Under the pieces are notes generated by a model, which saw only the letters and a program-made list of their open reading frames with translations, searched no databases and was not told the origin of the DNA. The position numbers and the translations under genes were made by a program. From Solitalea lacus (lineage in GTDB: Bacteria; Bacteroidota; Bacteroidia; Sphingobacteriales; Sphingobacteriaceae), in assembly GCF_022014595.1 (NCBI RefSeq), contig NZ_CP091740.1, positions 3,274,200 to 3,338,199 of the forward strand: 64,000 nt of DNA. Reading direction: 5' to 3'. Below, one piece after another: positions 1-64,000 of the stretch; within the stretch, counting starts at the first letter, position 1; each line of letters begins with the position of its first letter.

Positions 1-93
1 TACTTTTGTTACAGCTCAAAGAACAATTTGAAAAATTGTCAGTTAAAAACTGATTTTATGGAAACCTGTAGTAATCATATAAGATAAGCCCTT

Positions 94-110
94 GTGAGAA
101 TACTTCTCAC
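94..110. terminator. Small hairpin after the crp-like gene
   Basis: Perfect 7-bp stem GTGAGAA / TTCTCAC with a 3-nt loop, just past the stop of the minus-strand Crp/Fnr gene. No T-tract follows on the minus strand, so termination is only a guess. Confidence 0.25.
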
Positions 111-119
111 TCAAAACCA

Positions 120-758
120 TTATAGCCCGTTTGACTGCGTAAGTATAATTTTGTTTCTGCCAAGTTGAACCACGCCGCTTTCTTCCAACTGTTTCAATAA
201 CCGAGAAACGACAACACGAGCCGTTCCGAGTTCGTTGGCTAATTGTTCATGGGTAATTTGGATGGTATTGGATTGGGTGAGGTTTGCCTTCTTTTTAAGC
301 AAAGCCAATAAGCGTTCATCTACTTTTTTAAACGCAATGGCATTGACAATTTCTAATAGTTCTTCAAAGCGTTTGTGATACAAACGAAAAATATAATCCA
401 ACCATTGCGGATATTCCTTTATGAATAATGAAACTTTGTCAACGGGTAAAAAAAGGATTTCGGCATCTTCTTCTACCTGGGCTTTTACTTTGCTAGTTTC
501 ATGATGCAATCCGCCCAGGAAGGACATAATGCAACTTTCGCCTGCTTTGATATAATAAAGTAAAATTTCCCTGCCATCTTCTTCCGTTCTGATCACTTTA
601 ATGGTTCCATTAATAACTATAGGAATGGATCGGATATTAGCGTTTTCATTTAGGATGGTGCTTCCAGCTTTGTAGTTTTTTTGTGTGCCGTATTCATACA
701 GTTTCTCAACCAGTTCTGGCGATGACTTAAATTCAGTGATTTGTTCAAGAGTTTCCAT
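120..758 (-). CDS. Crp/Fnr-family transcriptional regulator (sulfur module)
   Basis: 212 aa. An N-terminal cyclic-nucleotide-binding-like beta-roll (about residues 20-120) is followed by a dimerisation helix and a C-terminal winged helix (about 165-208, with QLANELGTARVVVSRLLKQL). No N-terminal cysteine cluster is seen, so it is not an Fe-S FNR. The recognition helix reads ARVVVSR, lacking the glutamate found at the FNR-equivalent position in the two other Crp-like proteins of this window, so a different operator is expected. It diverges from the persulfide-oxidation operon starting at 1069, with 310 bp between them. Control of that operon is inferred from position only; the effector is unknown. 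Confidence 0.85.
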   Translation of the reverse strand: METLEQITEFKSSPELVEKLYEYGTQKNYKAGSTILNENANIRSIPIVINGTIKVIRTEEDGREILLYYIKAGESCIMSFLGGLHHETSKVKAQVEEDAEILFLPVDKVSLFIKEYPQWLDYIFRLYHKRFEELLEIVNAIAFKKVDERLLALLKKKANLTQSNTIQITHEQLANELGTARVVVSRLLKQLEESGVVQLGRNKIILTQSNGL

Positions 759-1068
759 TTTTCAATGTTAAAATTAGCATTGGGGGGGAATTGATGTCTG
801 TACGGATGCCTAACTTTTTACAAATTGGTGCATCGGCATTCTTAACAAAGTTCTTTAGCGAAAGTACTAAACCATTTAATGTATGACAAAAAAAGTCTTT
901 CGACTGCGCATCCTTCGACTACGAGCATTTTAAATCATCATCATCGATAAATATTCCTGAAAAAAAATTCCTTGTGTAACTAAAATAGCAGAACAGGAAA
1001 AATAATCAAGCGAATTTTGCATCATCAAAATCAGACAAGAGTTTATAAGTCAAACAATTACCATAACA
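759..1068. promoter_or_regulatory. Divergent intergenic region of the sulfur module
   Basis: 310 bp between the divergent Crp/Fnr gene and the sulfur operon. It must hold both promoters. I see no TGA-N6-TCA palindrome and no clean TAnnTTTG element. Two near copies of TTCGACT occur around 898-920. No gene is supported here. Confidence 0.4.
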
Positions 1069-2481
1069 ATGAAAGTAGAACAAATTTATACAGGATGTTT
1101 AGCACAGGGTGCATATTACATTACTTCAAATGGTGAAGCTGCCGTTATTGATCCATTGCGCGAGACACGGCCCTACCTGGAAAGGTTGGAAAAAGATGGT
1201 GTAAAACTCAAATACATTTTTGAAACTCACTTTCACGCGGACTTTGTGAGTGGTCACCTTGGTTTAAGCAAAAAAACCGGTGCGCCTGTCGTTTACGGGC
1301 CCAATGCAAATCCTGAATTTGAAGCCATTGTGGCTCAGGATAACCAGGTTTTTGAGCTGGGTAATGTAAAAATCAAGGTGCTGCACACCCCCGGTCATAC
1401 CATGGAAAGCTCATGCTTTTTATTGATTGACGAAAATGGAAAAGAAACTGCCATATTTAGTGGTGACACCCTTTTCCTGGGGGATGTAGGTCGTCCTGAT
1501 TTGGCTCAAAAAGCAGCGCACCTCAGCCAGGAAGAATTGGCCGGATTGCTTTATGAAAGTCTGTACAACAAAATTTTGCCTTTGCCGGATGATATAACGG
1601 TGTATCCTGCACATGGAGCCGGTTCAGCCTGCGGAAAAAACATGATGAAAGAAACAGTGGATTCGTTGGGTAATCAAAAGAAAATGAATTATGCCTTAAA
1701 TCAGTCCAGTAAAGAAGCTTTTGTTAAAGCCGTTACCGATGGTTTGTTCCCGCCACCGGCCTATTTCGGAATGAACGTGGCCATGAACAAAAAGGGGTAC
1801 GACAGCTTTGATGAAGTATTGAGCCACGGAATGAAAGCCCTTTCGATTTCAGAATTTCAAGCAGCTGCCGAAGCATCCGGAGCGTTGATTTTGGACACCA
1901 GAAGCAACATCGATTTTGTCAAAGGTTTTATTCCCCAATCGATCAATATCGGACTAAACGGTGATTTTGCCCCTTGGGTAGGTGCCATGATAGTGGATGT
2001 AAAGCAGCCCATTTTATTAGTGACAGATAATGGAAAAGAAGAAGAAGCGGTAACCAGGTTGAGCCGCGTAGGTTTTGACAATGTACTGGGGCATTTGGAA
2101 GGCGGATTTGAAACCTGGAAAGAAGGGGGCGAGAAAATCGATATAGTAGACCGCATTACAGCAGAACAGTTTGCAAGGGAAGTAAAAATTGGCGAAGGCA
2201 AAATCATAGACGTTCGCAAAGAAAGCGAATACGCAGCAGAACACGTTGAAGAAGCCTACAGCAAACCGCTGGCCTATATCAACGATTGGATTAAGGATAT
2301 CGACGCCCGGGAACATTTTTATCTGCATTGTGCCGGCGGATACCGCAGCATGATAGCAGCAAGTATATTACAGTCAAGAGGCTACAGAAACTTCACTGAA
2401 GTAGAGGGCGGTTTCGGAGCCATTGCAAAAACCTCTGTTCCTAAAACGGATTATGTATGCCAAAGCAAAGTGTTAAACTAA
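1069..2481 (+). CDS. MBL-fold persulfide dioxygenase-like / rhodanese fusion
   Basis: 470 aa. The N-terminal metallo-beta-lactamase domain carries THFHADFVSGH (His54, His56, Asp58, His63), the metal-binding signature of ETHE1-type persulfide dioxygenases and glyoxalase II. Two rhodanese domains follow. The first (about 255-355) has no catalytic cysteine (LLVTDNGKEEEA in the loop) and is probably structural. The second (about 365-460) has HCAGGYRS with Cys421. Family knowledge: such fusions oxidise or transfer sulfane sulfur from glutathione- or CoA-type persulfides. It is first in a tight run with a rhodanese and two YeeE/YedE-like membrane proteins, which supports sulfide/polysulfide handling in the cytosol. 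Confidence 0.9.
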   Translation: MKVEQIYTGCLAQGAYYITSNGEAAVIDPLRETRPYLERLEKDGVKLKYIFETHFHADFVSGHLGLSKKTGAPVVYGPNANPEFEAIVAQDNQVFELGNVKIKVLHTPGHTMESSCFLLIDENGKETAIFSGDTLFLGDVGRPDLAQKAAHLSQEELAGLLYESLYNKILPLPDDITVYPAHGAGSACGKNMMKETVDSLGNQKKMNYALNQSSKEAFVKAVTDGLFPPPAYFGMNVAMNKKGYDSFDEVLSHGMKALSISEFQAAAEASGALILDTRSNIDFVKGFIPQSINIGLNGDFAPWVGAMIVDVKQPILLVTDNGKEEEAVTRLSRVGFDNVLGHLEGGFETWKEGGEKIDIVDRITAEQFAREVKIGEGKIIDVRKESEYAAEHVEEAYSKPLAYINDWIKDIDAREHFYLHCAGGYRSMIAASILQSRGYRNFTEVEGGFGAIAKTSVPKTDYVCQSKVLN

Positions 2482-2510
2482 TTTTCATCATTAAATCAAC
2501 AGTAAAAGCA

Positions 2511-2831
2511 ATGTTTGGATTATTCAAAAATATGTTCGCCCAAGACAACAGTCAATTAAGCGAAGCCCTTAAAAGAGGTGCGTTTTTAGTAGATGTACGC
2601 ACGCCTGCCGAGTTTGCATCAGGCAGCGTTAAAGGAGCGGTAAATATTCCGCTGGATCGGCTACCGAACCAATTGGCAAAATTCAAGGGCAAGGAAACTA
2701 TCGTCGTGTTTTGCAGAAGTGGCAACAGAAGCAGTCAGGCAAAAAGCTTTTTAGAGCAAAATGGTTTTCAAAGTGTCATAAACGGTGGCACATGGGAAAA
2801 TATAAAAGGATTAATTAACGAAAAGAGATAA
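2511..2831 (+). CDS. Single-domain rhodanese (sulfurtransferase)
   Basis: 106 aa from ATG 2511; the frame is open from 2457 but that start would overlap the previous gene and adds a non-conserved tail. Rhodanese fold with [10 protein letters not shown] near the N-terminus and the catalytic loop [12 protein letters not shown], the length expected of GlpE/PspE-like enzymes. It moves a sulfane sulfur atom to thiophilic acceptors. It sits 29 bp after the dioxygenase and 9 bp before the YeeE/YedE gene, clearly in one operon. Confidence 0.9.
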
Positions 2832-2840
2832 AACAAATTC

Positions 2841-3401
2841 ATGGATTTTTTATTACAGCCCTGGCCTTGGTATGTGGCCGGCCCGTTAATCGGATTAACC
2901 GTTCCCGCACTTTTAATCATGGGGAATAAATCATTCGGCATCAGTTCATCTTTGCGCCACATTTGTGCATCCTGTATGCCGGCAAACATTCCGTTTTTCA
3001 AATACGAATGGAAAAAAGAAATATGGAACCTGTTTTTCGTGTTCGGAATATTTTTAGGCGGGGTAATAGCCATTAACTTATTGGCAAACCCCAACCCAAT
3101 TGAAGTCAATCCTAAATTGGCGGCAGAGCTGGCAACATACGGTATTACCAATTACAATAGCTTAATTCCCGAAGACCTAATGAATTGGCAGTCATTGTTT
3201 AGTCTTAGGGGCCTAATGGTGATGATCGGAGGGGGCTTTTTGGTAGGCTTTGGAACCCGTTACGCAGGCGGCTGTACAAGCGGGCATGCCATTATGGGAT
3301 TATCCAATTTACAATTACCGTCATTGATCGCCACGATGAGTTTTATGATTGGTGGGTTTATTATGGCCAACTTGATTTTGCCTTTTATTCTTTCACTTTA
3401 A
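2841..3401 (+). CDS. YeeE/YedE-family sulfur-compound transporter, first half
   Basis: 186 aa, membrane protein with about five hydrophobic helices. It contains [19 protein letters not shown] (about residues 135-153), the signature Gly-Gly-Cys-Thr-Ser-Gly-His of YeeE/YedE (TsuA-like) proteins, where the cysteine passes thiosulfate or another sulfur species along the channel. Short form: the next gene carries the matching second half. The operon with rhodaneses supports import or export of sulfane-sulfur compounds; the exact substrate is not shown by the sequence. Confidence 0.85.
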
Positions 3402-3412
3402 ACAAAAAATAA

Positions 3413-3907
3413 ATGCAACAAAATACACATACAGATTTTGAGGTTCGTTCCTTAGACGCCATGTGTGTAAACGAAAGTCGTTTACAGCACAAATGGTATT
3501 ACAACATAAAATACCTGGTTTTGGGGGTATTGTTTGGTATCGTATTCATAAAGTCCGAAGTAGTAAGTTGGTTTCGCATACAGGAAATGTTCCGTATGCA
3601 GTCCTTTCACATGTACGGCATCATCGGAAGTGCCGTAGTGGTGGGAATGATTTCAGTTTGGCTGATCAAGAAATTCAACATCAAAACCATCCATGGCGAA
3701 GAGATCGTGTTTCACCCTAAAAAATTCAATAAAGGGCAAATTTACGGGGGATTGATTTTCGGTTTGGGTTGGGCCATAACAGGAGCTTGTCCGGGGCCAA
3801 TATTTGCACAAATCGGTACAGGGGCCACAGTTATCGGCATTACGCTTTTGAGTGCCATTGCAGGGACATGGGTTTATGGTTTTTTGAGAGATAAATTGCC
3901 TCACTAA
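3413..3907 (+). CDS. YeeE/YedE-family (DUF6691-like) membrane protein, second half
   Basis: 164 aa with about four membrane helices and GLGWAITGACPGPIFAQIG, the second conserved cysteine motif (Gly-Ala-Cys-Pro-Gly-Pro) of split YeeE/YedE transporters. It lies 11 bp after the first half and probably forms one transporter with it. A hydrophilic N-terminal stretch of about 30 residues precedes the first helix. Substrate specificity is inferred only from the sulfur genes around it. Confidence 0.82.
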   Translation: MQQNTHTDFEVRSLDAMCVNESRLQHKWYYNIKYLVLGVLFGIVFIKSEVVSWFRIQEMFRMQSFHMYGIIGSAVVVGMISVWLIKKFNIKTIHGEEIVFHPKKFNKGQIYGGLIFGLGWAITGACPGPIFAQIGTGATVIGITLLSAIAGTWVYGFLRDKLPH

Positions 3908-3916
3908 GCAGAACTT

Positions 3917-4639
3917 ATGAGAAAGTTTACGGCATTGCTCACAACAGCAATATTGATTTTTATTGCTCAAACACTACGTGCTCAAGAACATTACAATGCC
4001 TGGCTGAGAGGCACTTTGAGTATTCCTGTTGGTACAAAATTTAAAACGGATGCAGAATTTCAGCACCGACGACAAAACGGTTTTGAATACCGCAACATGT
4101 TTGATGAAAACCTGATGTTCTCATTCAGAAATTGGATTCATTACCAACACAACAAGGATATAAAGTTTTCCATTTCGCCTTTTGCTTATTTTTCGAATTA
4201 CAAAATCATCCAAAAACAGGCAGATGAAATGGCTGATCCCGGCAAAGAAATCAGATTTTCAGTGGCCATGGAGTTGCAGCACGAGATTTTTAATAAATTC
4301 TATGTTGTGGATCGCTCAGCTGCAGAATATCGCATGTTCAACAGTTTGCAGCCTGACATAACACGATTGAGAAATCGTCTGAGTTTTCGTTATGACTTTA
4401 CGGAACAAATGAAACTATCTTTGTTTGACGAACTTTTATTTAATGTGTCAGGAACAACTGTTCAACACTTTTTAGATCATGACCGCTTGGGGCTAAATCT
4501 TGAATACAAAGTTTTACCCAACCTTAAGTTTGACGTCGGATACATTCATGTTACCCGATTTCCAATTACGAGCAGTCAAAAGCTGAAGGAGAATAATATC
4601 ATGCTTAATTTGACTTATCAGTTAAAAATTAAATCGTAA
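3917..4639 (+). CDS. DUF2490 outer-membrane beta-barrel protein
   Basis: 240 aa with a signal peptide ending LRAQ-E at about residue 23. The mature part alternates aromatic and polar residues and ends in a beta-strand pattern, as in DUF2490 proteins of Bacteroidota (predicted outer-membrane barrels of unknown function). It starts 9 bp after the YeeE/YedE gene, so it is co-transcribed with the sulfur genes and may be the outer-membrane path for their substrate; that role is inference. Confidence 0.7.
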   Translation: MRKFTALLTTAILIFIAQTLRAQEHYNAWLRGTLSIPVGTKFKTDAEFQHRRQNGFEYRNMFDENLMFSFRNWIHYQHNKDIKFSISPFAYFSNYKIIQKQADEMADPGKEIRFSVAMELQHEIFNKFYVVDRSAAEYRMFNSLQPDITRLRNRLSFRYDFTEQMKLSLFDELLFNVSGTTVQHFLDHDRLGLNLEYKVLPNLKFDVGYIHVTRFPITSSQKLKENNIMLNLTYQLKIKS

Positions 4640-4667
4640 CTAGACACATTAGTTGCTTCAAATAATA

Positions 4668-5900
4668 ATGATGGCAGAAACGATCAAGCTTGGACTTAAA
4701 GAAAACTGGAAGCAGTTTACCATTTTGGTAATTGTAAATGCTTTTGTTGGTGGTATGATAGGAATGGAGAGAACCATCTTTCCTCAATTTGCTGAATTGA
4801 AATTTGGCATGGCCTCAAAAACAGCCATTCTTTCATTTATTACCGCATTTGGCTTTACAAAAGCCATTGCAAACTATTACACGGGTAAGCTTGCCAACAA
4901 GTTTGGTCGCAAAAATTTATTGTTAATTGGTTGGTTAATGGCAATCCCAATTCCGTTTATGCTGATCTATGCACAAAGCTGGTATTGGGTCATTTTGGCC
5001 AATGTGCTGTTAGGCATCAGCCAGGGGGTAACCTGGAGCAGCACAGTGGTAATGAAAATTGACCTGGTTGGCGAAAAGGACCGCGGATTTGCCATGGGAT
5101 TAAATGAATTCGCGGGTTACTTTTCAGTTGGATTAATTGCCTTTTTAACAGGATACGTAGCTAACAAATATGGCATTACCCCATATCCGTTTTATATAGG
5201 TGTTTTTATTTCTATTACCGGTTTTTTGCTGACTTTATTCTGGGTAAAAGATACCAGACTATTTGTGCATAAAGAAAGTGCAACCGACAATACAGCCCAG
5301 TTAGAAAATGTCTTTTGGGAAACCACCTTTAAAAACAAAACATTAAGTAGTGTTACACAAGCAGGCTTAATTAACAATTTGAATGACGGAATGATTTGGG
5401 GTTTGCTTCCCATGGTTCTTCTTTCGCTTAACTACAACAATCAAAATATGGGAATAATTACAGCCATTTATCCAACCGTATGGGGAATTGGACAACTCTT
5501 TACTGGTAAAATGGCGGATCATTATTCAAAAAAGGCAATGCTGTTTTGGGGCATGTTAGTACAGGGTTTGGCCATTTTGCTGATTCCATTTAGTACCGGT
5601 ATTTTAATTCTGGCTTCACTTTCAGCTTTACTTGGTTTGGGCACGGCTTTGGTTTATCCCACATTTCTTTCCACCATTGCCCAAGCCTCAACTCCTCAAC
5701 AAAGAGCCGAAAGTATTGGTACATTTCGATTATGGAGAGATTTGGGTTATGCCTTGGGCGCCATAATTTCAGGTATCACAGCCGACATGTTTGGTATAAC
5801 TTACGCCATTTTATTCATTGGCGGTCTGACGATCGTTTCTTCACTCATCATTAAATACCGTATGCCCGGGCAAGCCAGGGCTGTATTAATGCGGACCTAA
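4668..5900 (+). CDS. Major facilitator superfamily transporter
   Basis: About 410 aa from ATG 4668 (a second ATG follows at once; the frame is open from TTG 4653). Twelve hydrophobic segments; the loop after helix 2 has GKLANKFGRKNLL, the MFS motif A, and a weaker copy GKMADHYSKKAML appears in the second half. Inner-membrane secondary carrier. It follows the DUF2490 gene by 28 bp and ends the sulfur operon, followed by a hairpin with a T-run. The substrate cannot be read from the sequence. Confidence 0.85.
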   Translation: MMAETIKLGLKENWKQFTILVIVNAFVGGMIGMERTIFPQFAELKFGMASKTAILSFITAFGFTKAIANYYTGKLANKFGRKNLLLIGWLMAIPIPFMLIYAQSWYWVILANVLLGISQGVTWSSTVVMKIDLVGEKDRGFAMGLNEFAGYFSVGLIAFLTGYVANKYGITPYPFYIGVFISITGFLLTLFWVKDTRLFVHKESATDNTAQLENVFWETTFKNKTLSSVTQAGLINNLNDGMIWGLLPMVLLSLNYNNQNMGIITAIYPTVWGIGQLFTGKMADHYSKKAMLFWGMLVQGLAILLIPFSTGILILASLSALLGLGTALVYPTFLSTIAQASTPQQRAESIGTFRLWRDLGYALGAIISGITADMFGITYAILFIGGLTIVSSLIIKYRMPGQARAVLMRT

Positions 5901-5942
5901 TTCAAGTATTTCATGCCATAAAAAATTAATTTAACCAAATTG

Positions 5943-5969
5943 AAGCAGGTTTTAATGCACTGCTTTTTT
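5943..5969 (+). terminator. Rho-independent terminator after the MFS gene
   Basis: Stem AAGCAG / CTGCTT with an 11-nt loop and a run of Ts, about 45 bp past the MFS stop. The stem is short, so strength is uncertain. Confidence 0.5.
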
Positions 5970-6117
5970 ACGAGTTATTTTAGGACAAAGTGGCAAAAAA
6001 GAAAACTTTGTTTGGTTTAAACAGATTCAAAAACAAATCGATAAATTAGGTTAACTGGACTTTGAAGCCCTTTAAAAGAATCTCTTTTTGCCATAGGCAG
6101 AACGTCAATTAAAAGCT

Positions 6118-7824
6118 ATGAAAGTAATTATTGTAGGTGGAGTTGCCGGTGGAGCATCCTGCGCTGCACGTCTCAGACGGTTAGATGAAAAAGCCGAAAT
6201 CATGATGGTGGAAAAAGGGCCCTATGTTTCGTATGCAAACTGCGGATTGCCCTATTACATTGGTGGTGTCATCGAGAAGGAATCAAGTTTATTGGTGGCA
6301 AGTGAACAAATGTTTCGTGAGCAGTTTAATATTGATGTGCGAACTAATTGCGAGGCCATTGAGATTTTACCAAAAGAAAAGGCGGTGAAGTTGCGCGATG
6401 TGAAAACCGGTGAAGTTATAATACACCAATACGATAAACTCGTACTTTCTCCCGGCGCGGTTTCTGTAAGACCTCCCCTTCCCGGAATTGACCTTCCGGG
6501 TATATTCCATGTGAGAACTGTGCCGGATGCACGCGCTATCAACGAATGGATTGAAAAAGGAAATCCTTTTCTGGCCGGCATGTATCGCTACTCCGGTTTC
6601 CAAACCATCCGGCCGAAGACGAAAGCTGTGATAGTAGGGGGTGGATTTATCGGGCTGGAAACTGCCGAAAATCTTGTACAAAAAGGTTTTGAAGTTACTG
6701 TGCTGGAAATGATTGACCAGGTGCTGCCTCCGATCGATAAAGAAAATGCGGATATCGTGGCGAGCCATCTCAGAGAGCATGGTATTATCCTGGCCTTTAA
6801 GGATGGTGTGGCGGGTTTTAAACAAGGAGAAAATGGCACCCTTATCGTAGAAACCCGATCGGGCAAAACCTACTCTGCTGATATCGTCATCCTGGCCCTG
6901 GGAGTGAAGCCTGATGCTACACTGGCTAAAATGGCCGGTCTGGAACTTGGACAACTCGGCGGTATTCGTGTAAACGATCAGATGATCACTAGCGATCCGG
7001 ATATTTTGGCAGTTGGTGACGCCATTGAAGTGAAGGATTTTGTGACAGGCGAGTGGAGTGTTATCGCACTGGCAGGTCCGGCCAACCGGCAAGGCAGAAT
7101 TGCTGCTGATGTGATTGCAGGTCATAAAGCATCCTTTAGAGGCACACAGGGCACTTCCATAGTAGGATTGTTTGGGGCTACGGTGGCATGGACAGGCGTG
7201 AGTGAGAAAACTCTGATTCGCTTAGGAAAAAAAGACTATGAGAAAATCTATCTCTATCCAAATTCACATGCAGGTTATTACCCGGGAGCCATGCCAATTG
7301 CCATGAAGGTAATCTTCCGTAAATCGGATGGAAAACTATTAGGGGCTCAGGCTTTAGGAAAAGACAATGTAGATAAACGCATCAGTACATTTGCTGCACT
7401 GCTTCAAATGGGTGCTACCGTATACGATCTGGAAGAATCGGAGCTTTGCTATGCACCTCAATTCGGAAGTGCCAAAGATCCAATAAACTTTGCGGGCATG
7501 GTGGCTGCGAATATACTGAGAGGTGACATGGAACTTATTCATTGGGAAAATGCAAAGGCCGGATTTATACTGGATGTGCGCCAACCTATTGAGCTTGCCG
7601 TGGAAAGTTATCCAGGAGCACTCAATATTCCGCTCAAAGAACTTCGTGACAGGCTCAATGAACTTCCAAAAGACAAAGTGATTAATGTGATATGCCGTTC
7701 TGGTCAGCGCGCCTACCTGGCAACCCGCCTGTTAACGCAAAACGGATTCAAAGCGAAGAACGTAGCAGGAGGTATGCTTTCGTACGCACATAATTATTTG
7801 TTTGATGAGAATTCCGAGAATTAA
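6118..7824 (+). CDS. CoA-disulfide reductase / rhodanese fusion (CoADR-RHD)
   Basis: 568 aa. N-terminal FAD site GGVAGGASCA (7-16), the single redox cysteine in SYANCGLPYYIGG (Cys42), an NAD(P) site VGGGFIGLETAENL (about 173-186), a pyridine-nucleotide-disulfide dimerisation domain, then a rhodanese domain (about 475-560) with catalytic Cys526 in VICRSGQRAYL. This architecture is that of CoADR-RHD enzymes, which reduce CoA persulfides and polysulfides with NAD(P)H. It stands 217 bp after the MFS gene as a separate unit but fits the sulfur theme: the two enzymes could cover oxidation and reduction of persulfide sulfur. Confidence 0.9.
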   Translation: MKVIIVGGVAGGASCAARLRRLDEKAEIMMVEKGPYVSYANCGLPYYIGGVIEKESSLLVASEQMFREQFNIDVRTNCEAIEILPKEKAVKLRDVKTGEVIIHQYDKLVLSPGAVSVRPPLPGIDLPGIFHVRTVPDARAINEWIEKGNPFLAGMYRYSGFQTIRPKTKAVIVGGGFIGLETAENLVQKGFEVTVLEMIDQVLPPIDKENADIVASHLREHGIILAFKDGVAGFKQGENGTLIVETRSGKTYSADIVILALGVKPDATLAKMAGLELGQLGGIRVNDQMITSDPDILAVGDAIEVKDFVTGEWSVIALAGPANRQGRIAADVIAGHKASFRGTQGTSIVGLFGATVAWTGVSEKTLIRLGKKDYEKIYLYPNSHAGYYPGAMPIAMKVIFRKSDGKLLGAQALGKDNVDKRISTFAALLQMGATVYDLEESELCYAPQFGSAKDPINFAGMVAANILRGDMELIHWENAKAGFILDVRQPIELAVESYPGALNIPLKELRDRLNELPKDKVINVICRSGQRAYLATRLLTQNGFKAKNVAGGMLSYAHNYLFDENSEN

Positions 7825-7923
7825 GAATGGTCTGAAACTCTATCCTGAAACACCTTAAAAATATGCTTATTTTAAGGTTGTTAATCTTATTTTGGATCGA
7901 TTTGAGGTCAAACATCCTACTAA

Positions 7924-8169
7924 CCTCAATTATTTATCTATTTTAAGGTACAGTCATTATTTTTCAATCGACCCGAACTGTTGGTAAATGCACTGTTCAC
8001 CCAGCCCTTTACCCGTGTGAAGCACCTGACCGATCGCCAATATTATGCTGAAAATACAGCCAGAAAATATCTTAATGAACTGTCCGGTATGGGTATACTG
8101 GAAAAAAGGATGATATCGGGAAGTGCATATTATCTCAATCTTGAACTTTACCGTATACTGTCCGAATAG
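7924..8169 (+). pseudogene. Fic-family protein, C-terminal winged-helix remnant
   Basis: An open stretch without a sensible start encodes LLVNALFTQPFTRVKHLTD followed by ARKYLNELSGMGILEKR. This matches the C-terminal winged-helix tail of Fic/DOC AMP-transferases of Bacteroidota (pattern L-F-x-Q-P-x-x-R-V-K-x-L, then helix T-A-x-x-Y-L). The catalytic HPFxxGNGR region is absent; a stop lies at 7921. I read it as the surviving end of a deleted fic gene. Confidence 0.6.
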
Positions 8170-8174
8170 CATCT

Positions 8175-8246
8175 ACATCAAATACTAGTAATAGCACAAC
8201 ATTAAATACTAGTAACAATACAACATCAAATACTAGTAACAACACA
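8175..8246 (+). repeat. Tandem repeat, three 24-bp units
   Basis: Three head-to-tail 24-bp units (8175-8198, 8199-8222, 8223-8246) differing at a few positions and sharing the core AAATACTAGTAA. The period is 8 codons; in the frame starting at 8175 the units read as Thr-Ser-Asn-rich octapeptides and stay open to a stop near 8281. It directly follows the Fic remnant, possibly the tail of a lost low-complexity protein. Confidence 0.85.
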
Positions 8247-8379
8247 AAAATGGGCACTAATGTTGAATTAGAATTTGCATAAACTCAACTCAGAATTTAA
8301 TATAGGAGGAAATCTCCAGTAAGGCAACTGATTTACCTCATGAGTCTCTTCAAGTCTTTGACCCAATAGTAATTCGTTC

Positions 8380-8979
8380 TTATCCTTTAATCCAACAGGT
8401 TAATTGGGTTTTATAAAAAGTCTCCTTTAATTGATATCCTGGAGGAATCTCATCGTGCGAACTATGAAAGGTTACCAGCCGTGTTCCTTTGGGTCTTTCG
8501 TCTAAAGCGTTATATAAAAAATTTGTATAGTAATCATACAAACTTTCGGAGTATGCAATACTATCGTCTATGCGATAATCTTCATGCACCTTGTTTTCAT
8601 AAAACGAATTGTAGAAATAAAAATGGTCGTAATTATCAAGATCGAGATGTGTAAAGTTGCTATGGATAAAACTAACATTCTGTAGCCCAGAAAACTCTCT
8701 GGCAGCTTCCGCATGGTAAATAAGATCATAACGCTGCTCCACCCCGTAAAAATGATTATGGGAAAAATGATAGCCTCCTATTAGGCAAAACTTGCCAACA
8801 CCTGAACCTATATCCAGTATCTTGGAACCAGGTATTTGGGTAAGAAAACCGGCAGCCTGAAACGCAGCGCTCATTGGTGTCCAGTGCCTTTCTGAAAGCT
8901 GCTGAATTCTGGGTGCATAAAGTTTGTCGAAATGTTTATCAGTAGTAAAATAATCGGTTTCTAATGCTATTTCACTCAT
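8380..8979 (-). CDS. SAM-dependent class I methyltransferase
   Basis: 199 aa from ATG 8979; the frame is open to 9060 (TTG) but the extra 27 residues are not typical. Rossmann motif I ILDIGSGVGKFCLIGG is clear, with the post-I acidic residue in YGVEQRYDL. The substrate is unknown. It lies 77 bp downstream of the SulP transporter and shares its direction, so it is probably the last gene of the operon driven from the box-controlled promoter near 10800. Confidence 0.8.
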   Translation of the reverse strand: MSEIALETDYFTTDKHFDKLYAPRIQQLSERHWTPMSAAFQAAGFLTQIPGSKILDIGSGVGKFCLIGGYHFSHNHFYGVEQRYDLIYHAEAAREFSGLQNVSFIHSNFTHLDLDNYDHFYFYNSFYENKVHEDYRIDDSIAYSESLYDYYTNFLYNALDERPKGTRLVTFHSSHDEIPPGYQLKETFYKTQLTCWIKG

Positions 8980-9056
8980 ACTACTTTTTATAAATAACTT
9001 TGAATTATGTGTAATTGGAAGGAGTGTATATGTCTTGAATAACAATACCTGTTGGT

Positions 9057-10613
9057 TCAATGAATTGATGCTACACTCACCTTGGTAATTCCGCTTAGAT
9101 GAACTTCAATATGTTTGTTGTGAGCTTTATTTTCGTATTCACTGATGACTTCAAGAATATCATAATCGATGAAATTACTTTCACTTCCATCGATAGTCAA
9201 CACGCTGTAAGGAGGAATTTGATCTAAAGCCTTGCGAAGCTTTACTTTATTAAGAAATGTAACATTACTATTAAGTTTAATGTAATAAACCTCAGTATTA
9301 TGCTGCAGTGTCTTTGTGATTTTATACTCCAGCTGGAAATTATTTTGCACGATAAAATAAATAGAAATTAACAACCCAATGCTTACTCCAATTAACAAGT
9401 CAGTAGAAAGAATTAGAACGATGGTAATAAGGAAAGGAGTAAATTGCTTCCATCCCAAACTCCAAACATTACGAAAAAGCTTGGGCTTTGTAAGATTGTA
9501 GCCTGTAACCATCAGAATTGTCGCCAGCGAAGAATAGGGTATTTTACTCAGTAAAAATGGAATAAAAAGTACCGCAAGCAATAGAAAAAGTCCATGTGTA
9601 AAAGCTGATTGTTTTGTTCTTGCACCGGCATCTACGTTGGCAGAACCTCTTACAACCACAGACGTTATCGGAATTGCGCCTAAAAACCCGCAAATAATAT
9701 TACCAATTCCTTGTGCTATCAATTCCCGATTTACAGGAGTTATGCGGTTTTGCCTGTCTAACTTATCCACGGCTTCTACACAAAGTAAAGTTTCCAACGT
9801 TGCAAACAACCCGATAATTCCTCCATCCTTCCAAATTTCTCTTGTAGAGAACAGCTTTGAGAAATCAGGGAAAGAAATATTGGAGAAGATATTGGCAGGA
9901 ATTGTTACCAACTGTGTCTGTTTAAGAGAAAGTCCTGATGCAAAATAATTGAAAAAAAGATTGGTAGTAATCCCAATGATGACCACCACTAATGGAGCCG
10001 GAACTATTTTTAGCTTTTTTGTTGCAAAAAAACGTGATTGCAGCAATAGTAGCACTGCTAAAGAAATGCTTGTGATCAAAATGGCACCGCGGGTAATGTG
10101 CAAATTGAAATTTTGAAAATTACCCAGAAAGTTATTTACTGAGAATAATTGCGGAAACCCACTTGTCCAAAAGTCTGGCTTATCATACCCAATGGCTAAA
10201 GGAATTTGCTTTGAAATTAGAATAATTCCAATAGCTGCTAACATCCCTTTTATAACCGACGAAGGAAAATAGTTTGCTATTGCTCCGAGCTTTAACAGAC
10301 CGAACAAAAGCTGAAGCAAACCTGCTACTATTACAGCAAGCAAAAAGATTTTATAATCTCCTAATGAAATGATAGAGGCGGACAATAGCGTTGTTAATCC
10401 AGCGGCAGGGCCCGATACTCCCAATGAAGAACCACTAACAACTGAAACTACCAATCCCCCAATAATGCCCGACAAAAGCCCCGAATAGAGAGGTGCTCCA
10501 GATGCTAAAGCAATCCCTAAACACAGAGGAAGTGCAACAAGGAAAACTGATAAACCGGCAGGTAAATCATGTTTAAGCCAAAGAAGACGGTAATATTTTA
10601 TTTTCCGCTTCAC
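9057..10613 (-). CDS. SulP-family inorganic anion transporter with STAS domain
   Basis: 518 aa from a GTG at 10613 (no ATG for the next 100 codons, and the first transmembrane domain follows directly). About 10-12 membrane helices, including LVALPLCLGIALASGAPLYS and a conserved central VVRGSANVDAGARTKQSAF, then a C-terminal STAS domain (about 435-515). SulP members move sulfate, bicarbonate or other anions, often with Na+ or H+; the substrate is not decided here. Its promoter region carries a perfect TTGAT-N4-ATCAA palindrome, so it belongs to the twin-box regulon. Confidence 0.88.
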   Translation of the reverse strand: MKRKIKYYRLLWLKHDLPAGLSVFLVALPLCLGIALASGAPLYSGLLSGIIGGLVVSVVSGSSLGVSGPAAGLTTLLSASIISLGDYKIFLLAVIVAGLLQLLFGLLKLGAIANYFPSSVIKGMLAAIGIILISKQIPLAIGYDKPDFWTSGFPQLFSVNNFLGNFQNFNLHITRGAILITSISLAVLLLLQSRFFATKKLKIVPAPLVVVIIGITTNLFFNYFASGLSLKQTQLVTIPANIFSNISFPDFSKLFSTREIWKDGGIIGLFATLETLLCVEAVDKLDRQNRITPVNRELIAQGIGNIICGFLGAIPITSVVVRGSANVDAGARTKQSAFTHGLFLLLAVLFIPFLLSKIPYSSLATILMVTGYNLTKPKLFRNVWSLGWKQFTPFLITIVLILSTDLLIGVSIGLLISIYFIVQNNFQLEYKITKTLQHNTEVYYIKLNSNVTFLNKVKLRKALDQIPPYSVLTIDGSESNFIDYDILEVISEYENKAHNKHIEVHLSGITKVSVASIH

Positions 10614-10615
10614 CG

Positions 10616-10723
10616 CTATCCTTTTTTCAGGGTAAGTGAAGAACCTTTTACCTTCAAACTCTTAATCAATATTATTGAATTGCCGTCTGTTAATGGATTC
10701 CCACTACAATCTTTTACTTCCAT
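10616..10723 (-). pseudogene. Truncated PhnA/YjdM-like domain ORF
   Basis: A 35-codon ORF from ATG 10723. It begins MEVKDCSGNPLTDGNSIILI and continues KSLKVKGSSLTLKKG, which matches the C-terminal PhnA domain (KDxxGNxLxDGDSVxxIKDLKVKGSS). The family normally continues for 30 or more residues past this point. Here TAG comes 2 bp before the SulP GTG. A -1 slip on the A6 run at 10622-10627 would join it in frame to SulP. Probably a truncated gene at a recombination junction, less likely a leader peptide or frameshift fusion. Confidence 0.6.
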
Positions 10724-10801
10724 TATTTATATTTTTAAATAGCCTTAAAAATTCATGTGCATAAAACAATACACCAGAAAAATACTTATAGTTTAATTTT
10801 G

Positions 10802-10867
10802 CAAAATTATCGCTTGATAAACTTTTTCAGACTGCATTTTCTCAATTAAAAAGTTGATTTTTATCAA
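10802..10867 (-). promoter_or_regulatory. Twin-box promoter of the sulP operon
   Basis: Minus strand: distal box TTGATAAAAATCAA (10854-10867, a perfect palindrome that extends to 10850-10871), proximal box TTGAGAAAATGCAG (10832-10845, weak), and -7 element TAATTTTG whose last base is 10802. Distances from box centres to that base are 58.5 and 36.5 bp, as at the other regulon promoters. A TAATTTTG also reads on the plus strand at 10794-10801 and could serve the divergent crp gene, placing the strong box in its leader. Confidence 0.75.
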
Positions 10868-10892
10868 CTTTAAAAGATTAGATTTCATTAAG

Positions 10893-11603
10893 ATGAGCAT
10901 ACAAGGTATTTTCCCTATCGAAAAGTGGAATTTCCGGTCCGATTCAATATTAGCCGACCTCCCTGCTGAAGAATATGCACTACTCTATAAGAATATAATT
11001 GAGCAACATTATAAAAAGGGAGAGATTATTTTTAAAGAGGGAGCGGTTGCTTTTGGTATTTATTTCATCAGACAAGGAAAGGTAAAAAAATACAAGATCG
11101 ACAAGGATGGAAAGGAACAGATCATCTATGTGGCCAACAGTGGGGATCTGATTGGCTACCATGCCATACTTTCTAATGAACGCTACCAGGATACGGCAGC
11201 CACAATCGAAGACTGTTCGATAGCCTTTATTCTTAAAGAAGACTTTTTAGCAACATTGGACCAATCACCATTACTGGCCAAGCGTTTATTGCGAGCATTA
11301 AGTCATGAGTTTACCGTTTTGGCCAACAGTGTTTCAGTTCTTGCCAGGCATTCAGTAAGGGAGCGTTTGGCAATTACGTTAATTGTATTAAGAGAAAAAT
11401 ATAAAACAGAATCGGGGGAGGCTAATGAAGCAGTAATCAACTTATCACGAAATGATTTAGCGAGCATGGTAGGCACCGCAGAAGAAAATGTCGTCCGATT
11501 GCTTAAAGATTTTAGAACAGAAGGACTTATTGAAACAAAGGGCCGAATGATACTGATCAAGGATGTGAAGAAATTGGTGAAAATATCAAATTATCAATTC
11601 TAG
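10893..11603 (+). CDS. Crp/Fnr-family regulator, candidate master of the twin-box regulon
   Basis: 236 aa from ATG 10893 (frame open from TTG 10854, which would start inside the operator). A cNMP-binding-like beta-roll covers about residues 20-130, a dimer helix follows, and the winged helix reads NDLASMVGTAEENVVRLLKDF. The Glu and Arg of the recognition helix align with FNR Glu209 and Arg213, which read the TGA half-site; the FNR Ser212 position is Val. No cysteine cluster, so no Fe-S FNR. It diverges from sulP across a perfect TTGAT-N4-ATCAA site, suggesting autoregulation. It is one of two Crp-like proteins here that could bind the shared boxes. Confidence 0.85.
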   Translation: MSIQGIFPIEKWNFRSDSILADLPAEEYALLYKNIIEQHYKKGEIIFKEGAVAFGIYFIRQGKVKKYKIDKDGKEQIIYVANSGDLIGYHAILSNERYQDTAATIEDCSIAFILKEDFLATLDQSPLLAKRLLRALSHEFTVLANSVSVLARHSVRERLAITLIVLREKYKTESGEANEAVINLSRNDLASMVGTAEENVVRLLKDFRTEGLIETKGRMILIKDVKKLVKISNYQF

Positions 11604-11815
11604 AATTGCTACCGTGTTTTAATTATGGATTGATCATTGAACACCTCACTAAGTGAATTTTCAAAGTCATTATACCCTTGTCTATTTTAAGTGGTAGCTG
11701 TGTAAAGATTAACTTAGCTAAAAAAGTCTTACAATAACGATATCTCGAAAAAGGTAAGAATTCTTTCTAAAAACCAAAAAGCAGCCATTGCCCCAATAAT
11801 ATATAAACTTATCCA

Positions 11816-12060
11816 TTAAAGTTGTTGTTGTTGTTTCTGTAACAAATGGTGTATAACACGGATCACCAATAAAACGACAAAAACAAAAATCAGCTGGCCT
11901 ATCTCCACTCCAACATTGAAAAGAAACAATGCTAGTGGAATTGACTGTTGAGGCAAACCCATACTTGCTAATGCACCTTCAACACTTCTGCAACAGTTGC
12001 CGAGGTTTTGGGAATGAGACAGAAGTATCAGACAAACCGGACCCATCGATCAGGATGATC
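11816..12060 (-). pseudogene. HupE/UreJ-like membrane protein remnant
   Basis: The frame encodes ALASMGLPQQSIPLALFLFN and then VGVEIGQLIFVFVVLL, which matches the C-terminal half of HupE/UreJ_2-type membrane proteins (pattern GLPQ-x-x-I-P-L-A-L-x-x-F-N-x-G-V-E-I-G-Q). The preceding glycine-rich helix is scrambled (LGNCCRSVEG), as after a frameshift, and no N-terminal half is present. Judged a decayed gene; about 60 recognisable residues remain. Confidence 0.55.
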
Positions 12061-12092
12061 ATGATATTTGGGCATGGACATTGCTTTAAGAG

Positions 12093-12158
12093 CTGACAAT
12101 AATCACCTCATCTGTTTGCAAACGTCATAAAACCTCAATAAAACCACCGATACCTTTG
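12093..12158 (+). promoter_or_regulatory. Twin-box promoter of the first USP operon
   Basis: Distal box CTGACAATAATCAC (12093-12106), proximal half-site GTCAT at the right end of 12115-12128, and -7 element TACCTTTG (12151-12158). The distal centre lies 58.5 bp before the last G; the proximal GTCAT ends 22 bp before the TA. Confidence 0.75.
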
Positions 12159-12183
12159 AGTAACAATTTCACCCTTGGAAACA

Positions 12184-12630
12184 ATGAAAAAGATATTGTT
12201 AGCTGTAAATGCATTAGATTTCAAAACCAGTACGTTGGACTTTGCTGCATTTATAGCAAAACTTACTATTTACCAGTTAACTGGAATATTTTTAGAAAAA
12301 AAAGCTCAGGAAACTACTCCTAAACCAGTGAACGAAATGGTGGATCAAAATGGAAGAAGAATTACCAATGTTGAAGAAACAAACGGTAAATGGGGTGCTG
12401 AAGAAAAACACAAAATCAGAGATTGGTTAAAACCACATTATTCCAACGTTGTTTTTGACTTGAATGGTGATGTCAATAAGGAACTATTTCATTATTTTAT
12501 TGGAAAAAGAAATGTCTTTGTGGAGATGGGGGCTTACGTCCAAAGTGCAAATTCATATTTTTTTCAACCCCGCAAAGCAGAATTGCTAATCAAAACTCTC
12601 AATTTACCCATTTTTATTAGTCACTATTAA
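12184..12630 (+). CDS. Degenerate single-domain universal stress protein
   Basis: 148 aa from ATG 12184 (frame open from TTG 12175). Starts MKKILLAVNALDFKTSTLDF like a USP domain and ends PIFISHY, matching the PxFIAH end of the other USPs here. The ATP-binding G-2x-G-9x-G(S/T) motif is replaced by GAYVQSANSYFFQP, so nucleotide binding is doubtful. Only one domain is present where its neighbour has two. It is first in a two-gene operon (11 bp gap) behind a twin-box promoter. Confidence 0.75.
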   Translation: MKKILLAVNALDFKTSTLDFAAFIAKLTIYQLTGIFLEKKAQETTPKPVNEMVDQNGRRITNVEETNGKWGAEEKHKIRDWLKPHYSNVVFDLNGDVNKELFHYFIGKRNVFVEMGAYVQSANSYFFQPRKAELLIKTLNLPIFISHY

Positions 12631-12641
12631 TAATTGTACAA

Positions 12642-13481
12642 ATGGAAAATATTATCTGTGCATTTGATGGTTTAAGATTTTCTGAAAGCACAAAAGAGTA
12701 CGCTATTTTTTTAGCAAAGCTTCACAATGCTCATTTAGTAGGAGTTTTTTTGGATGATTTCACCCGTCGTGGCTACAAAGTTTATGAAACCGTGGTATTA
12801 AAAGGAACCCCTATTGAACAGTTAAAGGAATTAAATGAGATTGATAAAGAAACAAGAAAACTGTCGGTTGAAAAATTTGAACGAGCTTGCCAAGAAGCCG
12901 GTCTAAATTACAGTGTGCATCGTGACCCTAATTTTGCCATACGTGAATTGTTGCATGAAAGTGTATTTGCCGATTTAATGGTAATTAATTACCATGAGAC
13001 GTTCTCCAATCGAACGGAAGAACCGCCAACACATATTATTGATGATTTATTAAGTGATGTACAATGTCCGGTTTTTTTAGTGCCTAATAAATACAACTCA
13101 ATAGAAAAGCTATTGTTATTGTATGATGGAAAACCTTCATCGGTTCATGCAATAAAAATGTTCAGTTATTTGCTTCCTAACCTTAAGCATCTTGAAACGA
13201 ATGTTATCTCTGTAAAACCTCCAAAAGAATCCCATCACATGCCAGACAATAGATTGGTAAAAGAGTTTATGAAAAGGCACTTCCCAAAAGCAGATTATAC
13301 TGTTTTAAGTGGATACCCTGAAGAAGAAATAGTGCAAAGTTTACGAATCTATGGAGGTAACAGCCTGGTAGTGTGTGGTGCATATCGTCGGAGTGCTATA
13401 TCTATGTTTTTCAATCAAAGTATTGCAGATACATTAATGAGAGAGGTTAAAATGCCTTTGTTCATTGCTCACAATAAATAA
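12642..13481 (+). CDS. Tandem-domain universal stress protein
   Basis: 279 aa with two UspA-like domains (about 1-145 and 155-279). The second ends in VVCGAYRRSAISMFFNQSIA, where the second Gly of the ATP motif is Arg, and closes with MPLFIAHNK. USP proteins of this type are cytosolic and accumulate in growth arrest or oxygen limitation. Co-transcribed with the preceding USP. Ligand binding is uncertain given the altered motif. Confidence 0.88.
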   Translation: MENIICAFDGLRFSESTKEYAIFLAKLHNAHLVGVFLDDFTRRGYKVYETVVLKGTPIEQLKELNEIDKETRKLSVEKFERACQEAGLNYSVHRDPNFAIRELLHESVFADLMVINYHETFSNRTEEPPTHIIDDLLSDVQCPVFLVPNKYNSIEKLLLLYDGKPSSVHAIKMFSYLLPNLKHLETNVISVKPPKESHHMPDNRLVKEFMKRHFPKADYTVLSGYPEEEIVQSLRIYGGNSLVVCGAYRRSAISMFFNQSIADTLMREVKMPLFIAHNK

Positions 13482-13569
13482 AATGAAACGATTGTCAAAA
13501 TTATCATCCATTTACAGCAGTGGCGTATAATACATAAGTAAGTAATGAATGAACTAAATATCAAAAACT

Positions 13570-13956
13570 ATGTTTAATGATGAATTATATGCTGAATTAG
13601 GTAAGCTATTTTACCTTGTAGCATCCGCCGACAGGAAAGTACATATGGCCGAAAAAGAATCCCTCATCCAACTTATTCAAAATACCTGGATTCCTTTAGA
13701 GAATTCTATTGACAGGCATGGAACTGATAAAGCTAATATTATTGATTTTTCCTTTGAATATGAGGAAGCGGAAGGATTCCCTGAAAATGAGTTTGAGTCG
13801 TTTGAATCTTTTTACCATGCAAATAAAGAACGATTTACCAAAGAAATCATTACTAACATTCTGAAAACTTGCCATGTTATTGCCTCCGCCTACCATGCTA
13901 CGAATAAAAAAGAACAGGAAGTAATAAACAAAATAGCCAAACTATTTGAAAACTAG
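13570..13956 (+). CDS. TerB-like small protein
   Basis: 128 aa, all-helical. The N-terminal ELGKLFYLVASADRKVHMAE matches the TerB-like pattern (hydrophobic helix, A-S-A-D-G-x-V, then E) where the acidic residues may bind a metal. Lys replaces the usual Gly after Asp. It is 88 bp after the USP operon and converges on the DUF892 gene with an 11-bp gap. I see no twin box of its own. Function is unknown. Confidence 0.6.
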   Translation: MFNDELYAELGKLFYLVASADRKVHMAEKESLIQLIQNTWIPLENSIDRHGTDKANIIDFSFEYEEAEGFPENEFESFESFYHANKERFTKEIITNILKTCHVIASAYHATNKKEQEVINKIAKLFEN

Positions 13957-13967
13957 AGTTCTTGCTC

Positions 13968-14489
13968 TTATTCGAATGCTATATGAATATTAGCTTTCTG
14001 GTTAACTTCAAATTCGGCCAGTTGCGACAAACGATCGTCTATGTGTTTTTCAACAATTTCAGCTTGATGAAAAAGTTGTGCTTCTTTGGTCTTTTTCAGC
14101 AAGTGCGCAAAGGAAGTTACAGTTCCGTACACACTTATTTTATAATGGTTAATTTCCTGAATAGAAGACAATAAGCATACATCTAAAACCTCTGTATTAG
14201 CACAGCTATTAATCTTGCATTCTGTTTCTTTAATAAATGCTTTCATTGCCTCATTCAAATCAGTAACCTGCAAAATACCTTCCTCCCGGAAAAAAGTTTC
14301 CAATTTCTCAGTTTGCTGATGGATGTTTTCCGTATACTTTTTCAACACCTCTTTGAGCTTTAATAATGAAGCTTTGTTAATCCACATGGGCAACACTTTA
14401 TATAACTGCAATTCACCATCGGCAATTTTTTTTAATTCATAAATCATCAAATCATGTAGTGTGATGATCGAGTGATTTTTCTTTTCCAT
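13968..14489 (-). CDS. DUF892 (YciE/YciF-like) ferritin-fold stress protein
   Basis: 173 aa, four-helix-bundle pattern. It has TLHDLMIYELKKIADGELQL near the N-terminus, as in DUF892 proteins (L-x-D-x-x-x-x-E-L-x-x-x-x-x-x-E), and repeated Glu/His residues on helices (for example QQTEKLETFF and EINHYKISVYGTV). The family belongs to the ferritin-like superfamily and is induced by stress, though metal binding in individual members is unproven. Its minus-strand promoter carries twin boxes shared with the NUDIX gene. Confidence 0.8.
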   Translation of the reverse strand: MEKKNHSIITLHDLMIYELKKIADGELQLYKVLPMWINKASLLKLKEVLKKYTENIHQQTEKLETFFREEGILQVTDLNEAMKAFIKETECKINSCANTEVLDVCLLSSIQEINHYKISVYGTVTSFAHLLKKTKEAQLFHQAEIVEKHIDDRLSQLAEFEVNQKANIHIAFE

Positions 14490-14508
14490 GACAATTGTTT
14501 CAAGTTTA

Positions 14509-14574
14509 TAAATTTATTAAGGTCAGAAAGAACAGTCAATGACTATAATCACGGTTTGTTTTGACTCTACTCAT
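14509..14574 (-). promoter_or_regulatory. Twin-box promoter of the DUF892 gene
   Basis: Minus strand: distal box ATGAGTAGAGTCAA (14561-14574), proximal box GTGATTATAGTCAT (14539-14552), -7 element TAAATTTA with last base 14509. Distances 58.5 and 36.5 bp. The same two boxes read in the opposite order for the NUDIX promoter. Confidence 0.75.
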
Positions 14575-14604
14575 GTATAAAAAGGGGCAGTTGCTGTTTT
14601 TTTG
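14539..14604 (+). promoter_or_regulatory. Twin-box promoter toward the NUDIX gene
   Basis: Distal box ATGACTATAATCAC (14539-14552), proximal box TTGACTCTACTCAT (14561-14574), and TTTTTTTG ending at 14604 exactly 58.5 bp from the distal centre. The TA of the -7 element is not conserved, so this is the weakest -7 match. A leader of about 155 nt would follow. A further palindrome ATGATTAGAATCAA lies at 14735-14748, 15 bp before the start codon. Confidence 0.5.
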
Positions 14605-14763
14605 TTGAACAATGAGTGAGTTTTAACCGTTGTCGAATTGGTGATTTTCAGGGAACAATTAAAGTTTTTATAAAGATCTTTACTTACCTGATCCACCGTA
14701 AGATTATTAGAAGTGACCCATTATTAGATCTGCAATGATTAGAATCAATATTGTTCTATAAAT

Positions 14764-15231
14764 ATGCTTAAACAAAGCGCAGGTATACTGATGTATAGAA
14801 TTAATGGATTAGACTACGAGGTATTATTAGTGCATCCGGGTGGACCTTATTGGTCAAAAAAAGATACCGGAACCTGGTCAATACCTAAAGGAGAATTTGG
14901 GGAAAGCGAAGATCCATTTTTTGCTGCAAAACGTGAATTCAAAGAAGAGACAGGTATGACAGTTGTTGGTGAATTCGATCGTTTTCAGCCCGTAAAACAA
15001 AAAAACGGAAAGATTATTCACGTTTGGGCAGTAAAGGGTGATATTGATCCCAAGCAAATTAAAAGTAATGTATTTGAATTGGAATGGCCCCCAAAATCGG
15101 GAGAAAGACAAGAGTTCCCGGAAATTGATAAAGCAAGCTGGTTTACTTTACCAGAAGCAAGGCAAAAGATCAATCAGAGGCAAGTAGCGTTGATTGATGA
15201 ACTCTTCAACAAATACTGCACTAAGATATAA
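14764..15231 (+). CDS. NUDIX hydrolase
   Basis: 155 aa. The Nudix box is GEFGESEDPFFAAKREFKEE followed by TG (about residues 43-64), with the catalytic REFKEE core intact, preceded by WSIPKGE. The GPYWSKKDTGTWSIPKGE lead resembles small NUDIX enzymes related to diadenosine-polyphosphate and nucleotide pyrophosphatases. It likely cleaves a nucleoside-diphosphate-linked compound in the cytosol; the substrate is not assigned. It faces DUF892 across the shared twin boxes. Confidence 0.88.
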   Translation: MLKQSAGILMYRINGLDYEVLLVHPGGPYWSKKDTGTWSIPKGEFGESEDPFFAAKREFKEETGMTVVGEFDRFQPVKQKNGKIIHVWAVKGDIDPKQIKSNVFELEWPPKSGERQEFPEIDKASWFTLPEARQKINQRQVALIDELFNKYCTKI

Positions 15232-15286
15232 ATGGGAATGCTGACCCTTGCCATACAGGCTCTGGGTCTTCAGAATTATATACAAC

Positions 15287-15300
15287 ATGATAACGATCAA
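15287..15300. promoter_or_regulatory. Single FNR-like palindrome upstream of the Na/Pi symporter
   Basis: ATGATAACGATCAA, 9 of 10 fixed positions of TTGAT-N4-ATCAA. No proximal partner 22 bp away, and the nearest -7-like sequence (TTACTTTG, ending 15358) is 64.5 bp off centre, so it does not follow the regulon rule. Confidence 0.35.
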
Positions 15301-15425
15301 TCAACCCGGAAAATGAATACTTTATGATGTTAAAACTGCGGCAGGCAATTTTACTTTGAATGACCGAATTACTAAAGGCAACGACTGCAGCTGTAAAACG
15401 ATTTATGAATAATAAGTAGGATTTT

Positions 15426-17093
15426 ATGTTTTTCTCCATCGATGTTTGGAAAATACTTGCAGGAATTGCCTTTTTCCTGCTTGGGATGAACCAACTGGAA
15501 GATGCCTTGAAACAACTGGCAGGTCGACCGTTTAAGCTTTTTCTGAAACGTCAAACTTCACATAAACTGAAAGCTGTTGCCGGAGGGGCTGTTGTCACAG
15601 CCCTATTACAAAGTAGTTCAGTTGTAAACCTAATGGTATTGGCATTTGTTGGTGCTGATGTGATAAAAATGCAAAATGCCCTGGCGATAATATTAGGGGC
15701 TAACTTTGGCACCACACTAGACAGTTGGGTAATTGCCACCATCGGTTTCAGATTCAATATAGAGAGCTTTGCATTTCCCATTACCGGTTTAGCCGGCATA
15801 GCGATGGCTTTAATGAACAAGGACAATCGCTGGTACCAATGGAGCAAATTCTTCTTTGGTTTTGGGTTCTTGTTTGTCGGACTTGACTACATGCGAACAG
15901 GTATTGAAGAGGTTGTCAAACAAATTGACCTGATCTCCTTTAATCAATACCCGGCTATAGTTTTTCTTTTGCTCGGCTTTTTTATTACCACCCTGATCCA
16001 GTCGAGTTTGGCCACGATGACCATCGTTTTGAGCGCCTTATATGTTGATGTTATCAGCCTGTATGCCGCCACTGCCATTGTGCTGGGTTCCGAAATAGGC
16101 ACTTCCATAAAATTAATCATAGCTTCCTTAAAGGGATTTGCCCCTAAAAAACGGGTCGCGATCGGTAACTTTTTGTTCAACATGATTACTGCTATGTTGG
16201 TGTTTATTATGTTACGACCAGTTAATAGCCTAATTGTAGAAGTGTTACAAATAAAAGACCATTTGATAGCTCTGGTTTTCTTTCAAAGTTTTGTAAATCT
16301 GTTAGGAATCATTATGTTTTTTCCTTTTCTAAATACTATCGGACGTTATTTGGAAGGTAAATTCAAAGTCTCGGAAGATGATACCCTTTTTATCGCTAAA
16401 ATAGCTCCTGATGAAACAGATTCGGCCATGGATGCCTTAACAAAGGAGACCAAACGTTTCATTTTTCTAATCATCCAATTTAGCCTCGATACCTTTAATG
16501 TAAATACCATAGAACTACAAAACGTAACGTATCAAAATTATTTTTACTTAAAATCGTATCTGGAAAAATATGAGTACATCAAGCATCTGCATGGTGAACT
16601 CCATAGTTATTATATTCAATTGCAGAAAATAGTGATGAACCAACCCGAATCTGAAAAATTGAATCAATTAATTTCGGCGGTTCGAAATTGTATGTATGCT
16701 GCTAAAAGCATGAAAGATGCGCATTTGGATGTTAAACAACTCGGAAATTCTTCCAATGATGCTAAATATGATTTCTACCTGCAAACCCAACAGAAAGTTG
16801 AATTCTTTTCCAAACGATTAACAGAATTACTTCAGCTTGAGAAAGAATCAATTTATTTTGAAGAGTTGGTAAGCATCTATCAATCGGTACAGGATGGTTA
16901 TACACAAACTTTAAAGGAATTTTATCAGAAAGGCTTAACGCAGCATTTGAACGAAGTGGAAACTTCTACCCTTGTTAATTTTAACCGTGAAATGTACACT
17001 GCTCTGAAAGCGATGGTATGGGGCATAAAAGATTACCTGCTCGACAGCAAGCAGGTGGAGTATTTTGATAATTTACCGGGATTTATTCGGTGA
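15426..17093 (+). CDS. Na+/phosphate cotransporter family protein (NptA-like, PNaS)
   Basis: 555 aa. About nine hydrophobic segments in the first 320 residues with the duplicated Q-S-S motifs LLQSSSVVNLMVLAFVGA and TLIQSSLATMTIVLSALY, the hallmark of Na/Pi cotransporters. The C-terminal about 220 residues form a helical PhoU-like cytoplasmic domain. It imports (or exports) phosphate with sodium across the inner membrane. It is 194 bp after the NUDIX gene; a nucleotide or phosphate-salvage link is plausible but unproven. Confidence 0.88.
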   Translation: MFFSIDVWKILAGIAFFLLGMNQLEDALKQLAGRPFKLFLKRQTSHKLKAVAGGAVVTALLQSSSVVNLMVLAFVGADVIKMQNALAIILGANFGTTLDSWVIATIGFRFNIESFAFPITGLAGIAMALMNKDNRWYQWSKFFFGFGFLFVGLDYMRTGIEEVVKQIDLISFNQYPAIVFLLLGFFITTLIQSSLATMTIVLSALYVDVISLYAATAIVLGSEIGTSIKLIIASLKGFAPKKRVAIGNFLFNMITAMLVFIMLRPVNSLIVEVLQIKDHLIALVFFQSFVNLLGIIMFFPFLNTIGRYLEGKFKVSEDDTLFIAKIAPDETDSAMDALTKETKRFIFLIIQFSLDTFNVNTIELQNVTYQNYFYLKSYLEKYEYIKHLHGELHSYYIQLQKIVMNQPESEKLNQLISAVRNCMYAAKSMKDAHLDVKQLGNSSNDAKYDFYLQTQQKVEFFSKRLTELLQLEKESIYFEELVSIYQSVQDGYTQTLKEFYQKGLTQHLNEVETSTLVNFNREMYTALKAMVWGIKDYLLDSKQVEYFDNLPGFIR

Positions 17094-17235
17094 TAAGTAA
17101 TTAATTATTCTTTTTATTGGTAGCAGGTTACTATATCCGTCTTTCTTAGTGCATTATTCTTCAAACTTTTTAACAGATAACGATTAACTGTTATCTCTCA
17201 GCTAAATAATTCCCAATATTTTATTAAATTAAAAT

Positions 17236-18006
17236 ATGGCTCTTACTGATACGTGGCAAAGCTTTCTAGATGAAACCGGTGATATCTCCAAATTCACGGG
17301 CCGATTCTTATTAGAAGGTTTCAAACCCCGTTATGAATTCAGGGAATTTCTGAGACAATGTTTCATCATTGGTTATCAATCTTTGCCGCTTATTGGGCTA
17401 ACCGGTTTCATTATGGGCTTGGTTTTAACCATACAATTACGTCCCAGTTTGATCGAATATGGAGTTGAATCGCAACTTCCGGCCATGGTGGGCATTGCAA
17501 TTATCCGAGAAATTGGCCCTGTCATTACCGCATTGATCTTTGCAGGCAAAATCGGTTCAAGCATCGGTGCTGAGCTTGGTTCAATGAAAGTAACCGAACA
17601 GATTGATGCAATGGAAGTATCGGGCACTAATCCCTTTAAATACCTGGTTGTAACGCGGGTTTTGGCCGCAACTTTGATGCTGCCTGTTTTAGTGGTTTTG
17701 TCGGATACCATTGCCTTGTATGGTTCTTATTTGGGCGTAAATATTCATGCGATAACTAGCTTTAATTTATTCTACCGACAGGTGTTTGATGCTATCAGTT
17801 TTGGCGACGTTATACCGGCTGTCCTAAAATCCTTTCTATTTGGTTTTGCTGTAGGCACCATTGGCTGTTACAAAGGATACAATTCAAGCAAAGGTACGGA
17901 GGGTGTTGGAATAGCGGCCAACTCTGCCGTGGTAATTTCTTCGGTGATGATATTCGTTATTGATTTAATTGTGGCGCAGTTTACAGATATTTTGGGTTTA
18001 AACTAA
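17236..18006 (+). CDS. mlaE: MlaE-like ABC transporter permease
   Basis: 256 aa, five to six membrane helices. The conserved EIGPVITALIFAGKIGSSIG and then AELGSMKVTEQIDAMEVSG stretch (about residues 95-135) is the signature of MlaE/YrbE permeases. With the following ATPase and MCE protein it forms a complete Mla-type phospholipid transport core for lipid traffic between the inner and outer membranes. First gene of the operon; no twin box found upstream. Confidence 0.92.
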   Translation: MALTDTWQSFLDETGDISKFTGRFLLEGFKPRYEFREFLRQCFIIGYQSLPLIGLTGFIMGLVLTIQLRPSLIEYGVESQLPAMVGIAIIREIGPVITALIFAGKIGSSIGAELGSMKVTEQIDAMEVSGTNPFKYLVVTRVLAATLMLPVLVVLSDTIALYGSYLGVNIHAITSFNLFYRQVFDAISFGDVIPAVLKSFLFGFAVGTIGCYKGYNSSKGTEGVGIAANSAVVISSVMIFVIDLIVAQFTDILGLN

Positions 18007-18012
18007 CATAAC

Positions 18013-18789
18013 ATGCCGGAAGAAAAACCCGTAACAGAATTAAAAACGAAGGTATCGGAGGCGACTCCGGTAATAATGATTTCACATCTAAAAAAATCAT
18101 TTGGCAACAATATGGTATTAAATGATTTTAATTTAATACTGCACAAAGGTGAAAACGTTGCGGTGTTAGGAAAATCGGGATCGGGTAAATCGGTGTTGAT
18201 TAAATGCATTATTGGTTTACTCGATCCGGATGAAGGCACCATTAATGTATTGGGCAAAAATATTCCTGATCTAAGCCGTGAAGAATTGGATAGAATTAGA
18301 GTGAAAGTCGGATTTTTATTTCAAAGCAATGCACTTTATGATTCGATGACTGTTAGAGAGAATCTGGAGTTTCCATTACGACGACATGGATTTCAATTAG
18401 CCCATCAGGAGGTGGACGAAATGGTTAAGGAAGCTTTAACCAATGTGGGCCTTGCCCATACCATCGACATGATGCCTGCAGAACTCTCAGGCGGTATGCG
18501 GAAGAGAATTGCTTTAGCCCGAACATTGATCCTAAAACCCGAAATTATTTTGTACGATGAGCCCACTACGGGCCTCGACCCGATCACAGGAAAAGAGATC
18601 AGTAATTTAATGGTGGAAATTCAAAATAAATACAACACGGCTTCGCTTGTTATTTCACATGATATGAAATTAATTCATGATACAGCCGAACGGATTGTGA
18701 TGTTGATAGATGGCAAATGTTATGCAGATGGAACTTATAAAGAATTACAGCAAATAAAAGATAATAAGGTTAGACAGTTTTTTGAATAA
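18013..18789 (+). CDS. mlaF: MlaF-like ABC transporter ATPase
   Basis: 258 aa. Walker A GKSGSGKS (about residues 54-61), Q-loop FLFQSNALYDSMTV, signature ELSGGMRKRIALART, Walker B IILYDEPTTGLDP, and the switch histidine in VISHDM. A roughly 20-residue N-terminal extension precedes the ABC domain. Starts 6 bp after mlaE. It powers lipid transfer by the MlaE/MlaD complex. Confidence 0.93.
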   Translation: MPEEKPVTELKTKVSEATPVIMISHLKKSFGNNMVLNDFNLILHKGENVAVLGKSGSGKSVLIKCIIGLLDPDEGTINVLGKNIPDLSREELDRIRVKVGFLFQSNALYDSMTVRENLEFPLRRHGFQLAHQEVDEMVKEALTNVGLAHTIDMMPAELSGGMRKRIALARTLILKPEIILYDEPTTGLDPITGKEISNLMVEIQNKYNTASLVISHDMKLIHDTAERIVMLIDGKCYADGTYKELQQIKDNKVRQFFE

Positions 18790-18797
18790 TTCATCCT

Positions 18798-19808
18798 ATG
18801 GCCAAACAAGCAATAAGTAATATCAAACTCGGTGTATTTGTACTAGCGGGGTTACTCCTACTGGTGTTTACGCTGTACATGATCGGCAAAAACCGCAACC
18901 TGTTTGGCAATACCATTCAATTAAAAGCCCATTTTGATGATGTTTATGGCCTAATGCCCGGAAATAATGTACGATTTTCCGGCATTCAGGTGGGAACAGT
19001 GAGAAAAGTTAACATTATAAACGATACGGTGATAGAAGTATCGATGGAAGTAGATGAAGCTGTGAAGAAATTCATTCAAAAGAATGCCATTGTAGCAATT
19101 GGAACCGATGGACTGATGGGAAACAAAGTCATTAATATTTCTCCCGCCCAGCAAACTTCTCAGGTGGTAAGCGATGGAGATATTCTACGAACGAGAAAAA
19201 CACCCAATACCGACGAAATGCTGCAAACTTTCTACAAGACTAATAACAACCTAGCTGTAATAACTGAAGATTTAAAAACCACCGTTCAACGCATCAATAA
19301 CAGCAAAGGTTTATGGAGTATATTAAATGACAGCACACTATCAGTTGATTTAAAAGCCTCAATGATCAATATTAGAACAGCTTCAGGTCAGGTAAAAGCC
19401 TTTACCAGTGATCTTCAAAAGTTGATTGCTGATGTAAAACACGGTAAAGGATCAGTAGGAGCTTTGTTAACTGATACAAGTTTTTCTTCCAATCTGAATA
19501 AAGCAGTTACCCAAATCAAACTGGTAAGCAACAATGCCAATTTACTTGCGGAAGAACTTAATAAAGTAGTGCAGGAGGTATCGAACGGAAAAGGAACGGT
19601 CCATGCTTTATTAAAAGATTCTGTGCTCGCCGTGAAACTTAACAGCAGTCTTACCAATATTGAAAAAGGTACTGCTGCTTTCAACGAAAACATGGAAGCG
19701 CTAAAGCACAGCGCATTATTAAGAGGGTATTTTCGAAATCAGGAAAAACAGCAGCCGAAGAAGAAGAAGAAGATGTCGAAATCTGATACCAATCAGGATA
19801 CCAATTGA
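18798..19808 (+). CDS. mlaD: MlaD-like MCE-domain lipid-binding protein
   Basis: 336 aa. One N-terminal membrane helix (about 9-29), then an MCE domain (about 37-115) with VYGLMPGNNVRFSGIQVGTV, and a long helical tail with GKGSVGALLTDTSF and GKGTVHALLKDS repeats. Ends in a Lys-rich tail. It is the periplasmic ring subunit that handles lipid. The 3' end of the gene overlaps the two operator boxes used by the downstream phosphorylase promoter. Confidence 0.9.
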   Translation: MAKQAISNIKLGVFVLAGLLLLVFTLYMIGKNRNLFGNTIQLKAHFDDVYGLMPGNNVRFSGIQVGTVRKVNIINDTVIEVSMEVDEAVKKFIQKNAIVAIGTDGLMGNKVINISPAQQTSQVVSDGDILRTRKTPNTDEMLQTFYKTNNNLAVITEDLKTTVQRINNSKGLWSILNDSTLSVDLKASMINIRTASGQVKAFTSDLQKLIADVKHGKGSVGALLTDTSFSSNLNKAVTQIKLVSNNANLLAEELNKVVQEVSNGKGTVHALLKDSVLAVKLNSSLTNIEKGTAAFNENMEALKHSALLRGYFRNQEKQQPKKKKKMSKSDTNQDTN

Positions 19809-19847
19809 TAGCGATCATTTTTAATCCTTTAAAGTTTGGTAAACTTG
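19783..19847 (+). promoter_or_regulatory. Twin-box promoter of the phosphorylase-prs-ATPase operon
   Basis: Distal box CTGATACCAATCAG (19783-19796) lies inside the mlaD coding end; proximal box TTGATAGCGATCAT (19805-19818) overlaps its stop codon. -7 candidate TAAACTTG (19840-19847), 57.5 bp from the distal centre, one base off the rule. Confidence 0.65.
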
Positions 19848-19866
19848 AGCCGAGTGGCTGATTAGA

Positions 19867-19891
19867 CACAATCAAATGATTGTGCTTTTTT
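19867..19891 (+). terminator. Hairpin with T-tract (mla terminator or leader attenuator)
   Basis: CACAATCA and TGATTGTG separated by AA, followed by CTTTTTT. It lies after mlaD but also downstream of the predicted start of the phosphorylase transcript, so it could end the mla message or attenuate the next operon. Confidence 0.6.
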
Positions 19892-19904
19892 AATACAATG
19901 GAAC

Positions 19905-21425
19905 ATGCAATCACATCATCATCCCAAAAGTCTACTCCGCTTCCGTTCATTAGGCATTGATACGAAGCAAGAATTAGTTGTATTTATGCCTAAGAGTTGC
20001 TATGTATGTCAATCCGAAGGATTTCAGGCTTTAACTAGGTTAAATGTAGGGCTAAACAACTGCAATATTATAGCTACCCTCAATACAACAGAAAATGGGT
20101 TATTAAATGATGGAGAAATAAGCTTATCGATTAGTGCCATCAAAAAATTAGGTGTAAAAGATGGTGATTTTTTGTGGGTAGATCATTTGGACCCCCTAGA
20201 ATCCATGACCTATGTAAGATCAAAATTATTTGGCAATGCATTAAATCAGGAAGCCCTATCGGCAATTATCAGCGATGTTGCCGAAGAAAAGTATTCTAAC
20301 ATTTACCTTTCTTCATTCGTTTCTGCCTGTTCAGGGGATAACATGAACCCGGAAGAAATCTGTTACCTCACCAAGGCTATGATTGAAACGGGAAACAAGT
20401 TAAGTTGGGATGAGCGAATAATAGCCGATAAGCATTGCGTTGGAGGGATACCAGGTAACCGAACTAGTATGATTGTTGTTCCTATAATTGCGTCCTTAGG
20501 TATTACAATTCCAAAAACATCTTCCAGAGCGATTACATCACCTGCCGGAACTGCAGATACAATGGGTGTGATTACCAATGTGAATCTAAGTATGCAAGAG
20601 ATGCAAAAAGTAGTGAAGAAAGAAAAAGGATGCATTGTTTGGGGAGCGGCTGTAAAGCTAAGCCCTGCTGACGATATAATTATAAAAATTGAAAAGGCTT
20701 TGGATATTGATAGTGAAGGTCAAATGGTTGCTTCAATTTTATCAAAAAAAGTAGCAGCAGGTTCTACTCATTGTGTAATTGACATCCCAGTTGGAACTAC
20801 TGCAAAAGTGAGAAGTACTGAAAATGCATTAATATTAGCGGCCCAAATGGAGAAGGTTGCAAAATACATCGGATTAAAAATTAACATTATTTTCACAGAC
20901 GGTTCGCAGCCGGTTGGCTTCGGAATAGGACCGGCCTTGGAAGCCCGAGATGTGCTTTCTGTTTTGAGAAATGAAGATAAATCTTCAAAAGAATTAAGAT
21001 CCAGAGCACTGAAGATTTCTGCAGCCATTATCCATTTGGTAAAGAATGAATCTGAGGAATCAGCATACAGGATTGCAGAGAAACAATTAAGTTCAGAAGC
21101 TGCTTATCAAAAATTATTAGCCATTTGCGAAGCCCAAGGTGGTTTTAACGAACCGAAAACAGCTAAATACATTAAAATAGTTGAAGTCCAAACAGATGGT
21201 ATTATCAAGGAAATCGACAATAGAAAAATAGCAAGAGTGGCCAAGTTGGCTGGTGCGCCGGATGTATCGGTGGCCGGTGTTGATTTTTTTGTGCAGCTAA
21301 ATCAGAAAGTTGAAAAAGGACAACCCTTATTTTCTATACATGCCAACTCTCCTGGAGAATTGGAATATGCTTATGATTACTATAAACGTGGCAATCACCA
21401 AATAATCCATTTAAATGATGAATAA
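19905..21425 (+). CDS. Thymidine phosphorylase-family / AMP phosphorylase-like enzyme
   Basis: 506 aa, the length of archaeal AMP phosphorylases rather than the about 440 aa of classical DeoA. It has KHCVGGIPGNRTSMIVVPI (phosphate site), then SSRAITSPAGTADTMGV, and GKIARVAKLAGAP-like C-terminal elements. An N-terminal about 90-residue domain precedes the catalytic part, as in AMP phosphorylase. The likely reaction is phosphorolysis of a nucleoside or nucleoside monophosphate, releasing base and ribose phosphate. It overlaps prs by 11 bp, which suggests linked ribose-phosphate metabolism. Confidence 0.85.
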   Translation: MQSHHHPKSLLRFRSLGIDTKQELVVFMPKSCYVCQSEGFQALTRLNVGLNNCNIIATLNTTENGLLNDGEISLSISAIKKLGVKDGDFLWVDHLDPLESMTYVRSKLFGNALNQEALSAIISDVAEEKYSNIYLSSFVSACSGDNMNPEEICYLTKAMIETGNKLSWDERIIADKHCVGGIPGNRTSMIVVPIIASLGITIPKTSSRAITSPAGTADTMGVITNVNLSMQEMQKVVKKEKGCIVWGAAVKLSPADDIIIKIEKALDIDSEGQMVASILSKKVAAGSTHCVIDIPVGTTAKVRSTENALILAAQMEKVAKYIGLKINIIFTDGSQPVGFGIGPALEARDVLSVLRNEDKSSKELRSRALKISAAIIHLVKNESEESAYRIAEKQLSSEAAYQKLLAICEAQGGFNEPKTAKYIKIVEVQTDGIIKEIDNRKIARVAKLAGAPDVSVAGVDFFVQLNQKVEKGQPLFSIHANSPGELEYAYDYYKRGNHQIIHLNDE

Positions 21426-22296
21426 ACCTATCATATTTGCTTTGCCTGGTAACGAAGCATTGGCTCATTCGTTAATTGTTTCACTTAAGGCTGAAAAAGG
21501 AGAAGCAGAAATTCGTCGTTTCCCTGATGGAGAAAGTTATATAAAAGTTAAAAGTGATCTAACTGATAAAGATGCGATACTTGTTTGCACATTGCATCAG
21601 CCTGATGATAAACTGCTATCTCTTTATTTTTTTTGTAACACATTAAAAGATTTTGGCGCAAAGAAAATAACATTGATAGCCCCTTATTTGGCTTACATGC
21701 GCCAAGATAAGCTATTCAATCCCGGTGAATGCATTACATCTGAACTTTTTGCCAAATTGATATCATCTTTGGTAGATAAATTGATAACAATTGACCCTCA
21801 TTTGCATCGCAGAACTGGTTTAGATGAAATTTATTCAATACCAACTCAAGTTCTGCATGTCGCCACATTAATCTCCCTCTGGATAAAAGAAAATTTAACA
21901 AATGCTGTTTTAATAGGCCCTGACAGTGAAAGTGAACAGTGGGTGTCTGCTGTTGCAAAAGCAGCTGACAGTAAATATCTGATATTGGAGAAAACCAGGC
22001 GAAGTGATAACGAAGTAACCATCAAAGTGCCTGAAGTAGTCCAACCGGATCTGCATACCCCTGTTTTGGTGGATGATATTATTTCAACGGGTATCACAAT
22101 GGCCGAAACAATAAAGCAGTTGATAAAGACAGGCTACAGGTCACCAGTATGTATTGGGGTGCATGGAATTTTTGCTACCAATGCCTATGAACGCCTCCTA
22201 AAAAGTGGTGCAGACCGAGTGATAACAACCAACACCATTCCACATCCAACAAATCAGATAGCAATTGATGAATTAATCAGAACCGCATTGCAATAA
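21415..22296 (+). CDS. prs: Ribose-phosphate pyrophosphokinase (PRPP synthetase)
   Basis: 293 aa. ATP/ribose-5-phosphate regions include YLAYMRQDKLFNPGE and TIDPHLHR, and the PRPP loop is VLVDDIISTGITMAE (about residues 219-233). It is shorter than the roughly 315 aa housekeeping enzyme and likely a stress-island paralogue. The start overlaps the phosphorylase stop, so translation is coupled. It makes PRPP, the substrate used by phosphoribosyltransferases such as that at 36317. Confidence 0.88.
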   Translation: MMNKPIIFALPGNEALAHSLIVSLKAEKGEAEIRRFPDGESYIKVKSDLTDKDAILVCTLHQPDDKLLSLYFFCNTLKDFGAKKITLIAPYLAYMRQDKLFNPGECITSELFAKLISSLVDKLITIDPHLHRRTGLDEIYSIPTQVLHVATLISLWIKENLTNAVLIGPDSESEQWVSAVAKAADSKYLILEKTRRSDNEVTIKVPEVVQPDLHTPVLVDDIISTGITMAETIKQLIKTGYRSPVCIGVHGIFATNAYERLLKSGADRVITTNTIPHPTNQIAIDELIRTALQ

Positions 22297-22306
22297 TGAT
22301 GAATTA

Positions 22307-25072
22307 ATGGATTCTTACAGTAAATCCGTACAAGAACTGGTGAGTGATTTTCAAACCTCTGTTGAAACTGGATTAACAGAACAGGAAAGCATTAATCGTT
22401 TAAATAAATATGGAGCTAACCTTATTCAAAAGACATCTCACCGTAGTGGCTTTCAAGTCTTTCTGGAGCAATTCAAAAACCTGCTGGTGATCCTGTTAAT
22501 CTTTGCTGCAGCACTCTCCTTCTTTTTGCAATCTTATCGCGACGGTGTTATCCTCTTATTAATTGTGTTTTTTAACGCCTTGGTGGGCTTTTACCAAGAT
22601 TGGAAATCTGAAAACATCCTTGCATCACTTAAAAGTCTTATCATTGAAAAATGTTGTGTTCTCCGCTCCGGAAATAAAATTGAAATTCCGTCTTCAGCTT
22701 TAGTTCCGGGCGATGTCGTCTTTTTGTATGAAGGAGACGGTGTTCCTGCAGATATACGACTGATAGACTCAAGTGGTCTCTCTGCTAATGAGTTCATTCT
22801 TACCGGCGAATCGCAACCAAGGGAGAAATCACACCAAACCATCCAAACTACCGGTTTATCAATTTCTGAGCAGGATAATTGTGTGTTCATGGGAACAAGT
22901 ATAGCTAAAGGTGAGGCAAAAGGAATTGTCATATCTACCGGTATGAAAACAGAATTAGGAAAAATTGCCGCTGCCTCCCTTACAATTGATACTGGCCTGA
23001 CACCCCTACAACGGGAATTGAATTCGGTTGGTAAAAAGATTACTTACATCACTTTGTTGTTGGCGGCTATTTTATTTGCTGGCAGGCTGCTTTATGGAGA
23101 GCATTACGAAAGTGCCATAATGTTTGCAATTGGGGTAGCTGCCGCTATGGTGCCCGAAGGATTACCTGCCCAGATTTCTGTTTCCCTGGCTTTAGGCGTA
23201 GCACGATTGGCGAAGAACAACGCTATTGTAAAAAATCTTTCTTCCGTAGAAACCTTAGGCGCAGCCACGGTCATTGCATCGGATAAAACAGGTACCATCA
23301 CAAAAAATGAGATGACCATCATTCATTGTCACTTTAATGGAAATGACTACACCATTACAGGAATCGGATATGAACCCAAGGGGCAGATATTGGATATTGA
23401 TGGAAATGTTATCGAAAAAAATAACCTAGGGGATGATAAAGTTTTTTTTCTGGATGGTTTTTTGGCCTCGACCGGAAAAGCAAATCCCCCAGACAAGTAC
23501 CACCCGGATTGGTATCCTATAGGCGATCCTACAGAATGCGCATTTACCCCTCTGATCATGAAAGGAGGATATTCTTCTGATGTAATTGAAAAAGAATATC
23601 CGAAGGTTCAATCCTTTCCCTTTGATTCATTTCGTAAACGGATTTCAATTATCCGGGAGCATAAGGGTAAATACATCAGTTTTGTTAAAGGTTCCATTGA
23701 GTCGATCCTCGAAAAAGCAGATAAAATTATGCTGCATGGAAAGGTGAAAAATTTAACACAGCAAGAAAGAGAAAATTATCTGAATATTTCAAAAGTACAG
23801 GCTTCCAATGCACATCGTATTATTGCAACAGCCTACAGAGACCTTCCTTTAAAAAAAGAACCCTACACAATTCAAGATGCAGAAGAGCATTTGATCTTTG
23901 CAGGTTTTGTTACTATGATTGACCCTCCCCATGAAGAGGTAAGGCAAGCTATACAAACAGCATATGAAGCCGGAATGAAAATAATAATGATTACTGGCGA
24001 CAATGAAATTACTGCAAAGGCAATTGCAAATTTGACTGGCATTTGCAATGAAGATGGAAATCTTCCAGATTTAATCAGCGAGAACGAGTTAAAGAAAATG
24101 AGTAATGACCAGCTCAATGCCTCCTTTGGTAAGCGCTCGCTGATTTTCTCAAGGGTTTCACCGGATGAAAAACTCCGTATTGTTTCTTTACTAAAAGAAA
24201 AAGGAGAAATAGTGGCCGTTACTGGTGATGGGGTAAATGATACATTGAGCTTGAAAAGGTCGGATATTGGCGTGGCTATGGGGAAGCATGGATCCAAAGT
24301 AGCTCAGGAGGCAGCCAATATGGTTTTACTTGATGATAACTTTTCTACAATTGTATTAGCAATCAAAGAGGGTCGAACTATTTATATCAATCTCAAAAAG
24401 ATTGTTCTGGCAAACTTGATAGGCAATACTGCAGAACTAACTTGTATTTTAATTGGTTTTGCAGGTGCGTTCATGGGCTATCCACTGGTATTGATGCCGG
24501 TTCACATTCTATTAATAGACCTCATTGGTAATATGCTGCCTCTGCTTATGGTCACTTTTGATCCGACTGAAAAAGATGTAATGAAGCAAGCACCGCGTAA
24601 ATTAGGCGAAATGCTCAATCGGAGAAGTCTGTTTGTTATCATTTATTCAGGTATTTTTAAAGGACTGTTTTCATTTGCAGCATATTTCCAATCCTACAAT
24701 CATCACCTAGGAGATGCATTCCGTCATGAGAAAGCTGTTACCGTAACCATGATTTCATTAATTGTATGCCAGTTTGTAAACATTTTCTCAATCCGTACTT
24801 CCAAATCAATTTTCACCGGTTATTTCTTTAGTAATAAGAACCTCTTCCTGGGAGTCGGTCTGTCCACCGTTTTTATGTTAATCGTGAGCTATACATTTGC
24901 ATTGAATGTACTTTTGCATACAGGACCTTTAAGTGCAATTGATTGGCTGTATATCTTAACAGGGGCTCTTGTATATCTGTTTTTTCTGGAAGGTATGAAG
25001 GTTTTTAGCACAAGGCGTTCACTGATGCTTAAATCAAAAAAAATGAAAACTTCCTCTAATGCTGAATCTTAA
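22307..25072 (+). CDS. P-type cation-transporting ATPase (P2-type, calcium/Na,K-like)
   Basis: 921 aa. Actuator motif LTGES, phosphorylation motif SDKTGTITKNE with Asp326, nucleotide-binding KGSIES, and hinge GDGVNDTLSLKRSDIGVAMG, where Thr-Leu-Ser replaces the common Ala-Pro-Ala. N-terminal cation-ATPase domain and about ten membrane helices; PEGLP in helix 4 fits P2 pumps. It follows prs by 10 bp. The transported ion (Ca2+, Na+ or other) is not settled by the motifs. Confidence 0.9.
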   Translation: MDSYSKSVQELVSDFQTSVETGLTEQESINRLNKYGANLIQKTSHRSGFQVFLEQFKNLLVILLIFAAALSFFLQSYRDGVILLLIVFFNALVGFYQDWKSENILASLKSLIIEKCCVLRSGNKIEIPSSALVPGDVVFLYEGDGVPADIRLIDSSGLSANEFILTGESQPREKSHQTIQTTGLSISEQDNCVFMGTSIAKGEAKGIVISTGMKTELGKIAAASLTIDTGLTPLQRELNSVGKKITYITLLLAAILFAGRLLYGEHYESAIMFAIGVAAAMVPEGLPAQISVSLALGVARLAKNNAIVKNLSSVETLGAATVIASDKTGTITKNEMTIIHCHFNGNDYTITGIGYEPKGQILDIDGNVIEKNNLGDDKVFFLDGFLASTGKANPPDKYHPDWYPIGDPTECAFTPLIMKGGYSSDVIEKEYPKVQSFPFDSFRKRISIIREHKGKYISFVKGSIESILEKADKIMLHGKVKNLTQQERENYLNISKVQASNAHRIIATAYRDLPLKKEPYTIQDAEEHLIFAGFVTMIDPPHEEVRQAIQTAYEAGMKIIMITGDNEITAKAIANLTGICNEDGNLPDLISENELKKMSNDQLNASFGKRSLIFSRVSPDEKLRIVSLLKEKGEIVAVTGDGVNDTLSLKRSDIGVAMGKHGSKVAQEAANMVLLDDNFSTIVLAIKEGRTIYINLKKIVLANLIGNTAELTCILIGFAGAFMGYPLVLMPVHILLIDLIGNMLPLLMVTFDPTEKDVMKQAPRKLGEMLNRRSLFVIIYSGIFKGLFSFAAYFQSYNHHLGDAFRHEKAVTVTMISLIVCQFVNIFSIRTSKSIFTGYFFSNKNLFLGVGLSTVFMLIVSYTFALNVLLHTGPLSAIDWLYILTGALVYLFFLEGMKVFSTRRSLMLKSKKMKTSSNAES

Positions 25073-25128
25073 GAGTTTTTGATATTTGGGTTTTACTTGC
25101 TAATAAGGGCATTTAGCGGTAAAAAAGT

Positions 25129-25641
25129 TTAATCCTCATCCTTTCCTTGTCCTGTTTCTTGTTTTTGATTTTGTTTGCTATGGATTGTCGTATCCGGTCT
25201 ATTTGTTCTAATTTCAATATGCCTGATTTCCCCTCCACTTGTTCCCACGTTTTTCAGTAAAACACCATTGGCCAAGCTAATGATTAAGGTGAGCAGCGCG
25301 AAATACTTTGCTGCAGCTTTCTGTTTTATATCAAGTATAAGTGTCACTAGGGCAAGTAAACCTGTTATCCCAAATGTCCACATCGCAATCTCTCCGAGTT
25401 CCTCGTGTTGTTCTACCAAATTTTCGTCAGTTAACCGCTTGTTTTTTAAAACTTCCTCAGCACCCTCTCCGGTGAGAAATGCTGGAATAGCAAGAATACC
25501 TGTAAGAACAAAAAGTACTAAACCAGAACGTTTTAAGCCGGGATTTTTAAGGACAATGCCGGCAAAAAGCAGTAAAATACTAAAAAAAGTTCCCACTATT
25601 GGGAAGTGGTTAAGTACAAGGTGCCAATGAGCTTGATTCAT
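25129..25641 (-). CDS. DUF2231-like four-helix membrane protein
   Basis: 170 aa. Starts MNQAHWHLVLNHFPIVGTFF, with conserved His residues before the first helix as in DUF2231-type and related quinone/heme-associated membrane proteins; four hydrophobic segments to about residue 140, then a Gln/Lys/Asp-rich cytoplasmic tail. Function is unknown. It diverges from lactate dehydrogenase and shares its twin boxes. Confidence 0.6.
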   Translation of the reverse strand: MNQAHWHLVLNHFPIVGTFFSILLLFAGIVLKNPGLKRSGLVLFVLTGILAIPAFLTGEGAEEVLKNKRLTDENLVEQHEELGEIAMWTFGITGLLALVTLILDIKQKAAAKYFALLTLIISLANGVLLKNVGTSGGEIRHIEIRTNRPDTTIHSKQNQKQETGQGKDED

Positions 25642-25659
25642 AATAATAAATTTAGATCA

Positions 25660-25727
25660 CTCAAATTTCTATTAATGCTTTCATTTGTTCCATGACCCAA
25701 ATCAGTTCTTAATTTGACAGTGCTCAT
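25660..25727 (-). promoter_or_regulatory. Twin-box promoter toward the DUF2231-like gene
   Basis: Minus strand: distal box ATGAGCACTGTCAA (25714-25727), proximal box CTGATTTGGGTCAT (25692-25705), -7 candidate GAAATTTG with last base 25660. The distance is 60.5 bp, two more than the rule, and the TA is missing, so this one is less certain. Confidence 0.5.
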
Positions 25728-25757
25728 GCAAATCGGAATACCTTCTGGTTAAATTTA
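25692..25757 (+). promoter_or_regulatory. Twin-box promoter of the lactate dehydrogenase gene
   Basis: Distal box ATGACCCAAATCAG (25692-25705), proximal box TTGACAGTGCTCAT (25714-25727), -7 element TAAATTTA (25750-25757). Distances 58.5 and 36.5 bp exactly. Confidence 0.75.
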
Positions 25758-25813
25758 TATCTGCTTTACTTAGGATAATGAACCCATTCTCGGTATAATT
25801 TAATTATAAAACA

Positions 25814-26824
25814 ATGAAAACCATCTTTTTTAGCACCAAAGCCTTTGAACGCCAATACCTTGAAAACGCCAATACGGCCATGCATGAGCTAAAAATGGTG
25901 GAAGAGGCGCTTTCGCTTAAAACGGTTGATTTAGCCAAGGGCTATTCTGTGGTTTGTATATTTGCTGGAGATGATGCTTCAGCTCCTGTAATTGAAAAAT
26001 TGCATGAGAATGGCGTGCGGTTTATTGCCATTCGGGCCACTGGCTATGATAATGTGGATATTCAAAGTGCCACAAAGCTGGGAATAAGAGTGACCAATGT
26101 GCCTGATTATTCACCCTACGCCATAGCCGAACATGCTGTAGGGCTGATGCTAGCGCTGAGTAGAAAATTGCCATTAGCCAATGATCAGGTACACCAATAC
26201 AATTTTAAAGTGGATAACCTCATCGGTTTTGATCTGCATCATAAAACGGTTGGTATAATAGGAACAGGACAAATAGGCAGTGTAGCAGCAAAAATTCTTT
26301 ATGGGTTTGGATGCTCTCTTTTAGGGTTCGATATTCAGGAAAACAAGGAGCTGACTGAACTGTATGACCTGCACTATGTTGATCTTAATACACTTTGTCG
26401 CTTATCCGATATCATCACTATTCATGTTCCCTTGAATGAACAAACCGAATACCTGATTGATGAAGCACTTATAACAACTATGAAGAAAGGTGTAATGCTG
26501 ATCAATACGGCAAGGGGCGCGGTGGTAAATACAGCAGATGTAATTGCGGGTCTTGAAAATGGTCAGATCGGCTATTTTGGTGCAGATGTATACGAGAAAG
26601 AAAGGGGCCTTTTCTTTTTTGACTTCTTTGAGAAGAAATTTGATGATAAAATGCTGAAAAAGTTATTGAGTTTTAAGAATGTTCTGCTCACCCCTCACCA
26701 AGCATTTGCAACGAAAGAAGCCTTGTATAACATTGCTACCACTACTTTTTATAACATTGATTGCTGGGGACTTGAACAAAAATCACAAAATGAATTGCAA
26801 GTAAATGAGCAGGTCTTAAAATAA
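25814..26824 (+). CDS. D-2-hydroxyacid dehydrogenase, D-lactate dehydrogenase-like
   Basis: 336 aa. NAD-binding motif GIIGTGQIGSVAAKI, HVPLNEQTEYLID, the substrate arginine in INTARGAVVN, GADVYEKERG and catalytic His in LTPHQAF. The GLFFFD insert after EKERG is typical of LdhA-type fermentative D-lactate dehydrogenases. The reaction is pyruvate + NADH to D-lactate, which regenerates NAD+ when respiration is limited. Control by the FNR-like twin boxes fits that role. The next small gene follows at 24 bp. Confidence 0.9.
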   Translation: MKTIFFSTKAFERQYLENANTAMHELKMVEEALSLKTVDLAKGYSVVCIFAGDDASAPVIEKLHENGVRFIAIRATGYDNVDIQSATKLGIRVTNVPDYSPYAIAEHAVGLMLALSRKLPLANDQVHQYNFKVDNLIGFDLHHKTVGIIGTGQIGSVAAKILYGFGCSLLGFDIQENKELTELYDLHYVDLNTLCRLSDIITIHVPLNEQTEYLIDEALITTMKKGVMLINTARGAVVNTADVIAGLENGQIGYFGADVYEKERGLFFFDFFEKKFDDKMLKKLLSFKNVLLTPHQAFATKEALYNIATTTFYNIDCWGLEQKSQNELQVNEQVLK

Positions 26825-26848
26825 AATCACTACTTATAGGAAACTAAT

Positions 26849-27229
26849 ATGGCTTATTTAATCGCAGAATACTATTTGAATGAATTAAACGAATGGACTG
26901 AAACAATCAAAAACTATGAAGCGGATATTCATGCGTTTAATCTCAAGTTATATGAAATAATACGAAGGGATGCAATTCCACAGATCGCTGAAAAACTTGA
27001 GCCCGGCTTTGAGCTTTTAAAGAAGCAGGAACAAAATTTTACCTCTCTTCAAGAATCAATTCAACTTCAGGAAGAAAAACTTTTAAAGGATGAAATTCCT
27101 GTGGATAATTCAGCAATTGTTTCAGATATAAAAGCTAACCAAGATTCAATACGACAACTCATGCACAGTGCAGAAAAGGAGTTTATCGATGCAAAATATA
27201 CTTGTTATCAACTACTTTCGAGTATATGA
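26849..27229 (+). CDS. Unknown helical (coiled-coil) protein
   Basis: 126 aa, almost wholly helical with heptad-like hydrophobic spacing, Glu/Lys/Gln rich, no signal peptide or membrane segment. I do not recognise a family. It starts 24 bp after lactate dehydrogenase and is presumably co-transcribed, so it is a member of the stress regulon by position. Confidence 0.65.
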   Translation: MAYLIAEYYLNELNEWTETIKNYEADIHAFNLKLYEIIRRDAIPQIAEKLEPGFELLKKQEQNFTSLQESIQLQEEKLLKDEIPVDNSAIVSDIKANQDSIRQLMHSAEKEFIDAKYTCYQLLSSI

Positions 27230-27356
27230 AAAGTTATTTGCAGACATTCTGACACACACTTCCAATAGCCTGCTTCTTAAAGCAGTTGATCCTGAGGATC
27301 TGAATAGAAAATGCTTTAAGCGATTTACCTGTTTTTAATACCTTATTTTTGACCTT

Positions 27357-28514
27357 CTAAAAACTCCATTTCAATCGTAGAAAAACACTATAGCTGATAT
27401 TGTTGAATTTACCCATATCTAACCAATAACTTTGACCAAACAGGGCTAATTCCCAGTTTTTGGCAATCGAGTAGCCAAGCTGAGGCATAAAAAAAGCCGT
27501 TCTTACTTCGGGTGAATAGACGGCTGTAAAACCGCCTATTAACAATGGCGTGAAAGGATAATTAACACTGATGATACCTGAATATTTTGTTGGCATCAAA
27601 TTCTTAGCTGTAACGGAAGTCATAAAAAGATTCTCTGGATTGCTGAAGTTAGTATCTGCGGTACCGCTATTGAGCAAAAAGCCAATAGTTAGAAAAAGTT
27701 GGTTGCGAAATACATAATCCGTCGAAATACTAAGACTTAAGACATTGTTAGAAGTATTCCGCTGGCTAAAATAAGTCACCTCACCTTTAAAGCCGGCATT
27801 GCCAATGTTGCCAGCCCAACCAGCGCCGAAAGCAGTATCGGTGAACCACCATCCAGCCAGTACCTGAAAATCATATTGCCATTTGTTGAAGCGGTATAAG
27901 ATCCCTCCTACCCATTCATCAGCGTTTTTGCCCGGTTTTATGGCAAGCTCCAAGCTTTTCATATTATTAAAGAAACGCTGAACGCGTAAGGCATCCACTC
28001 CAGGACGCTCTTCGTAGTCAAAATCCACTAGTGAATAAGCATTAAAAAGATCGTTACTATTCCAGAAAAGGTTCATACCCCAGTTGAGCCGTTGCCTGCC
28101 GATCCGAATATCCCACTTATCATTATTCCAATTTATCCAAGCGCGATCTATTTGGGAAAGAAAGATGAGCCCCGGTTCATCGATGATCAGGAAACTCATA
28201 TCCACCAAACCCGGATCAAAATCAAGCAAGTGGCTGTAACCGGGTATCGACTTAATTGTTTCACCCATAAAAACCCGGTTTCTCATTTCTACACCTACCG
28301 TTGTTTTCTCCATCGGATACCAACGGAAATTGAGTCGATTGTGAATGATATTATCATTTATAGTACCGTTCACATTGCTTCCAAAACTCATAATCTGCAT
28401 ATCCTTCAAGTAACCATTTAGTGTAAACTTTTTAGGGGCAGATGAAGTGTCTTCTTGTGCATACAAGGAAGCAGGTATAATAAAAAGCACTATAAACTTA
28501 ACCGCGCTTCTCAT
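27357..28514 (-). CDS. Predicted outer-membrane beta-barrel protein of the exporter operon
   Basis: About 385 aa from ATG 28514 (the frame runs to 28538). Signal peptide with FIVLFIIPASLYAQ and cleavage near Ala-Gln-Glu. The rest shows alternating aromatic/polar strands and ends in LRLKWSF, a terminal aromatic typical of outer-membrane barrels. It overlaps the end of the ABC ATPase gene by 17 bp and is last in the operon. I cannot assign a named family; an outer-membrane partner of the exporter is plausible. Confidence 0.65.
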   Translation of the reverse strand: MRSAVKFIVLFIIPASLYAQEDTSSAPKKFTLNGYLKDMQIMSFGSNVNGTINDNIIHNRLNFRWYPMEKTTVGVEMRNRVFMGETIKSIPGYSHLLDFDPGLVDMSFLIIDEPGLIFLSQIDRAWINWNNDKWDIRIGRQRLNWGMNLFWNSNDLFNAYSLVDFDYEERPGVDALRVQRFFNNMKSLELAIKPGKNADEWVGGILYRFNKWQYDFQVLAGWWFTDTAFGAGWAGNIGNAGFKGEVTYFSQRNTSNNVLSLSISTDYVFRNQLFLTIGFLLNSGTADTNFSNPENLFMTSVTAKNLMPTKYSGIISVNYPFTPLLIGGFTAVYSPEVRTAFFMPQLGYSIAKNWELALFGQSYWLDMGKFNNISYSVFLRLKWSF

Positions 28515-29187
28515 CAGAAACGATCTTGCCATCTTCAAGGGTAATTACGCGCCTGGCCCTGTCGATCACACGTTGGTCGTGCGTGGAGAATATAAAAGTT
28601 ACTCCTTCTTCACGATTCAGCCTAGCCATAATATCGAGCAGGTTAGATGCTGATTTACCATCCAGGTTGGCGGTAGGCTCGTCAGCCAAAACAAAGTCGG
28701 GTTTGGATGCCATTGCTCTGGCTACCGCAACCCTCTGCTGTTGCCCACCGGACAGCTGTGCCGGTCGGCTATCCATTTTATCTCCTAAGCCAACCTCTTC
28801 TAATAGTGCTTCAACTCGTTGATCGCGTATTTTCTTCGGTTTCTTCTGCAGCAGCATAATAAATTCCGTATTCTCCTTTGCCGTAAGCACAGGAATAAGG
28901 TTAAAGCTCTGAAAAACAAAACCAATGTTTTTCAGTCGAAAATCAATCAGCTGATTTTCTGAGAGATTGTTCAGTTCAATGCCGTTCACTTTAATACTGC
29001 CGGAAGTAGGTCTGTCCAATCCACCGATCAGATTCAGTAAGGTTGTTTTTCCTGAACCCGAAGGGCCAACTACGGCGGTAAATTCATCATCTTCAATGGT
29101 AAGATTAATATGATCTACCGCCTTTACCGGAACAACGTCCTCATAGGTTTTGCAGAGGTCTTTTGTTTCTATTACAATAGTGTTCAT
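28498..29187 (-). CDS. LolD/MacB-type ABC transporter ATPase
   Basis: 229 aa. Walker A GPSGSGKTT (about 39-47), Q-loop FVFQSFNLIPVLTA, signature QLSGGQQQRVAVARA, Walker B FVLADEPTANLDG, switch His in FSTHDQRV. Length and motifs are those of LolD/FtsE-like ATPases. Its start overlaps the permease stop by 4 bp (ATGA type). Confidence 0.92.
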   Translation of the reverse strand: MNTIVIETKDLCKTYEDVVPVKAVDHINLTIEDDEFTAVVGPSGSGKTTLLNLIGGLDRPTSGSIKVNGIELNNLSENQLIDFRLKNIGFVFQSFNLIPVLTAKENTEFIMLLQKKPKKIRDQRVEALLEEVGLGDKMDSRPAQLSGGQQQRVAVARAMASKPDFVLADEPTANLDGKSASNLLDIMARLNREEGVTFIFSTHDQRVIDRARRVITLEDGKIVSDEKRG

Positions 29188-30392
29188 ATTTTTCGGATTG
29201 CTTCAACGGGTTTTAGATTAAGGGCTTTGCTTGCAGGATAAATTGCAGCTATCAGGGCCATTATCAAAACCATCACAGTAACTTTCAAATACTCCACGGC
29301 GGAGAGTGTCGGAAAAACAATATTAGAATAGCCAAGATTACCATAAGCAGCATTGCCCAGATTGATACCTGCCTTTCCAAAATAAGTAATGGAAACCTTT
29401 GCAAGAAGCAAACCGAGCGGACCTCCGACAATAACCAGAAACATAGTTTCCAGCATGATCATTCCAAATACCTGAGATTTCGTCATGCCGATGGCCATAA
29501 GCATCCCGATTTCTCGTACCCGTTCCAATACAGTCATCAGCATGGTATTAACAATACTGAAAAGCAATGCCAACAAAAGGATACCTACAACATATACCGT
29601 ATACATTTTTATGGTTTCGATCATGTAGCGCATCCCTGAAGAAAGATCCATCCATGACAGTACTTCCAGGTTACGGTACTTTTTTTGATACTTCAGTGCC
29701 ATGCTTTCAGCAGGTTCATCTTCTTTGAGTAGTACAGCCAACTCATGTACGCCGCTTCCTATTCTCAGTAATTTTTGAATATCATCTATTTTCACAAATA
29801 CATTCTGGTCATCGTACATTTTATTGCCGGTATCGTATATTCCCACAACCCGAAATGCGCTTGCGGTAATTTCTCCATCCACATCCTGAAAAGTGAGCAC
29901 AACTTTTGATCGCAACCCTACTTTGTATTTTTCAGCAATAACTTTGCTGATCAGAATCGGGTTGCGCTGGGCTCCTTTGAAGTAATCACCCTCGATCATT
30001 TTTCCATGCAAACCGGTTACTAATTTTTCTTCTTCCGGTGAAATGCCCACCACTTTCACCCCTCCTGATCCTTTTGCTGAACTAATCATCATCAGACTTA
30101 CCGTGCGGGTGGCCACAGCTTTTACTAATGGGTCTTTCAGTAATTCTTTTCTGATAGAAAACCCATTTTTCAGGTATTGTTTTACCTGAAAATCATTCAG
30201 AAAATCTTTTTGATGAAACTGTAAGTGTGAAATTTCCAACCCTATTACACTGTTAATTTTTTGTTTCATCATGCCATTGACAAAGGCTGAAGCAAAAATG
30301 CCTGCCCATAATCCAAGTGCCAGAGCAATTATGACGATTAGGCTCCGAACTTTATTTCTCCATATATTTCGCCAGGCTATCTTTAACAACAT
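29184..30392 (-). CDS. LolC/E- or MacB-type ABC permease (FtsX domain)
   Basis: 402 aa. One N-terminal membrane helix after AWRNIWRNKVRSLIVIIALA, a large periplasmic MacB-PCD domain (about 45-260), then three helices with the FtsX signature VREIGMLMAIGMTKSQVFGM. Paired with a second permease of the same type, as in LolCDE. Ends LKPVEAIRKI, the usual cytoplasmic tail. Confidence 0.88.
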   Translation of the reverse strand: MLLKIAWRNIWRNKVRSLIVIIALALGLWAGIFASAFVNGMMKQKINSVIGLEISHLQFHQKDFLNDFQVKQYLKNGFSIRKELLKDPLVKAVATRTVSLMMISSAKGSGGVKVVGISPEEEKLVTGLHGKMIEGDYFKGAQRNPILISKVIAEKYKVGLRSKVVLTFQDVDGEITASAFRVVGIYDTGNKMYDDQNVFVKIDDIQKLLRIGSGVHELAVLLKEDEPAESMALKYQKKYRNLEVLSWMDLSSGMRYMIETIKMYTVYVVGILLLALLFSIVNTMLMTVLERVREIGMLMAIGMTKSQVFGMIMLETMFLVIVGGPLGLLLAKVSITYFGKAGINLGNAAYGNLGYSNIVFPTLSAVEYLKVTVMVLIMALIAAIYPASKALNLKPVEAIRKI

Positions 30393-31609
30393 CAGCTTCT
30401 TATTGCGTTTATAACATCCAACCGTACCAATTTAATAAATGGATAGATTGAAATAAAGCATGAAATCATCAGAATTACCGATGCCTGTTGAATGAACATC
30501 GATGGCTCTATGGAGGAGCGTAGCACGGCTTCCATGCCATATTCTTCTGTCATTTCCTTTAATTCTCCTCCCAATTCAACGGGATTGGCAAAGAAATAAT
30601 AGCAAACCGGTAAAGCACCGATAATTCCCATTATCGCTCCAGCTAATGATATTACTATAACTTCCAGCCAAACAATTATTGCTAATTTCAATCGTTTCAT
30701 TCCTACAGAAACCAATACACCAAATTCTCTTTGCCGTTCGGAGAGCATCATCAGTATGGTTCCAAAAATCCCGAAGGAAACCACCATATAAAGGATGAAC
30801 ATAAACACATATCCTTCCGCCTTATCCGTTTTGATCATATTCTCAAGCTCCGGCATCAATTCCTGCCAGCTCATCACTTCATATTCGTCACCAAGCTTGC
30901 CTCGCAGCTCTTTCATTACGCGTTTTGAATCATCCGAATCATCAAAATGTAGGATAAGGTTGTTGATCATACCCTCCATTCCGTAAAACCATTGTACCTC
31001 TTTTATCGGCATAAATACCAATTGTTTGCTTAGTTGGGGAGAGCCGAACTTTACTATGGCCTTTATTGGATATTTTCCTGCGGCGCTTACCCCCTGATAT
31101 CCTTGTCCCAACAAAACAATTGTATCGTTAACTCTCAGATTTAAATATTCTGCCAAGCCGGAGCCAATCATCACCGCTTTATCATCAGGAAGTAAATACA
31201 CACCCGAAAAAACACGCTCATTTAATTTATTTACTACACTTTCCTTCTTTACATCAATTCCCACCACGGTTGCTACTTTTGTAACATCCTTTGAAGCAGC
31301 CATTGCAACACCCTCCAGTCTTTTAAGGATGGTTTTGATACCGGAAGTATTTTCAATTTTCGACCTAAATGCTTCATTGGCTTCAAAACTGTAATCAAGC
31401 GATTTTTCTTCCCAATAACCTTTAGCATGAACCTGACCTAAGCCGGTATAAGAGCCAATCATCGAATCGATCATGTTGGAGTAAGTACCCTCCTTTAAGC
31501 TCATCAACAGAGTGGAAAGCATAACTGCGAAGAAAACAGAAGCCATGGTGATCAGGGTTCTGCGCCTGTTGCGCCATATGTTTCTCCATGCCAACTTGAG
31601 GTACATCAT
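30392..31609 (-). CDS. LolC/E- or MacB-type ABC permease (FtsX domain)
   Basis: 405 aa, same architecture as its neighbour: AWRNIWRNRRRTLITMASV, a periplasmic domain, then QREFGVLVSVGMKRLKLAII within the FtsX core. One base overlap with the next permease and four with the upstream LolA-like gene show tight coupling. Two different permeases plus one ATPase suggest a LolCDE-like heterodimer. Confidence 0.88.
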   Translation of the reverse strand: MMYLKLAWRNIWRNRRRTLITMASVFFAVMLSTLLMSLKEGTYSNMIDSMIGSYTGLGQVHAKGYWEEKSLDYSFEANEAFRSKIENTSGIKTILKRLEGVAMAASKDVTKVATVVGIDVKKESVVNKLNERVFSGVYLLPDDKAVMIGSGLAEYLNLRVNDTIVLLGQGYQGVSAAGKYPIKAIVKFGSPQLSKQLVFMPIKEVQWFYGMEGMINNLILHFDDSDDSKRVMKELRGKLGDEYEVMSWQELMPELENMIKTDKAEGYVFMFILYMVVSFGIFGTILMMLSERQREFGVLVSVGMKRLKLAIIVWLEVIVISLAGAIMGIIGALPVCYYFFANPVELGGELKEMTEEYGMEAVLRSSIEPSMFIQQASVILMISCFISIYPFIKLVRLDVINAIRS

Positions 31610-32349
31610 TTAACCTTCTTCATGTTTTGTATAGTGAAAAAATCATCGCTAATAGGCTTGTCAAACTCCATGAAAAGGATTTTCATGATGGTTTTATGCC
31701 CTTTTTTATCCTGTGGAATGAGTTCCATGATGGTTGGCAGTAACCTTCCACCTATATTTTTTAATTCTGACGATAGCATTACATTGATCAGTTGTCCGTC
31801 TTCATCAAACATCTCGGCACGCAACTGGATAAAATCTTTCTTATCAATCCAAACATTGATTTTCCCCCAAACCACCGGAGCATCAGGCTTAGAGGTTAAT
31901 TCTATTTTATAACAGTTCCTTCCGTCAATGCTTTCCTCCGAAACAATTCTATGAGTGTAATCATTCACAGTGGAAGATTCCCGTACCAGATCATCATTGG
32001 TAAAGTCTGTTCCCATCCAACTCTGCATCATCATACTCGGAGGCATTTTTATAGTTCTTTCAATAGCCGGAACCCAGTACCATATCTCCTTATCTCGTTT
32101 TAGAAATGTATTGCCTTTTTCTTTCACTGGATCCGTAATCAAAATCAAACTGTATTTCTGCCCCTTGCTCCAAGTTTTCAAACTCATATCCCTTGTCCAT
32201 TTTGGTCGGACAATGGTAATGGTAATATTACTCTGAGATGTTTTAACACCTCTGGCATTTTCTTCTGCCTTTTGGATGATTTCTTTAGCAGTTTGCGCAT
32301 TTGCACTGATGCAAATGAACAACAGGATCTGACTGATAATTATTCTCAA
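31606..32349 (-). CDS. LolA-like outer membrane lipoprotein-sorting protein
   Basis: 247 aa. Signal peptide MRIIISQILLFICISANAQ. The mature part has MSLKTWSKGQKYSLILITDP and GNTFLKRDKEIWYWVPAIER, found in LolA/LolB-fold outer-membrane lipoprotein-sorting proteins that accompany MMPL or MacB-type exporters. Periplasmic lipid/lipoprotein carrier by inference. First gene of the five-gene exporter operon. Confidence 0.85.
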   Translation of the reverse strand: MRIIISQILLFICISANAQTAKEIIQKAEENARGVKTSQSNITITIVRPKWTRDMSLKTWSKGQKYSLILITDPVKEKGNTFLKRDKEIWYWVPAIERTIKMPPSMMMQSWMGTDFTNDDLVRESSTVNDYTHRIVSEESIDGRNCYKIELTSKPDAPVVWGKINVWIDKKDFIQLRAEMFDEDGQLINVMLSSELKNIGGRLLPTIMELIPQDKKGHKTIMKILFMEFDKPISDDFFTIQNMKKVK

Positions 32350-32406
32350 TTTAAGTGGATTGAAACAGTGATAAAACGAATTGCCTGAAGGAGTGATGCA
32401 GAAAGA

Positions 32407-32676
32407 TCACACATCCTTGTTATTCTCATCGGGATGAAATCCTTCATCAAAAGACAGCCCTTCATGATCATCCTGCGGAAAGTTTGGATCTGCCTCTTCA
32501 TTCACTATAACACCTTTTTCATTGAACATTAAATGATAGGTTAAATTGTTTTGTGTGATTTCTGCCAAATAAAGCGTTTTGCCTGAAGCATTCTTTACTT
32601 TCTTTATTTCGCTCAAAAAATCTTCCCTGAAATGTTCCTTAATGTATTCCGAAATTTTATAAGGGATTATTTCCAT
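32407..32676 (-). CDS. PepSY-like small protein
   Basis: 89 aa. IKEHFREDFLSEIKKVKNAS and then YLAEITQNNLTYHLMFNEKG resemble the single-domain PepSY-like (DUF2874) fold of Bacteroidota, but no signal peptide is present. Acidic C-terminal tail (DDHEGLSFDEGFHPDENNKD). Lies 57 bp upstream of the exporter operon; function unknown. Confidence 0.6.
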   Translation of the reverse strand: MEIIPYKISEYIKEHFREDFLSEIKKVKNASGKTLYLAEITQNNLTYHLMFNEKGVIVNEEADPNFPQDDHEGLSFDEGFHPDENNKDV

Positions 32677-33005
32677 GTTTTTATCGATTGGAAGTATTTT
32701 GTAAACTTTAAACCTAAAGTTTTAATAAAAATATACATCAATATTCTGATTAACAGAAATGTATCATATAAAAAACCTTGCAACAATGGGAATGCGGTAT
32801 TACGGGTTCTTTTTTACCTTTTAACGTTGATGCATTCAGCGTTGAAGAAATAACCGGCAACCAGGCCGCATGCTCCAAAGTAAAATGCCTTACTTTTACC
32901 GAGACGGCCAGGAGTTATTATAACGGCTTTTGCCTAACGATTCCGTTTTTTAATTTTTGCTGACCGCTAGGTCGTAATCAATTAGCTTTGCCATAGTTGT
33001 AATTT
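32677..33005. other. Intergenic stretch without a supported gene
   Basis: 329 bp between the PepSY-like gene and ftsH (both minus strand). It holds short open frames without family resemblance, one TAGCTTTG on the plus strand near 32983 with no gene to serve, and no twin boxes. Nothing further is supported. Confidence 0.4.
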
Positions 33006-34946
33006 TTAAGCCGTTATATCTATGGCTCTTTTACCGATTATTTTTTCAAGGTCTTCTTTATAAATTATTTCCTTTTGAAGTAAGAGCTCGGCGATTTTGG
33101 TTAGAGTTTTTTTATTCTCATGTAAGATCAATTTAGATTGCTCGTACGAATCATTAACCAGTTTACGCACTTCTTCATCAATCAATTTGCCGGTTTCTTC
33201 ACTATAAGGTTTTTGAAAACCTGTTTCTAGCTGACCGGTAGAATCGTAAAAGCTGATGTTTCCTAATTTTTCATTGAATCCGTAATAAGCCACCATCATG
33301 TAAGCTTCTTTGGTAACTTTTTCCAGGTCATCCAAAGCGCCCGATGAAACCTCCCCGAACATGATTTCTTCGGCTGCCCTACCGCCAAGAGTGGCACACA
33401 GATGCTCCTTAAATTGTGTCGCTGTTTTTAATTGTCGCTCTTCAGGTAAATACCAGGCTGCACCTAATGATTTTCCTCTTGGAATTATAGACACCTTTAT
33501 CAATGGATCGACCGATTTTAGTAGCCAGCTCACCAATGCATGGCCGGCTTCGTGGTAAGCAATGATTTTCTTTTCTTCCGGGGAGATGATCTTGCTTTTC
33601 TTTTCGAGACCGGCAACCACCCTGTCAATGGCATCAAGGAAATCCTGTTTATCAACCTTTTCTTTCTTCCGCCGAGCGCCAATTAAGGCCGCTTCATTAC
33701 AAATATTGGCAATATCAGCTCCGGAAAAACCAGGTGTCTGCATGGCCAAAAAATGAACATCAATGGCATCATTTAATTTTAACGGACGAAGATGTACCTT
33801 AAAAATTTCTTCCCTTTCTTTTTGGTTAGGAAGTTCCAGGTAAATATGTCTGTCGAAACGGCCGGGACGAAGCAATGCCGGATCAAGCATATCTGCCCGG
33901 TTGGTTGCCGCTAATACTATTACCCCACTGTTGGTACCAAATCCATCCATCTCGGTCAACAACTGGTTAAGGGTGCTTTCCCGTTCATCGTTGGCACCGG
34001 TGAAAATGGTATTTCTGCTTCGCGACCTCCCTATGGCATCAATTTCATCAATGAAAACAATGCAGGGTGTTTTTTCCTTGGCTTGTTTAAATAAATCACG
34101 TACACGCGAAGCTCCTACCCCAACAAACATCTCAACAAATTCAGAACCTGATATATTAAAAAATGGCACTCTGGCTTCGCCAGCTACGGCTTTTGCCAGC
34201 AAGGTTTTACCTGTACCAGGCGGGCCCACTAAAATTACGCCTTTGGGTATTTTGGCTCCCAGTTTGGTAAAAGCATTAGGATTTTTTAAAAAATCAACCA
34301 CCTCTTTAACCTCCATTTTTGCCTCTTCCAACCCTGCCACCTCATCAAAAGTGACTGAACTCTTGTTTTCTTTATCCAGTAGTGTTGCCGTCGACTTTCC
34401 AAATGAAAAAAGCGATGAGCCTCCCCCTGGCCCTCCTCCGACTGATCTTCTGAACATGTACGACCATAGAACAAATAAGACAACCAAAGGCATCAGCCAA
34501 GACAATAGGTTCCAGAATGAGTTGTTTTTAGTGATATAGTTAACCGGGATTTCCTTGATTTTTAGTTTAGATTGAGCTTGCTCAAGTTTTCGTTCAAAAG
34601 TTTCCACTGAACCGATGTTCATGATGTAATGAGGCCCAGATGTGGCTTCTTTACTAAATCGAGGTTGTAATACTTCTTTAAAGGATGGATCGTTGATTAA
34701 TTCTTTTTTTAAAAATATTTCCGCTTGCTCACGGTTTACAATGATGATTCTATCAACCGCATTTTTACTCAGGAAGTTTTGTTCAAATTCTTGCCAATTA
34801 ACCTCCTTGGTTCCGGGATTGTTGAACAAAAGTGAAATCACTAAAAACACCCCTGCCCCCATGTAAAACCATGTAAGCCAGTTTATAGGAATTTTATTGT
34901 CCGGTGGATTGACCTTAATATTTTTACGTTTTTGTGGCATAAACAA
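33006..34946 (-). CDS. ftsH: ATP-dependent zinc metalloprotease FtsH
   Basis: 646 aa (ATG 34940 is an equally good start). Two membrane helices (about 24-42 and 148-165) flank a periplasmic FtsH-Ext domain; AAA+ Walker A GPPGTGKT (241-248), Walker B IVFIDEID (296-303), second region of homology with LLRPGRFDR, and zinc site HEAGH (465-469). Membrane-anchored quality-control protease. Placement in a stress island with its own twin-box promoter suggests a stress-specific paralogue rather than the housekeeping copy. Confidence 0.95.
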
Positions 34947-34955
34947 GCATTCACT

Positions 34956-35021
34956 TAAAATTAATTCTCTTATTGCTTAAAAAGTATGATGTTAATCAAC
35001 CCAACTACTGATTATAAGCTA
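34956..35021 (-). promoter_or_regulatory. Twin-box promoter of ftsH
   Basis: Minus strand: distal box TAGCTTATAATCAG (35008-35021; only the right half ATCAG is good), proximal box TTGATTAACATCAT (34986-34999, strong), -7 element TAATTTTA with last base 34956. Distances 58.5 and 36.5 bp exactly. Confidence 0.65.
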
Positions 35022-35034
35022 ACTACCTAATCTC

Positions 35035-35100
35035 TTGATTAAAATCAGTTTACCTGCTATTTTCCGTCATAAATCTTTCTATAAACTAAGTGTAGTTTTG
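35035..35100 (+). promoter_or_regulatory. Twin-box promoter of the second USP gene
   Basis: Distal box TTGATTAAAATCAG (35035-35048), proximal right half GTCAT (end of 35057-35070), -7 element TAGTTTTG (35093-35100). Distances 58.5 and 36.5 bp. ATG follows 24 bp after the last G. Confidence 0.8.
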
Positions 35101-35123
35101 GGTAATCACTAAAATCAATAGTT

Positions 35124-35948
35124 ATGAAAAAGATCCTTTTAGCTTTTGATGGACAACATTTTTCTGAAAGCGCTTTTGACTTTGCATATCATTTGCATAC
35201 TATGCAACCTGCATTATTAACGGGTGCTTTTTTAAGTCATAAAGACTACACTACTGTTTGGCAATATGGGGTACCTGGTGGAGCTGCTGTTTTACCAACT
35301 TGGGGGCTGGAGGATGAAGATGAAAAAGTGGCAGAAAAAAATATTCACCATTTTGAAACACTCTGCCAGAATAACGGGATCGATTTTCGGGTACACAACG
35401 ATTTAGGAGCATATGCTTTGTATGAAATAAGCAAGGAGAGCCGTTTTGCTGATTTAATGATCATAGGAAGTGAACTTTTTTATGAGAACATCGGCAGAAT
35501 TCAGCCAAATGACTACATGAAATATGCGCTGCGCGATACCGAATGTCCTGTAATTCTAGTGCCCGAAGAAAAATTTAAATTCCCTGATAACATTGTCCTT
35601 GCCTATGATGGCAGTGAATCTTCTGTTTATGCCATCAAACAGTTTACCTATTTATTTCCTGAATGGTGCAAAAAGAGAACTATTTTGGTGTATGTAGGTG
35701 AAGGAAATGAAATTCCGAGTCAAATTTACATCGAAGAGTTGGCTGCACGGCATTTCAGCAACCTGACTTTATTTAAGATGGATGTTAGTCCAAGAAACCA
35801 TTTTATTACCTGGCTTGCCGATCAAAAGAATCCTTTGTTGGTAACAGGCGCTTTTGGACGAGGAGGGCTTAATGAGTTTTTCAGAAAAAGTTTTATCACC
35901 GATATCATAAGAGATTATAAAACACCTGTTTTTATTGCGCATAAGTAA
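35124..35948 (+). CDS. Tandem-domain universal stress protein
   Basis: 274 aa, two UspA folds (about 1-140 and 150-274). The second has GAFGRGGLNEFFRKSF, close to the ATP motif G-2x-G-9x-G-S but with Lys in place of the last Gly, and ends TPVFIAHK like the other USPs here. Divergent from ftsH across a four-box regulatory region; followed at 61 bp by a zinc-ribbon gene. Confidence 0.9.
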   Translation: MKKILLAFDGQHFSESAFDFAYHLHTMQPALLTGAFLSHKDYTTVWQYGVPGGAAVLPTWGLEDEDEKVAEKNIHHFETLCQNNGIDFRVHNDLGAYALYEISKESRFADLMIIGSELFYENIGRIQPNDYMKYALRDTECPVILVPEEKFKFPDNIVLAYDGSESSVYAIKQFTYLFPEWCKKRTILVYVGEGNEIPSQIYIEELAARHFSNLTLFKMDVSPRNHFITWLADQKNPLLVTGAFGRGGLNEFFRKSFITDIIRDYKTPVFIAHK

Positions 35949-36009
35949 GAGCTTATTATTGCTTATTTCGGAATTTATTAAACGGTTAATAATGATCACG
36001 TTTTGAATC

Positions 36010-36279
36010 ATGGAAAAGAACTTTTGCCAGAGTTGCAGTATGCCATTAGATGCTCCTGAACTATTGGGTACAGAGCATGATGGCTCAAAAAGTGCGGAGT
36101 TCTGCAAATTTTGCTACGAAAATGGAGAATTCACGAATCCGGATATGACATTGGATGAAATGAGGGAATGTATTATTGAGCAAATGGAAAAAGAGTGTAT
36201 CCCTACTGATATTATTGAAACTGCTGTTAATAGATTGCAACATTTAAAACGCTGGAAAAGTAAGTCATTTGAAGTATGA
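36010..36279 (+). CDS. Zinc-ribbon domain protein
   Basis: 89 aa. CQSCSMPLDAPELLGTE near the start and CKFCYENGEF form a Cys-x2-Cys ... Cys-x2-Cys zinc ribbon (Cys6, Cys9, Cys32, Cys35), the Zn_ribbon_2 type, followed by a helical tail with MTLDEMRE. Probably co-transcribed with the USP. Function unknown. Confidence 0.8.
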   Translation: MEKNFCQSCSMPLDAPELLGTEHDGSKSAEFCKFCYENGEFTNPDMTLDEMRECIIEQMEKECIPTDIIETAVNRLQHLKRWKSKSFEV

Positions 36280-36316
36280 ATTTATGGTCAGTACAAATCT
36301 TTTCTTAACTTCTTAC

Positions 36317-36964
36317 TCAATTCAAGGGCAATTCGGGTTGTCCTAATTCCGCCCGGAGTTTATTCAAGTAATATATTACCTCTTTATCGCTTACCTGTTC
36401 AAAGTTTTCATAAAAAGCTCCAACGCCCCAAAAATTACTTGGAATAAGCGGACAAATTATTTCATCAACCAGGCGAGCTAATTTTTGAATTGCACTCTGT
36501 GTAGCTACCGGCACTGCAATAATCACTTTGGCAGGTTCTTGCTTTATGATAATACCGATGGCGGCCATCAACGTATTCCCTGTAGCAATACCATCGTCAA
36601 TCACAATTACCGTTTTATCTTTCAAAGGCACGGGTTCGGTATCGCCCATAAATTTTTTATGTATCTCCCGCAATTTCTTACGTATGCGTTCGGTTTCCAG
36701 TTCTATGTATCCTTCCGGAACATTCTCATGCGGTACAATATAACTGTCGGTTAAACTTACAGCACCTATCGCATATTCTTTATTATGGGGGTGGCCAATT
36801 TTTTTTGCGAGCAAAAGATTTAAGGGAAAGCCTAATTCTTTAGCAACTACATAAGCAATTGGCACACCTCCTCTGGGTACAGCTAATACAACACCTGGAT
36901 CATTTTGATATTTCCTTAAGTGTTTTACCAATTTTTCGCCGGCATCCAATCTATCTATATACAT
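36317..36964 (-). CDS. Phosphoribosyltransferase-family protein
   Basis: 215 aa. PRPP-binding loop VIVIDDGIATGNTLMAA (about 120-136), hood region VLAVPRGGVPIAYVVAKELG near the N-terminus, matching the ComF/PRTase-like proteins often found beside erythromycin-esterase and dienelactone-hydrolase genes in stress islands. The substrate base is unknown. Shares an operon with the hydrolase upstream (45 bp gap). It could consume the PRPP made by the island's prs. Confidence 0.85.
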   Translation of the reverse strand: MYIDRLDAGEKLVKHLRKYQNDPGVVLAVPRGGVPIAYVVAKELGFPLNLLLAKKIGHPHNKEYAIGAVSLTDSYIVPHENVPEGYIELETERIRKKLREIHKKFMGDTEPVPLKDKTVIVIDDGIATGNTLMAAIGIIIKQEPAKVIIAVPVATQSAIQKLARLVDEIICPLIPSNFWGVGAFYENFEQVSDKEVIYYLNKLRAELGQPELPLN

Positions 36965-37009
36965 GGTTTTTAGTTATTTATGCTGTGATATGGTTTCTAC
37001 TGGCAGGTA

Positions 37010-37669
37010 TTACCTGCTTACGAATGAAAACTTTTGTAAATATTTTTGAAACCAGTCAGTCGCAAGGTCAACTACTTCCTCCATTGTGCCTCTTTCTTCA
37101 AATAAATGGGTAGCACCCTCCACTATTTCCAGTTTCTTTACTCCGCTTATCTTTTTATAGGCTTCTTCATTCAGGCGCAGCACATCGTAATCTCGGCTGC
37201 CTACAATCAGTAAAGTAGGTGCATCCACTTTGTCAAGGTCTTCCATGGCCAAATCAGGGCGACCTCCCCGTGATACCACCGCACCAATTTGAGGTAAACG
37301 AGCTGTAGCCTTCAGTGCCGAGGCAGCACCTGTACTGGCACCAAAATATCCTAACCTGCAATTCTTTGCATCAGGCAAAGTTTCCAGCCATTCCGTAGCG
37401 CTGATTAATCGTTTGGTGAGCAACTCAATATCAAACCTGTTTTGATAAAGCTCATCTTCCTCCTCTGTTAACAGATCAAATAATAAAGAGCCTATGTTTT
37501 TTCTCTGTAAATGCTCTGCTACCATTTTATTGCGTGGACTGAAGCGACTACTACCACTGCCATGTGAAAAAATCACAATCGACAATGCATTAATAGGAAT
37601 GCTTAAATCTCCTGTGAGAACAACTCTTCCTACAGGAATTTTTACTTCATTATTATATCGCAAGGCCAT
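37010..37669 (-). CDS. Alpha/beta hydrolase (dienelactone hydrolase-like)
   Basis: 219 aa. Oxyanion region VIFSHGSGSSRFSPRN, nucleophile elbow GYFGASTGAASAL with Ser115 approximately, acid in LLIVGSRDYDV, and His in EGATHLFEE. Cytosolic serine hydrolase of unknown substrate. First gene of an operon with the phosphoribosyltransferase. Confidence 0.85.
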   Translation of the reverse strand: MALRYNNEVKIPVGRVVLTGDLSIPINALSIVIFSHGSGSSRFSPRNKMVAEHLQRKNIGSLLFDLLTEEEDELYQNRFDIELLTKRLISATEWLETLPDAKNCRLGYFGASTGAASALKATARLPQIGAVVSRGGRPDLAMEDLDKVDAPTLLIVGSRDYDVLRLNEEAYKKISGVKKLEIVEGATHLFEERGTMEEVVDLATDWFQKYLQKFSFVSR

Positions 37670-37690
37670 AACTGATAGCTTTTCACTATA

Positions 37691-37756
37691 CTAAAATATC
37701 CTACTTTATTACCTGCGGCAATGATTTGAATCAGGTCATACCGTGATACTTCTCAT
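37691..37756 (-). promoter_or_regulatory. Twin-box promoter of the hydrolase-phosphoribosyltransferase operon
   Basis: Minus strand: distal box ATGAGAAGTATCAC (37743-37756), proximal box CTGATTCAAATCAT (37721-37734), -7 element TATTTTAG with last base 37691. Distances 58.5 and 36.5 bp exactly. Confidence 0.75.
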
Positions 37757-37786
37757 TAATAAAACGCTGGTTTTAAGCTTTATTTG
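37721..37786 (+). promoter_or_regulatory. Twin-box promoter of the erythromycin-esterase-like gene
   Basis: Distal box ATGATTTGAATCAG (37721-37734), proximal box GTGATACTTCTCAT (37743-37756), -7 element TTTATTTG (37779-37786). Distances 58.5 and 36.5 bp. The same pair serves the opposite direction. Confidence 0.75.
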
Positions 37787-37807
37787 ACATGAGATAAACA
37801 ATTAAAT

Positions 37808-39142
37808 ATGCGCCGATACTTCACTAAAGATGCAGTTTTGGATGAAGAGTCAGTAATAAAAGCGATTAGGGAAAAGTCGTATATTTTAGATGAAATGGCT
37901 GACTTGGATCCGCTTATTAATTACATCGGTAACGCCCGAATTGTAATGCTGGGAGAGGCATCACATGGAACACACGATTATTATAAATGGCGCTCTTACA
38001 TCAGCCAGCGGCTTATCCGTGAGCATGGATTCAACTTTATTGCCGTAGAAGGCGACTGGCCGGATTGTTACCGTGTTAATCGGTATGTTAAGAGTTATAC
38101 AGATGCTGGAAATTCAGCTTTTGATGTATTGCATGGCTTTAACCGCTGGCCTACTTGGATGTGGGCCAACTGGGAAATTGTGGCTCTGGCAGAGTGGTTA
38201 AAGAGTTTCAATAAAGCATTGCCGGCTAACCTGAAGGTTGGTTTCTACGGTTTAGATGTGTACAGCTTGTGGGAATCAATGGAATCAATTATGGGATACC
38301 TGGAAAAAGTTGACCCGCATGCTCTAAAAACTGCAGAAGAGGCGTTTAAATGCTTTGAGCCATATCGATATGAAGAGGGTCGATCTTATGCAAGGGCCTC
38401 ACAATTTGTACCACATTTATGTGAAAATGAGGTAGTGGACTTATTGAGGGAAATCCGGAGAAAATTACCCCAGTACAATACCGATTATGAAAATGTTTTT
38501 AGCGCCGAACAAAATGCCTTTATTGCTGTAAATGCAGAGAAATACTACCGCGCCATGATTCATGGCGGGCCACACTCCTGGAATGTTCGCGACCGGCACA
38601 TGGCTGAAACTTTACAAAGAATTCTGCAATTTCATGGAAAAAATACAAAAGCCATTGTTTGGGAACACAACACACATATAGGTGATGCGCGCGCCACCGA
38701 TATGACTTATGAAGGTTTGTTTAATATAGGTGAACTAGCGCGCTTGCAACATCATGAAAAAGGAGTAGTGCTGGTAGGTTTCGGCTCATATAAAGGAAGT
38801 GTGATTGCCGGACGGCAATGGGGCGATGTGATGAGAAACATGCACATGCCTCCTGCACAAAAGGGTAGCTGGGAGCATTTGTTGCATTTGGCCGGTCCAA
38901 CGGATAAATTATTGTTAATGGATCATTTTAAGGATGATGTGTTTCTTGAAAATCACATAGGTCAGCGGGCTATTGGAGTGGTTTACAATCCGGAATATGA
39001 AACATATGGCAATTATGTGCCAAGTATTTTGCCTTTACGGTATGATGCCTTTATTTATCTGGATGAAACCACTGCATTACATCCTTTACACCTGCAACCT
39101 GATGGGCATCAAATGCCGGAAACATACCCGTTTGGAGTTTAA
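37808..39142 (+). CDS. Erythromycin esterase-family protein
   Basis: 444 aa. GEASHGTHDYYKWRS (about 52-66), VEGDWPDCYRVNRYV, a central NRWPTWMWANWE and VWEHNTHIGDARATD are the conserved blocks of the erythromycin esterase (EreA/EreB) superfamily, whose His and Glu residues lie in these blocks. Stress-island members are not known to act on macrolides; the true substrate is unclear. Its position beside a phosphoribosyltransferase and hydrolase is a recurrent grouping. Confidence 0.85.
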   Translation: MRRYFTKDAVLDEESVIKAIREKSYILDEMADLDPLINYIGNARIVMLGEASHGTHDYYKWRSYISQRLIREHGFNFIAVEGDWPDCYRVNRYVKSYTDAGNSAFDVLHGFNRWPTWMWANWEIVALAEWLKSFNKALPANLKVGFYGLDVYSLWESMESIMGYLEKVDPHALKTAEEAFKCFEPYRYEEGRSYARASQFVPHLCENEVVDLLREIRRKLPQYNTDYENVFSAEQNAFIAVNAEKYYRAMIHGGPHSWNVRDRHMAETLQRILQFHGKNTKAIVWEHNTHIGDARATDMTYEGLFNIGELARLQHHEKGVVLVGFGSYKGSVIAGRQWGDVMRNMHMPPAQKGSWEHLLHLAGPTDKLLLMDHFKDDVFLENHIGQRAIGVVYNPEYETYGNYVPSILPLRYDAFIYLDETTALHPLHLQPDGHQMPETYPFGV

Positions 39143-39179
39143 TTGTTCATCTGCTGCTTGCAGCTTAAAATCTTATCAA

Positions 39180-39347
39180 ATGGAACAGCAAAAGAAACCC
39201 AGCGAAATTCCAATTCCTTCGATTCAACCTGAAATTAAGCCGCCCGATAATCCGGAACGGCCGGGGAAGGAAAAGCAACCTGAAATTATTCCAGAACAGG
39301 AGCCACCACAAACCCCAAAACCGGAGGAGCTCCCAGAACCAGAGTGA
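39180..39347 (+). CDS. Small Pro/Glu-rich protein
   Basis: 55 aa from ATG 39180, starting MEQQKKPSEIPIPSIQPEI and dominated by Pro, Glu, Lys and Gln with P-E and P-P repeats through to PEELPEPE. Low complexity and likely disordered. I recall similar short Pro-rich proteins next to stress genes in Bacteroidota, but have no function for them. It lies 37 bp after the esterase-like gene. Confidence 0.6.
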   Translation: MEQQKKPSEIPIPSIQPEIKPPDNPERPGKEKQPEIIPEQEPPQTPKPEELPEPE

Positions 39348-39793
39348 CTTTTTCTTTTTATGAAGCCGTAATTATCCGATCAGATGCAAGTCATGGTATT
39401 TGAAGTAGTGGGGAACCTCCCTATTCAAAAAACACTTTAACTGCCCCATCCCACTGCTTGATAATTTAGTTAAAATGATTACCTGTGGGGTATGTCGTAT
39501 CTGAGGATGCCGCGTGTGATTACAAGGCCATATTGATATTATTTTGCTAAAGCAGGAAGTCGAAAGAATGGTAAAATAAGTAGAAAAGGGTTAACAATTT
39601 AAGGCTTGTGCCTACAAATACCTCCATTGAGCCGAAAGCTTCATGAAGGTATTTTTCTTTTTAAAGCGATGGCTTGTTTCCATGAAGCATGTCTCCTGAA
39701 GGAGCAAATATATTACCTCTGCGTTGTCATTTACACAAAAGTAAGTTATGATATAAAAGACCTTTATTCAACCTTTTATCTCCCCTTCTGGAC
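39348..39793. other. Intergenic stretch upstream of the hsp20 promoter
   Basis: 446 bp with no gene I can support. A 63-codon frame at 39606-39797 has no family resemblance and runs into the operator. Confidence 0.4.
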
Positions 39794-39859
39794 ATGACGA
39801 AACTCATCTTTCATCCTGATCCACATCGTTGACTAGGAAAACTTCCTAACATAATTTTG
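39794..39859 (+). promoter_or_regulatory. Twin-box promoter of hsp20
   Basis: Distal box ATGACGAAACTCAT (39794-39807), proximal box CTGATCCACATCGT (39816-39829), -7 element TAATTTTG (39852-39859). Distances 58.5 and 36.5 bp exactly. Confidence 0.75.
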
Positions 39860-39908
39860 TATTACTTAATTAGTTTATTATCAAAAACCTTAAAAAACGG
39901 AGGTGATT

Positions 39909-40349
39909 ATGGGATCAGCACCTGTGAGAAGAAGAGAGGATTTGTTTCCATCTTTATTCGAAGATTTTTTCAAACCTTGGAATAGCGGATGGCTTGGAAA
40001 AGCTTGGGACAGAGACTTAACGGTTCCTGCGGTAAACATTTCTGAAACCAAAGACAATTTTAAAGTCTCTATGGCCGCTCCTGGTATGAAAAAAGATGAT
40101 TTCAAGATTGATGTGGAAGGCAACATGCTTAGCATTAGCGCCGAAACTGAAGAACAGAAAGAAGAAAAAGATGCAAAATTCACGCGTCAGGAATACAACT
40201 ATTCTTCTTTCTCACGTTCTTTCACATTGCCTGAGGGTGTAAACCAAGACAAAATTGAGGCTAAGTATGAAGATGGGGTATTGAAATTAGTCCTTCCCAA
40301 AAATGAAGCAGCAAAAAAAGTGGCTGCAAAGCACATCAGTGTAAAGTAA
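39909..40349 (+). CDS. Hsp20/alpha-crystallin small heat-shock protein
   Basis: 146 aa from ATG 39909, which follows a strong GGAGGTGA Shine-Dalgarno (39900-39906), unusual for this phylum; the frame opens at 39903. Alpha-crystallin domain about 40-140: VPAVNISETKDNFKVSMAAP, then ISAETEEQKEEKDAKF, and the closing RSFTLPEGVNQDKIEAKYED. Cytosolic ATP-independent holdase chaperone. Single-gene unit between the twin-box promoter and a clear terminator. Confidence 0.95.
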   Translation: MGSAPVRRREDLFPSLFEDFFKPWNSGWLGKAWDRDLTVPAVNISETKDNFKVSMAAPGMKKDDFKIDVEGNMLSISAETEEQKEEKDAKFTRQEYNYSSFSRSFTLPEGVNQDKIEAKYEDGVLKLVLPKNEAAKKVAAKHISVK

Positions 40350-40375
40350 CAAGGCCTTTTGTGCTGCATGAAAGG

Positions 40376-40408
40376 AGAGGCTGCCTTTTTGAAGGACAGC
40401 CTCTTTTC
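40376..40408 (+). terminator. Rho-independent terminator of hsp20
   Basis: Perfect 8-bp stem AGAGGCTG / CAGCCTCT with a 13-nt loop, followed by TTTT, 27 bp after the hsp20 stop. Confidence 0.8.
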
Positions 40409-40574
40409 ATAACAAAAACTTACAATAGTAAATCGACAATTGATATGTGGGGTTCAAACTTTCAGAACATCATTGAATATTTATTAGGAAGAGCTAAGAC
40501 TTTGGCTGGATTCTTAAGATGATATCTTCAAATAGATTTGATCAAAAAATCAGAAATCATTTAATGCCATCATA

Positions 40575-40609
40575 TTGCAGATCCAATAGCCTGGCTTTTG
40601 GATCTGCAA
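40575..40609. repeat. Perfect 12-bp inverted repeat
   Basis: Arms TTGCAGATCCAA (40575-40586) and TTGGATCTGCAA (40598-40609) with an 11-nt loop, in the 309-bp gap between the hsp20 terminator and the L,D-transpeptidase. No T-run follows. Either an mRNA leader hairpin (a TAGATTTG promoter-like site lies at 40533-40540) or a protein-binding site. Nothing else supported in this gap. Confidence 0.7.
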
Positions 40610-40717
40610 AACATAGAAAGAGGGGCTACTTCGCACTCGCAGACATCAGAAAGGAAAGAATCCGAAGTAAGGCTGATAATGACTAAACAATTCATGTATC
40701 GTTAAAATTCTACTCCG

Positions 40718-42064
40718 TTGAAAAGAAAAGTTTTAATATCACCCTATACTATACTTTTTATCATATTAGCAATTGCCTGTATTTCACCTCAGTTGTCATT
40801 TATTCAACATGGAAGACCAATACTCATTGATACCAGCGATGTTAAAGAAAAGTTTATTCAGCCCTTATTGATTGATAAATTCTACCAGCAAAATCATCAA
40901 AAATTGTTCTGGTTTTCAACCGATGAAAAATCAGTAAAACTAAGGCAACAGCTTCTGGACATAATTGAAAATAGAAAGTATTTGGGTCTTGATAAGGAAA
41001 ACTACCACGCTAATGAACTTCGGAATCACATTACAGAGATGGATTGCCAGAAAATATTTAGGGCAGACTGGTTATTTACAGACGCAGCCCTTTCGTATGC
41101 TAAAGATATTTACACCGGAGCAGAGTTAAATTACTGGGTAAGCTATGACCAGATTTCTGAAAAGTGCGCAGTAAGGGACTATGAATATTTACTGGCCAAG
41201 TTGCTTGCAGTAAAATCAGCTGAAGAGTTGGATCAATATTTTAAGGAACTGGAACCAAAAAGCAGAGAATATTTAATATTAAAAAATGAATTGAATAAAA
41301 AACTCAATGATACAGTACAAGTTCAAAAGGGTTCTCTTTTAAAAAAGCTAATCTCATCTATAAACTTTTATCGTTGGATACATCATTTTCAGCTCGATAA
41401 ATTCGTCGTGGTAAATATCGGCTCTACCACATTAAGCTATTACGAAAACGACAGTGTTAAATTGAATATGAAAATTGTGGTGGGTAAACCTTCCACCAAA
41501 ACTCCACGGTTTGTAGCTTATTGTAATGAAGTGATTTTGTACCCTTATTGGAATGTTCCACACAGCATTGCAGTGAATGAATTATTGCCATTGTTCAAAT
41601 TCAGACCTTCTTTAATTGAGGGAATGAACATGCAAATCATTGACAAAAATGGCAATATTCTCAATCCCGACTCGATAAAGTGGATTTCTTTGAACAAGAG
41701 CAATTTCCCTTATAAATTTCGTCAATCTACGGGTTGCGACAATGCATTAGGAGTAATAAAGTTCAACCTAACCAGCCCATTCAGCGTATATATGCACGAC
41801 ACAAACCTAAAAACAGCTTTTAAATTAAATAATCGCTATCTGAGTCATGGATGCATTCGTCTTGAAAAACCAATGGAACTAGGCAATTATTTGTTAAAAG
41901 ATAAATTGGATACCACATTTCTCAGTTCTTGTCTTAAGGATCAGAAGCCCGTTTCCCTGCCTTTAGAAAAACCTGTTACTGTATTTGTGGTTTACATGAC
42001 TGCCGAAGCAAGCAGAGCTGATTCTGTCGAATATCATAAAGATGTTTATTTGTTGTTAAAATGA
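40718..42064 (+). CDS. L,D-transpeptidase (YcbB-like, YkuD domain)
   Basis: 448 aa from TTG 40718 (no ATG close by; an N-terminal membrane anchor YTILFIILAIACISPQ follows at once). The YkuD catalytic domain covers about 225-400, with YMHDTNLKTAF and the active-site SHGCIRLEKP (Cys about 383). It cross-links peptidoglycan by 3-3 links in the periplasm. No twin box upstream. Confidence 0.88.
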   Translation: MKRKVLISPYTILFIILAIACISPQLSFIQHGRPILIDTSDVKEKFIQPLLIDKFYQQNHQKLFWFSTDEKSVKLRQQLLDIIENRKYLGLDKENYHANELRNHITEMDCQKIFRADWLFTDAALSYAKDIYTGAELNYWVSYDQISEKCAVRDYEYLLAKLLAVKSAEELDQYFKELEPKSREYLILKNELNKKLNDTVQVQKGSLLKKLISSINFYRWIHHFQLDKFVVVNIGSTTLSYYENDSVKLNMKIVVGKPSTKTPRFVAYCNEVILYPYWNVPHSIAVNELLPLFKFRPSLIEGMNMQIIDKNGNILNPDSIKWISLNKSNFPYKFRQSTGCDNALGVIKFNLTSPFSVYMHDTNLKTAFKLNNRYLSHGCIRLEKPMELGNYLLKDKLDTTFLSSCLKDQKPVSLPLEKPVTVFVVYMTAEASRADSVEYHKDVYLLLK

Positions 42065-42451
42065 GGCGCTCCAATCTACGCTATTCCATGTTTTTAAAAG
42101 GCAAAAGCTGCTATCATTTCATCTTTCCTTCATGAGTAAATACTTCTATCTACTATCTGGTTTAATCGTTTGCCTATAAATAGCTATTATCATGGAATAT
42201 TATTTCAATCGCTATCAGCTATTACGCCAATATCTGCCACCTATAAGAAGCGACTCCGCAAGTTTGTTCATGAACGTTATTATTCTAAACACCAGCTATT
42301 GATCGCGGAGAGAAGAAACCTCATTTAATTCTTGACTTTGCTTCGCTTAACCTTAAGAAAGTGTAAGTGGGAAATTGTGTCCATAACAGGTTTGTATTTA
42401 AGTTTATTTACTTGTAAATTATTAAGAATTTACTATTTAGGTCCTAGTTCT
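42065..42451. other. Intergenic stretch without a supported gene
   Basis: 387 bp between the transpeptidase and HdeD-like genes. Contains a 36-codon ATG frame (from about 42192) with no recognisable family, and no twin boxes. Confidence 0.4.
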
Positions 42452-42997
42452 ATGAAGACACTTCTCAACCGAACCTGGTGGTCATTACTAATCAGAGGTA
42501 TGTTAAGCCTCATTTTTGGCATTATTGCTATTAGCTGGTCTGGTATTGCACTACAGTCATTATTATATCTCTTCGCTTTTTATGCAATCGCTGACGGAAT
42601 TTCGTCAATAGCAGTATCACTTCAACACCGGAAAGTATTCAACTGGGTCGGCATGCTACTTATAGGCATCATCAGCCTTCTGGTGGGGATTTTAACATTA
42701 ATCTATCCGGCCTTATCGGCAATTTACTTGGTTATTTTCATGGGCTTCAGGGCACTCTTTAATGGAATATGGGAAGTATTGGCAGCTGTTAGACTACGAA
42801 AAGAAATAGAAAATGAGGCTTGGCTCGCGTTGAACGGAATTATCTCAATCCTGTTTGGTCTATGGGTAATTTTAAATCCGGGAGCAGGAGCGCTTGCTCT
42901 TATTTGGTTAATCGCTGCTTACGCAGTAACCATCGGCTTCATACTAATTATTCTTGCATTTAAAGCACGATCATGGAGCAGGCAATTATTGGTTTGA
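42452..42997 (+). CDS. HdeD-family membrane protein
   Basis: 181 aa from ATG 42452 (the frame opens at 42332 but the extra 40 residues are not HdeD-like). Six hydrophobic helices with WWSLLIRGMLSLIFGIIAIS, WVGMLLIGIISLLVGILTLI and LNGIISILFGLWVILNPGAG, the triplicated HdeD (DUF308) pattern. HdeD is linked to acid resistance in Escherichia coli; here its role is unknown. Confidence 0.88.
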   Translation: MKTLLNRTWWSLLIRGMLSLIFGIIAISWSGIALQSLLYLFAFYAIADGISSIAVSLQHRKVFNWVGMLLIGIISLLVGILTLIYPALSAIYLVIFMGFRALFNGIWEVLAAVRLRKEIENEAWLALNGIISILFGLWVILNPGAGALALIWLIAAYAVTIGFILIILAFKARSWSRQLLV

Positions 42998-43176
42998 TAG
43001 AAATACAGCCTAAAACCACAAAAAATCAAATGCGTTTTTCAAGCGTTAGGGCCCATCAATTGCATTCGAGCCTAACTTACCTACCCAATATCACACAGGA
43101 GCACCACTCAATTCTGATGTTCCTTTTTCTTAAATTATAGAGTCGTTTTTGTCCCCCATTCTGAATAAGAAAAAAA

Positions 43177-44454
43177 ATGAAAAATAAACCTGCAGTGCTT
43201 GCTGGTTCTAATACAACTAGTCAATTTGAAGCCCTTTTTGATCATGCTTCCATTGGAATTATTTTTACAGATCAGAAAGGTAAAATCGTCAATTTTAATC
43301 ACCAGGCGGAGTTACAATTTGGATATCACAAACATGAGGTTTTGGGTAAATTAATTGAACTATTAATTCCCCAACAGTTTCACTCTAAACATTTAGAATA
43401 CAGAAAAGATTTCTATGATCACCCTCAAAACCGGCCCATGGGAACCGGCAGGGATCTATATGCCAAAAAAAAAGATGGAAGCGAATTTCCTGTAGAAGTC
43501 AGCCTTTGTCTTTACCGGACAATTGAGGAAATGCAGATAATTGCTTTTGTTACTGATATTACTGTACGCAAGCGAAAGGAAGAATTGTTGCTTCAACAAC
43601 AGGAGGAGCTCCATAGATTTTCAACGAAAGTAAGACAACTGAACCGCGAACTGGAGCAAAAGGTTGAAGACCGTACCAAAATGCTACGAGAAACATTGGC
43701 TGAATTGGAAAAATCGAAGGATAAGTTGAATGAGGCCCTTGAAAAAGAAATAGAACTAAGCGATTTGAAATCGCGATTTGTAACCCTGGCCTCTCATGAG
43801 TTTCGTACCCCGCTTAGCACCATCTTATCTTCTGCAGCCTTAATTGGGCGGTATAATACACAAGAGGATCAGGGGAAAAGGTCAAAACACATTCAACGTA
43901 TTAAAAGTTCAGTTGCTTCCTTGAAAAGCATTCTTGAAGATTTCTTGTCTCTCGGTAAACTTGAAGAAGGTTGCCTACAGGCAAAAATGGAAATAACCCA
44001 AACAGAAATATGTTGTACAGAAATTGAGGATGTTATTCAGGACATGCAGCAGATCGTAAAACCAGGACAGATCATCAATTTTACCCATGGGGGAAAAAGT
44101 GAAGCAATAATAGACATTGCTCTCTTGAAAAATATAGTAGTGAATTTAATTTCAAATGCCATTAAGTTTTCTCCCGAGAATTCAATTATTCATGTAGTAT
44201 GCAATGTTACTGATAACGACTTGGTGCTCATAGTAAAAGACAATGGTATCGGTATTTCAGAGGAGGATCAACAGCATTTATTTGAACGGTTTTTCCGGGC
44301 AAAAAATGCTACAAACATACAAGGCACCGGTTTGGGATTGAATATTGTTGCAAAATACCTTGAACTGATGAGCGGTAGCATTGAAATTCAGAGCAAACTA
44401 AATGAAGGGTCAACCTTTACTGTTTACGTACCACAAATAAATCATAATTCTTAA
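43177..44454 (+). CDS. PAS-domain sensor histidine kinase
   Basis: 425 aa, no membrane segment, so cytosolic. PAS domain about 15-130 (FDHASIGIIFTDQKGKIVNF; KKKDGSEFPVEVSL), similar in layout to FixL-type PAS but without a clear heme histidine that I can assign. A coiled coil (about 135-195) leads to HisKA with the phosphorylated His207 in LASHEFRTPLS; the HATPase has NLISNAIKFSPE, DNGIGIS and GTGLGLNIV. Three bases separate it from the response regulator, so they form a pair. Confidence 0.92.
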   Translation: MKNKPAVLAGSNTTSQFEALFDHASIGIIFTDQKGKIVNFNHQAELQFGYHKHEVLGKLIELLIPQQFHSKHLEYRKDFYDHPQNRPMGTGRDLYAKKKDGSEFPVEVSLCLYRTIEEMQIIAFVTDITVRKRKEELLLQQQEELHRFSTKVRQLNRELEQKVEDRTKMLRETLAELEKSKDKLNEALEKEIELSDLKSRFVTLASHEFRTPLSTILSSAALIGRYNTQEDQGKRSKHIQRIKSSVASLKSILEDFLSLGKLEEGCLQAKMEITQTEICCTEIEDVIQDMQQIVKPGQIINFTHGGKSEAIIDIALLKNIVVNLISNAIKFSPENSIIHVVCNVTDNDLVLIVKDNGIGISEEDQQHLFERFFRAKNATNIQGTGLGLNIVAKYLELMSGSIEIQSKLNEGSTFTVYVPQINHNS

Positions 44455-44457
44455 AAG

Positions 44458-45516
44458 ATGCTAAAAATATTATTAATTGAAGATAATCAAGATGTTAGAG
44501 AAAATACGGCAGAAATCCTGGAGCTTTCCAATTATAAAGTTTTAACCGCCGATAACGGCAAAACAGGAGTTGAAGTTGCTTTACATGAAAAACCTGATCT
44601 CATTATTTGCGACATCATGATGCCATTACTGGATGGCTACGGGGTGTTGCACCTTTTGAGCAAGAATAAAGAAACAGCGAGCATTCCTTTTATTTTCCTA
44701 ACAGCAAAATCTGAAAAATCCGATTTCAGAAAGGGAATGGAAATGGGAGCCGACGACTACTTAACCAAACCTTTTGATGACATCGATCTGCTAAAGGCTA
44801 TAGAAATGAGGTTAAAGAAAGCAAAGCTTTTGCAACAGGGATTTAGTGGGGATGCAAAAGGAATAAAGGATTTTATTGAATATGCAAAAGGAATGGGCAA
44901 TGTTCAATTTACTACTAAAGGAAGCGAAACTTACAGTTATAAAAGGAAACATTCGCTCTATGAAGCAGGGCACCGGCCCACGGCTGTTTATTTTATTGTT
45001 AAAGGGAAAATTAAAACTTATAAGATCAACGAAGAAGGCAAAGAACTCATCACTGCCATCTACGGTCCCGGCGATTTTATTGGCTATATGGCCATTTTAC
45101 ATGAAGTTAACTATATTGATAATGCGGAGATTTTGGAAGATGCGGAGTTGATGCAGATCCAAAAACAAGATTTTTTGCAACTGATCACTACCAACACTCA
45201 AATAGCCCATCAATTCATCAAGCTGTTAACCCGAAACGTTCTGGAAAAAGAAGAAAAGCTATTAACCCTTGCCTATAATTCCCTGCGAAAGCGCGTGGCC
45301 AATGGCTTGCTGCAGGTGGCCGATAAGCTTAAAAATAACGAAGAGAATAAACCCATTATCGAATTATCAAGGGAAAATCTTGCCCATGTGATCGGTACGG
45401 CAACAGAGTCGCTCATCAGAACCTTAAGTGATTTTAAAAGCGAAAAACTAATCGACATTATCGAGGGAAAAATTATTCTCCTGGAAAAGGAGAAGCTTAA
45501 AAATCTTTTGTATTAA
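44458..45516 (+). CDS. Response regulator fused to a Crp/Fnr DNA-binding protein (REC-CRP)
   Basis: 352 aa. Receiver domain 1-120 with phospho-acceptor Asp52 (IICDIMMPLLDGYG), Thr82 and Lys104. A short linker leads to a cNMP-like beta-roll (about 150-265) and a Crp winged helix with NLAHVIGTATESLIRTLSDF. The recognition-helix Glu and Arg match those of the Crp/Fnr protein at 10893, so both may read TGA half-sites. Phosphorylation by the adjacent kinase probably controls it. The last 53 bp of the gene are copied by the transposon's 165-bp repeat, but this copy keeps its stop. Confidence 0.93.
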   Translation: MLKILLIEDNQDVRENTAEILELSNYKVLTADNGKTGVEVALHEKPDLIICDIMMPLLDGYGVLHLLSKNKETASIPFIFLTAKSEKSDFRKGMEMGADDYLTKPFDDIDLLKAIEMRLKKAKLLQQGFSGDAKGIKDFIEYAKGMGNVQFTTKGSETYSYKRKHSLYEAGHRPTAVYFIVKGKIKTYKINEEGKELITAIYGPGDFIGYMAILHEVNYIDNAEILEDAELMQIQKQDFLQLITTNTQIAHQFIKLLTRNVLEKEEKLLTLAYNSLRKRVANGLLQVADKLKNNEENKPIIELSRENLAHVIGTATESLIRTLSDFKSEKLIDIIEGKIILLEKEKLKNLLY

Positions 45517-45628
45517 AAGCTCAACTCTTAAAACTAAAATTATGGAGAAGGAAAAAGTTATATTTTGGAGAAATTTTCTTTTTCGGACATTTCTCATCGG
45601 TGTTTTATTTGCCATCATCCTTTTTATT
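45464..45628 (+). repeat. Left 165-bp direct repeat flanking the IS element
   Basis: Identical to 47234-47398. It contains the end of the REC-CRP gene, the 25-bp spacer and the first 29 codons of the small membrane protein gene. Confidence 0.97.
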
Positions 45629-45673
45629 CCTGACTTGTCCTCCCTTGTCGCACTAAAACTAATTCACTTCTGA
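45542..45673 (+). pseudogene. Truncated left copy of the small membrane protein gene
   Basis: 29 codons identical to the gene at 47312, then 14 codons read from the transposon end before a stop (43 codons in total). Produced by insertion of the element; not expected to be functional. Confidence 0.9.
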
Positions 45674-47233
45674 ATATCAGTATTTTACAGTTTTGAAAAC
45701 CGTAATTTGTCGCACTAAGCTTAAATTATGCTACGAATTCGAACTGTTACGACTGCCTCAGGAGCAAAGGCTGTTCAGGTAATTTATTATTATAAGCGAA
45801 AAAGGGTAGTCTACAAGCATATCGGTTCAGGAAGGTCAGAGGCGGAAGTCGAATCTCTTATGTTGGTCGCGCAGGATTTCATCGACAATTACACACCGAG
45901 CTTGCCGTTCAAGGAGGAAACAAAGTTTGACAATTTGATTTTCCTGGACAGAGCGCAGTTTTTAGGTGTACATTATACCTTTTTATATGAAGTACTTTCG
46001 AAAGTCGTCAACAAGGTCGGTCTATCCTATATCAAGAAACCACTATTGTTGGATCTTGTCATTATGCGGATCTTAGAGCCTGCTTCAAAATTGCGATCTA
46101 TAGAGCTGATGGATACCTATTTTGGCATTCGTCATCGAAGGCAGAGCTTTTATAAGTCAGCCAGGGATTGGCTGGAGCTGAAGCAGGATGTCGAACAGAT
46201 CGTTGTTGCCTTCGCAAAGAGCAGCTACGCGTTCAATTTCGAGCTGTTGTTCTATGATGTAACCACCTTGTATTTCGAGACTTTTGAGGAAGACGAGCTC
46301 AGGGAGAATGGCTTCTCTAAAGACAATAAATCACAACAACCCCAGATATTGGTTGCTTTGATGGTGACCAAAGAAGGCTTCCCTGTATCCTATGAGGTGT
46401 TCTCCGGCAGCACATTTGAGGGGCACACGATCCTTCCCGTCGTACAGAAGTTCATCCGCAAGCATGGCGTTGCCAATTTTACCATCGTCGCAGATGCGGC
46501 CATGATAAGTTCGGTCAATGTCCAGGCATTGGTCGAAAGTAATATCAATTATATCGTAGGTGCAAGACTGGGGAATCTTTCGAGTCCCTTGATCGAACAA
46601 ATCGATCGCTCTCTCAAGAGAGAAGACGGCCATAGCATCAGGATAAAAACCGATAATGGATATCTGATATGCAGTTATTCGGCAGTACGATACAAAAAAG
46701 ATAAGTACGAAATGGAAAAGCAGATACAGAAAGCAGAAACGATTATCCAGACTCCCTCAAAGGGTAAGAAGACAAAGTTTACCAAATCGAGAGGCGAAGT
46801 ATTAGAACTCAACCGTACGCTGATCCAAAAAACGAAAAAATTGTTGGGAATAAAAGGGTATTACACTAATCTGGAAGAAAGTGTTGCTGACAACAATACG
46901 ATAATAGGGCATTATCACGAACTGTACAGGATTGAACAGGCTTTTAGGATATCTAAAAGCGATCTTCAGACCAGACCAATTTTCCATTACAAAGAAGAGC
47001 CTATAAACCTTCACTTATTGGTCTGCTTCATGTCGCTAGTAGTATCCAAACATATTGAATTGTCAACCGAAGTATCTATAAAAAAGTTCGTAACCGAATT
47101 GAAAAAGATCACGGACGCCAGGATGGTGAATGGAATTACAGGGAAGGAAATACGCATTAGGGCCAAAATAACGCCGTTAATCGAAAAATTGGTGCAAAAT
47201 CTAAAACTGCCGCACTAAAAGGGACAAGTCAGG
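45629..47233 (+). mobile_element. IS1634-family insertion sequence with 165-bp target duplication
   Basis: 1605 bp. Terminal inverted repeats CCTGACTTGTCC (45629-45640) and GGACAAGTCAGG (47222-47233) are perfect over 12 bp. Sub-terminal TTGTCGCACTAA occurs twice near the left end and a GCCGCACTAA-like copy near the right. One transposase gene fills the element. The flanking duplication of 165 bp is far longer than the usual 2-14 bp; long, variable direct repeats are a known property of IS1634 itself. Confidence 0.93.
45728..47218 (+). CDS. IS1634-family DDE transposase
   Basis: 496 aa, intact. N-terminus LRIRTVTTASGAKAVQVIYY typical of the family; catalytic blocks FYDVTTLYFET (first Asp), IVADAAMISS (second Asp) and YRIEQAFRISKSDL (Glu). 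Apparently full length with no frameshift, and the flanking repeats are still identical, so the insertion is recent and the element may be active. Confidence 0.92.
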   Translation: MLRIRTVTTASGAKAVQVIYYYKRKRVVYKHIGSGRSEAEVESLMLVAQDFIDNYTPSLPFKEETKFDNLIFLDRAQFLGVHYTFLYEVLSKVVNKVGLSYIKKPLLLDLVIMRILEPASKLRSIELMDTYFGIRHRRQSFYKSARDWLELKQDVEQIVVAFAKSSYAFNFELLFYDVTTLYFETFEEDELRENGFSKDNKSQQPQILVALMVTKEGFPVSYEVFSGSTFEGHTILPVVQKFIRKHGVANFTIVADAAMISSVNVQALVESNINYIVGARLGNLSSPLIEQIDRSLKREDGHSIRIKTDNGYLICSYSAVRYKKDKYEMEKQIQKAETIIQTPSKGKKTKFTKSRGEVLELNRTLIQKTKKLLGIKGYYTNLEESVADNNTIIGHYHELYRIEQAFRISKSDLQTRPIFHYKEEPINLHLLVCFMSLVVSKHIELSTEVSIKKFVTELKKITDARMVNGITGKEIRIRAKITPLIEKLVQNLKLPH

Positions 47234-47398
47234 AGGGAAAAATTATTCTCCTGGAAAAGGAGAAGCTTAAAAATCTTTTGTATTAAAAGCTCAACTCTTA
47301 AAACTAAAATTATGGAGAAGGAAAAAGTTATATTTTGGAGAAATTTTCTTTTTCGGACATTTCTCATCGGTGTTTTATTTGCCATCATCCTTTTTATT
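47234..47398 (+). repeat. Right 165-bp direct repeat flanking the IS element
   Basis: Exact copy of 45464-45628. It supplies the spacer and 5' end of the small membrane protein gene, leaving that gene whole. Confidence 0.97.
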
Positions 47399-47575
47399 GT
47401 AGCAATTGCTTTTTGGAACACCTGGGTACCAAGGATTGAGGGCATATTTCATACAAACGAAACTGACTTGGCCAGGTTAACGTTATCTTTTTTCTTGAAT
47501 ATCAGAATTGTGCTACTATTTATAATGTTGGCCCCCTGCATAGCCTTGCATTGGATGAGTAAGAAGAAAAATTAG
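47312..47575 (+). CDS. Small two-helix membrane protein
   Basis: 87 aa with two hydrophobic segments (about 13-35 and 58-80), basic at the N-terminus. No family recognised. Before the insertion it lay 25 bp after the REC-CRP gene and was probably co-transcribed with it; now its upstream DNA is the right 165-bp repeat and transposon, so its expression may have changed. Confidence 0.7.
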   Translation: MEKEKVIFWRNFLFRTFLIGVLFAIILFIVAIAFWNTWVPRIEGIFHTNETDLARLTLSFFLNIRIVLLFIMLAPCIALHWMSKKKN

Positions 47576-47593
47576 GCTAACAATTACTATTAT

Positions 47594-48448
47594 TTATGAA
47601 TATTGAGATCCATGCTTGCAAATCCCTCTGCTTTCATTCAAAATTTTCTGTAATCTACCTCTTGAAATTCCAATTTTTGTAAGAAGCGAAGGATCGACAC
47701 AAATTTCTTTACAAAGAATAACTCCCTGTTCAAGCAATTTTGTTTTTTCAGCACCGGCGAGTGTGGTTAAACAGGTAACAGGATACAGACCTTCTTTATC
47801 AATTAGTTCGCGCAAACTTTCGTTTTGAGGGTAATCCCAGCCCAACAAGTACAGACCGGCACATTTGCCATATTCTATGGCATCTGATGAAAATTTGGTA
47901 TTGGTTACTACCCATCCTCTGTTAAACTTAGTTTTATAATTGAGGCCTCTCTCCCACTGATCTTCCACATCTTTAAACCGGGAATGGATGTAGAGTGGAA
48001 TTTTCACATCGCATATGTAACCCGGTTGATTATGAAACTTACATTCAATCATAAAGAGTTTATCATCCTTTTCCGCAATAATATCAATCTCATGATTCAC
48101 ACAATGCCCTTTAATAATAACATTAAGATCCGTTTTGAATCCCTGAAATTTCAAGAGCTCTGCCAGGAACTTTTCGAATGGGAAACCCGAAGGACCTAAC
48201 TGCATAATTGCTTGTTTCAGGTTATATTTTGCAGAGGTGTAATTCGTTTGTTTTTTCAACAACTTAAATGCAATATTATAGATTTCTTTGGTAGTGCTTC
48301 CATTAACGAGTTGGCTGCTTACTTTATCAACTATTGCATTAATCTCAGCATCACTCGCCCCCGCTCGTTTTAAAGAGAGTCCAAGTTTTTGAGCTGAGAA
48401 AGGAACAATTTCTCCCGATGCTTTTTCAATTAACAAAGATGATTTCAT
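47594..48448 (-). CDS. ATP-cone domain fused to a PD-(D/E)XK (Mrr-like) nuclease domain
   Basis: 284 aa. Residues about 1-90 form an ATP-cone (IEKASGEIVPFSAQKLGLSL, as in ribonucleotide reductases and NrdR). Residues about 90-210 form a restriction-endonuclease-like domain: EIDIIAEKDDKLFMIECKFH gives the D ... E-x-K active site, with QWERGLNYKTKFNRGWVVTN downstream. A C-terminal helical tail follows. Known family logic: the ATP-cone senses ATP/dATP, so the nuclease could be nucleotide-gated. It follows the unknown gene at 48475 by 26 bp. Confidence 0.82.
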   Translation of the reverse strand: MKSSLLIEKASGEIVPFSAQKLGLSLKRAGASDAEINAIVDKVSSQLVNGSTTKEIYNIAFKLLKKQTNYTSAKYNLKQAIMQLGPSGFPFEKFLAELLKFQGFKTDLNVIIKGHCVNHEIDIIAEKDDKLFMIECKFHNQPGYICDVKIPLYIHSRFKDVEDQWERGLNYKTKFNRGWVVTNTKFSSDAIEYGKCAGLYLLGWDYPQNESLRELIDKEGLYPVTCLTTLAGAEKTKLLEQGVILCKEICVDPSLLTKIGISRGRLQKILNESRGICKHGSQYS

Positions 48449-48474
48449 GGTAAACAGGAGCTGATGCTACTTTT

Positions 48475-48897
48475 TCATTCTTCATCAACTCGCTGGTCCT
48501 CAATTCGATCTTCCAGGGACATGTCATTCGCTATAGGCGTACTCAGTTGTTCACCTTCATAATTTTGTTGTTCCAGTGTCCAGTTGTCGGTCAGAGAAGT
48601 TTCTATCCATAAATTGCCCGATTTGCGAAAGACCTGTACCGATAAGCCAAATTTTTCCCAAAAGTCGTTTTCTATCATGGCAACAGTTCTTTTAGGGGCG
48701 ATATCAACAAAACCTGAAAAATGAAATTCAGTCAAATCACCTAATACTTTATTAGGAGCAATGAGTTCAGATTTGGGAGAAGGTTTGCTTTCGCGATGGG
48801 GCCGTCTAAAAAATTCGATCTTCAAGAAAGGGTATGCTGCATTAAATGCTTTCTGAATTTTTTTGATCGTATAGTCTTTTTCAATAATCAATTCCAT
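48475..48897 (-). CDS. Unknown 140-aa protein of the twin-box regulon
   Basis: 140 aa. MELIIEKDYTIKKIQKAFNA and YPFLKIEFFRRPH near the start, GLSVQVFRKSGNLWIETSLT in the middle, and an acidic tail. No domain recognised and no signal peptide. It is the first gene of a pair with the ATP-cone nuclease and has a full twin-box promoter, so it is likely expressed under the same stress. Confidence 0.75.
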   Translation of the reverse strand: MELIIEKDYTIKKIQKAFNAAYPFLKIEFFRRPHRESKPSPKSELIAPNKVLGDLTEFHFSGFVDIAPKRTVAMIENDFWEKFGLSVQVFRKSGNLWIETSLTDNWTLEQQNYEGEQLSTPIANDMSLEDRIEDQRVDEE

Positions 48898-48930
48898 AGC
48901 AGTTCTTATTTAATACAAAAATTCATGAAT

Positions 48931-48996
48931 CAAATATATTCATGAAAAAAAGTAATAAACACGATCGTAATCAGCTGAAAAGATGAGTTTGGTCAG
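48931..48996 (-). promoter_or_regulatory. Twin-box promoter of the unknown/ATP-cone nuclease pair
   Basis: Minus strand: distal box CTGACCAAACTCAT (48983-48996), proximal box CTGATTACGATCGT (48961-48974), -7 element TATATTTG with last base 48931. Distances 58.5 and 36.5 bp exactly. The proximal right half ATCGT is shared with hsp20. Confidence 0.78.
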
Positions 48997-49063
48997 GGAA
49001 AACTGAGAGATATCAGGCGGTCAAATTCCTCAATTTCATATTCCTCTTTCCCCTTTCCGTTTA

Positions 49064-49774
49064 TCAGTTCAATAGAACCAAGTAGCGTAACTTATATTTT
49101 AGTTCAGTTTCAATTTTAATAGCTTTAGGAATTAGGACCTGCTCTTCTATAATGGCATGAACATGCAGGTCTTGCTCAAAGGCTTGCAGTTGAGAAAGCA
49201 AAATACGGTGTAATGACTGATCGGAGACCGGTGGATTATACATTCGGATGGCATTGCGAATTTGCATCAGTTCGTCTTCGGTATCATGGTGCCCGGCAAG
49301 AAATTTTGTAATGGAATATTCCTCACCTGCAAGTAGATAGTGCAAAAGGTGCTTTGGGGAGTTTTCTGCATTACGCAACATCACAATATAAGGAAGCAGT
49401 TTGTTTTCTTCCTCCCTAAGGTGATTACCGAGCTCGTTGCAATAGCGTTGAAAAAAATCATGCAGGGTTTTAAGCAATGGATGATTGGATTGATAATAGT
49501 TGTGTAACAGGAGGATGCTTTGTTCTATTTCAGGCAATTTTTTTTGAAGATAAAAGGCATGCGTACGCTGGATATAGTCAACAATCAATTCAATACTGAA
49601 TGGCTCAAACGCTGCTGCTTTGAAATTATTTTCCTCAAACAAATTGAGAATGGAAAATATAAATTCCTTATCCAGACCTTTCAGATGAAGTTGAGCATAA
49701 AAATACCCTCCAGCTTTTAGCGGGTTAACCGAATAACGCTGCATTACCTGAGTTAAGAAATAATTATAGGGCAT
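49064..49774 (-). CDS. Hemerythrin-like (RIC/YtfE-related) di-iron protein
   Basis: 236 aa. The C-terminal about 160 residues contain the hemerythrin-type ligands: QRTHAFYLQKKLPEIEQSIL, FFQRYCNELGNHLREEENKL, ITKFLAGHHDTEDEL and DLHVHAIIEEQVLIPKA. This is the pattern of RIC (ScdA/YtfE) proteins that repair or sense iron centres under nitric oxide or oxidative stress, but the N-terminal DUF542 cysteine motif is absent. No twin box detected upstream. Confidence 0.8.
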   Translation of the reverse strand: MPYNYFLTQVMQRYSVNPLKAGGYFYAQLHLKGLDKEFIFSILNLFEENNFKAAAFEPFSIELIVDYIQRTHAFYLQKKLPEIEQSILLLHNYYQSNHPLLKTLHDFFQRYCNELGNHLREEENKLLPYIVMLRNAENSPKHLLHYLLAGEEYSITKFLAGHHDTEDELMQIRNAIRMYNPPVSDQSLHRILLSQLQAFEQDLHVHAIIEEQVLIPKAIKIETELKYKLRYLVLLN

Positions 49775-49922
49775 AAAATGATATCTGTAAATTAATTTAT
49801 AAGTGATACTCCGATTAATTTATATTTTTTCATGCCGTTAAAAACTGTTGTGACTACCCTTTACATGAACTCTGAAGAGGAATAAAAGCAATGATCTGCC
49901 TGGTTAAACCTCAGCAGTGCTT

Positions 49923-50762
49923 TCAGTTTATATGATCAGTTTTTACTGCTATTGAATGCAAATTCATAATTACCAGTTGGGCTAAAATATTAATCTTCGC
50001 TTTTTCTTTTTCATGTGACAAGTGATGTAATAAGACTCTTAGTTGTTTCTTTTCTTCGTCACTAATTTCACTGGCAATACCCTGATGTAAAAATGAAACG
50101 GAAACGCACAAATCATTAAACTGCTCCAACTCAGCAACAACACTTTTTATAATTTTAATTTCTTCTTCATTCCATACATAGACTGGAAAGGGCCGTTGCA
50201 ATTCTTTCTCAAACGTGCTGAAATTATGGAGGAGATCTTTTAATTTCTTGCGGATAAGATGCAAGTCGTCATCACTGTTATGATTATTGTGAATAAGTGC
50301 ATCCAGCTCGGTTATTTTTTCTTGCACAAAATTCTCGATTGCTTTTAAATGGATAACATTCGGCAATTCTTTTTTAATAATTTTTTCAGCATCAAACCAG
50401 GGATTGAAAGAAAGCTCCTTCCTTAATCTGTCTTTCCAATTGTCAAGCTCGCTTTCTAGCAGCAGCATGTATTTATAAGGCTTCTTTCTTTCATTTTTTG
50501 CAGCGTTATAAATGCGATGTATATGCAATTGTAAGTTTCTAATAATACCAGCCTTGCCATATACCTCTTTTATTCCCGCAGGTAAGAACAGATCAGTATC
50601 CGATTCATAACCTGCCATTCTAAGAAAGGCTCTGAACCTTTTTATTTCACACCACAAAAGAATAAGATCATCAAACTGCAATTCAGGCTCCATTTTTCTG
50701 GCACACTTCCTGAAAAATTTAAAAAACTTTTCAATAACGACCCGCACCTCATGATTGTTCAT
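49923..50762 (-). CDS. CHAD-domain protein
   Basis: 279 aa, all helical. DDLHLIRKKLKDLLHNFSTF is the conserved His-x-x-R-x-x-x-R/K-x-L pattern of CHAD domains, and the N-terminal half has a similar WCEIKRFRAFLRMAG. Family knowledge: CHAD binds inorganic polyphosphate. It has a twin-box promoter with a leader of about 130 nt. Confidence 0.72.
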   Translation of the reverse strand: MNNHEVRVVIEKFFKFFRKCARKMEPELQFDDLILLWCEIKRFRAFLRMAGYESDTDLFLPAGIKEVYGKAGIIRNLQLHIHRIYNAAKNERKKPYKYMLLLESELDNWKDRLRKELSFNPWFDAEKIIKKELPNVIHLKAIENFVQEKITELDALIHNNHNSDDDLHLIRKKLKDLLHNFSTFEKELQRPFPVYVWNEEEIKIIKSVVAELEQFNDLCVSVSFLHQGIASEISDEEKKQLRVLLHHLSHEKEKAKINILAQLVIMNLHSIAVKTDHIN

Positions 50763-51095
50763 AATTACTTAATACTGGAAATATTTAGTCCTATCAACCT
50801 CAGTAAATAATTCATTCTGTAATTGTTGTTCAACGCCCAACAATCCATGTCCGAGATAAGAAATCATCTATGCTGGAGCACTTTTAAAGGCAGTTATAAA
50901 TTTAACCTGAAGGCATCCGGATATGCATGAGCACAATCAAATCATGGTCTGATTCGGGTCATGATGTAAGTAACAATTGATGATTGATCCAGGAGTAGAA
51001 ACTATACAAATACTACACCCCCAACCTTAAATGATTTAAATGTTCAATATTGACGGCATTAATTTATTACATAATACCGCCTATCAGAAGTTTTA
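50763..51095. other. Regulatory intergenic region, no gene
   Basis: 333 bp between the CHAD gene and the stop of the NADP-reductase gene. Holds the twin-box promoter of CHAD (50897-50962); the rest shows no supported feature. Confidence 0.5.
50897..50962 (-). promoter_or_regulatory. Twin-box promoter of the CHAD gene
   Basis: Minus strand: distal box ATGACCCGAATCAG (50949-50962), proximal box TTGATTGTGCTCAT (50927-50940), -7 element TAAATTTA with last base 50897. Distances 58.5 and 36.5 bp exactly. Confidence 0.75.
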
Positions 51096-51755
51096 TTACT
51101 GCTGTGCAGCCACAATTTTAAAGTTGAAAGCTCCGTTACCGGTAGCCATCCATACGCGTAGCCAAATGGGTAAAACGCTTTCCGATCCTCTGGCGGTGGT
51201 AATATCGCCCAAGTCAAGCATCTCTTCTTCCTGCCAACCGAAAGATTTCAAAATACCTTTTACGGTTGCTTTAGCATCGGCATCATTACCGCTCAGGTAA
51301 ACATTGGTTGTTTCGGGCAACATGCGAGGATTGACCATAATTCCGCACCACATGGTGTTTAATGTTTTTACCACTTTTACATCCGGAAAAGCTCGCTGAA
51401 TTTGTTCGCCTAACGAGTCGGTGTTGCTAACAGCCAGCGAAGGCGGCATGCCTTTTGAATCGTCAAGCGGATTGGACACATCAATCAGAATTTTACCTTT
51501 CAGGTTTTCTGCTCCAGCCAATTTCAAAACTTCTAAGCAAGCTACACCTTTTGTGCAGTTAAAGACGACCTCTCCGAATTTTGCTGCATCAGCAAAGGTA
51601 CCTTGAGAGGCATTCCTGCCGTTCTTGCCCATCCAGGCCTCAGCTTTTTCATTAGTAGCCGAGCGGCTCCCCAATTTTACTTCGTGTCCTAATTCAATCA
51701 ATTTTGAGGCAATGGTCACTCCTACCATGCCCGTTCCTAATACTGCAATTTTCAT
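51096..51755 (-). CDS. NADP-dependent oxidoreductase (coenzyme F420-type fold)
   Basis: 219 aa. N-terminal Rossmann motif VLGTGMVGVTIASKLIELGH with NADP-preferring GSRSA after strand 2; FNCTKGVACLEVL and ILIDVSNPLDD follow. This is the NADP_oxidoreductase_F420 family; in non-methanogens the substrate is usually unknown (F420 is unlikely here). A palindromic MarR-type operator lies 25 bp upstream of the start. Confidence 0.85.
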   Translation of the reverse strand: MKIAVLGTGMVGVTIASKLIELGHEVKLGSRSATNEKAEAWMGKNGRNASQGTFADAAKFGEVVFNCTKGVACLEVLKLAGAENLKGKILIDVSNPLDDSKGMPPSLAVSNTDSLGEQIQRAFPDVKVVKTLNTMWCGIMVNPRMLPETTNVYLSGNDADAKATVKGILKSFGWQEEEMLDLGDITTARGSESVLPIWLRVWMATGNGAFNFKIVAAQQ

Positions 51756-51779
51756 TTTACATTTTAGAGATTAATACAA

Positions 51780-51791
51780 TTGTATATACAA
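51780..51791. promoter_or_regulatory. MarR-type operator upstream of the NADP oxidoreductase
   Basis: Perfect 12-bp palindrome TTGTATATACAA, sharing both half-sites with the operator between marR and the DUF2892 gene. Confidence 0.65.
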
Positions 51792-51810
51792 CTATTGATT
51801 TAAAAAAAAA

Positions 51811-52239
51811 TTATACCCCTAATTTCTTGGACAGCTCAAATACATTGGCTGTGATCAGACGCGCGTAAGAGTCGCCTAATTTTTCAGCATACATGGTGTA
51901 CATATTCCTCCAGCAACTTTTAATTAGCTCGTTTATGTATTTGGTTTTCTCCGTAGGGTAAATGAATGATTGTTTTCCTTGGTATTGCCTGTCTAAATAA
52001 CCTTGATCTACCATTTTGTCAACCAATCGAGTAATGGTGGAAGGTTTTAACTGCATAACCCCTGCTGTATCGCCGGCAGAAATACCGGGTTCTTTATTGG
52101 CTATCATCAATAAAAAACAATAAGATGGAGGCAAACCAACCGGCTTAAAAGCCTCTTCAGCCATCTCATTCATCACCCTGGCCAAAGCATTTGCTGAATA
52201 ATACAAACATCCACTAAATGAATTTTTAAGATCGCCCAT
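51811..52239 (-). CDS. MarR-family transcriptional regulator
   Basis: 142 aa. Winged helix: GISAGDTAGVMQLKPSTITR, then LVDKMVDQGYLDRQ, flanked by dimerisation helices. Cysteines at about positions 11 and 41 (SGCLYY, PSYCFLL) could sense thiol oxidants, as in OhrR. Flanked on both sides by TTGTATrTACAA sites and by an OsmC gene, so control of a peroxide or electrophile response is likely. Confidence 0.87.
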   Translation of the reverse strand: MGDLKNSFSGCLYYSANALARVMNEMAEEAFKPVGLPPSYCFLLMIANKEPGISAGDTAGVMQLKPSTITRLVDKMVDQGYLDRQYQGKQSFIYPTEKTKYINELIKSCWRNMYTMYAEKLGDSYARLITANVFELSKKLGV

Positions 52240-52278
52240 CCCTGAATAATTTCTGCTTCGCTAAGATAAAGAACCTTT

Positions 52279-52314
52279 ATTTGTATGTACAAATATTTTT
52301 AAACTATAAATTTG
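52279..52314 (+). promoter_or_regulatory. MarR operator and promoter of the DUF2892-OsmC pair
   Basis: Operator ATTTGTATGTACAAAT (52279-52294), palindromic except for the central two bases, followed by a perfect -7 element TAAATTTG (52307-52314). The operator covers the expected -33 region, so bound MarR should block transcription of the rightward genes. Confidence 0.7.
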
Positions 52315-52411
52315 AACAAACATGATCCTGACGAAAAACACCTTGGCTCGTGACTTTGATCACATTATAACACACAAAAACCCTGTAAACTTGTAAGAAA
52401 AACATAGAAAA

Positions 52412-52627
52412 ATGAAGCGAAATATGGGAAATGCAGATAGAATGATCAGGTTGATCATTGCTGCGATGATTGTAATCTTATATTTTACCGACTTTTTAAC
52501 TGGTACATGGAGTATTATTTTATTGGTTTTGGCCGGTGTATTTGTTACGACAAGTGCGATTGGTTTTTGCCCGCTTTATGCACCTTTGGGAATTAATACT
52601 TGCAGTATAGCCAAAAGCACGAAATAA
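52412..52627 (+). CDS. DUF2892 (YgaP-like) small membrane protein
   Basis: 71 aa. NMGNADRMIRLIIAAMIVIL, a second helix LLVLAGVFVTTSAIGFCPLY and the PLGINT ending match the YgaP-type transmembrane domain, which is often found near rhodanese or OsmC genes. Function not settled. First of two genes behind the MarR operator. Confidence 0.85.
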   Translation: MKRNMGNADRMIRLIIAAMIVILYFTDFLTGTWSIILLVLAGVFVTTSAIGFCPLYAPLGINTCSIAKSTK

Positions 52628-52690
52628 TGATTGAATAAGTCATTTTTTTTAACATTAATAATCGGCTTTTTAAGAAATATACATTTAACC

Positions 52691-53149
52691 ATGGAACCGC
52701 ATTATTATCATGTTGATGTAAACTGGAACATGGAACGCAAAGGACTAATGTGTTCTCCTGAGTTAAGCCACGAGGCAAACAGTTGCATTGAAGTAGCAAC
52801 CCCTCCTCAATTTCCAAAAGGCATTCCTGGCATCTGGACGCCCGAACATTTGTTTACTGCTTCGATAGGTAGTTGTTTAATGACAACTTTTTTAGCCATT
52901 GCTGAAAACTCTAAACTTAATTTTAAAAATTTTAGGTGCAGATCTAAAGGGAAATTAGAGCAAGTTGATGGAAAATTTATGATAAGTGAAATTATTCTTG
53001 AACCCACCGTTGAAATTACTGACAAAAAAGAGCGCGATAAAGCAGAACGGGTTTTGCAGAAATCGGAAGCCGCCTGTTTAATTTCAAACTCTATTAAATC
53101 AAAGATCATTGTGAAACCCACCATATTAATTAATGAACAGCTAACCTAA
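52691..53149 (+). CDS. OsmC/Ohr-family peroxidase-like protein
   Basis: 152 aa from ATG 52691 (the frame opens at TTG 52631 but the OsmC fold begins at MEPHYYHVDVNW). HLFTASIGSCLMTTFLAIAE contains the first redox cysteine and EAACLISNSIKSKI the second, the two-Cys arrangement of OsmC/Ohr. Cytosolic thiol peroxidase acting on organic hydroperoxides by family knowledge. It follows DUF2892 by 63 bp. Confidence 0.87.
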   Translation: MEPHYYHVDVNWNMERKGLMCSPELSHEANSCIEVATPPQFPKGIPGIWTPEHLFTASIGSCLMTTFLAIAENSKLNFKNFRCRSKGKLEQVDGKFMISEIILEPTVEITDKKERDKAERVLQKSEAACLISNSIKSKIIVKPTILINEQLT

Positions 53150-53342
53150 CTATTCAGGATTAATCTGAACTTGTGGAAAACCTATCTGTATCATCATTTT
53201 ATCTCTTATAAACGAAACCAGTTGTCACGGTTGCAATTGATTGTGGTCATTGCTCTTGTTCGCCAGCAGAAATAAATTTATTAAGCTAAAATTCAAACAA
53301 AGGTGGTAGAATAGTTTTCAGATAAAATTTAAAAGTTGTTTT

Positions 53343-53602
53343 ATGCTTGGCGAGTTAAACAGGACTCAAATTGAAGAGCTTTTAAAGGCCAGATTCTTGG
53401 TCGCATAGGTTACCATGCGGATGATACTACTTTAATCGTTCCGGTAAATTATGTGTATAATGGCATGCAAAAGTTAATTAAGCAACTACTGCCTTTTATA
53501 GTTAGCGAAACAGCATTGCCTTCGCACAGACTGGGCACTATGAAAGTGGCCGTTGTTTACCGAATACGTTTAACGAAGAATGGGGCGATTTGAAAAAGGT
53601 GA
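53343..53602 (+). pseudogene. Pyridoxamine 5'-phosphate oxidase-like protein, decayed
   Basis: Starts MLGELNRTQIEELLKARF, then an in-frame stop. In the next frame LGRIGYHADDTTLIVPVNYV continues the family pattern (G-R-I-G-x-H ... T-x-x-V-P-x-x-Y-V-Y). A deletion follows and a C-terminal piece KLIKQLLPFIVSETALPSHR then VVYRIRLT is still readable. At least one frameshift and a missing centre show that it is inactivated. Confidence 0.75.
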
Positions 53603-53638
53603 TTACAAAAAGTAGAAGTTGTTAAGTACATTCCTTTG

Positions 53639-54583
53639 TCAAATAACGGTGCGCGTACGTTGAATTTGCATAAATAATTTTTCAACATCTTCAAAACGAC
53701 ATAATTCAGTTCCTGGATTCATGGTAGCTGCAGTACCACAAGCCACTCCATATTGAACCGATTGTAATAAGTTTTTACCCTTTGATAAGCTTAGAACAAT
53801 ACCGGCAACCATGCTGTCGCCAGCCCCTACGGTGCTTTTTCGTTTAACAGGAGGCGTGGTGATAGTTTGCATAATATCTTTGGTTACCAGCATGGCTCCG
53901 GCGGCACCCATGGAGACAACGATAACTTCGCAGTAACCCTTGGCAATAATTTCTTTTGCTGCATCATCAATCATATCCAGCTGCAATTCTTCTTTACCCA
54001 CAAGAGAACTTAATTCGCCCAAATTAGGTTTTAACAAGTAAACGCCTTCATTAATAATAGCATTCTTCAATGCTTCACCCGAAGTATCAACAATCAGTTT
54101 GGCATTTTTCTTCTTTGCGATCTTTGCAATTCTTGCAAAAATATCTAAAGGCACACTTGGAGGTAAACTACCACTTGCTACAATAAATTCAACATCCATT
54201 AGCTGTTCTATTTCCTGCAGACAGGCCACCCATTCATTTTCTGATAATTCACCGGCAGGCATCCCAAAACGATACTGCTGATTCGTCGCTTTATCAAGAA
54301 TAATTATATTTTCCCTGGTATGAGAAACCGTATCGATTACAATTGAAGGGACATGCTCATCTTCAAGCAACTGGGTGAAAAATTCACCAGTATAGCCTCC
54401 CGCTGGATAAATAGCAGCTGCTTCTCCACCTAATTTATTAATGGCACGAGCTACATTAATCCCGCCCCCACCAGGTTCGTACTTGAGTTCACTGCATAAC
54501 AGTTTCTTTTCAGGCAATAAAGCGCTTACCGCAGCACTTTTATCTATACAAGGACTAAATGTTATGGTTGCAATACGAGTCAT
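53639..54583 (-). CDS. PfkB-family sugar kinase (1-phosphofructokinase / Pfk2-like)
   Basis: 314 aa. GGGGINVARAINKLGG near the N-terminus and the C-terminal PfkB signature VGAGDSMVAGIVLSLSKG with the catalytic Asp; SGSLPPSVP also fits the hexose-kinase clade. Likely phosphorylates fructose 1- or 6-phosphate. It lies 50 bp after the ribonucleotide reductase and probably shares its transcript. PfkB paralogues also occur in the DosR region of mycobacteria, a parallel rather than proof of function. Confidence 0.87.
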   Translation of the reverse strand: MTRIATITFSPCIDKSAAVSALLPEKKLLCSELKYEPGGGGINVARAINKLGGEAAAIYPAGGYTGEFFTQLLEDEHVPSIVIDTVSHTRENIIILDKATNQQYRFGMPAGELSENEWVACLQEIEQLMDVEFIVASGSLPPSVPLDIFARIAKIAKKKNAKLIVDTSGEALKNAIINEGVYLLKPNLGELSSLVGKEELQLDMIDDAAKEIIAKGYCEVIVVSMGAAGAMLVTKDIMQTITTPPVKRKSTVGAGDSMVAGIVLSLSKGKNLLQSVQYGVACGTAATMNPGTELCRFEDVEKLFMQIQRTRTVI

Positions 54584-54633
54584 AGAACTGAAATTACTTT
54601 TATTGATTTTGCAGATACTTCTCCAAATGTTGT

Positions 54634-56379
54634 TTATTCAATGCAAACCTTGCAAGCTTTCACGCTGCTTTTAATCCCTTTTTCAAGTACTTGTTTCCCT
54701 TTTGAGTGATAACGAAAAATGGTAATGCCTTTCGCCTTTTCTCGCCATGCGGTTCTATAAATATAATCAACGGTTGAAATGCTTGCATCCTCAGTCAAGT
54801 TAATGGTTTTCGAAACTGCATTATCGGTGTATTTTTGAAATACCACTTGATGTTTGAGGTGCCATTCAGGAGAAATCTCAAGGGCAGTTTTAAAAATATT
54901 TTTAACCGATTCAGGGAGTTCATTCACATTTCTAGCAATCCCTTCCACTTTAACCTGTTCAATAATATTTTCTGAATAGAGGTTATTTCGATAAAGATAT
55001 TCAATAAATAAGCTGTTAATCTCAGCCAAACTTTCATTATTTAAAACATGATTACGCTGATAAGCTAATGCGAAGAGGGGTTCAATGGACGAAGAGGTGT
55101 TGGCAAGGATCGAGATAGTGCCAGTGGGTGCAATACTTAACCTGGTTGCATTCCGTATAGATGTTTGGGGATAATAGATACTTTGAGTCCAGTTTTTAAA
55201 TACGCCTCTTTGCGCTGCCAATTCAATGGAGGTATCGAAGCTTTTTTGCTGAATAAATTGCATTAATTTTTCTCCTAATTCTATTGCTGAGGTTGAATCA
55301 TAAGGAATTTCGAGTAAAATCAGCAGCTCAGCCCATCCCATAACTCCCAATCCTATTTTGCGGTTACCTTGTACAATTGTTTTAATCTCAGGCAACAGGT
55401 AATTATTCACTTCAATTACATTATCTAAAAAACGAGTTACAATTTTCACAATCTTCTCTAAATGGCGCCAATCAATAGTTCGTTTTCCGTTTGTTTCAAT
55501 TATAAATTTTGAAAGGTTAATGGAAGCCAGATTACATGATTCGTAAGGAAGTAATGGAACTTCGCCACAAGGATTAGTTGATTCAATATTCCCAATTTGA
55601 GGAATTGGATTTACTGCATTAATTGTATCCAGAAAAATTAACCCAGGATCACCGCTTTTCCAGGCACTTTCTACAATGTCATCCCAAAGTTTTTTTGATT
55701 CAATACTTTTTACTATTTCTTTTGTGTTGGGGTGAACTAGGTTCCACACCTCCCCCCTTTCTACTGCAACCATAAAAGCATCCGAAACTCCCACCGAAAT
55801 ATTGAAATTGGTTAGCACTCCTTTCTCTCTTTTGGTGCTAATAAATTCTTCAATATCTGGGTGCTCCACATTCAGGATTCCCATGTTGGCGCCTCTTCGT
55901 TTGCCACCTTGTTTAATGTATTCGGTAGCTGCGTCAAATATTTTCATAAAGGAAACAGGGCCGGATGCAGTGCCACCTGTAGCCGTTACCAAATCGTTTT
56001 GGGGTCGAAGGTGAGAGAAATTAAAGCCAGTTCCGCCTCCACTTTGCTGAATTAGGGCAGCCAATTTCAATGTACTGAAAATACTTTCCATACTATCCTC
56101 AACAGGTAAAACAAAACATGCACTTAGCTGATTAAGTTTGGTGCCAGCATTCATGAGTGTGGGAGAATTAGGAAGAAATAAAAGCTGGCTCAATGCCGAA
56201 TAAAATAGCTCTTCCCATTTTTCAGCATCGCTTGCCGTTCCCCAGTATATTTCCGCAGCGGCAATAGCTCTTGCCACTCTTCGAAATAAATCCTCAGGTG
56301 TTTCAAGAAACCCATCACTTTTCCTACGCAAGTACCTACATTGAAGTACTTTTAAAGCATTTGGAGATAAAGAAGTCAT
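54634..56379 (-). CDS. nrdJ: Class II (adenosylcobalamin-dependent) ribonucleotide reductase, short form
   Basis: 581 aa, shorter than typical NrdJ. LSPNALKVLQCRYLRRKSDG and FRRVARAIA at the start, then NSPTLMNAGT, SACFVLPVEDSMESIF, GGGTGFNFSHLRP, NPCGEVPLLPYESCNLASIN (active-site region), SIAPTGTISILANTSSSIEP, and a C-terminal KACKVCIE that may carry the reducing cysteine pair. It reduces ribonucleotides independently of oxygen, apt for an oxygen-limitation regulon. A GGAGG Shine-Dalgarno (56391-56395) precedes ATG 56379. Confidence 0.9.
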   Translation of the reverse strand: MTSLSPNALKVLQCRYLRRKSDGFLETPEDLFRRVARAIAAAEIYWGTASDAEKWEELFYSALSQLLFLPNSPTLMNAGTKLNQLSACFVLPVEDSMESIFSTLKLAALIQQSGGGTGFNFSHLRPQNDLVTATGGTASGPVSFMKIFDAATEYIKQGGKRRGANMGILNVEHPDIEEFISTKREKGVLTNFNISVGVSDAFMVAVERGEVWNLVHPNTKEIVKSIESKKLWDDIVESAWKSGDPGLIFLDTINAVNPIPQIGNIESTNPCGEVPLLPYESCNLASINLSKFIIETNGKRTIDWRHLEKIVKIVTRFLDNVIEVNNYLLPEIKTIVQGNRKIGLGVMGWAELLILLEIPYDSTSAIELGEKLMQFIQQKSFDTSIELAAQRGVFKNWTQSIYYPQTSIRNATRLSIAPTGTISILANTSSSIEPLFALAYQRNHVLNNESLAEINSLFIEYLYRNNLYSENIIEQVKVEGIARNVNELPESVKNIFKTALEISPEWHLKHQVVFQKYTDNAVSKTINLTEDASISTVDYIYRTAWREKAKGITIFRYHSKGKQVLEKGIKSSVKACKVCIE

Positions 56380-56770
56380 AATCCTTTGGACCTCCTATTT
56401 TTAAAATTCCTTACCAAGTTATTCAAAGCTATTACCAGTTAAAACGATGTTTTATGACAATGCTAAACCGACGCGCTGATTTTCGTCATCAAATTCTGAC
56501 TCAATTCGACTTGACAACTCTCTTTAATGACATCAGCAGATGTTAATAAACCACCCAAATTAAAAGTTTAGAATTATAAATACTTCAGGAATAAAGTGAT
56601 AGGGTCATGCTCTTAAAGAGAGCGAACGAAGAAGTTTGCTAACTGCAGAACTATAAAATTGGCCAATGGATAGGTGCTTACCTTGAATGGTTACTGTATG
56701 ACTGTTGAATGCACTTATTTTAGGAATTGAGACTAAAAATGAGCGATGAATTCTACAGTCTTGAAAAATA
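56380..56770. other. Upstream region of the ribonucleotide reductase
   Basis: Holds the twin-box promoter (56424-56489). The remaining 280 bp show no supported gene or motif. Confidence 0.45.
56424..56489 (-). promoter_or_regulatory. Twin-box promoter of the ribonucleotide reductase operon
   Basis: Minus strand: distal box ATGACGAAAATCAG (56476-56489), proximal box TTTAGCATTGTCAT (56454-56467, right half good), -7 element TAGCTTTG with last base 56424. Distances 58.5 and 36.5 bp exactly. Confidence 0.78.
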
Positions 56771-56807
56771 AAAAAACCGCTATAAAGATAATTTGAAGCG
56801 GTTTTTT
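56771..56807. terminator. Bidirectional terminator-like hairpin
   Basis: AAAAAACCGC (56771-56780) and GCGGTTTTTT (56798-56807) form a 10-bp stem with a T-run in either direction. On the minus strand it follows the tRNA-like fragment directly. Confidence 0.75.
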
Positions 56808-56817
56808 AATGTGTTCT

Positions 56818-56838
56818 GTGAACCCAGAGGGATTCGAA
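56818..56838 (-). other. tRNA 3'-end fragment (possible attachment-site remnant)
   Basis: On the minus strand the stretch reads TTCGAATCCCTCTGGGTTCA, like a T-loop, the 3' T-stem and the acceptor stem of a tRNA, followed by a terminator. The 5' side lacks the matching GAGGG stem and the anticodon arm, so no full tRNA is present. It looks like a recombination scar. Confidence 0.5.
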
Positions 56839-56878
56839 ATTCTATCTACATCCTATTGACTCTTTGATGAATCATTAC

Positions 56879-57121
56879 TCAATGGCTTTCATTCGAATTT
56901 AGTTGATCGATTTCATCACCAATGGTCTCTATAAAGAAAGGAAGCTGCATTGGTCCGTACAGTTGGCTCCAGTGTCCTTTCTCGTTTATTGTAAGCGTGA
57001 AGGGAGCCCCCTTAATATATACATTATAGACTAAGCGTTTGGTATTGCTTTCCGTTTGCACCATACCTTTATAGTTGACACCATCAAACAATACATTAAT
57101 TGAAAAGGGTTGTATTTGCAT
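56879..57121 (-). CDS. Hypothetical small protein
   Basis: 80 aa, MQIQPFSINVLFDGVNYKGM then TESNTKRLVYNVYIKGAPFT and SQLYGPMQLPFFIETIG. A small beta-rich cytosolic protein without a recognised domain. The frame is complete with a plausible ATG. Confidence 0.55.
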   Translation of the reverse strand: MQIQPFSINVLFDGVNYKGMVQTESNTKRLVYNVYIKGAPFTLTINEKGHWSQLYGPMQLPFFIETIGDEIDQLNSNESH

Positions 57122-57210
57122 AATTAAAGGTACGTTATATATATCCGTTAAAAGATTTTATTATTGGTTAATTTGCTGGTTTTTAGCAATATGTGTTTTT
57201 TTGTTTAGTA

Positions 57211-57246
57211 AAAACCCGTTAACAATATTACAGGTTAACGGTTTTT
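57211..57246. terminator. Hairpin with T-tract
   Basis: AAAACCCGTTAAC pairs with GTTAACGGTTTT (one bulged C), followed by Ts at 57242-57246. Can act in both directions. Confidence 0.6.
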
Positions 57247-57681
57247 ATTCTGTGGAGCCTGAGAGCCGGGGCTGCTTCCACCTACCAAAATCGGGGTTAA
57301 CGGTAAGATTTAAGGTAAATCAATTTAGCATCCACTCCTCTATTAAGGTCATAGTTTCTGCCGGTTTTAAAAAGCATAGCGTCGGCTTTTGAATATTATA
57401 AACTTAGGCTGGTAAAAGTCAACAAACAGAAGACGAGACCTGTACTTTGCTTGTGAAATTTATAAAAATTCTGAATTATTCGAATAAATATCCGTTTAAT
57501 TCAGATTAAATTTCCAAAGACCTTCTACATTATTCCTGAAAAATGACTCTTTTCCAACTTATCAAGGCTTATGAGTAGTTGGTGTATGAATAATATCGAA
57601 ATACACTGTTTTGTCACTCATTGTTAGGATAAATTCTGTATGTAAATTCTTGTTTCGTTAATACAGTTATATCCACAACAC

Positions 57682-57717
57682 AAAAAAATAATGGGGTTTA
57701 AAACCCCATTATTTTTT
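57682..57717. terminator. Bidirectional terminator downstream of the GH3 gene
   Basis: Arms TAATGGGGTTT and AAACCCCATTA, flanked by A- and T-runs, make a near-perfect palindrome. It lies 130 bp past the stop of the minus-strand beta-glucosidase gene. Confidence 0.8.
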
Positions 57718-57846
57718 ATACTTACACAGTTAGTGAGATACTGCCTATAACTTTTGCACTAAAACTTCTGTTTGCAATCCCATCGATCTAAGACAGACTA
57801 ATACGCTATAAATTTTATTCATAGATATCTTAAGAAAGGTTCAATA

Positions 57847-59997
57847 TTACTTGAGCTCATTTGCTTGTAATAAGTTAAAGTTCTCTTTTAAAGTAATTTC
57901 TTTGCTTACGCGAATATCTCGGGAAGAAGCGCCTACTCTAATTTCATAGTTCCCTGAATTATACTTCCATCCATGTTCTATTTCACTCCAATAGGAGAAA
58001 TCTCTAGTTGATAAATTCAATGCCACTTCTTTGGTTTCATGAGCTGCCAGTTGAATCCGCTGAAAACCTTTTAATTCTTGATTCGGTCTTAATACTGATG
58101 GAGAAATTTCACTAATATATAATTGAACTACTTCTGTACCCGTTCTATTACTTTGATTTGTTACAGGAACAACAACTTTAATAGAATCGCCTTCTGCTAA
58201 TTGGGTAATTTTGATCTTTCCAAACTTAAATTTAGCATATGACAAACCATGACCAAATGCAAAAAGTGGATTGATACCTTGTTTATCAAACCAACGGTAT
58301 CCTACCAAAATATCCTCTATATAATTTTCGCTTTTAGACTTATAAGCATCTAAAGAATGGCAGGCTACATCTGACAACTGTTTAGGAAATGTACAGCTTA
58401 ATTTTCCTGAAGGATTTACCTCTCCGAAAATAACCCGAGCAAGCGCATTTCCATTTTCTTGTCCGTTGAACCAATTCTGAACAATGGCCTTGGCCTTTTT
58501 TTCCCATGGCATAGCAACCGGAGCTCCACTTTGGTTAATTATTACGGCTCTTGGCCGTATGGCAAGTATAGCCCGAACCATTTCATCTTGTCCTTTAGGA
58601 AGTAGAATATCCTTTCGGTCCTCGCCCTCATGCTCTTGCTCATGCGTATTTCCTGTGAAAACCAAAACAGCATCTACATTTTTTACTTTTTTTACAAAAT
58701 CAGCATCCTTATAGTTCTCCGGATTAGCAATGTACTCTACTTGAGAGGAAGCAGACAGATAGTGCCTAATACCTTCTAATGGTGTTATTTCGTACAATGG
58801 TTTAGCTTCTCCGCTTCCTCCGCCAAGCAAATCATTAACAGCTTTTGCATTAATATCTATCGTTAATCGGGAATCTGCTACCTTTCCCACAATGAGGAGT
58901 TTGGAAATTTTATTCTTATCTAAAGGCAGAATATGCCCTTGGTTCTTCAATAAAACAATTGATTCTTCAGCAATCTTTCGAGCCAGCAACTTATGCTTTT
59001 CGGTACGTAATTCACCTTTTACCCTTTTCTCAGCATCTGGTCCAATCATTCTTAGCTTAGCATACATCCACAGTACTCTTCTAACCTTTTCATCAACAAG
59101 CGAAACAGGAAGTGTTCCTTCATTTACAGCCTTCTGAATATTAAGATACTCTCGCGAAAAATTTGATTCCAAATCGCAGCCAGCTTTCATTGCTTTGGTC
59201 ATCGAATGAATAGCCCCCCAATCACTTATAACTACCCCTTTAAATCCCCAGTCTTGTTTTAATGTCTTATTCAACAAAAATTCGCTTTCACAGCACCAAT
59301 CACCATTAAATTTATTGTAGCCCCCCATCAAACTCAATGCTCCTCCCTTTTTTACTGCTGTTTCAAAAGCAGGAAAATAAATTTCATGCAATGCCCGCTC
59401 GCTGGCTGTTACATTAACAGCAAACCTATCCAACTCCTGATTGTTCAAGGCAAAGTGCTTGATACAGGCAGCAACATTATTCTGCTGTACACCCTGTATT
59501 ATAGGAGTAGATATGGATGATGTCAAAAACGGATCTTCCCCCATGTATTCAAAATTCCGTCCACATAAAGGGGTTCTCACAATATTAACCCCTGGCCCCA
59601 AATACATATCTTTTCCCCGCGCCCTAAATTCATTGGAAATGGCATTACCAAACTGAAATGCTAGGTCAGCATCCCAAGTTGCCGATAAGGCCGACAGGGT
59701 CGGAAAAGCTGTTGCACAATCGACAGTATCTCCCACGTGAATGTAACGCCCACCATCCGACAATTCGGGCCTTACCGAACAAGGACCGTCAATTGGATAA
59801 AATACCGGGATACCCAATCTCTTGATACCCGGGAAACTAAATATATGGTCGCCATGGAGCAACAGCGCCTTTTCAGACAAGGTCATTTTTGATAATACAT
59901 CATTGGCAATTTGTAAAGCTTCCTGGTCACTTCTATTTTGACCGTAAACTGTATTTATGCCAATAATTAAAGCGAAAAATAAATAGACTACTCTCAT
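57847..59997 (-). CDS. bglX: Glycoside hydrolase family 3 beta-glucosidase
   Basis: 716 aa. Signal peptide MRVVYLFFALIIGINTVYGQ. N-terminal GH3 barrel with LGPGVNIVRTPLCGRNFEYM, CIKHFALNNQE and nucleophile Asp in GVVISDWGAIHS; C-terminal domain with NQSGAPVAMPWEKKAKAIVQ and a fibronectin-III-like end (LYISEISPSVLRPNQELKGF). Secreted or periplasmic enzyme that releases glucose or xylose from oligosaccharides. The linked downstream carbohydrate-binding protein fits polysaccharide use. Confidence 0.93.
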   Translation of the reverse strand: MRVVYLFFALIIGINTVYGQNRSDQEALQIANDVLSKMTLSEKALLLHGDHIFSFPGIKRLGIPVFYPIDGPCSVRPELSDGGRYIHVGDTVDCATAFPTLSALSATWDADLAFQFGNAISNEFRARGKDMYLGPGVNIVRTPLCGRNFEYMGEDPFLTSSISTPIIQGVQQNNVAACIKHFALNNQELDRFAVNVTASERALHEIYFPAFETAVKKGGALSLMGGYNKFNGDWCCESEFLLNKTLKQDWGFKGVVISDWGAIHSMTKAMKAGCDLESNFSREYLNIQKAVNEGTLPVSLVDEKVRRVLWMYAKLRMIGPDAEKRVKGELRTEKHKLLARKIAEESIVLLKNQGHILPLDKNKISKLLIVGKVADSRLTIDINAKAVNDLLGGGSGEAKPLYEITPLEGIRHYLSASSQVEYIANPENYKDADFVKKVKNVDAVLVFTGNTHEQEHEGEDRKDILLPKGQDEMVRAILAIRPRAVIINQSGAPVAMPWEKKAKAIVQNWFNGQENGNALARVIFGEVNPSGKLSCTFPKQLSDVACHSLDAYKSKSENYIEDILVGYRWFDKQGINPLFAFGHGLSYAKFKFGKIKITQLAEGDSIKVVVPVTNQSNRTGTEVVQLYISEISPSVLRPNQELKGFQRIQLAAHETKEVALNLSTRDFSYWSEIEHGWKYNSGNYEIRVGASSRDIRVSKEITLKENFNLLQANELK

Positions 59998-60452
59998 TGA
60001 TTTATATAAATATTTATTCGTTAAAAAACACCACTGTGATTCCTTTTTTTCTCAGTTGGACTTTTACACTTTCGTTAGTCTACCAATTCAAATGTGTTTA
60101 AGATGGCTTGGCACAAATTTTCATCCGCGCAATAACGACTGGCAGGAGTAATTTCCAGTCTGTCATTGACCTATCCACATAATCCACCTCCTTGCTACCA
60201 TTTTTGGGTATCGCTTCCACATCTGCACGAACAGACTCATCTAATGATTTCGGTCTTCCTCGTCCTTCCAAATTCGAGACATAATCGGATCGTAAAGTAA
60301 GGACTGATCAACTACCTTCACCCTTTCTGTATGATGAACTGCTCCAGCAGCAGTTTGCTGTACCAGAACGGAAATATTTTTTTTGTCCCCGGCAAGCCTA
60401 AACCAACGGCTGCCTAATTGAGACAGCCGTTATTTTTATCACACTTTGCAAT
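59998..60452. other. 455-bp gap with decayed coding-like sequence
   Basis: Minus-strand frames keep short protein-like stretches (for example EGRGRPKSLDESVRADVEAI) that are interrupted by stops and frameshifts, so this may be a degraded gene of unrecognised family. A hairpin with arms AACGGCTG / CAGCCGTT (60405-60431) lies just past the adhesin stop. Confidence 0.4.
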
Positions 60453-63400
60453 CTACCATTGCATCGATTTCATTATTCTGATCGCAAGGCTTTGTTGGCC
60501 CACACTGATTCTGATCATGTATTGACCTGAAGCAAGATTGGCTGCCTGAGCAATGTTAATTTGTCCAGAGACAACGGTTGTCTGTGATTTTATGAGCAAT
60601 GTATTATAAATAACATCATAAATCTCGTAATTCACTGTCTGACCCTCCGTTGCCATTGGAAGTTTAATGTTCAACACCTTATCAAACGGATTCGGATACG
60701 CTACGGGTGTACTTTCAGATGACAGTATCGGCTCCTTTATAGCATTCGAGTTAGAATTCACGCCGCAATCGCCCAGCTTATCTCCATGATTCAGGTGGGC
60801 CTGTACCGCATTCACCGAAATAGACGAGTTTGTTCCATTATGACATATAAACACCTTATCTCCTACTGAACGAATATCACGCACAATCACTTGCTTAGTG
60901 AATGTAGTAGCACAACCACGCGCATCTGTAATCGTTACAGTAAAGTCATGAACTCCTATAGCTGTTGGATTTACGACTGCACTCGCCGAAGTAGCCCCAT
61001 TGGACCAGGCATAGGTATAAGGAGCGGATCCTCCAGAGGCCTGGGCTGTAAGCGTTAATGACGATGGGTAATAGCCAAGATAAATCGTATTTGCATCGCC
61101 TCCCGGATTCACCGCGTATACATCAGCTATAGATGCTGTGATCGGGCCGTTAACCGTTACGGTCGTTTGAGCGACAGTCGCATTTCCTGCCTGATCTTTC
61201 ACCGTCCAGGCAATCGTTGAAACACCTACTTCAAAACGTCCGCTGGCATTTAATCCGTTGCCATTTCGTACAGTTGCGCCGCTTATTTGATAAGTAACTG
61301 AGCTAACTACATTATTATCGGTAGCTGTAATATCTCCAATTGAATAGAAACTATCGGCATTATGACATAACACAATGCTTTGTGTTGCTGCTACAACCGG
61401 AGCCTGAACGTCGTTTACGGTTACGGCAAATGAACAATTGCTGGTATTACCCGCACCATCCGTTACCACGAAGGTATTGGTGGTGGTTCCTACCGGGAAG
61501 AAACTGCCGCTTGGCAAACCTGCCGTTTGGGTAGTAACTGCTCCGGTACAATTATCTGTCCCAGCCGGGGCGGTAAACGTTACTACGGCTCCGTTCTGAC
61601 CGGCATCGTTATCGACCACAATAGCTTCAGGTGCAGTGATCACAGGGGCTGTTGCATCTTTCACCGTCACAGGGAACAAACAAGTTGAACTATTGCCCGA
61701 TGCATCGGTGCCTGTTGCCGTAACGATTGTAGTCCCTACCGGAAAGATAGTTCCCGGATCATGGCTGTAAGTAACGGTAGCCTGACTGAAATCATCTGTA
61801 GCTGTAACTGCAAAGTTTACTGCTGCACCACATTGGCTTGGATCATTGCTCACAACAATACTGTCCAGGCAAGTAATAACCGGAGCTGTAGCATCCTTTA
61901 CGATTACGGTAATTGAATCCGACATGGTACTTAATCCGCTATTGTCAGTTGCTTTTGTACGAAAACCGTAAACGCCCGGCAGCACACCTGTCCACTCAAA
62001 GCTGAAAGGAGGTTCCAGGTCTTCACCAAGTTTCGTACTTCCCTGGAAGAACTCTACTTTGTCTACCGTACCTTCCGCATCACTGGCAGTAGCCGCAATG
62101 GTAATCGTTGCCGGTGCATTAAAGCTGACAGCGTTTGCCGGCGAGGTAATCGCTACAGCCGGAGGAGTAGAACAATAGCCTACATTTAATTCTGCAGCCG
62201 ATGTAAATTGCTGGCCGGCTGCCTCCGACAAGGCTTTGAAGCGAACGAACTTACCTGGCTTTTCAGGGAAAATCACCACTTTTTCAGTCGCATTTTTTTC
62301 AAAGGTGCCGGTAGCTACCGGAGCTCCCCATGACAACGAATCTAAGGTTACATAGATTTGATACTGAGCAACTGTTCCGTTACCTGCATTTGAGGTAGGT
62401 AAATATTTAAACCGGTTCACGTTATACGTATTCCCCAGCGATAATTGAATTTCGTGCGGCAGCTGTGCAACCGTAGGACTCCACAGTGAATGCCAGATAG
62501 TGGCAGGGTTGCCATCAATGGCGTTGATGGCAGGAGAACTTGATTGTTGACTATCAAAATAAATCACTTTTAAGTTTGCCTGTGGAATATCCGCTGCACC
62601 AATACAGTTAACAGCCACGTTTATGGTTGCCGAAGTTGTTACATCACCACTATTGTCTGTAGCCTTAGCCGTAAGGGCATAACTGCCTATTGCTACATTA
62701 TTCCATTCAAAACTGTATGGCGCACTAAGGTCTTCACCTAACTTGGTGGCACCTGAAAAGAATTCCACTTTGCTTACCGTTCCATCCGCATCAGCTGCAT
62801 TGGCGTTGATGGTAACGGATGACCCGCCGGTAAAGTTTTCATTATTAACAGGCGAAGTGATCGCTACTGTCGGAGCTATACGTACTTTATAGGTAATCTG
62901 AGGTCTCAAGCCAACCGAGCCAATTTCACGAGAGGTAAACGTTACATTGGTAGCCCCGCCAAGAACAGTTGAAACAATCTTTAACGACAAGATTTTATCT
63001 CCGGCCAGTTCCGCCAGCGCCTGCGCTTTAATATCCCATTCTGCCCATCCGGAACTTTTGCCCTGAATAGTTCCTAATAACGTTGTGGCAGCTGGCTTGG
63101 CGTTCCAGGTAATATTCGTTTCCGTCCAGCTATCATCGGGAACATAATACAATTGCCAAGTTGTGGTGTTAGTTGCAGTATTACTAGAAGCAATATTCAA
63201 CCTTAACTTGACAGTATCAAGAGCCGTAGGTATACCAGTAAGGTCATACTTCAAGAATACTTCACGAGAAAATCCGGCACCATCTTTTTTCAAATCAAGA
63301 CCCGCTGCAGTACCAAAGTTTTTCGTGGCATCACCACCATCTCTTACGTAAGCATCTGCAGTTGCCGTTTTGGTATTTACCAGGATAGCAATCGGGTCAG

Positions 63401-64000
63401 AATCTGCAGTGGCTCCGGCATTATCCGTTGCACGCGCAGTGAGCAGGTAACTGCCTGCCGGTGCATTATTCCAGGTAAAGCTATAAGGAGCGGAAAGGTC
63501 CTCCCCCAGCTTGTTGTTGCCTTCAAAAAACTCCACCTTCGTTACAGAGCCTTCTTGGTCACTGGCATTGGCATTAATTATAATGGTTGATGATATTGAA
63601 GCGTTGAACGCCGGTGAAGTAATGGAAACAGCAGGGGCCGTATTTTCATTTCTGAATGAAAGCTGCGGACTCAGGGTAGCACTTGCTTCCCTTGAATTAA
63701 ACGTTACATCCATTGTGTTTCCCAAAACCGTTGAAACCAGTTTCAAGGACAGCGTCTTATCCCCTGCCAGTTCTGCCAGCGCCTGCTGGGTTATATTCCA
63801 TTCTGCCCAGCCTGAGCTTTTTCCTGAAACGGTTCCCAACAGCGTAGTAGCAGCCGGTTTGTTGCTCCAATTGATACCGGTTTCTGTCCAGCTGTCGTCC
63901 GGAACGTAATACACCTGCCAGGTGGTACCGCTGATCCCTGTACCTGCTGAGGCTATATTCAGCCTCAAGAAGGCATAATTATCGGGACTAATCGAGGAAA
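60453..64000 (-). CDS. Large type IX-secreted multidomain surface protein (partial)
   Basis: At least 1180 aa; the frame stays open to the window edge, so the N-terminus is missing. Visible order: two CBM96/DNRLRE-type domains (WQVYYVPDDSWTETGINWSN, repeated nearly exactly), bacterial Ig-like domains opening VSITSP or VAITSP, a discoidin/F5-8-type domain (AINAIDGNPATIWHSLWSP), a further Ig domain, HYR domains (DATAPVIT), a PKD-like domain (SGGSAPYTYAWSNG), and a T9SS type A sorting domain (YPNPFDKVLNIKLP to the end). Probably a cell-surface polysaccharide-binding or degrading enzyme; no catalytic domain lies inside the window. Confidence 0.9.
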   Translation of the reverse strand, partial: SSISPDNYAFLRLNIASAGTGISGTTWQVYYVPDDSWTETGINWSNKPAATTLLGTVSGKSSGWAEWNITQQALAELAGDKTLSLKLVSTVLGNTMDVTFNSREASATLSPQLSFRNENTAPAVSITSPAFNASISSTIIINANASDQEGSVTKVEFFEGNNKLGEDLSAPYSFTWNNAPAGSYLLTARATDNAGATADSDPIAILVNTKTATADAYVRDGGDATKNFGTAAGLDLKKDGAGFSREVFLKYDLTGIPTALDTVKLRLNIASSNTATNTTTWQLYYVPDDSWTETNITWNAKPAATTLLGTIQGKSSGWAEWDIKAQALAELAGDKILSLKIVSTVLGGATNVTFTSREIGSVGLRPQITYKVRIAPTVAITSPVNNENFTGGSSVTINANAADADGTVSKVEFFSGATKLGEDLSAPYSFEWNNVAIGSYALTAKATDNSGDVTTSATINVAVNCIGAADIPQANLKVIYFDSQQSSSPAINAIDGNPATIWHSLWSPTVAQLPHEIQLSLGNTYNVNRFKYLPTSNAGNGTVAQYQIYVTLDSLSWGAPVATGTFEKNATEKVVIFPEKPGKFVRFKALSEAAGQQFTSAAELNVGYCSTPPAVAITSPANAVSFNAPATITIAATASDAEGTVDKVEFFQGSTKLGEDLEPPFSFEWTGVLPGVYGFRTKATDNSGLSTMSDSITVIVKDATAPVITCLDSIVVSNDPSQCGAAVNFAVTATDDFSQATVTYSHDPGTIFPVGTTIVTATGTDASGNSSTCLFPVTVKDATAPVITAPEAIVVDNDAGQNGAVVTFTAPAGTDNCTGAVTTQTAGLPSGSFFPVGTTTNTFVVTDGAGNTSNCSFAVTVNDVQAPVVAATQSIVLCHNADSFYSIGDITATDNNVVSSVTYQISGATVRNGNGLNASGRFEVGVSTIAWTVKDQAGNATVAQTTVTVNGPITASIADVYAVNPGGDANTIYLGYYPSSLTLTAQASGGSAPYTYAWSNGATSASAVVNPTAIGVHDFTVTITDARGCATTFTKQVIVRDIRSVGDKVFICHNGTNSSISVNAVQAHLNHGDKLGDCGVNSNSNAIKEPILSSESTPVAYPNPFDKVLNIKLPMATEGQTVNYEIYDVIYNTLLIKSQTTVVSGQINIAQAANLASGQYMIRISVGQQSLAIRIMKSMQW

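Follow-up and report, generated by a model that had tools for sequence, protein, structure and literature searches.

Paired CRP/FNR-type boxes at rigid spacing mark a probable two-component stress and low-oxygen regulon in Solitalea lacus

In a 64,000-nt stretch of the Solitalea lacus genome (NZ_CP091740.1, positions 3,274,200-3,338,199; the whole stretch is called the window here), promoters of one rigid design are gathered in an island of genes that probably serve stress and low-oxygen survival. The promoters share the layout TGA-N6-TCA, N10, TGA-N6-TCA, N23, TAnnTTTG (Table 1). From sequence comparisons we consider it fairly probable that a two-component system responding to oxygen (or NO/redox) controls the island as its regulon, through a response regulator with a CRP/FNR output; we interpret this system as a FixL-FixJ-FixK oxygen switch in compressed form that may drive a DosR-like regulon.

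Results

All fifteen promoters listed in an initial annotation of this DNA were recovered (15/15). A matrix trained solely on 153 non-coding sites from other organisms found 16 sites in the window at 20.1-32.7 bits (maximum over 100 dinucleotide shuffles, 16.4), namely those fifteen and 52393(+), near an OsmC-like gene; with its long leader, this last is the weakest assignment of the set. A fixed-spacing matrix seeded with 6 sites gave 18 promoter readings at 27.5-44 bits, with the runner-up at 10.6; two of them, 50992(+) and 53280(+), were discarded at 13.0 and 10.1 bits with the external matrix. Distances between exact and ≤1-mismatch TGA-N6-TCA cores in the window peaked at 22 bp (10 pairs); 30 shuffles averaged 0.2 pairs at 22 bp and never gave more than 2 at any one distance. 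This bears out the fixed box spacing first described. The spacing to the -7 element is exact in 14 of the 15 promoters, where 13 had been counted: the phosphorylase promoter is indeed 1 bp short, but the DUF2231 promoter, given as 2 bp long, needs no such exception because GAAATTTG is present at the exact spacing.

In class II CRP/FNR promoters the centre of the activator box is at -41.5 relative to transcription start. For Flavobacterium psychrophilum, TAnnTTTG is described as spanning -12 to -5 (PMC9723704), and because of this placement the window boxes are predicted to be centred at -41.5 and -63.5, the distance from box to -7 element being measured in the window and the start-site offset borrowed from that species. 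The centres originally proposed, -39.5 and -61.5, are 2 bp off this map. If the Flavobacterium map applies, the proximal box would hold the class II position.

Conservation extends beyond the search pattern to Y at -66 and -44 and R at -61 and -39, and because these flanking bases are kept, the consensus reads TGAY-N4-RTCA, which by its sequence is an FNR-like site. The distal box has an A-rich centre and mostly A at -61, and the proximal box has G or A at -39. No separate -33 element is visible at the double-box TAnnTTTG promoters. Three double boxes each feed two divergent promoters (14509-/14604+, 25662-/25757+ and 37691-/37786+), 95 bp apart (58.5 + 36.5), and the bidirectional layout of the third recurs in one relative (G016, locus L261). 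The sequence supports the original view of one regulon with CRP/FNR-type boxes coupled to the Bacteroidota -7 element, and the fixed 22-bp spacing is compatible with its suggestion that two dimers could bind one face of the DNA.

Table 1. Double-box promoters and candidate regulatory genes in the window (bits, external matrix)
Feature	Coordinates	Strand	Genes or role	Remarks
Double box + TAATTTTG	10802..10866	-	SulP-like transporter 9057-10613	24.0 bits; weak proximal box
Double box + TACCTTTG	12094..12158	+	12175, then Usp 12642, TerB-like 13570	22.6 bits; weak proximal box; no Pfam family found for 12175, originally labelled USP
Double box + TAAATTTA	14509..14573	-	DUF892 13968-14489	Box common to 14540-14604
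Double box of 14509..14573 reversed + TTTTTTTG	14540..14604	+	14764	Originally labelled NUDIX
Double box + TAAACTTG	19784..19848	+	Thymidine/AMP phosphorylase-like 19905, prs 21415, P-type ATPase 22307	-7 element ends 1 bp early, at 19847
Double box + GAAATTTG	25662..25726	-	DUF2231 25129-25641	Box common to LDH promoter; 32.7 bits, best in window
Double box of 25662..25726 + TAAATTTA	25693..25757	+	D-2-hydroxyacid (lactate) dehydrogenase-like 25814-26824	Below NCBIfam cut-offs
Double box + TAATTTTA	34956..35020	-	FtsH 33006-34946	Weak distal box
Double box + TAGTTTTG	35036..35100	+	USP-like 35124-35948	Label from initial annotation
Double box + TATTTTAG	37691..37755	-	Hydrolase 37010 / PRTase-like 36317	Box common to 37722..37786
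Double box of 37691..37755 + TTTATTTG	37722..37786	+	Erythromycin-esterase-like 37808-39142	Far below EreB cut-off
Double box + TAATTTTG	39795..39859	+	Hsp20-like 39903	
Double box + TATATTTG	48931..48995	-	140-aa protein 48475 / ATP-cone-Mrr 47594-48448	
Double box + TAAATTTA	50897..50961	-	CHAD 49923-50762, hemerythrin-like 49064 downstream	
Double box + TAAACTTG	52329..52393	+	OsmC-like ORF 52631, 238 bp on	20.2 bits; beyond the original fifteen
Double box + TAGCTTTG	56424..56488	-	B12-dependent (class II) ribonucleotide reductase 54634, PfkB-type kinase 53639 downstream	
PAS histidine kinase	43177..44454	+	Candidate sensor	PAS model matches heme PAS of FixL/EcDOS best
REC-CRP (receiver + cNMP-binding fold + Crp helix-turn-helix)	44458..45516	+	Candidate activator	
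Plain CRP/FNR-family regulator	10854..11603	+	Candidate local/secondary regulator	No cysteine cluster seen by eye at the N-terminus

Across the S. lacus genome (4,402,230 bp, one contig), every match with at most 1 mismatch of 18 falls in the island (11/11), and at ≤3 mismatches there are 16+11 matches versus 4+4 for the reversed pattern. In the scans of this genome and of relatives, real sites outnumber those of the reversed pattern. Further candidate sites in the same genome lie at 1398296, 1399730, 2887442 and 3267671. Among 80 fetched loci, nearly all titled Bacteroidota, there are 83 exact box pairs at 22 bp (median at other distances, 1); judged by such counts, the pattern is class-wide and goes beyond the habit of one genome. 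Of the 142 near-exact pairs in the same loci, 24 are flanked by a -7 element at each end (random 8-mers, 5.4%), 14/62 in divergent and 10/66 in tandem contexts. A chance origin was ruled out by the shuffles, the reversed-pattern controls and the external matrix. RNA-based control was likewise ruled out, the window scan having found neither a tRNA nor any Rfam family that reached its gathering score.

Pfam identifies three CRP-like genes in the window (120-758, 10854-11603 and 44458-45516), of which 44458, encoding REC-CRP, fits best across genomes. Its receiver (PF00072, 1.3e-29) is joined to domains of the CRP/FNR family (PF00027, 2.8e-20; PF13545, 9.6e-13); Pfam gives this cNMP-binding and Crp HTH output, and no LuxR/GerE-type (FixJ-like) or NarL-type one. 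Across 22 aligned sequences D52 and K104 are invariant and T82 is present in at least 90%. The FNR recognition helix has the motif E-x-x-S-R; in REC-CRP the majority sequence is ETVSR and that of the window protein ESLIR, with E317 and R321 invariant in the 22 sequences. The N-terminal Fe-S cysteine cluster is absent, C51 of the receiver being the sole Cys among the (nearly) invariant columns of this alignment.

Among 198 genomes of the phylum, REC-CRP was found in 32, sites with ≤1 mismatch in 31 and both in 21 (Fisher 2.8e-13, phylogeny uncorrected); in those 21, a site lies within 10 kb of REC-CRP in 13 and within 1 kb in 8. REC-CRP is present in 34 of the 51 relatives with a site (≤2 mismatches) and in one (G019) of the 9 without, of 60 in all. 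Thirty loci fetched from the 46 REC-CRP matches listed (own genome included; ≤1.5 kb each side) include 18 with a site at ≤2 mismatches, and at ≤3 mismatches hold 25 matches versus 1 for the reversed pattern. In a genome of the same genus (G002), the 3 sites found at ≤2 mismatches are all less than 2.5 kb from REC-CRP, and one of them reads toward the kinase/REC-CRP genes. Double boxes are also present at the REC-CRP loci of Reichenbachiella faecimaris DSM 26133 (L241) and Pontibacter pamirensis (L201).

Against this association, 11 of the 32 REC-CRP genomes have no site at ≤1 mismatch (9 of them in one family, f26), and 10 genomes have a site and no REC-CRP match, 5 in the class and 5 single-site ones outside it. 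Restricted to the class (49 genomes: 21/11/5/12), the association weakens (odds ratio 4.6, p 0.02), and in the window the nearest ≤1-mismatch site is 3.4 kb from REC-CRP. Because only the 10 best candidates per genome were scored in the phylum search, some REC-CRP absences may be misses. Matrix scans found no double-box site upstream of the window kinase gene.

The kinase contains PAS, HisKA and HATPase domains. Compared with PDB folds, its PAS domain gave FixL, EcDOS or another heme-binding PAS for the entire top 20, and its alignment with FixL 1d06 (2.5e-12) places a His at the heme-ligand position; the next matches, from rank 21 down, are LOV and other PAS folds at almost the same E-values, and a fold match by itself is therefore no proof of heme. 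In the 80-locus set, 72 REC-CRP genes are immediately preceded by a kinase gene, and 47 of these 72 kinases have the strict His motif. In alignment A3, H72 is invariant by construction, since its 25 companions were chosen for that motif. At some loci the kinase has, by eye, N-terminal receiver-like sequence in place of PAS.

The 131 first genes behind sites include Usp (18), PAS_9 (16, 15 with HisKA), COX1 (13), FixO (12), HSP20 (6), GlutR_N (4) and hemerythrin (4) families. Genes standing first behind a site make up 6/8 of hsp20, 13/20 of ccoNO, 14/39 of USP, 6/19 of ccoI and 16/82 of kinase genes, versus 74/1001 of other genes; REC-CRP (1/81), MlaE (0/3) and LDH (0/1) rarely do so. An NCBIfam tally of target genes, swamped by kinase models, was set aside. 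By family assignment, the targets in other genomes, among them cbb3 oxidase, Usp, Hsp20, heme-synthesis, cation ATPase and FixG_C genes, point to low oxygen.

Discussion

We infer a chain in which the PAS kinase (43177), which like FixL probably carries heme, would autophosphorylate as oxygen drops and pass its phosphate to the receiver domain of REC-CRP (44458). Two REC-CRP dimers would then sit side by side on one DNA face, at -63.5 and -41.5, and at TAnnTTTG promoters the proximal dimer would touch RNA polymerase in the manner of a class II activator. The double box would be able to fire two divergent promoters because it is symmetric, and the outcome would be joint induction of about 16 transcription units, including those for Usp, Hsp20, FtsH, class II ribonucleotide reductase and the lactate-dehydrogenase-like and PRTase/hydrolase/esterase-like proteins, among others.

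The FNR-like consensus could also suit a plain regulator of FNR type, carrying an Fe-S cysteine cluster at its N-terminus, REC-CRP being a co-regulated neighbour or modulator. The genome encodes two CRPs with N-terminal cysteines (L253, L254), and in four genomes with no REC-CRP match (G038, G040, G052, G026) a double box follows 2-25 bp after the end of such a protein's gene. We nevertheless regard this as unlikely: sites track REC-CRP across the phylum, the best double boxes of S. lacus are confined to the REC-CRP island, and its FNR-like gene (C1:2245291) is followed in the corresponding position by just one box, ahead of ccoI, with ccoN single as well. These four loci and that of window gene 10854 are the 5 of 15 plain-CRP loci with a site (≤2 mismatches), so that REC-CRP is not the sole possible user of the architecture. 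As a master regulator 10854 was set aside, since among 60 relatives its one clear counterpart is in G016 (55% over the full length, E 1.4e-86; G040 follows at E 1.5e-57, others at E 9e-46 or weaker) and the 14 kb around that copy hold no double box at ≤3 mismatches. The same rarity argues against two different CRP-family proteins, one per box, for example REC-CRP and a 10854-type protein, an arrangement that the three CRP-like genes and the slightly different boxes might suggest. At all three divergent double boxes of the window both readings exceed the shuffle maximum, so that the distal box of one promoter is the proximal box of its partner; together with the pairs flanked by -7 elements on both sides, this makes such a division of labour very improbable.

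A further alternative concerns the distal box: single boxes with the identical N23 spacing occur in the S. lacus genome, perfect before ccoI and ccoN and with one mismatch before Usp and hemN genes. The proximal box might then suffice in class II fashion, the distal one being accessory or a leftover. That seems improbable to us, because the distal box is strong where the proximal is weak (sulP, USP 12158), the number of exact 22-bp pairs implies a strong constraint on it, and double boxes outnumber single ones in REC-CRP loci by 115 to 43 (all genes scanned).

Returning to paired REC-CRP dimers, we put forward a wider scheme only tentatively, at somewhat less than even confidence: in Bacteroidia, a heme-PAS kinase and a receiver-CRP fusion would act through a pair of neighbouring dimers on a 34-bp operator that works in both directions (-63.5/-41.5); over evolutionary time this system and an Fe-S FNR-like sensor would have replaced one another, the output site being kept. 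Here the system would be dedicated to a DosR-like dormancy island, the FNR-like protein keeping single-box respiratory promoters.

In rhizobia, FixJ and FixK are separate proteins, and FixJ joins a receiver to a LuxR/GerE-type output. The S. lacus system resembles FixL-FixJ-FixK in a kinase PAS closest to the FixL heme domain, a CRP/FNR-type end regulator and, in other genomes, targets such as cbb3 oxidase (COX1/FixO), cation ATPase and FixG_C; it differs in its fused receiver and CRP/FNR output, its tandem boxes 22 bp apart and an S. lacus target set of mainly Usp/Hsp20/RNR stress genes. The TGAY-N4-RTCA boxes and, if the Flavobacterium map applies, the proximal position at -41.5 are like those of FNR/Anr and class II/III CRP-FNR promoters, whereas the regulator without an N-terminal cysteine cluster, the second box directly abutting at -63.5, and the Bacteroidota -7 element unaccompanied by a recognisable -33 element are not.

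DosR/DevR of Mycobacterium is described as a hypoxia response regulator with close-packed boxes, the proximal overlapping -35, cooperative binding, divergent target promoters, and Usp and heat-shock targets (PMC3029386, PMC5069765). A response regulator (hypoxia being inferred here), paired boxes, divergent promoters and Usp/Hsp20 targets recur in S. lacus, but DevR is assigned to the NarL subfamily (PMC3029386), and its regulator type, box and phylum differ from those of REC-CRP. Two-component control is also reported for OsdR of Streptomyces, with predicted sites before Usp genes clustered nearby, and for NmpRSTU of Myxococcus, in which cbb3 and a hemN-hemerythrin operon are NmpR targets (PMC5069765, PMC11841059); NmpR is described as NtrC-like, and in both systems the regulator types, sensors and boxes are others. 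The open-licence literature searched contained little on oxygen control in Bacteroidota, and no title or abstract opening in it described paired boxes or a receiver-CRP protein in this phylum, a weak absence given that scope. E. coli FNR/CRP and Bacteroides MalR matrices are reported to have been applied to MAGs including Flavobacteriales and Saprospiraceae (PMC8510549).

The rigid promoter rule can be used on genomes of the class, where it yields testable regulons covering cbb3 oxidase, Usp, Hsp20 and class II ribonucleotide reductase, and it also names a candidate regulator. If our reading is true, another phylum would have arrived at DosR-like logic through a different protein family, and these bacteria would offer a natural case of two sensor types working on one promoter architecture.

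Double boxes in the window and in the genome

Starting from six sites, a matrix that combines the two boxes with the -7 element and keeps their spacing fixed settled on 18 promoter readings in the window (27.5-44 bits; next best 10.6). To avoid circularity, a second matrix was trained on 153 non-coding sites, all from other organisms, and it found 16 window sites at 20.1-32.7 bits, above the maximum of 16.4 over 100 dinucleotide shuffles. These are all fifteen promoters that the initial annotation had assigned to one regulon and one site before an OsmC-like gene; two further readings of the six-site-seeded matrix failed the external matrix and were dropped. Within the window, 22 bp is the commonest distance between paired cores (10 pairs vs a shuffle mean of 0.2). 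The spacing rule proposed for the fifteen is exact at 14, the phosphorylase site being 1 bp short as described, while the DUF2231 site, thought to be 2 bp long, is exact.

The genome is one contig (C1) of 4,402,230 bp; the -7 element and the titles of related loci point to Bacteroidota. At ≤1 mismatch of 18 fixed positions it holds 11 matches, 11/11 inside this island, so that nearly the whole double-box regulon fits into about 46 kb. The suggested genome-wide scan, at ≤3 mismatches, gave 16+11 matches vs 4+4 for the reversed pattern. The single-box pattern (one core at N23 from the -7 element) gave 18+18 matches vs 6+5 in the control, 8 in-window double sites included. Among the 20/36 single-box matches inspected, with genes named from similarity judged by eye, one box lies downstream of the FNR-like gene (C1:2245291), exactly N23 from TAGTTTTG and followed by a ccoI-like gene; a second perfect box lies ahead of a ccoN-like gene, a third, also perfect, has no long ORF behind it, and one-mismatch boxes stand before hemN-like and Usp-like genes. 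Apparently the single boxes form a separate regulon outside the island.

CRP-like genes of the window and single boxes of the genome
Feature	Position	Context
CRP-like gene	120 (120-758)	window
CRP-like gene	10854	window
CRP-like gene, receiver + cNMP-binding + Crp HTH domains (REC-CRP)	44458	window; adjoins PAS histidine kinase
Single box at N23	C1:2245992	before ccoI-like gene
Single box at N23	C1:2405784	before ccoN-like gene
Single box at N23	C1:1331115	before Usp-like gene
Single box at N23	C1:977139	before hemN-like gene

A study of Flavobacterium psychrophilum places the TAnnTTTG box at -12 to -5 (PMC9723704). If the last base of the -7 element is likewise at -5, the box centres would lie at -41.5 (proximal) and -63.5 (distal), in place of the -39.5 and -61.5 first estimated. 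With this offset the distal box abuts the proximal one, two helical turns upstream. A centre at -41.5 is the canonical class II place. Three window double boxes each serve two divergent promoters, with -7 last bases 95 bp apart, and the bidirectional double box of the esterase-like and hydrolase/PRTase promoter pair is kept in another genus (G016, locus L261).

Conservation and target genes

Sites at ≤2 mismatches occur in 51/60 genomes, our own included, with ≥10 on at least one strand in six relatives; the reversed pattern gave 8 matches over all 60. Named genomes were also searched using 22 aligned REC-CRP proteins, and the best 80 of 586 confirmed loci were kept. Titles of these 80 are nearly all Bacteroidota (Chitinophagaceae, Pontibacter, Rufibacter, Dyadobacter, Larkinella, flavobacterial MAGs and others), except for proteobacteria in two MAG titles and one giving 'uncultured bacterium' only. 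Across these best 80 loci (1.377 Mb), two exact TGA-N6-TCA cores lie 22 bp apart 83 times (in 43/80 loci) and 23 bp apart 7 times, against a median of 1 for the remaining distances; TAnnTTTG stands at offset 23 in 29/166 orientations and in ≤2 at any other offset. At ≤2 mismatches they hold 160 sites in 61/80 loci, 132 of them with a gene start ≤350 bp away; the initial annotation had asked whether the pattern might be as common in coding sequence, where 6/160 lie. Conservation at the 18 search positions follows from how the sites were chosen; beyond them, Y at -66 and -44, R at -61 and -39, and T at -35 are conserved, and the spacer positions mostly are not. Among pairs with ≤1 core mismatch in the best 80 loci, 24/142 have -7 elements on both sides (14/62 in divergent and 10/66 in tandem context, the pass rate for random 8-mers being 5.4%). 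The double-box architecture is not one genome's habit.

Behind the sites of these best 80 of 586 loci stand 131 first genes, led, within the first 25 of 91 Pfam families, by Usp (18), PAS_9 (16; HisKA 15), COX1 (13) and FixO (12), then E1-E2 ATPase (7), HSP20 (6), GlutR_N, hemerythrin and YceI (4 each). In the same loci, genes stand first behind a site at rates of 6/8 for hsp20, 13/20 for ccoNO, 14/39 for USP, 6/19 for ccoI and 16/82 for kinases; other genes do so in 74/1001 cases, REC-CRP in 1/81, MlaE in 0/3 and LDH in 0/1. Judged by these annotations, the target families appear to be a low-oxygen set. Window targets scoring above NCBIfam cut-offs are FtsH, class II ribonucleotide reductase (TIGR02504) and a PfkB-type kinase; the SulP-like, lactate-dehydrogenase-like and erythromycin-esterase-like targets fall below them. 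Taken together, the targets in the window and relatives are reminiscent of the DosR dormancy set, with a putative gene-by-gene likeness.

Some neighbourhoods stand out. One double box precedes an odd nucleotide/cation pairing at 19905-25072: consecutive genes for a thymidine/AMP phosphorylase-like protein, ribose-phosphate diphosphokinase and a P-type ATPase, the last scoring best against calcium types but below the cut-offs of those models. With names by eye, a double box lies between hyp-like maturation and [NiFe]-hydrogenase-like genes in G016 (L260:6230-6325), and another between truncated-hemoglobin-like and ccoN-like genes in G025, a genome with no REC-CRP match (L251:1211-1306).

Candidate regulator and sensor

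Over 198 phylum genomes, REC-CRP occurs in 32, the site (≤1 mismatch) in 31 and both in 21 (Fisher 2.8e-13 with no phylogenetic correction); within the class (49 genomes) the REC-CRP/site table is 21/11/5/12 (p 0.02), and outside it 5/149 genomes hold a single site each. The reversed control gave one match across all 198. Where both occur, the site lies ≤10 kb from REC-CRP in 13/21 genomes and ≤1 kb in 8/21, and in G002, of the same genus, 3/3 sites found are ≤2.5 kb away. In the 60-genome set, REC-CRP is present in 34/51 genomes with a site (≤2 mismatches) and 1/9 without. Some results speak against REC-CRP as the regulator. Among the 198, no site (≤1 mismatch) was found in 11/32 REC-CRP genomes, 9 of them in one family (f26), and ten site-bearing genomes gave no REC-CRP match, some of which may be misses since ten candidates were scored per genome. 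No site precedes the window's own kinase gene.

An FNR-like protein could instead be the actual binder of the double boxes. Among 15 fetched plain-CRP loci, five carry a site (≤2 mismatches), which lends weight to this rival. One is the window's own; the other four belong to genomes with no REC-CRP match, and there the double box lies 2-25 bp past the end of a CRP with N-terminal cysteines. By its cysteines, REC-CRP is not FNR. We read the two arrangements as one operator architecture used by two kinds of sensor.

The PAS domain of the window kinase can be aligned to FixL (2.5e-12), and a His occupies the position of the heme ligand. The 20 best PDB matches of its AlphaFold model (mean pLDDT 90.6) are FixL, EcDOS and a heme-binding one-component PAS, with LOV and other PAS domains close behind; from alignment and model, it likely carries heme. 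In the best 80 of 586 loci, 72 REC-CRP genes have a kinase directly upstream, with the strict His motif in 47/72 and variants in others; by eye, the kinases of L197, L199, L201, L205, L211, L213, L219 and L225 have a receiver-like N-terminus and no PAS. Given these variants and N-termini, the sensed signal may differ among REC-CRP kinases.

Directly after REC-CRP comes an ORF that by eye looks like a transposase (45728-47218). It sits between 166-nt perfect direct repeats (45463-45628 and 47233-47398), the first of which takes in the final 54 nt of REC-CRP. Long target duplications are a feature of the IS1634 group. At 120-7824, a CRP-like gene beside rhodanese-, metallo-beta-lactamase- and YeeE-type-looking sulfur genes (by eye) is perhaps a separate sulfide/persulfide module.

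Discussion

DosR promoters have close-packed boxes, the proximal over the -35 element, cooperative binding and divergent targets (PMC3029386), and the promoter logic of the window system resembles this description. The REC-CRP output domain is neither of FixJ's nor of DosR's type. The best explanation overall, which we hold to be reasonably probable, is that a low-oxygen PAS kinase would signal through REC-CRP to the paired boxes; our confidence is slightly lowered because a ninth f26 genome has REC-CRP without a site and because ten candidates were scored per genome. So read, the system would work as FixL-FixJ-FixK compressed into two proteins.
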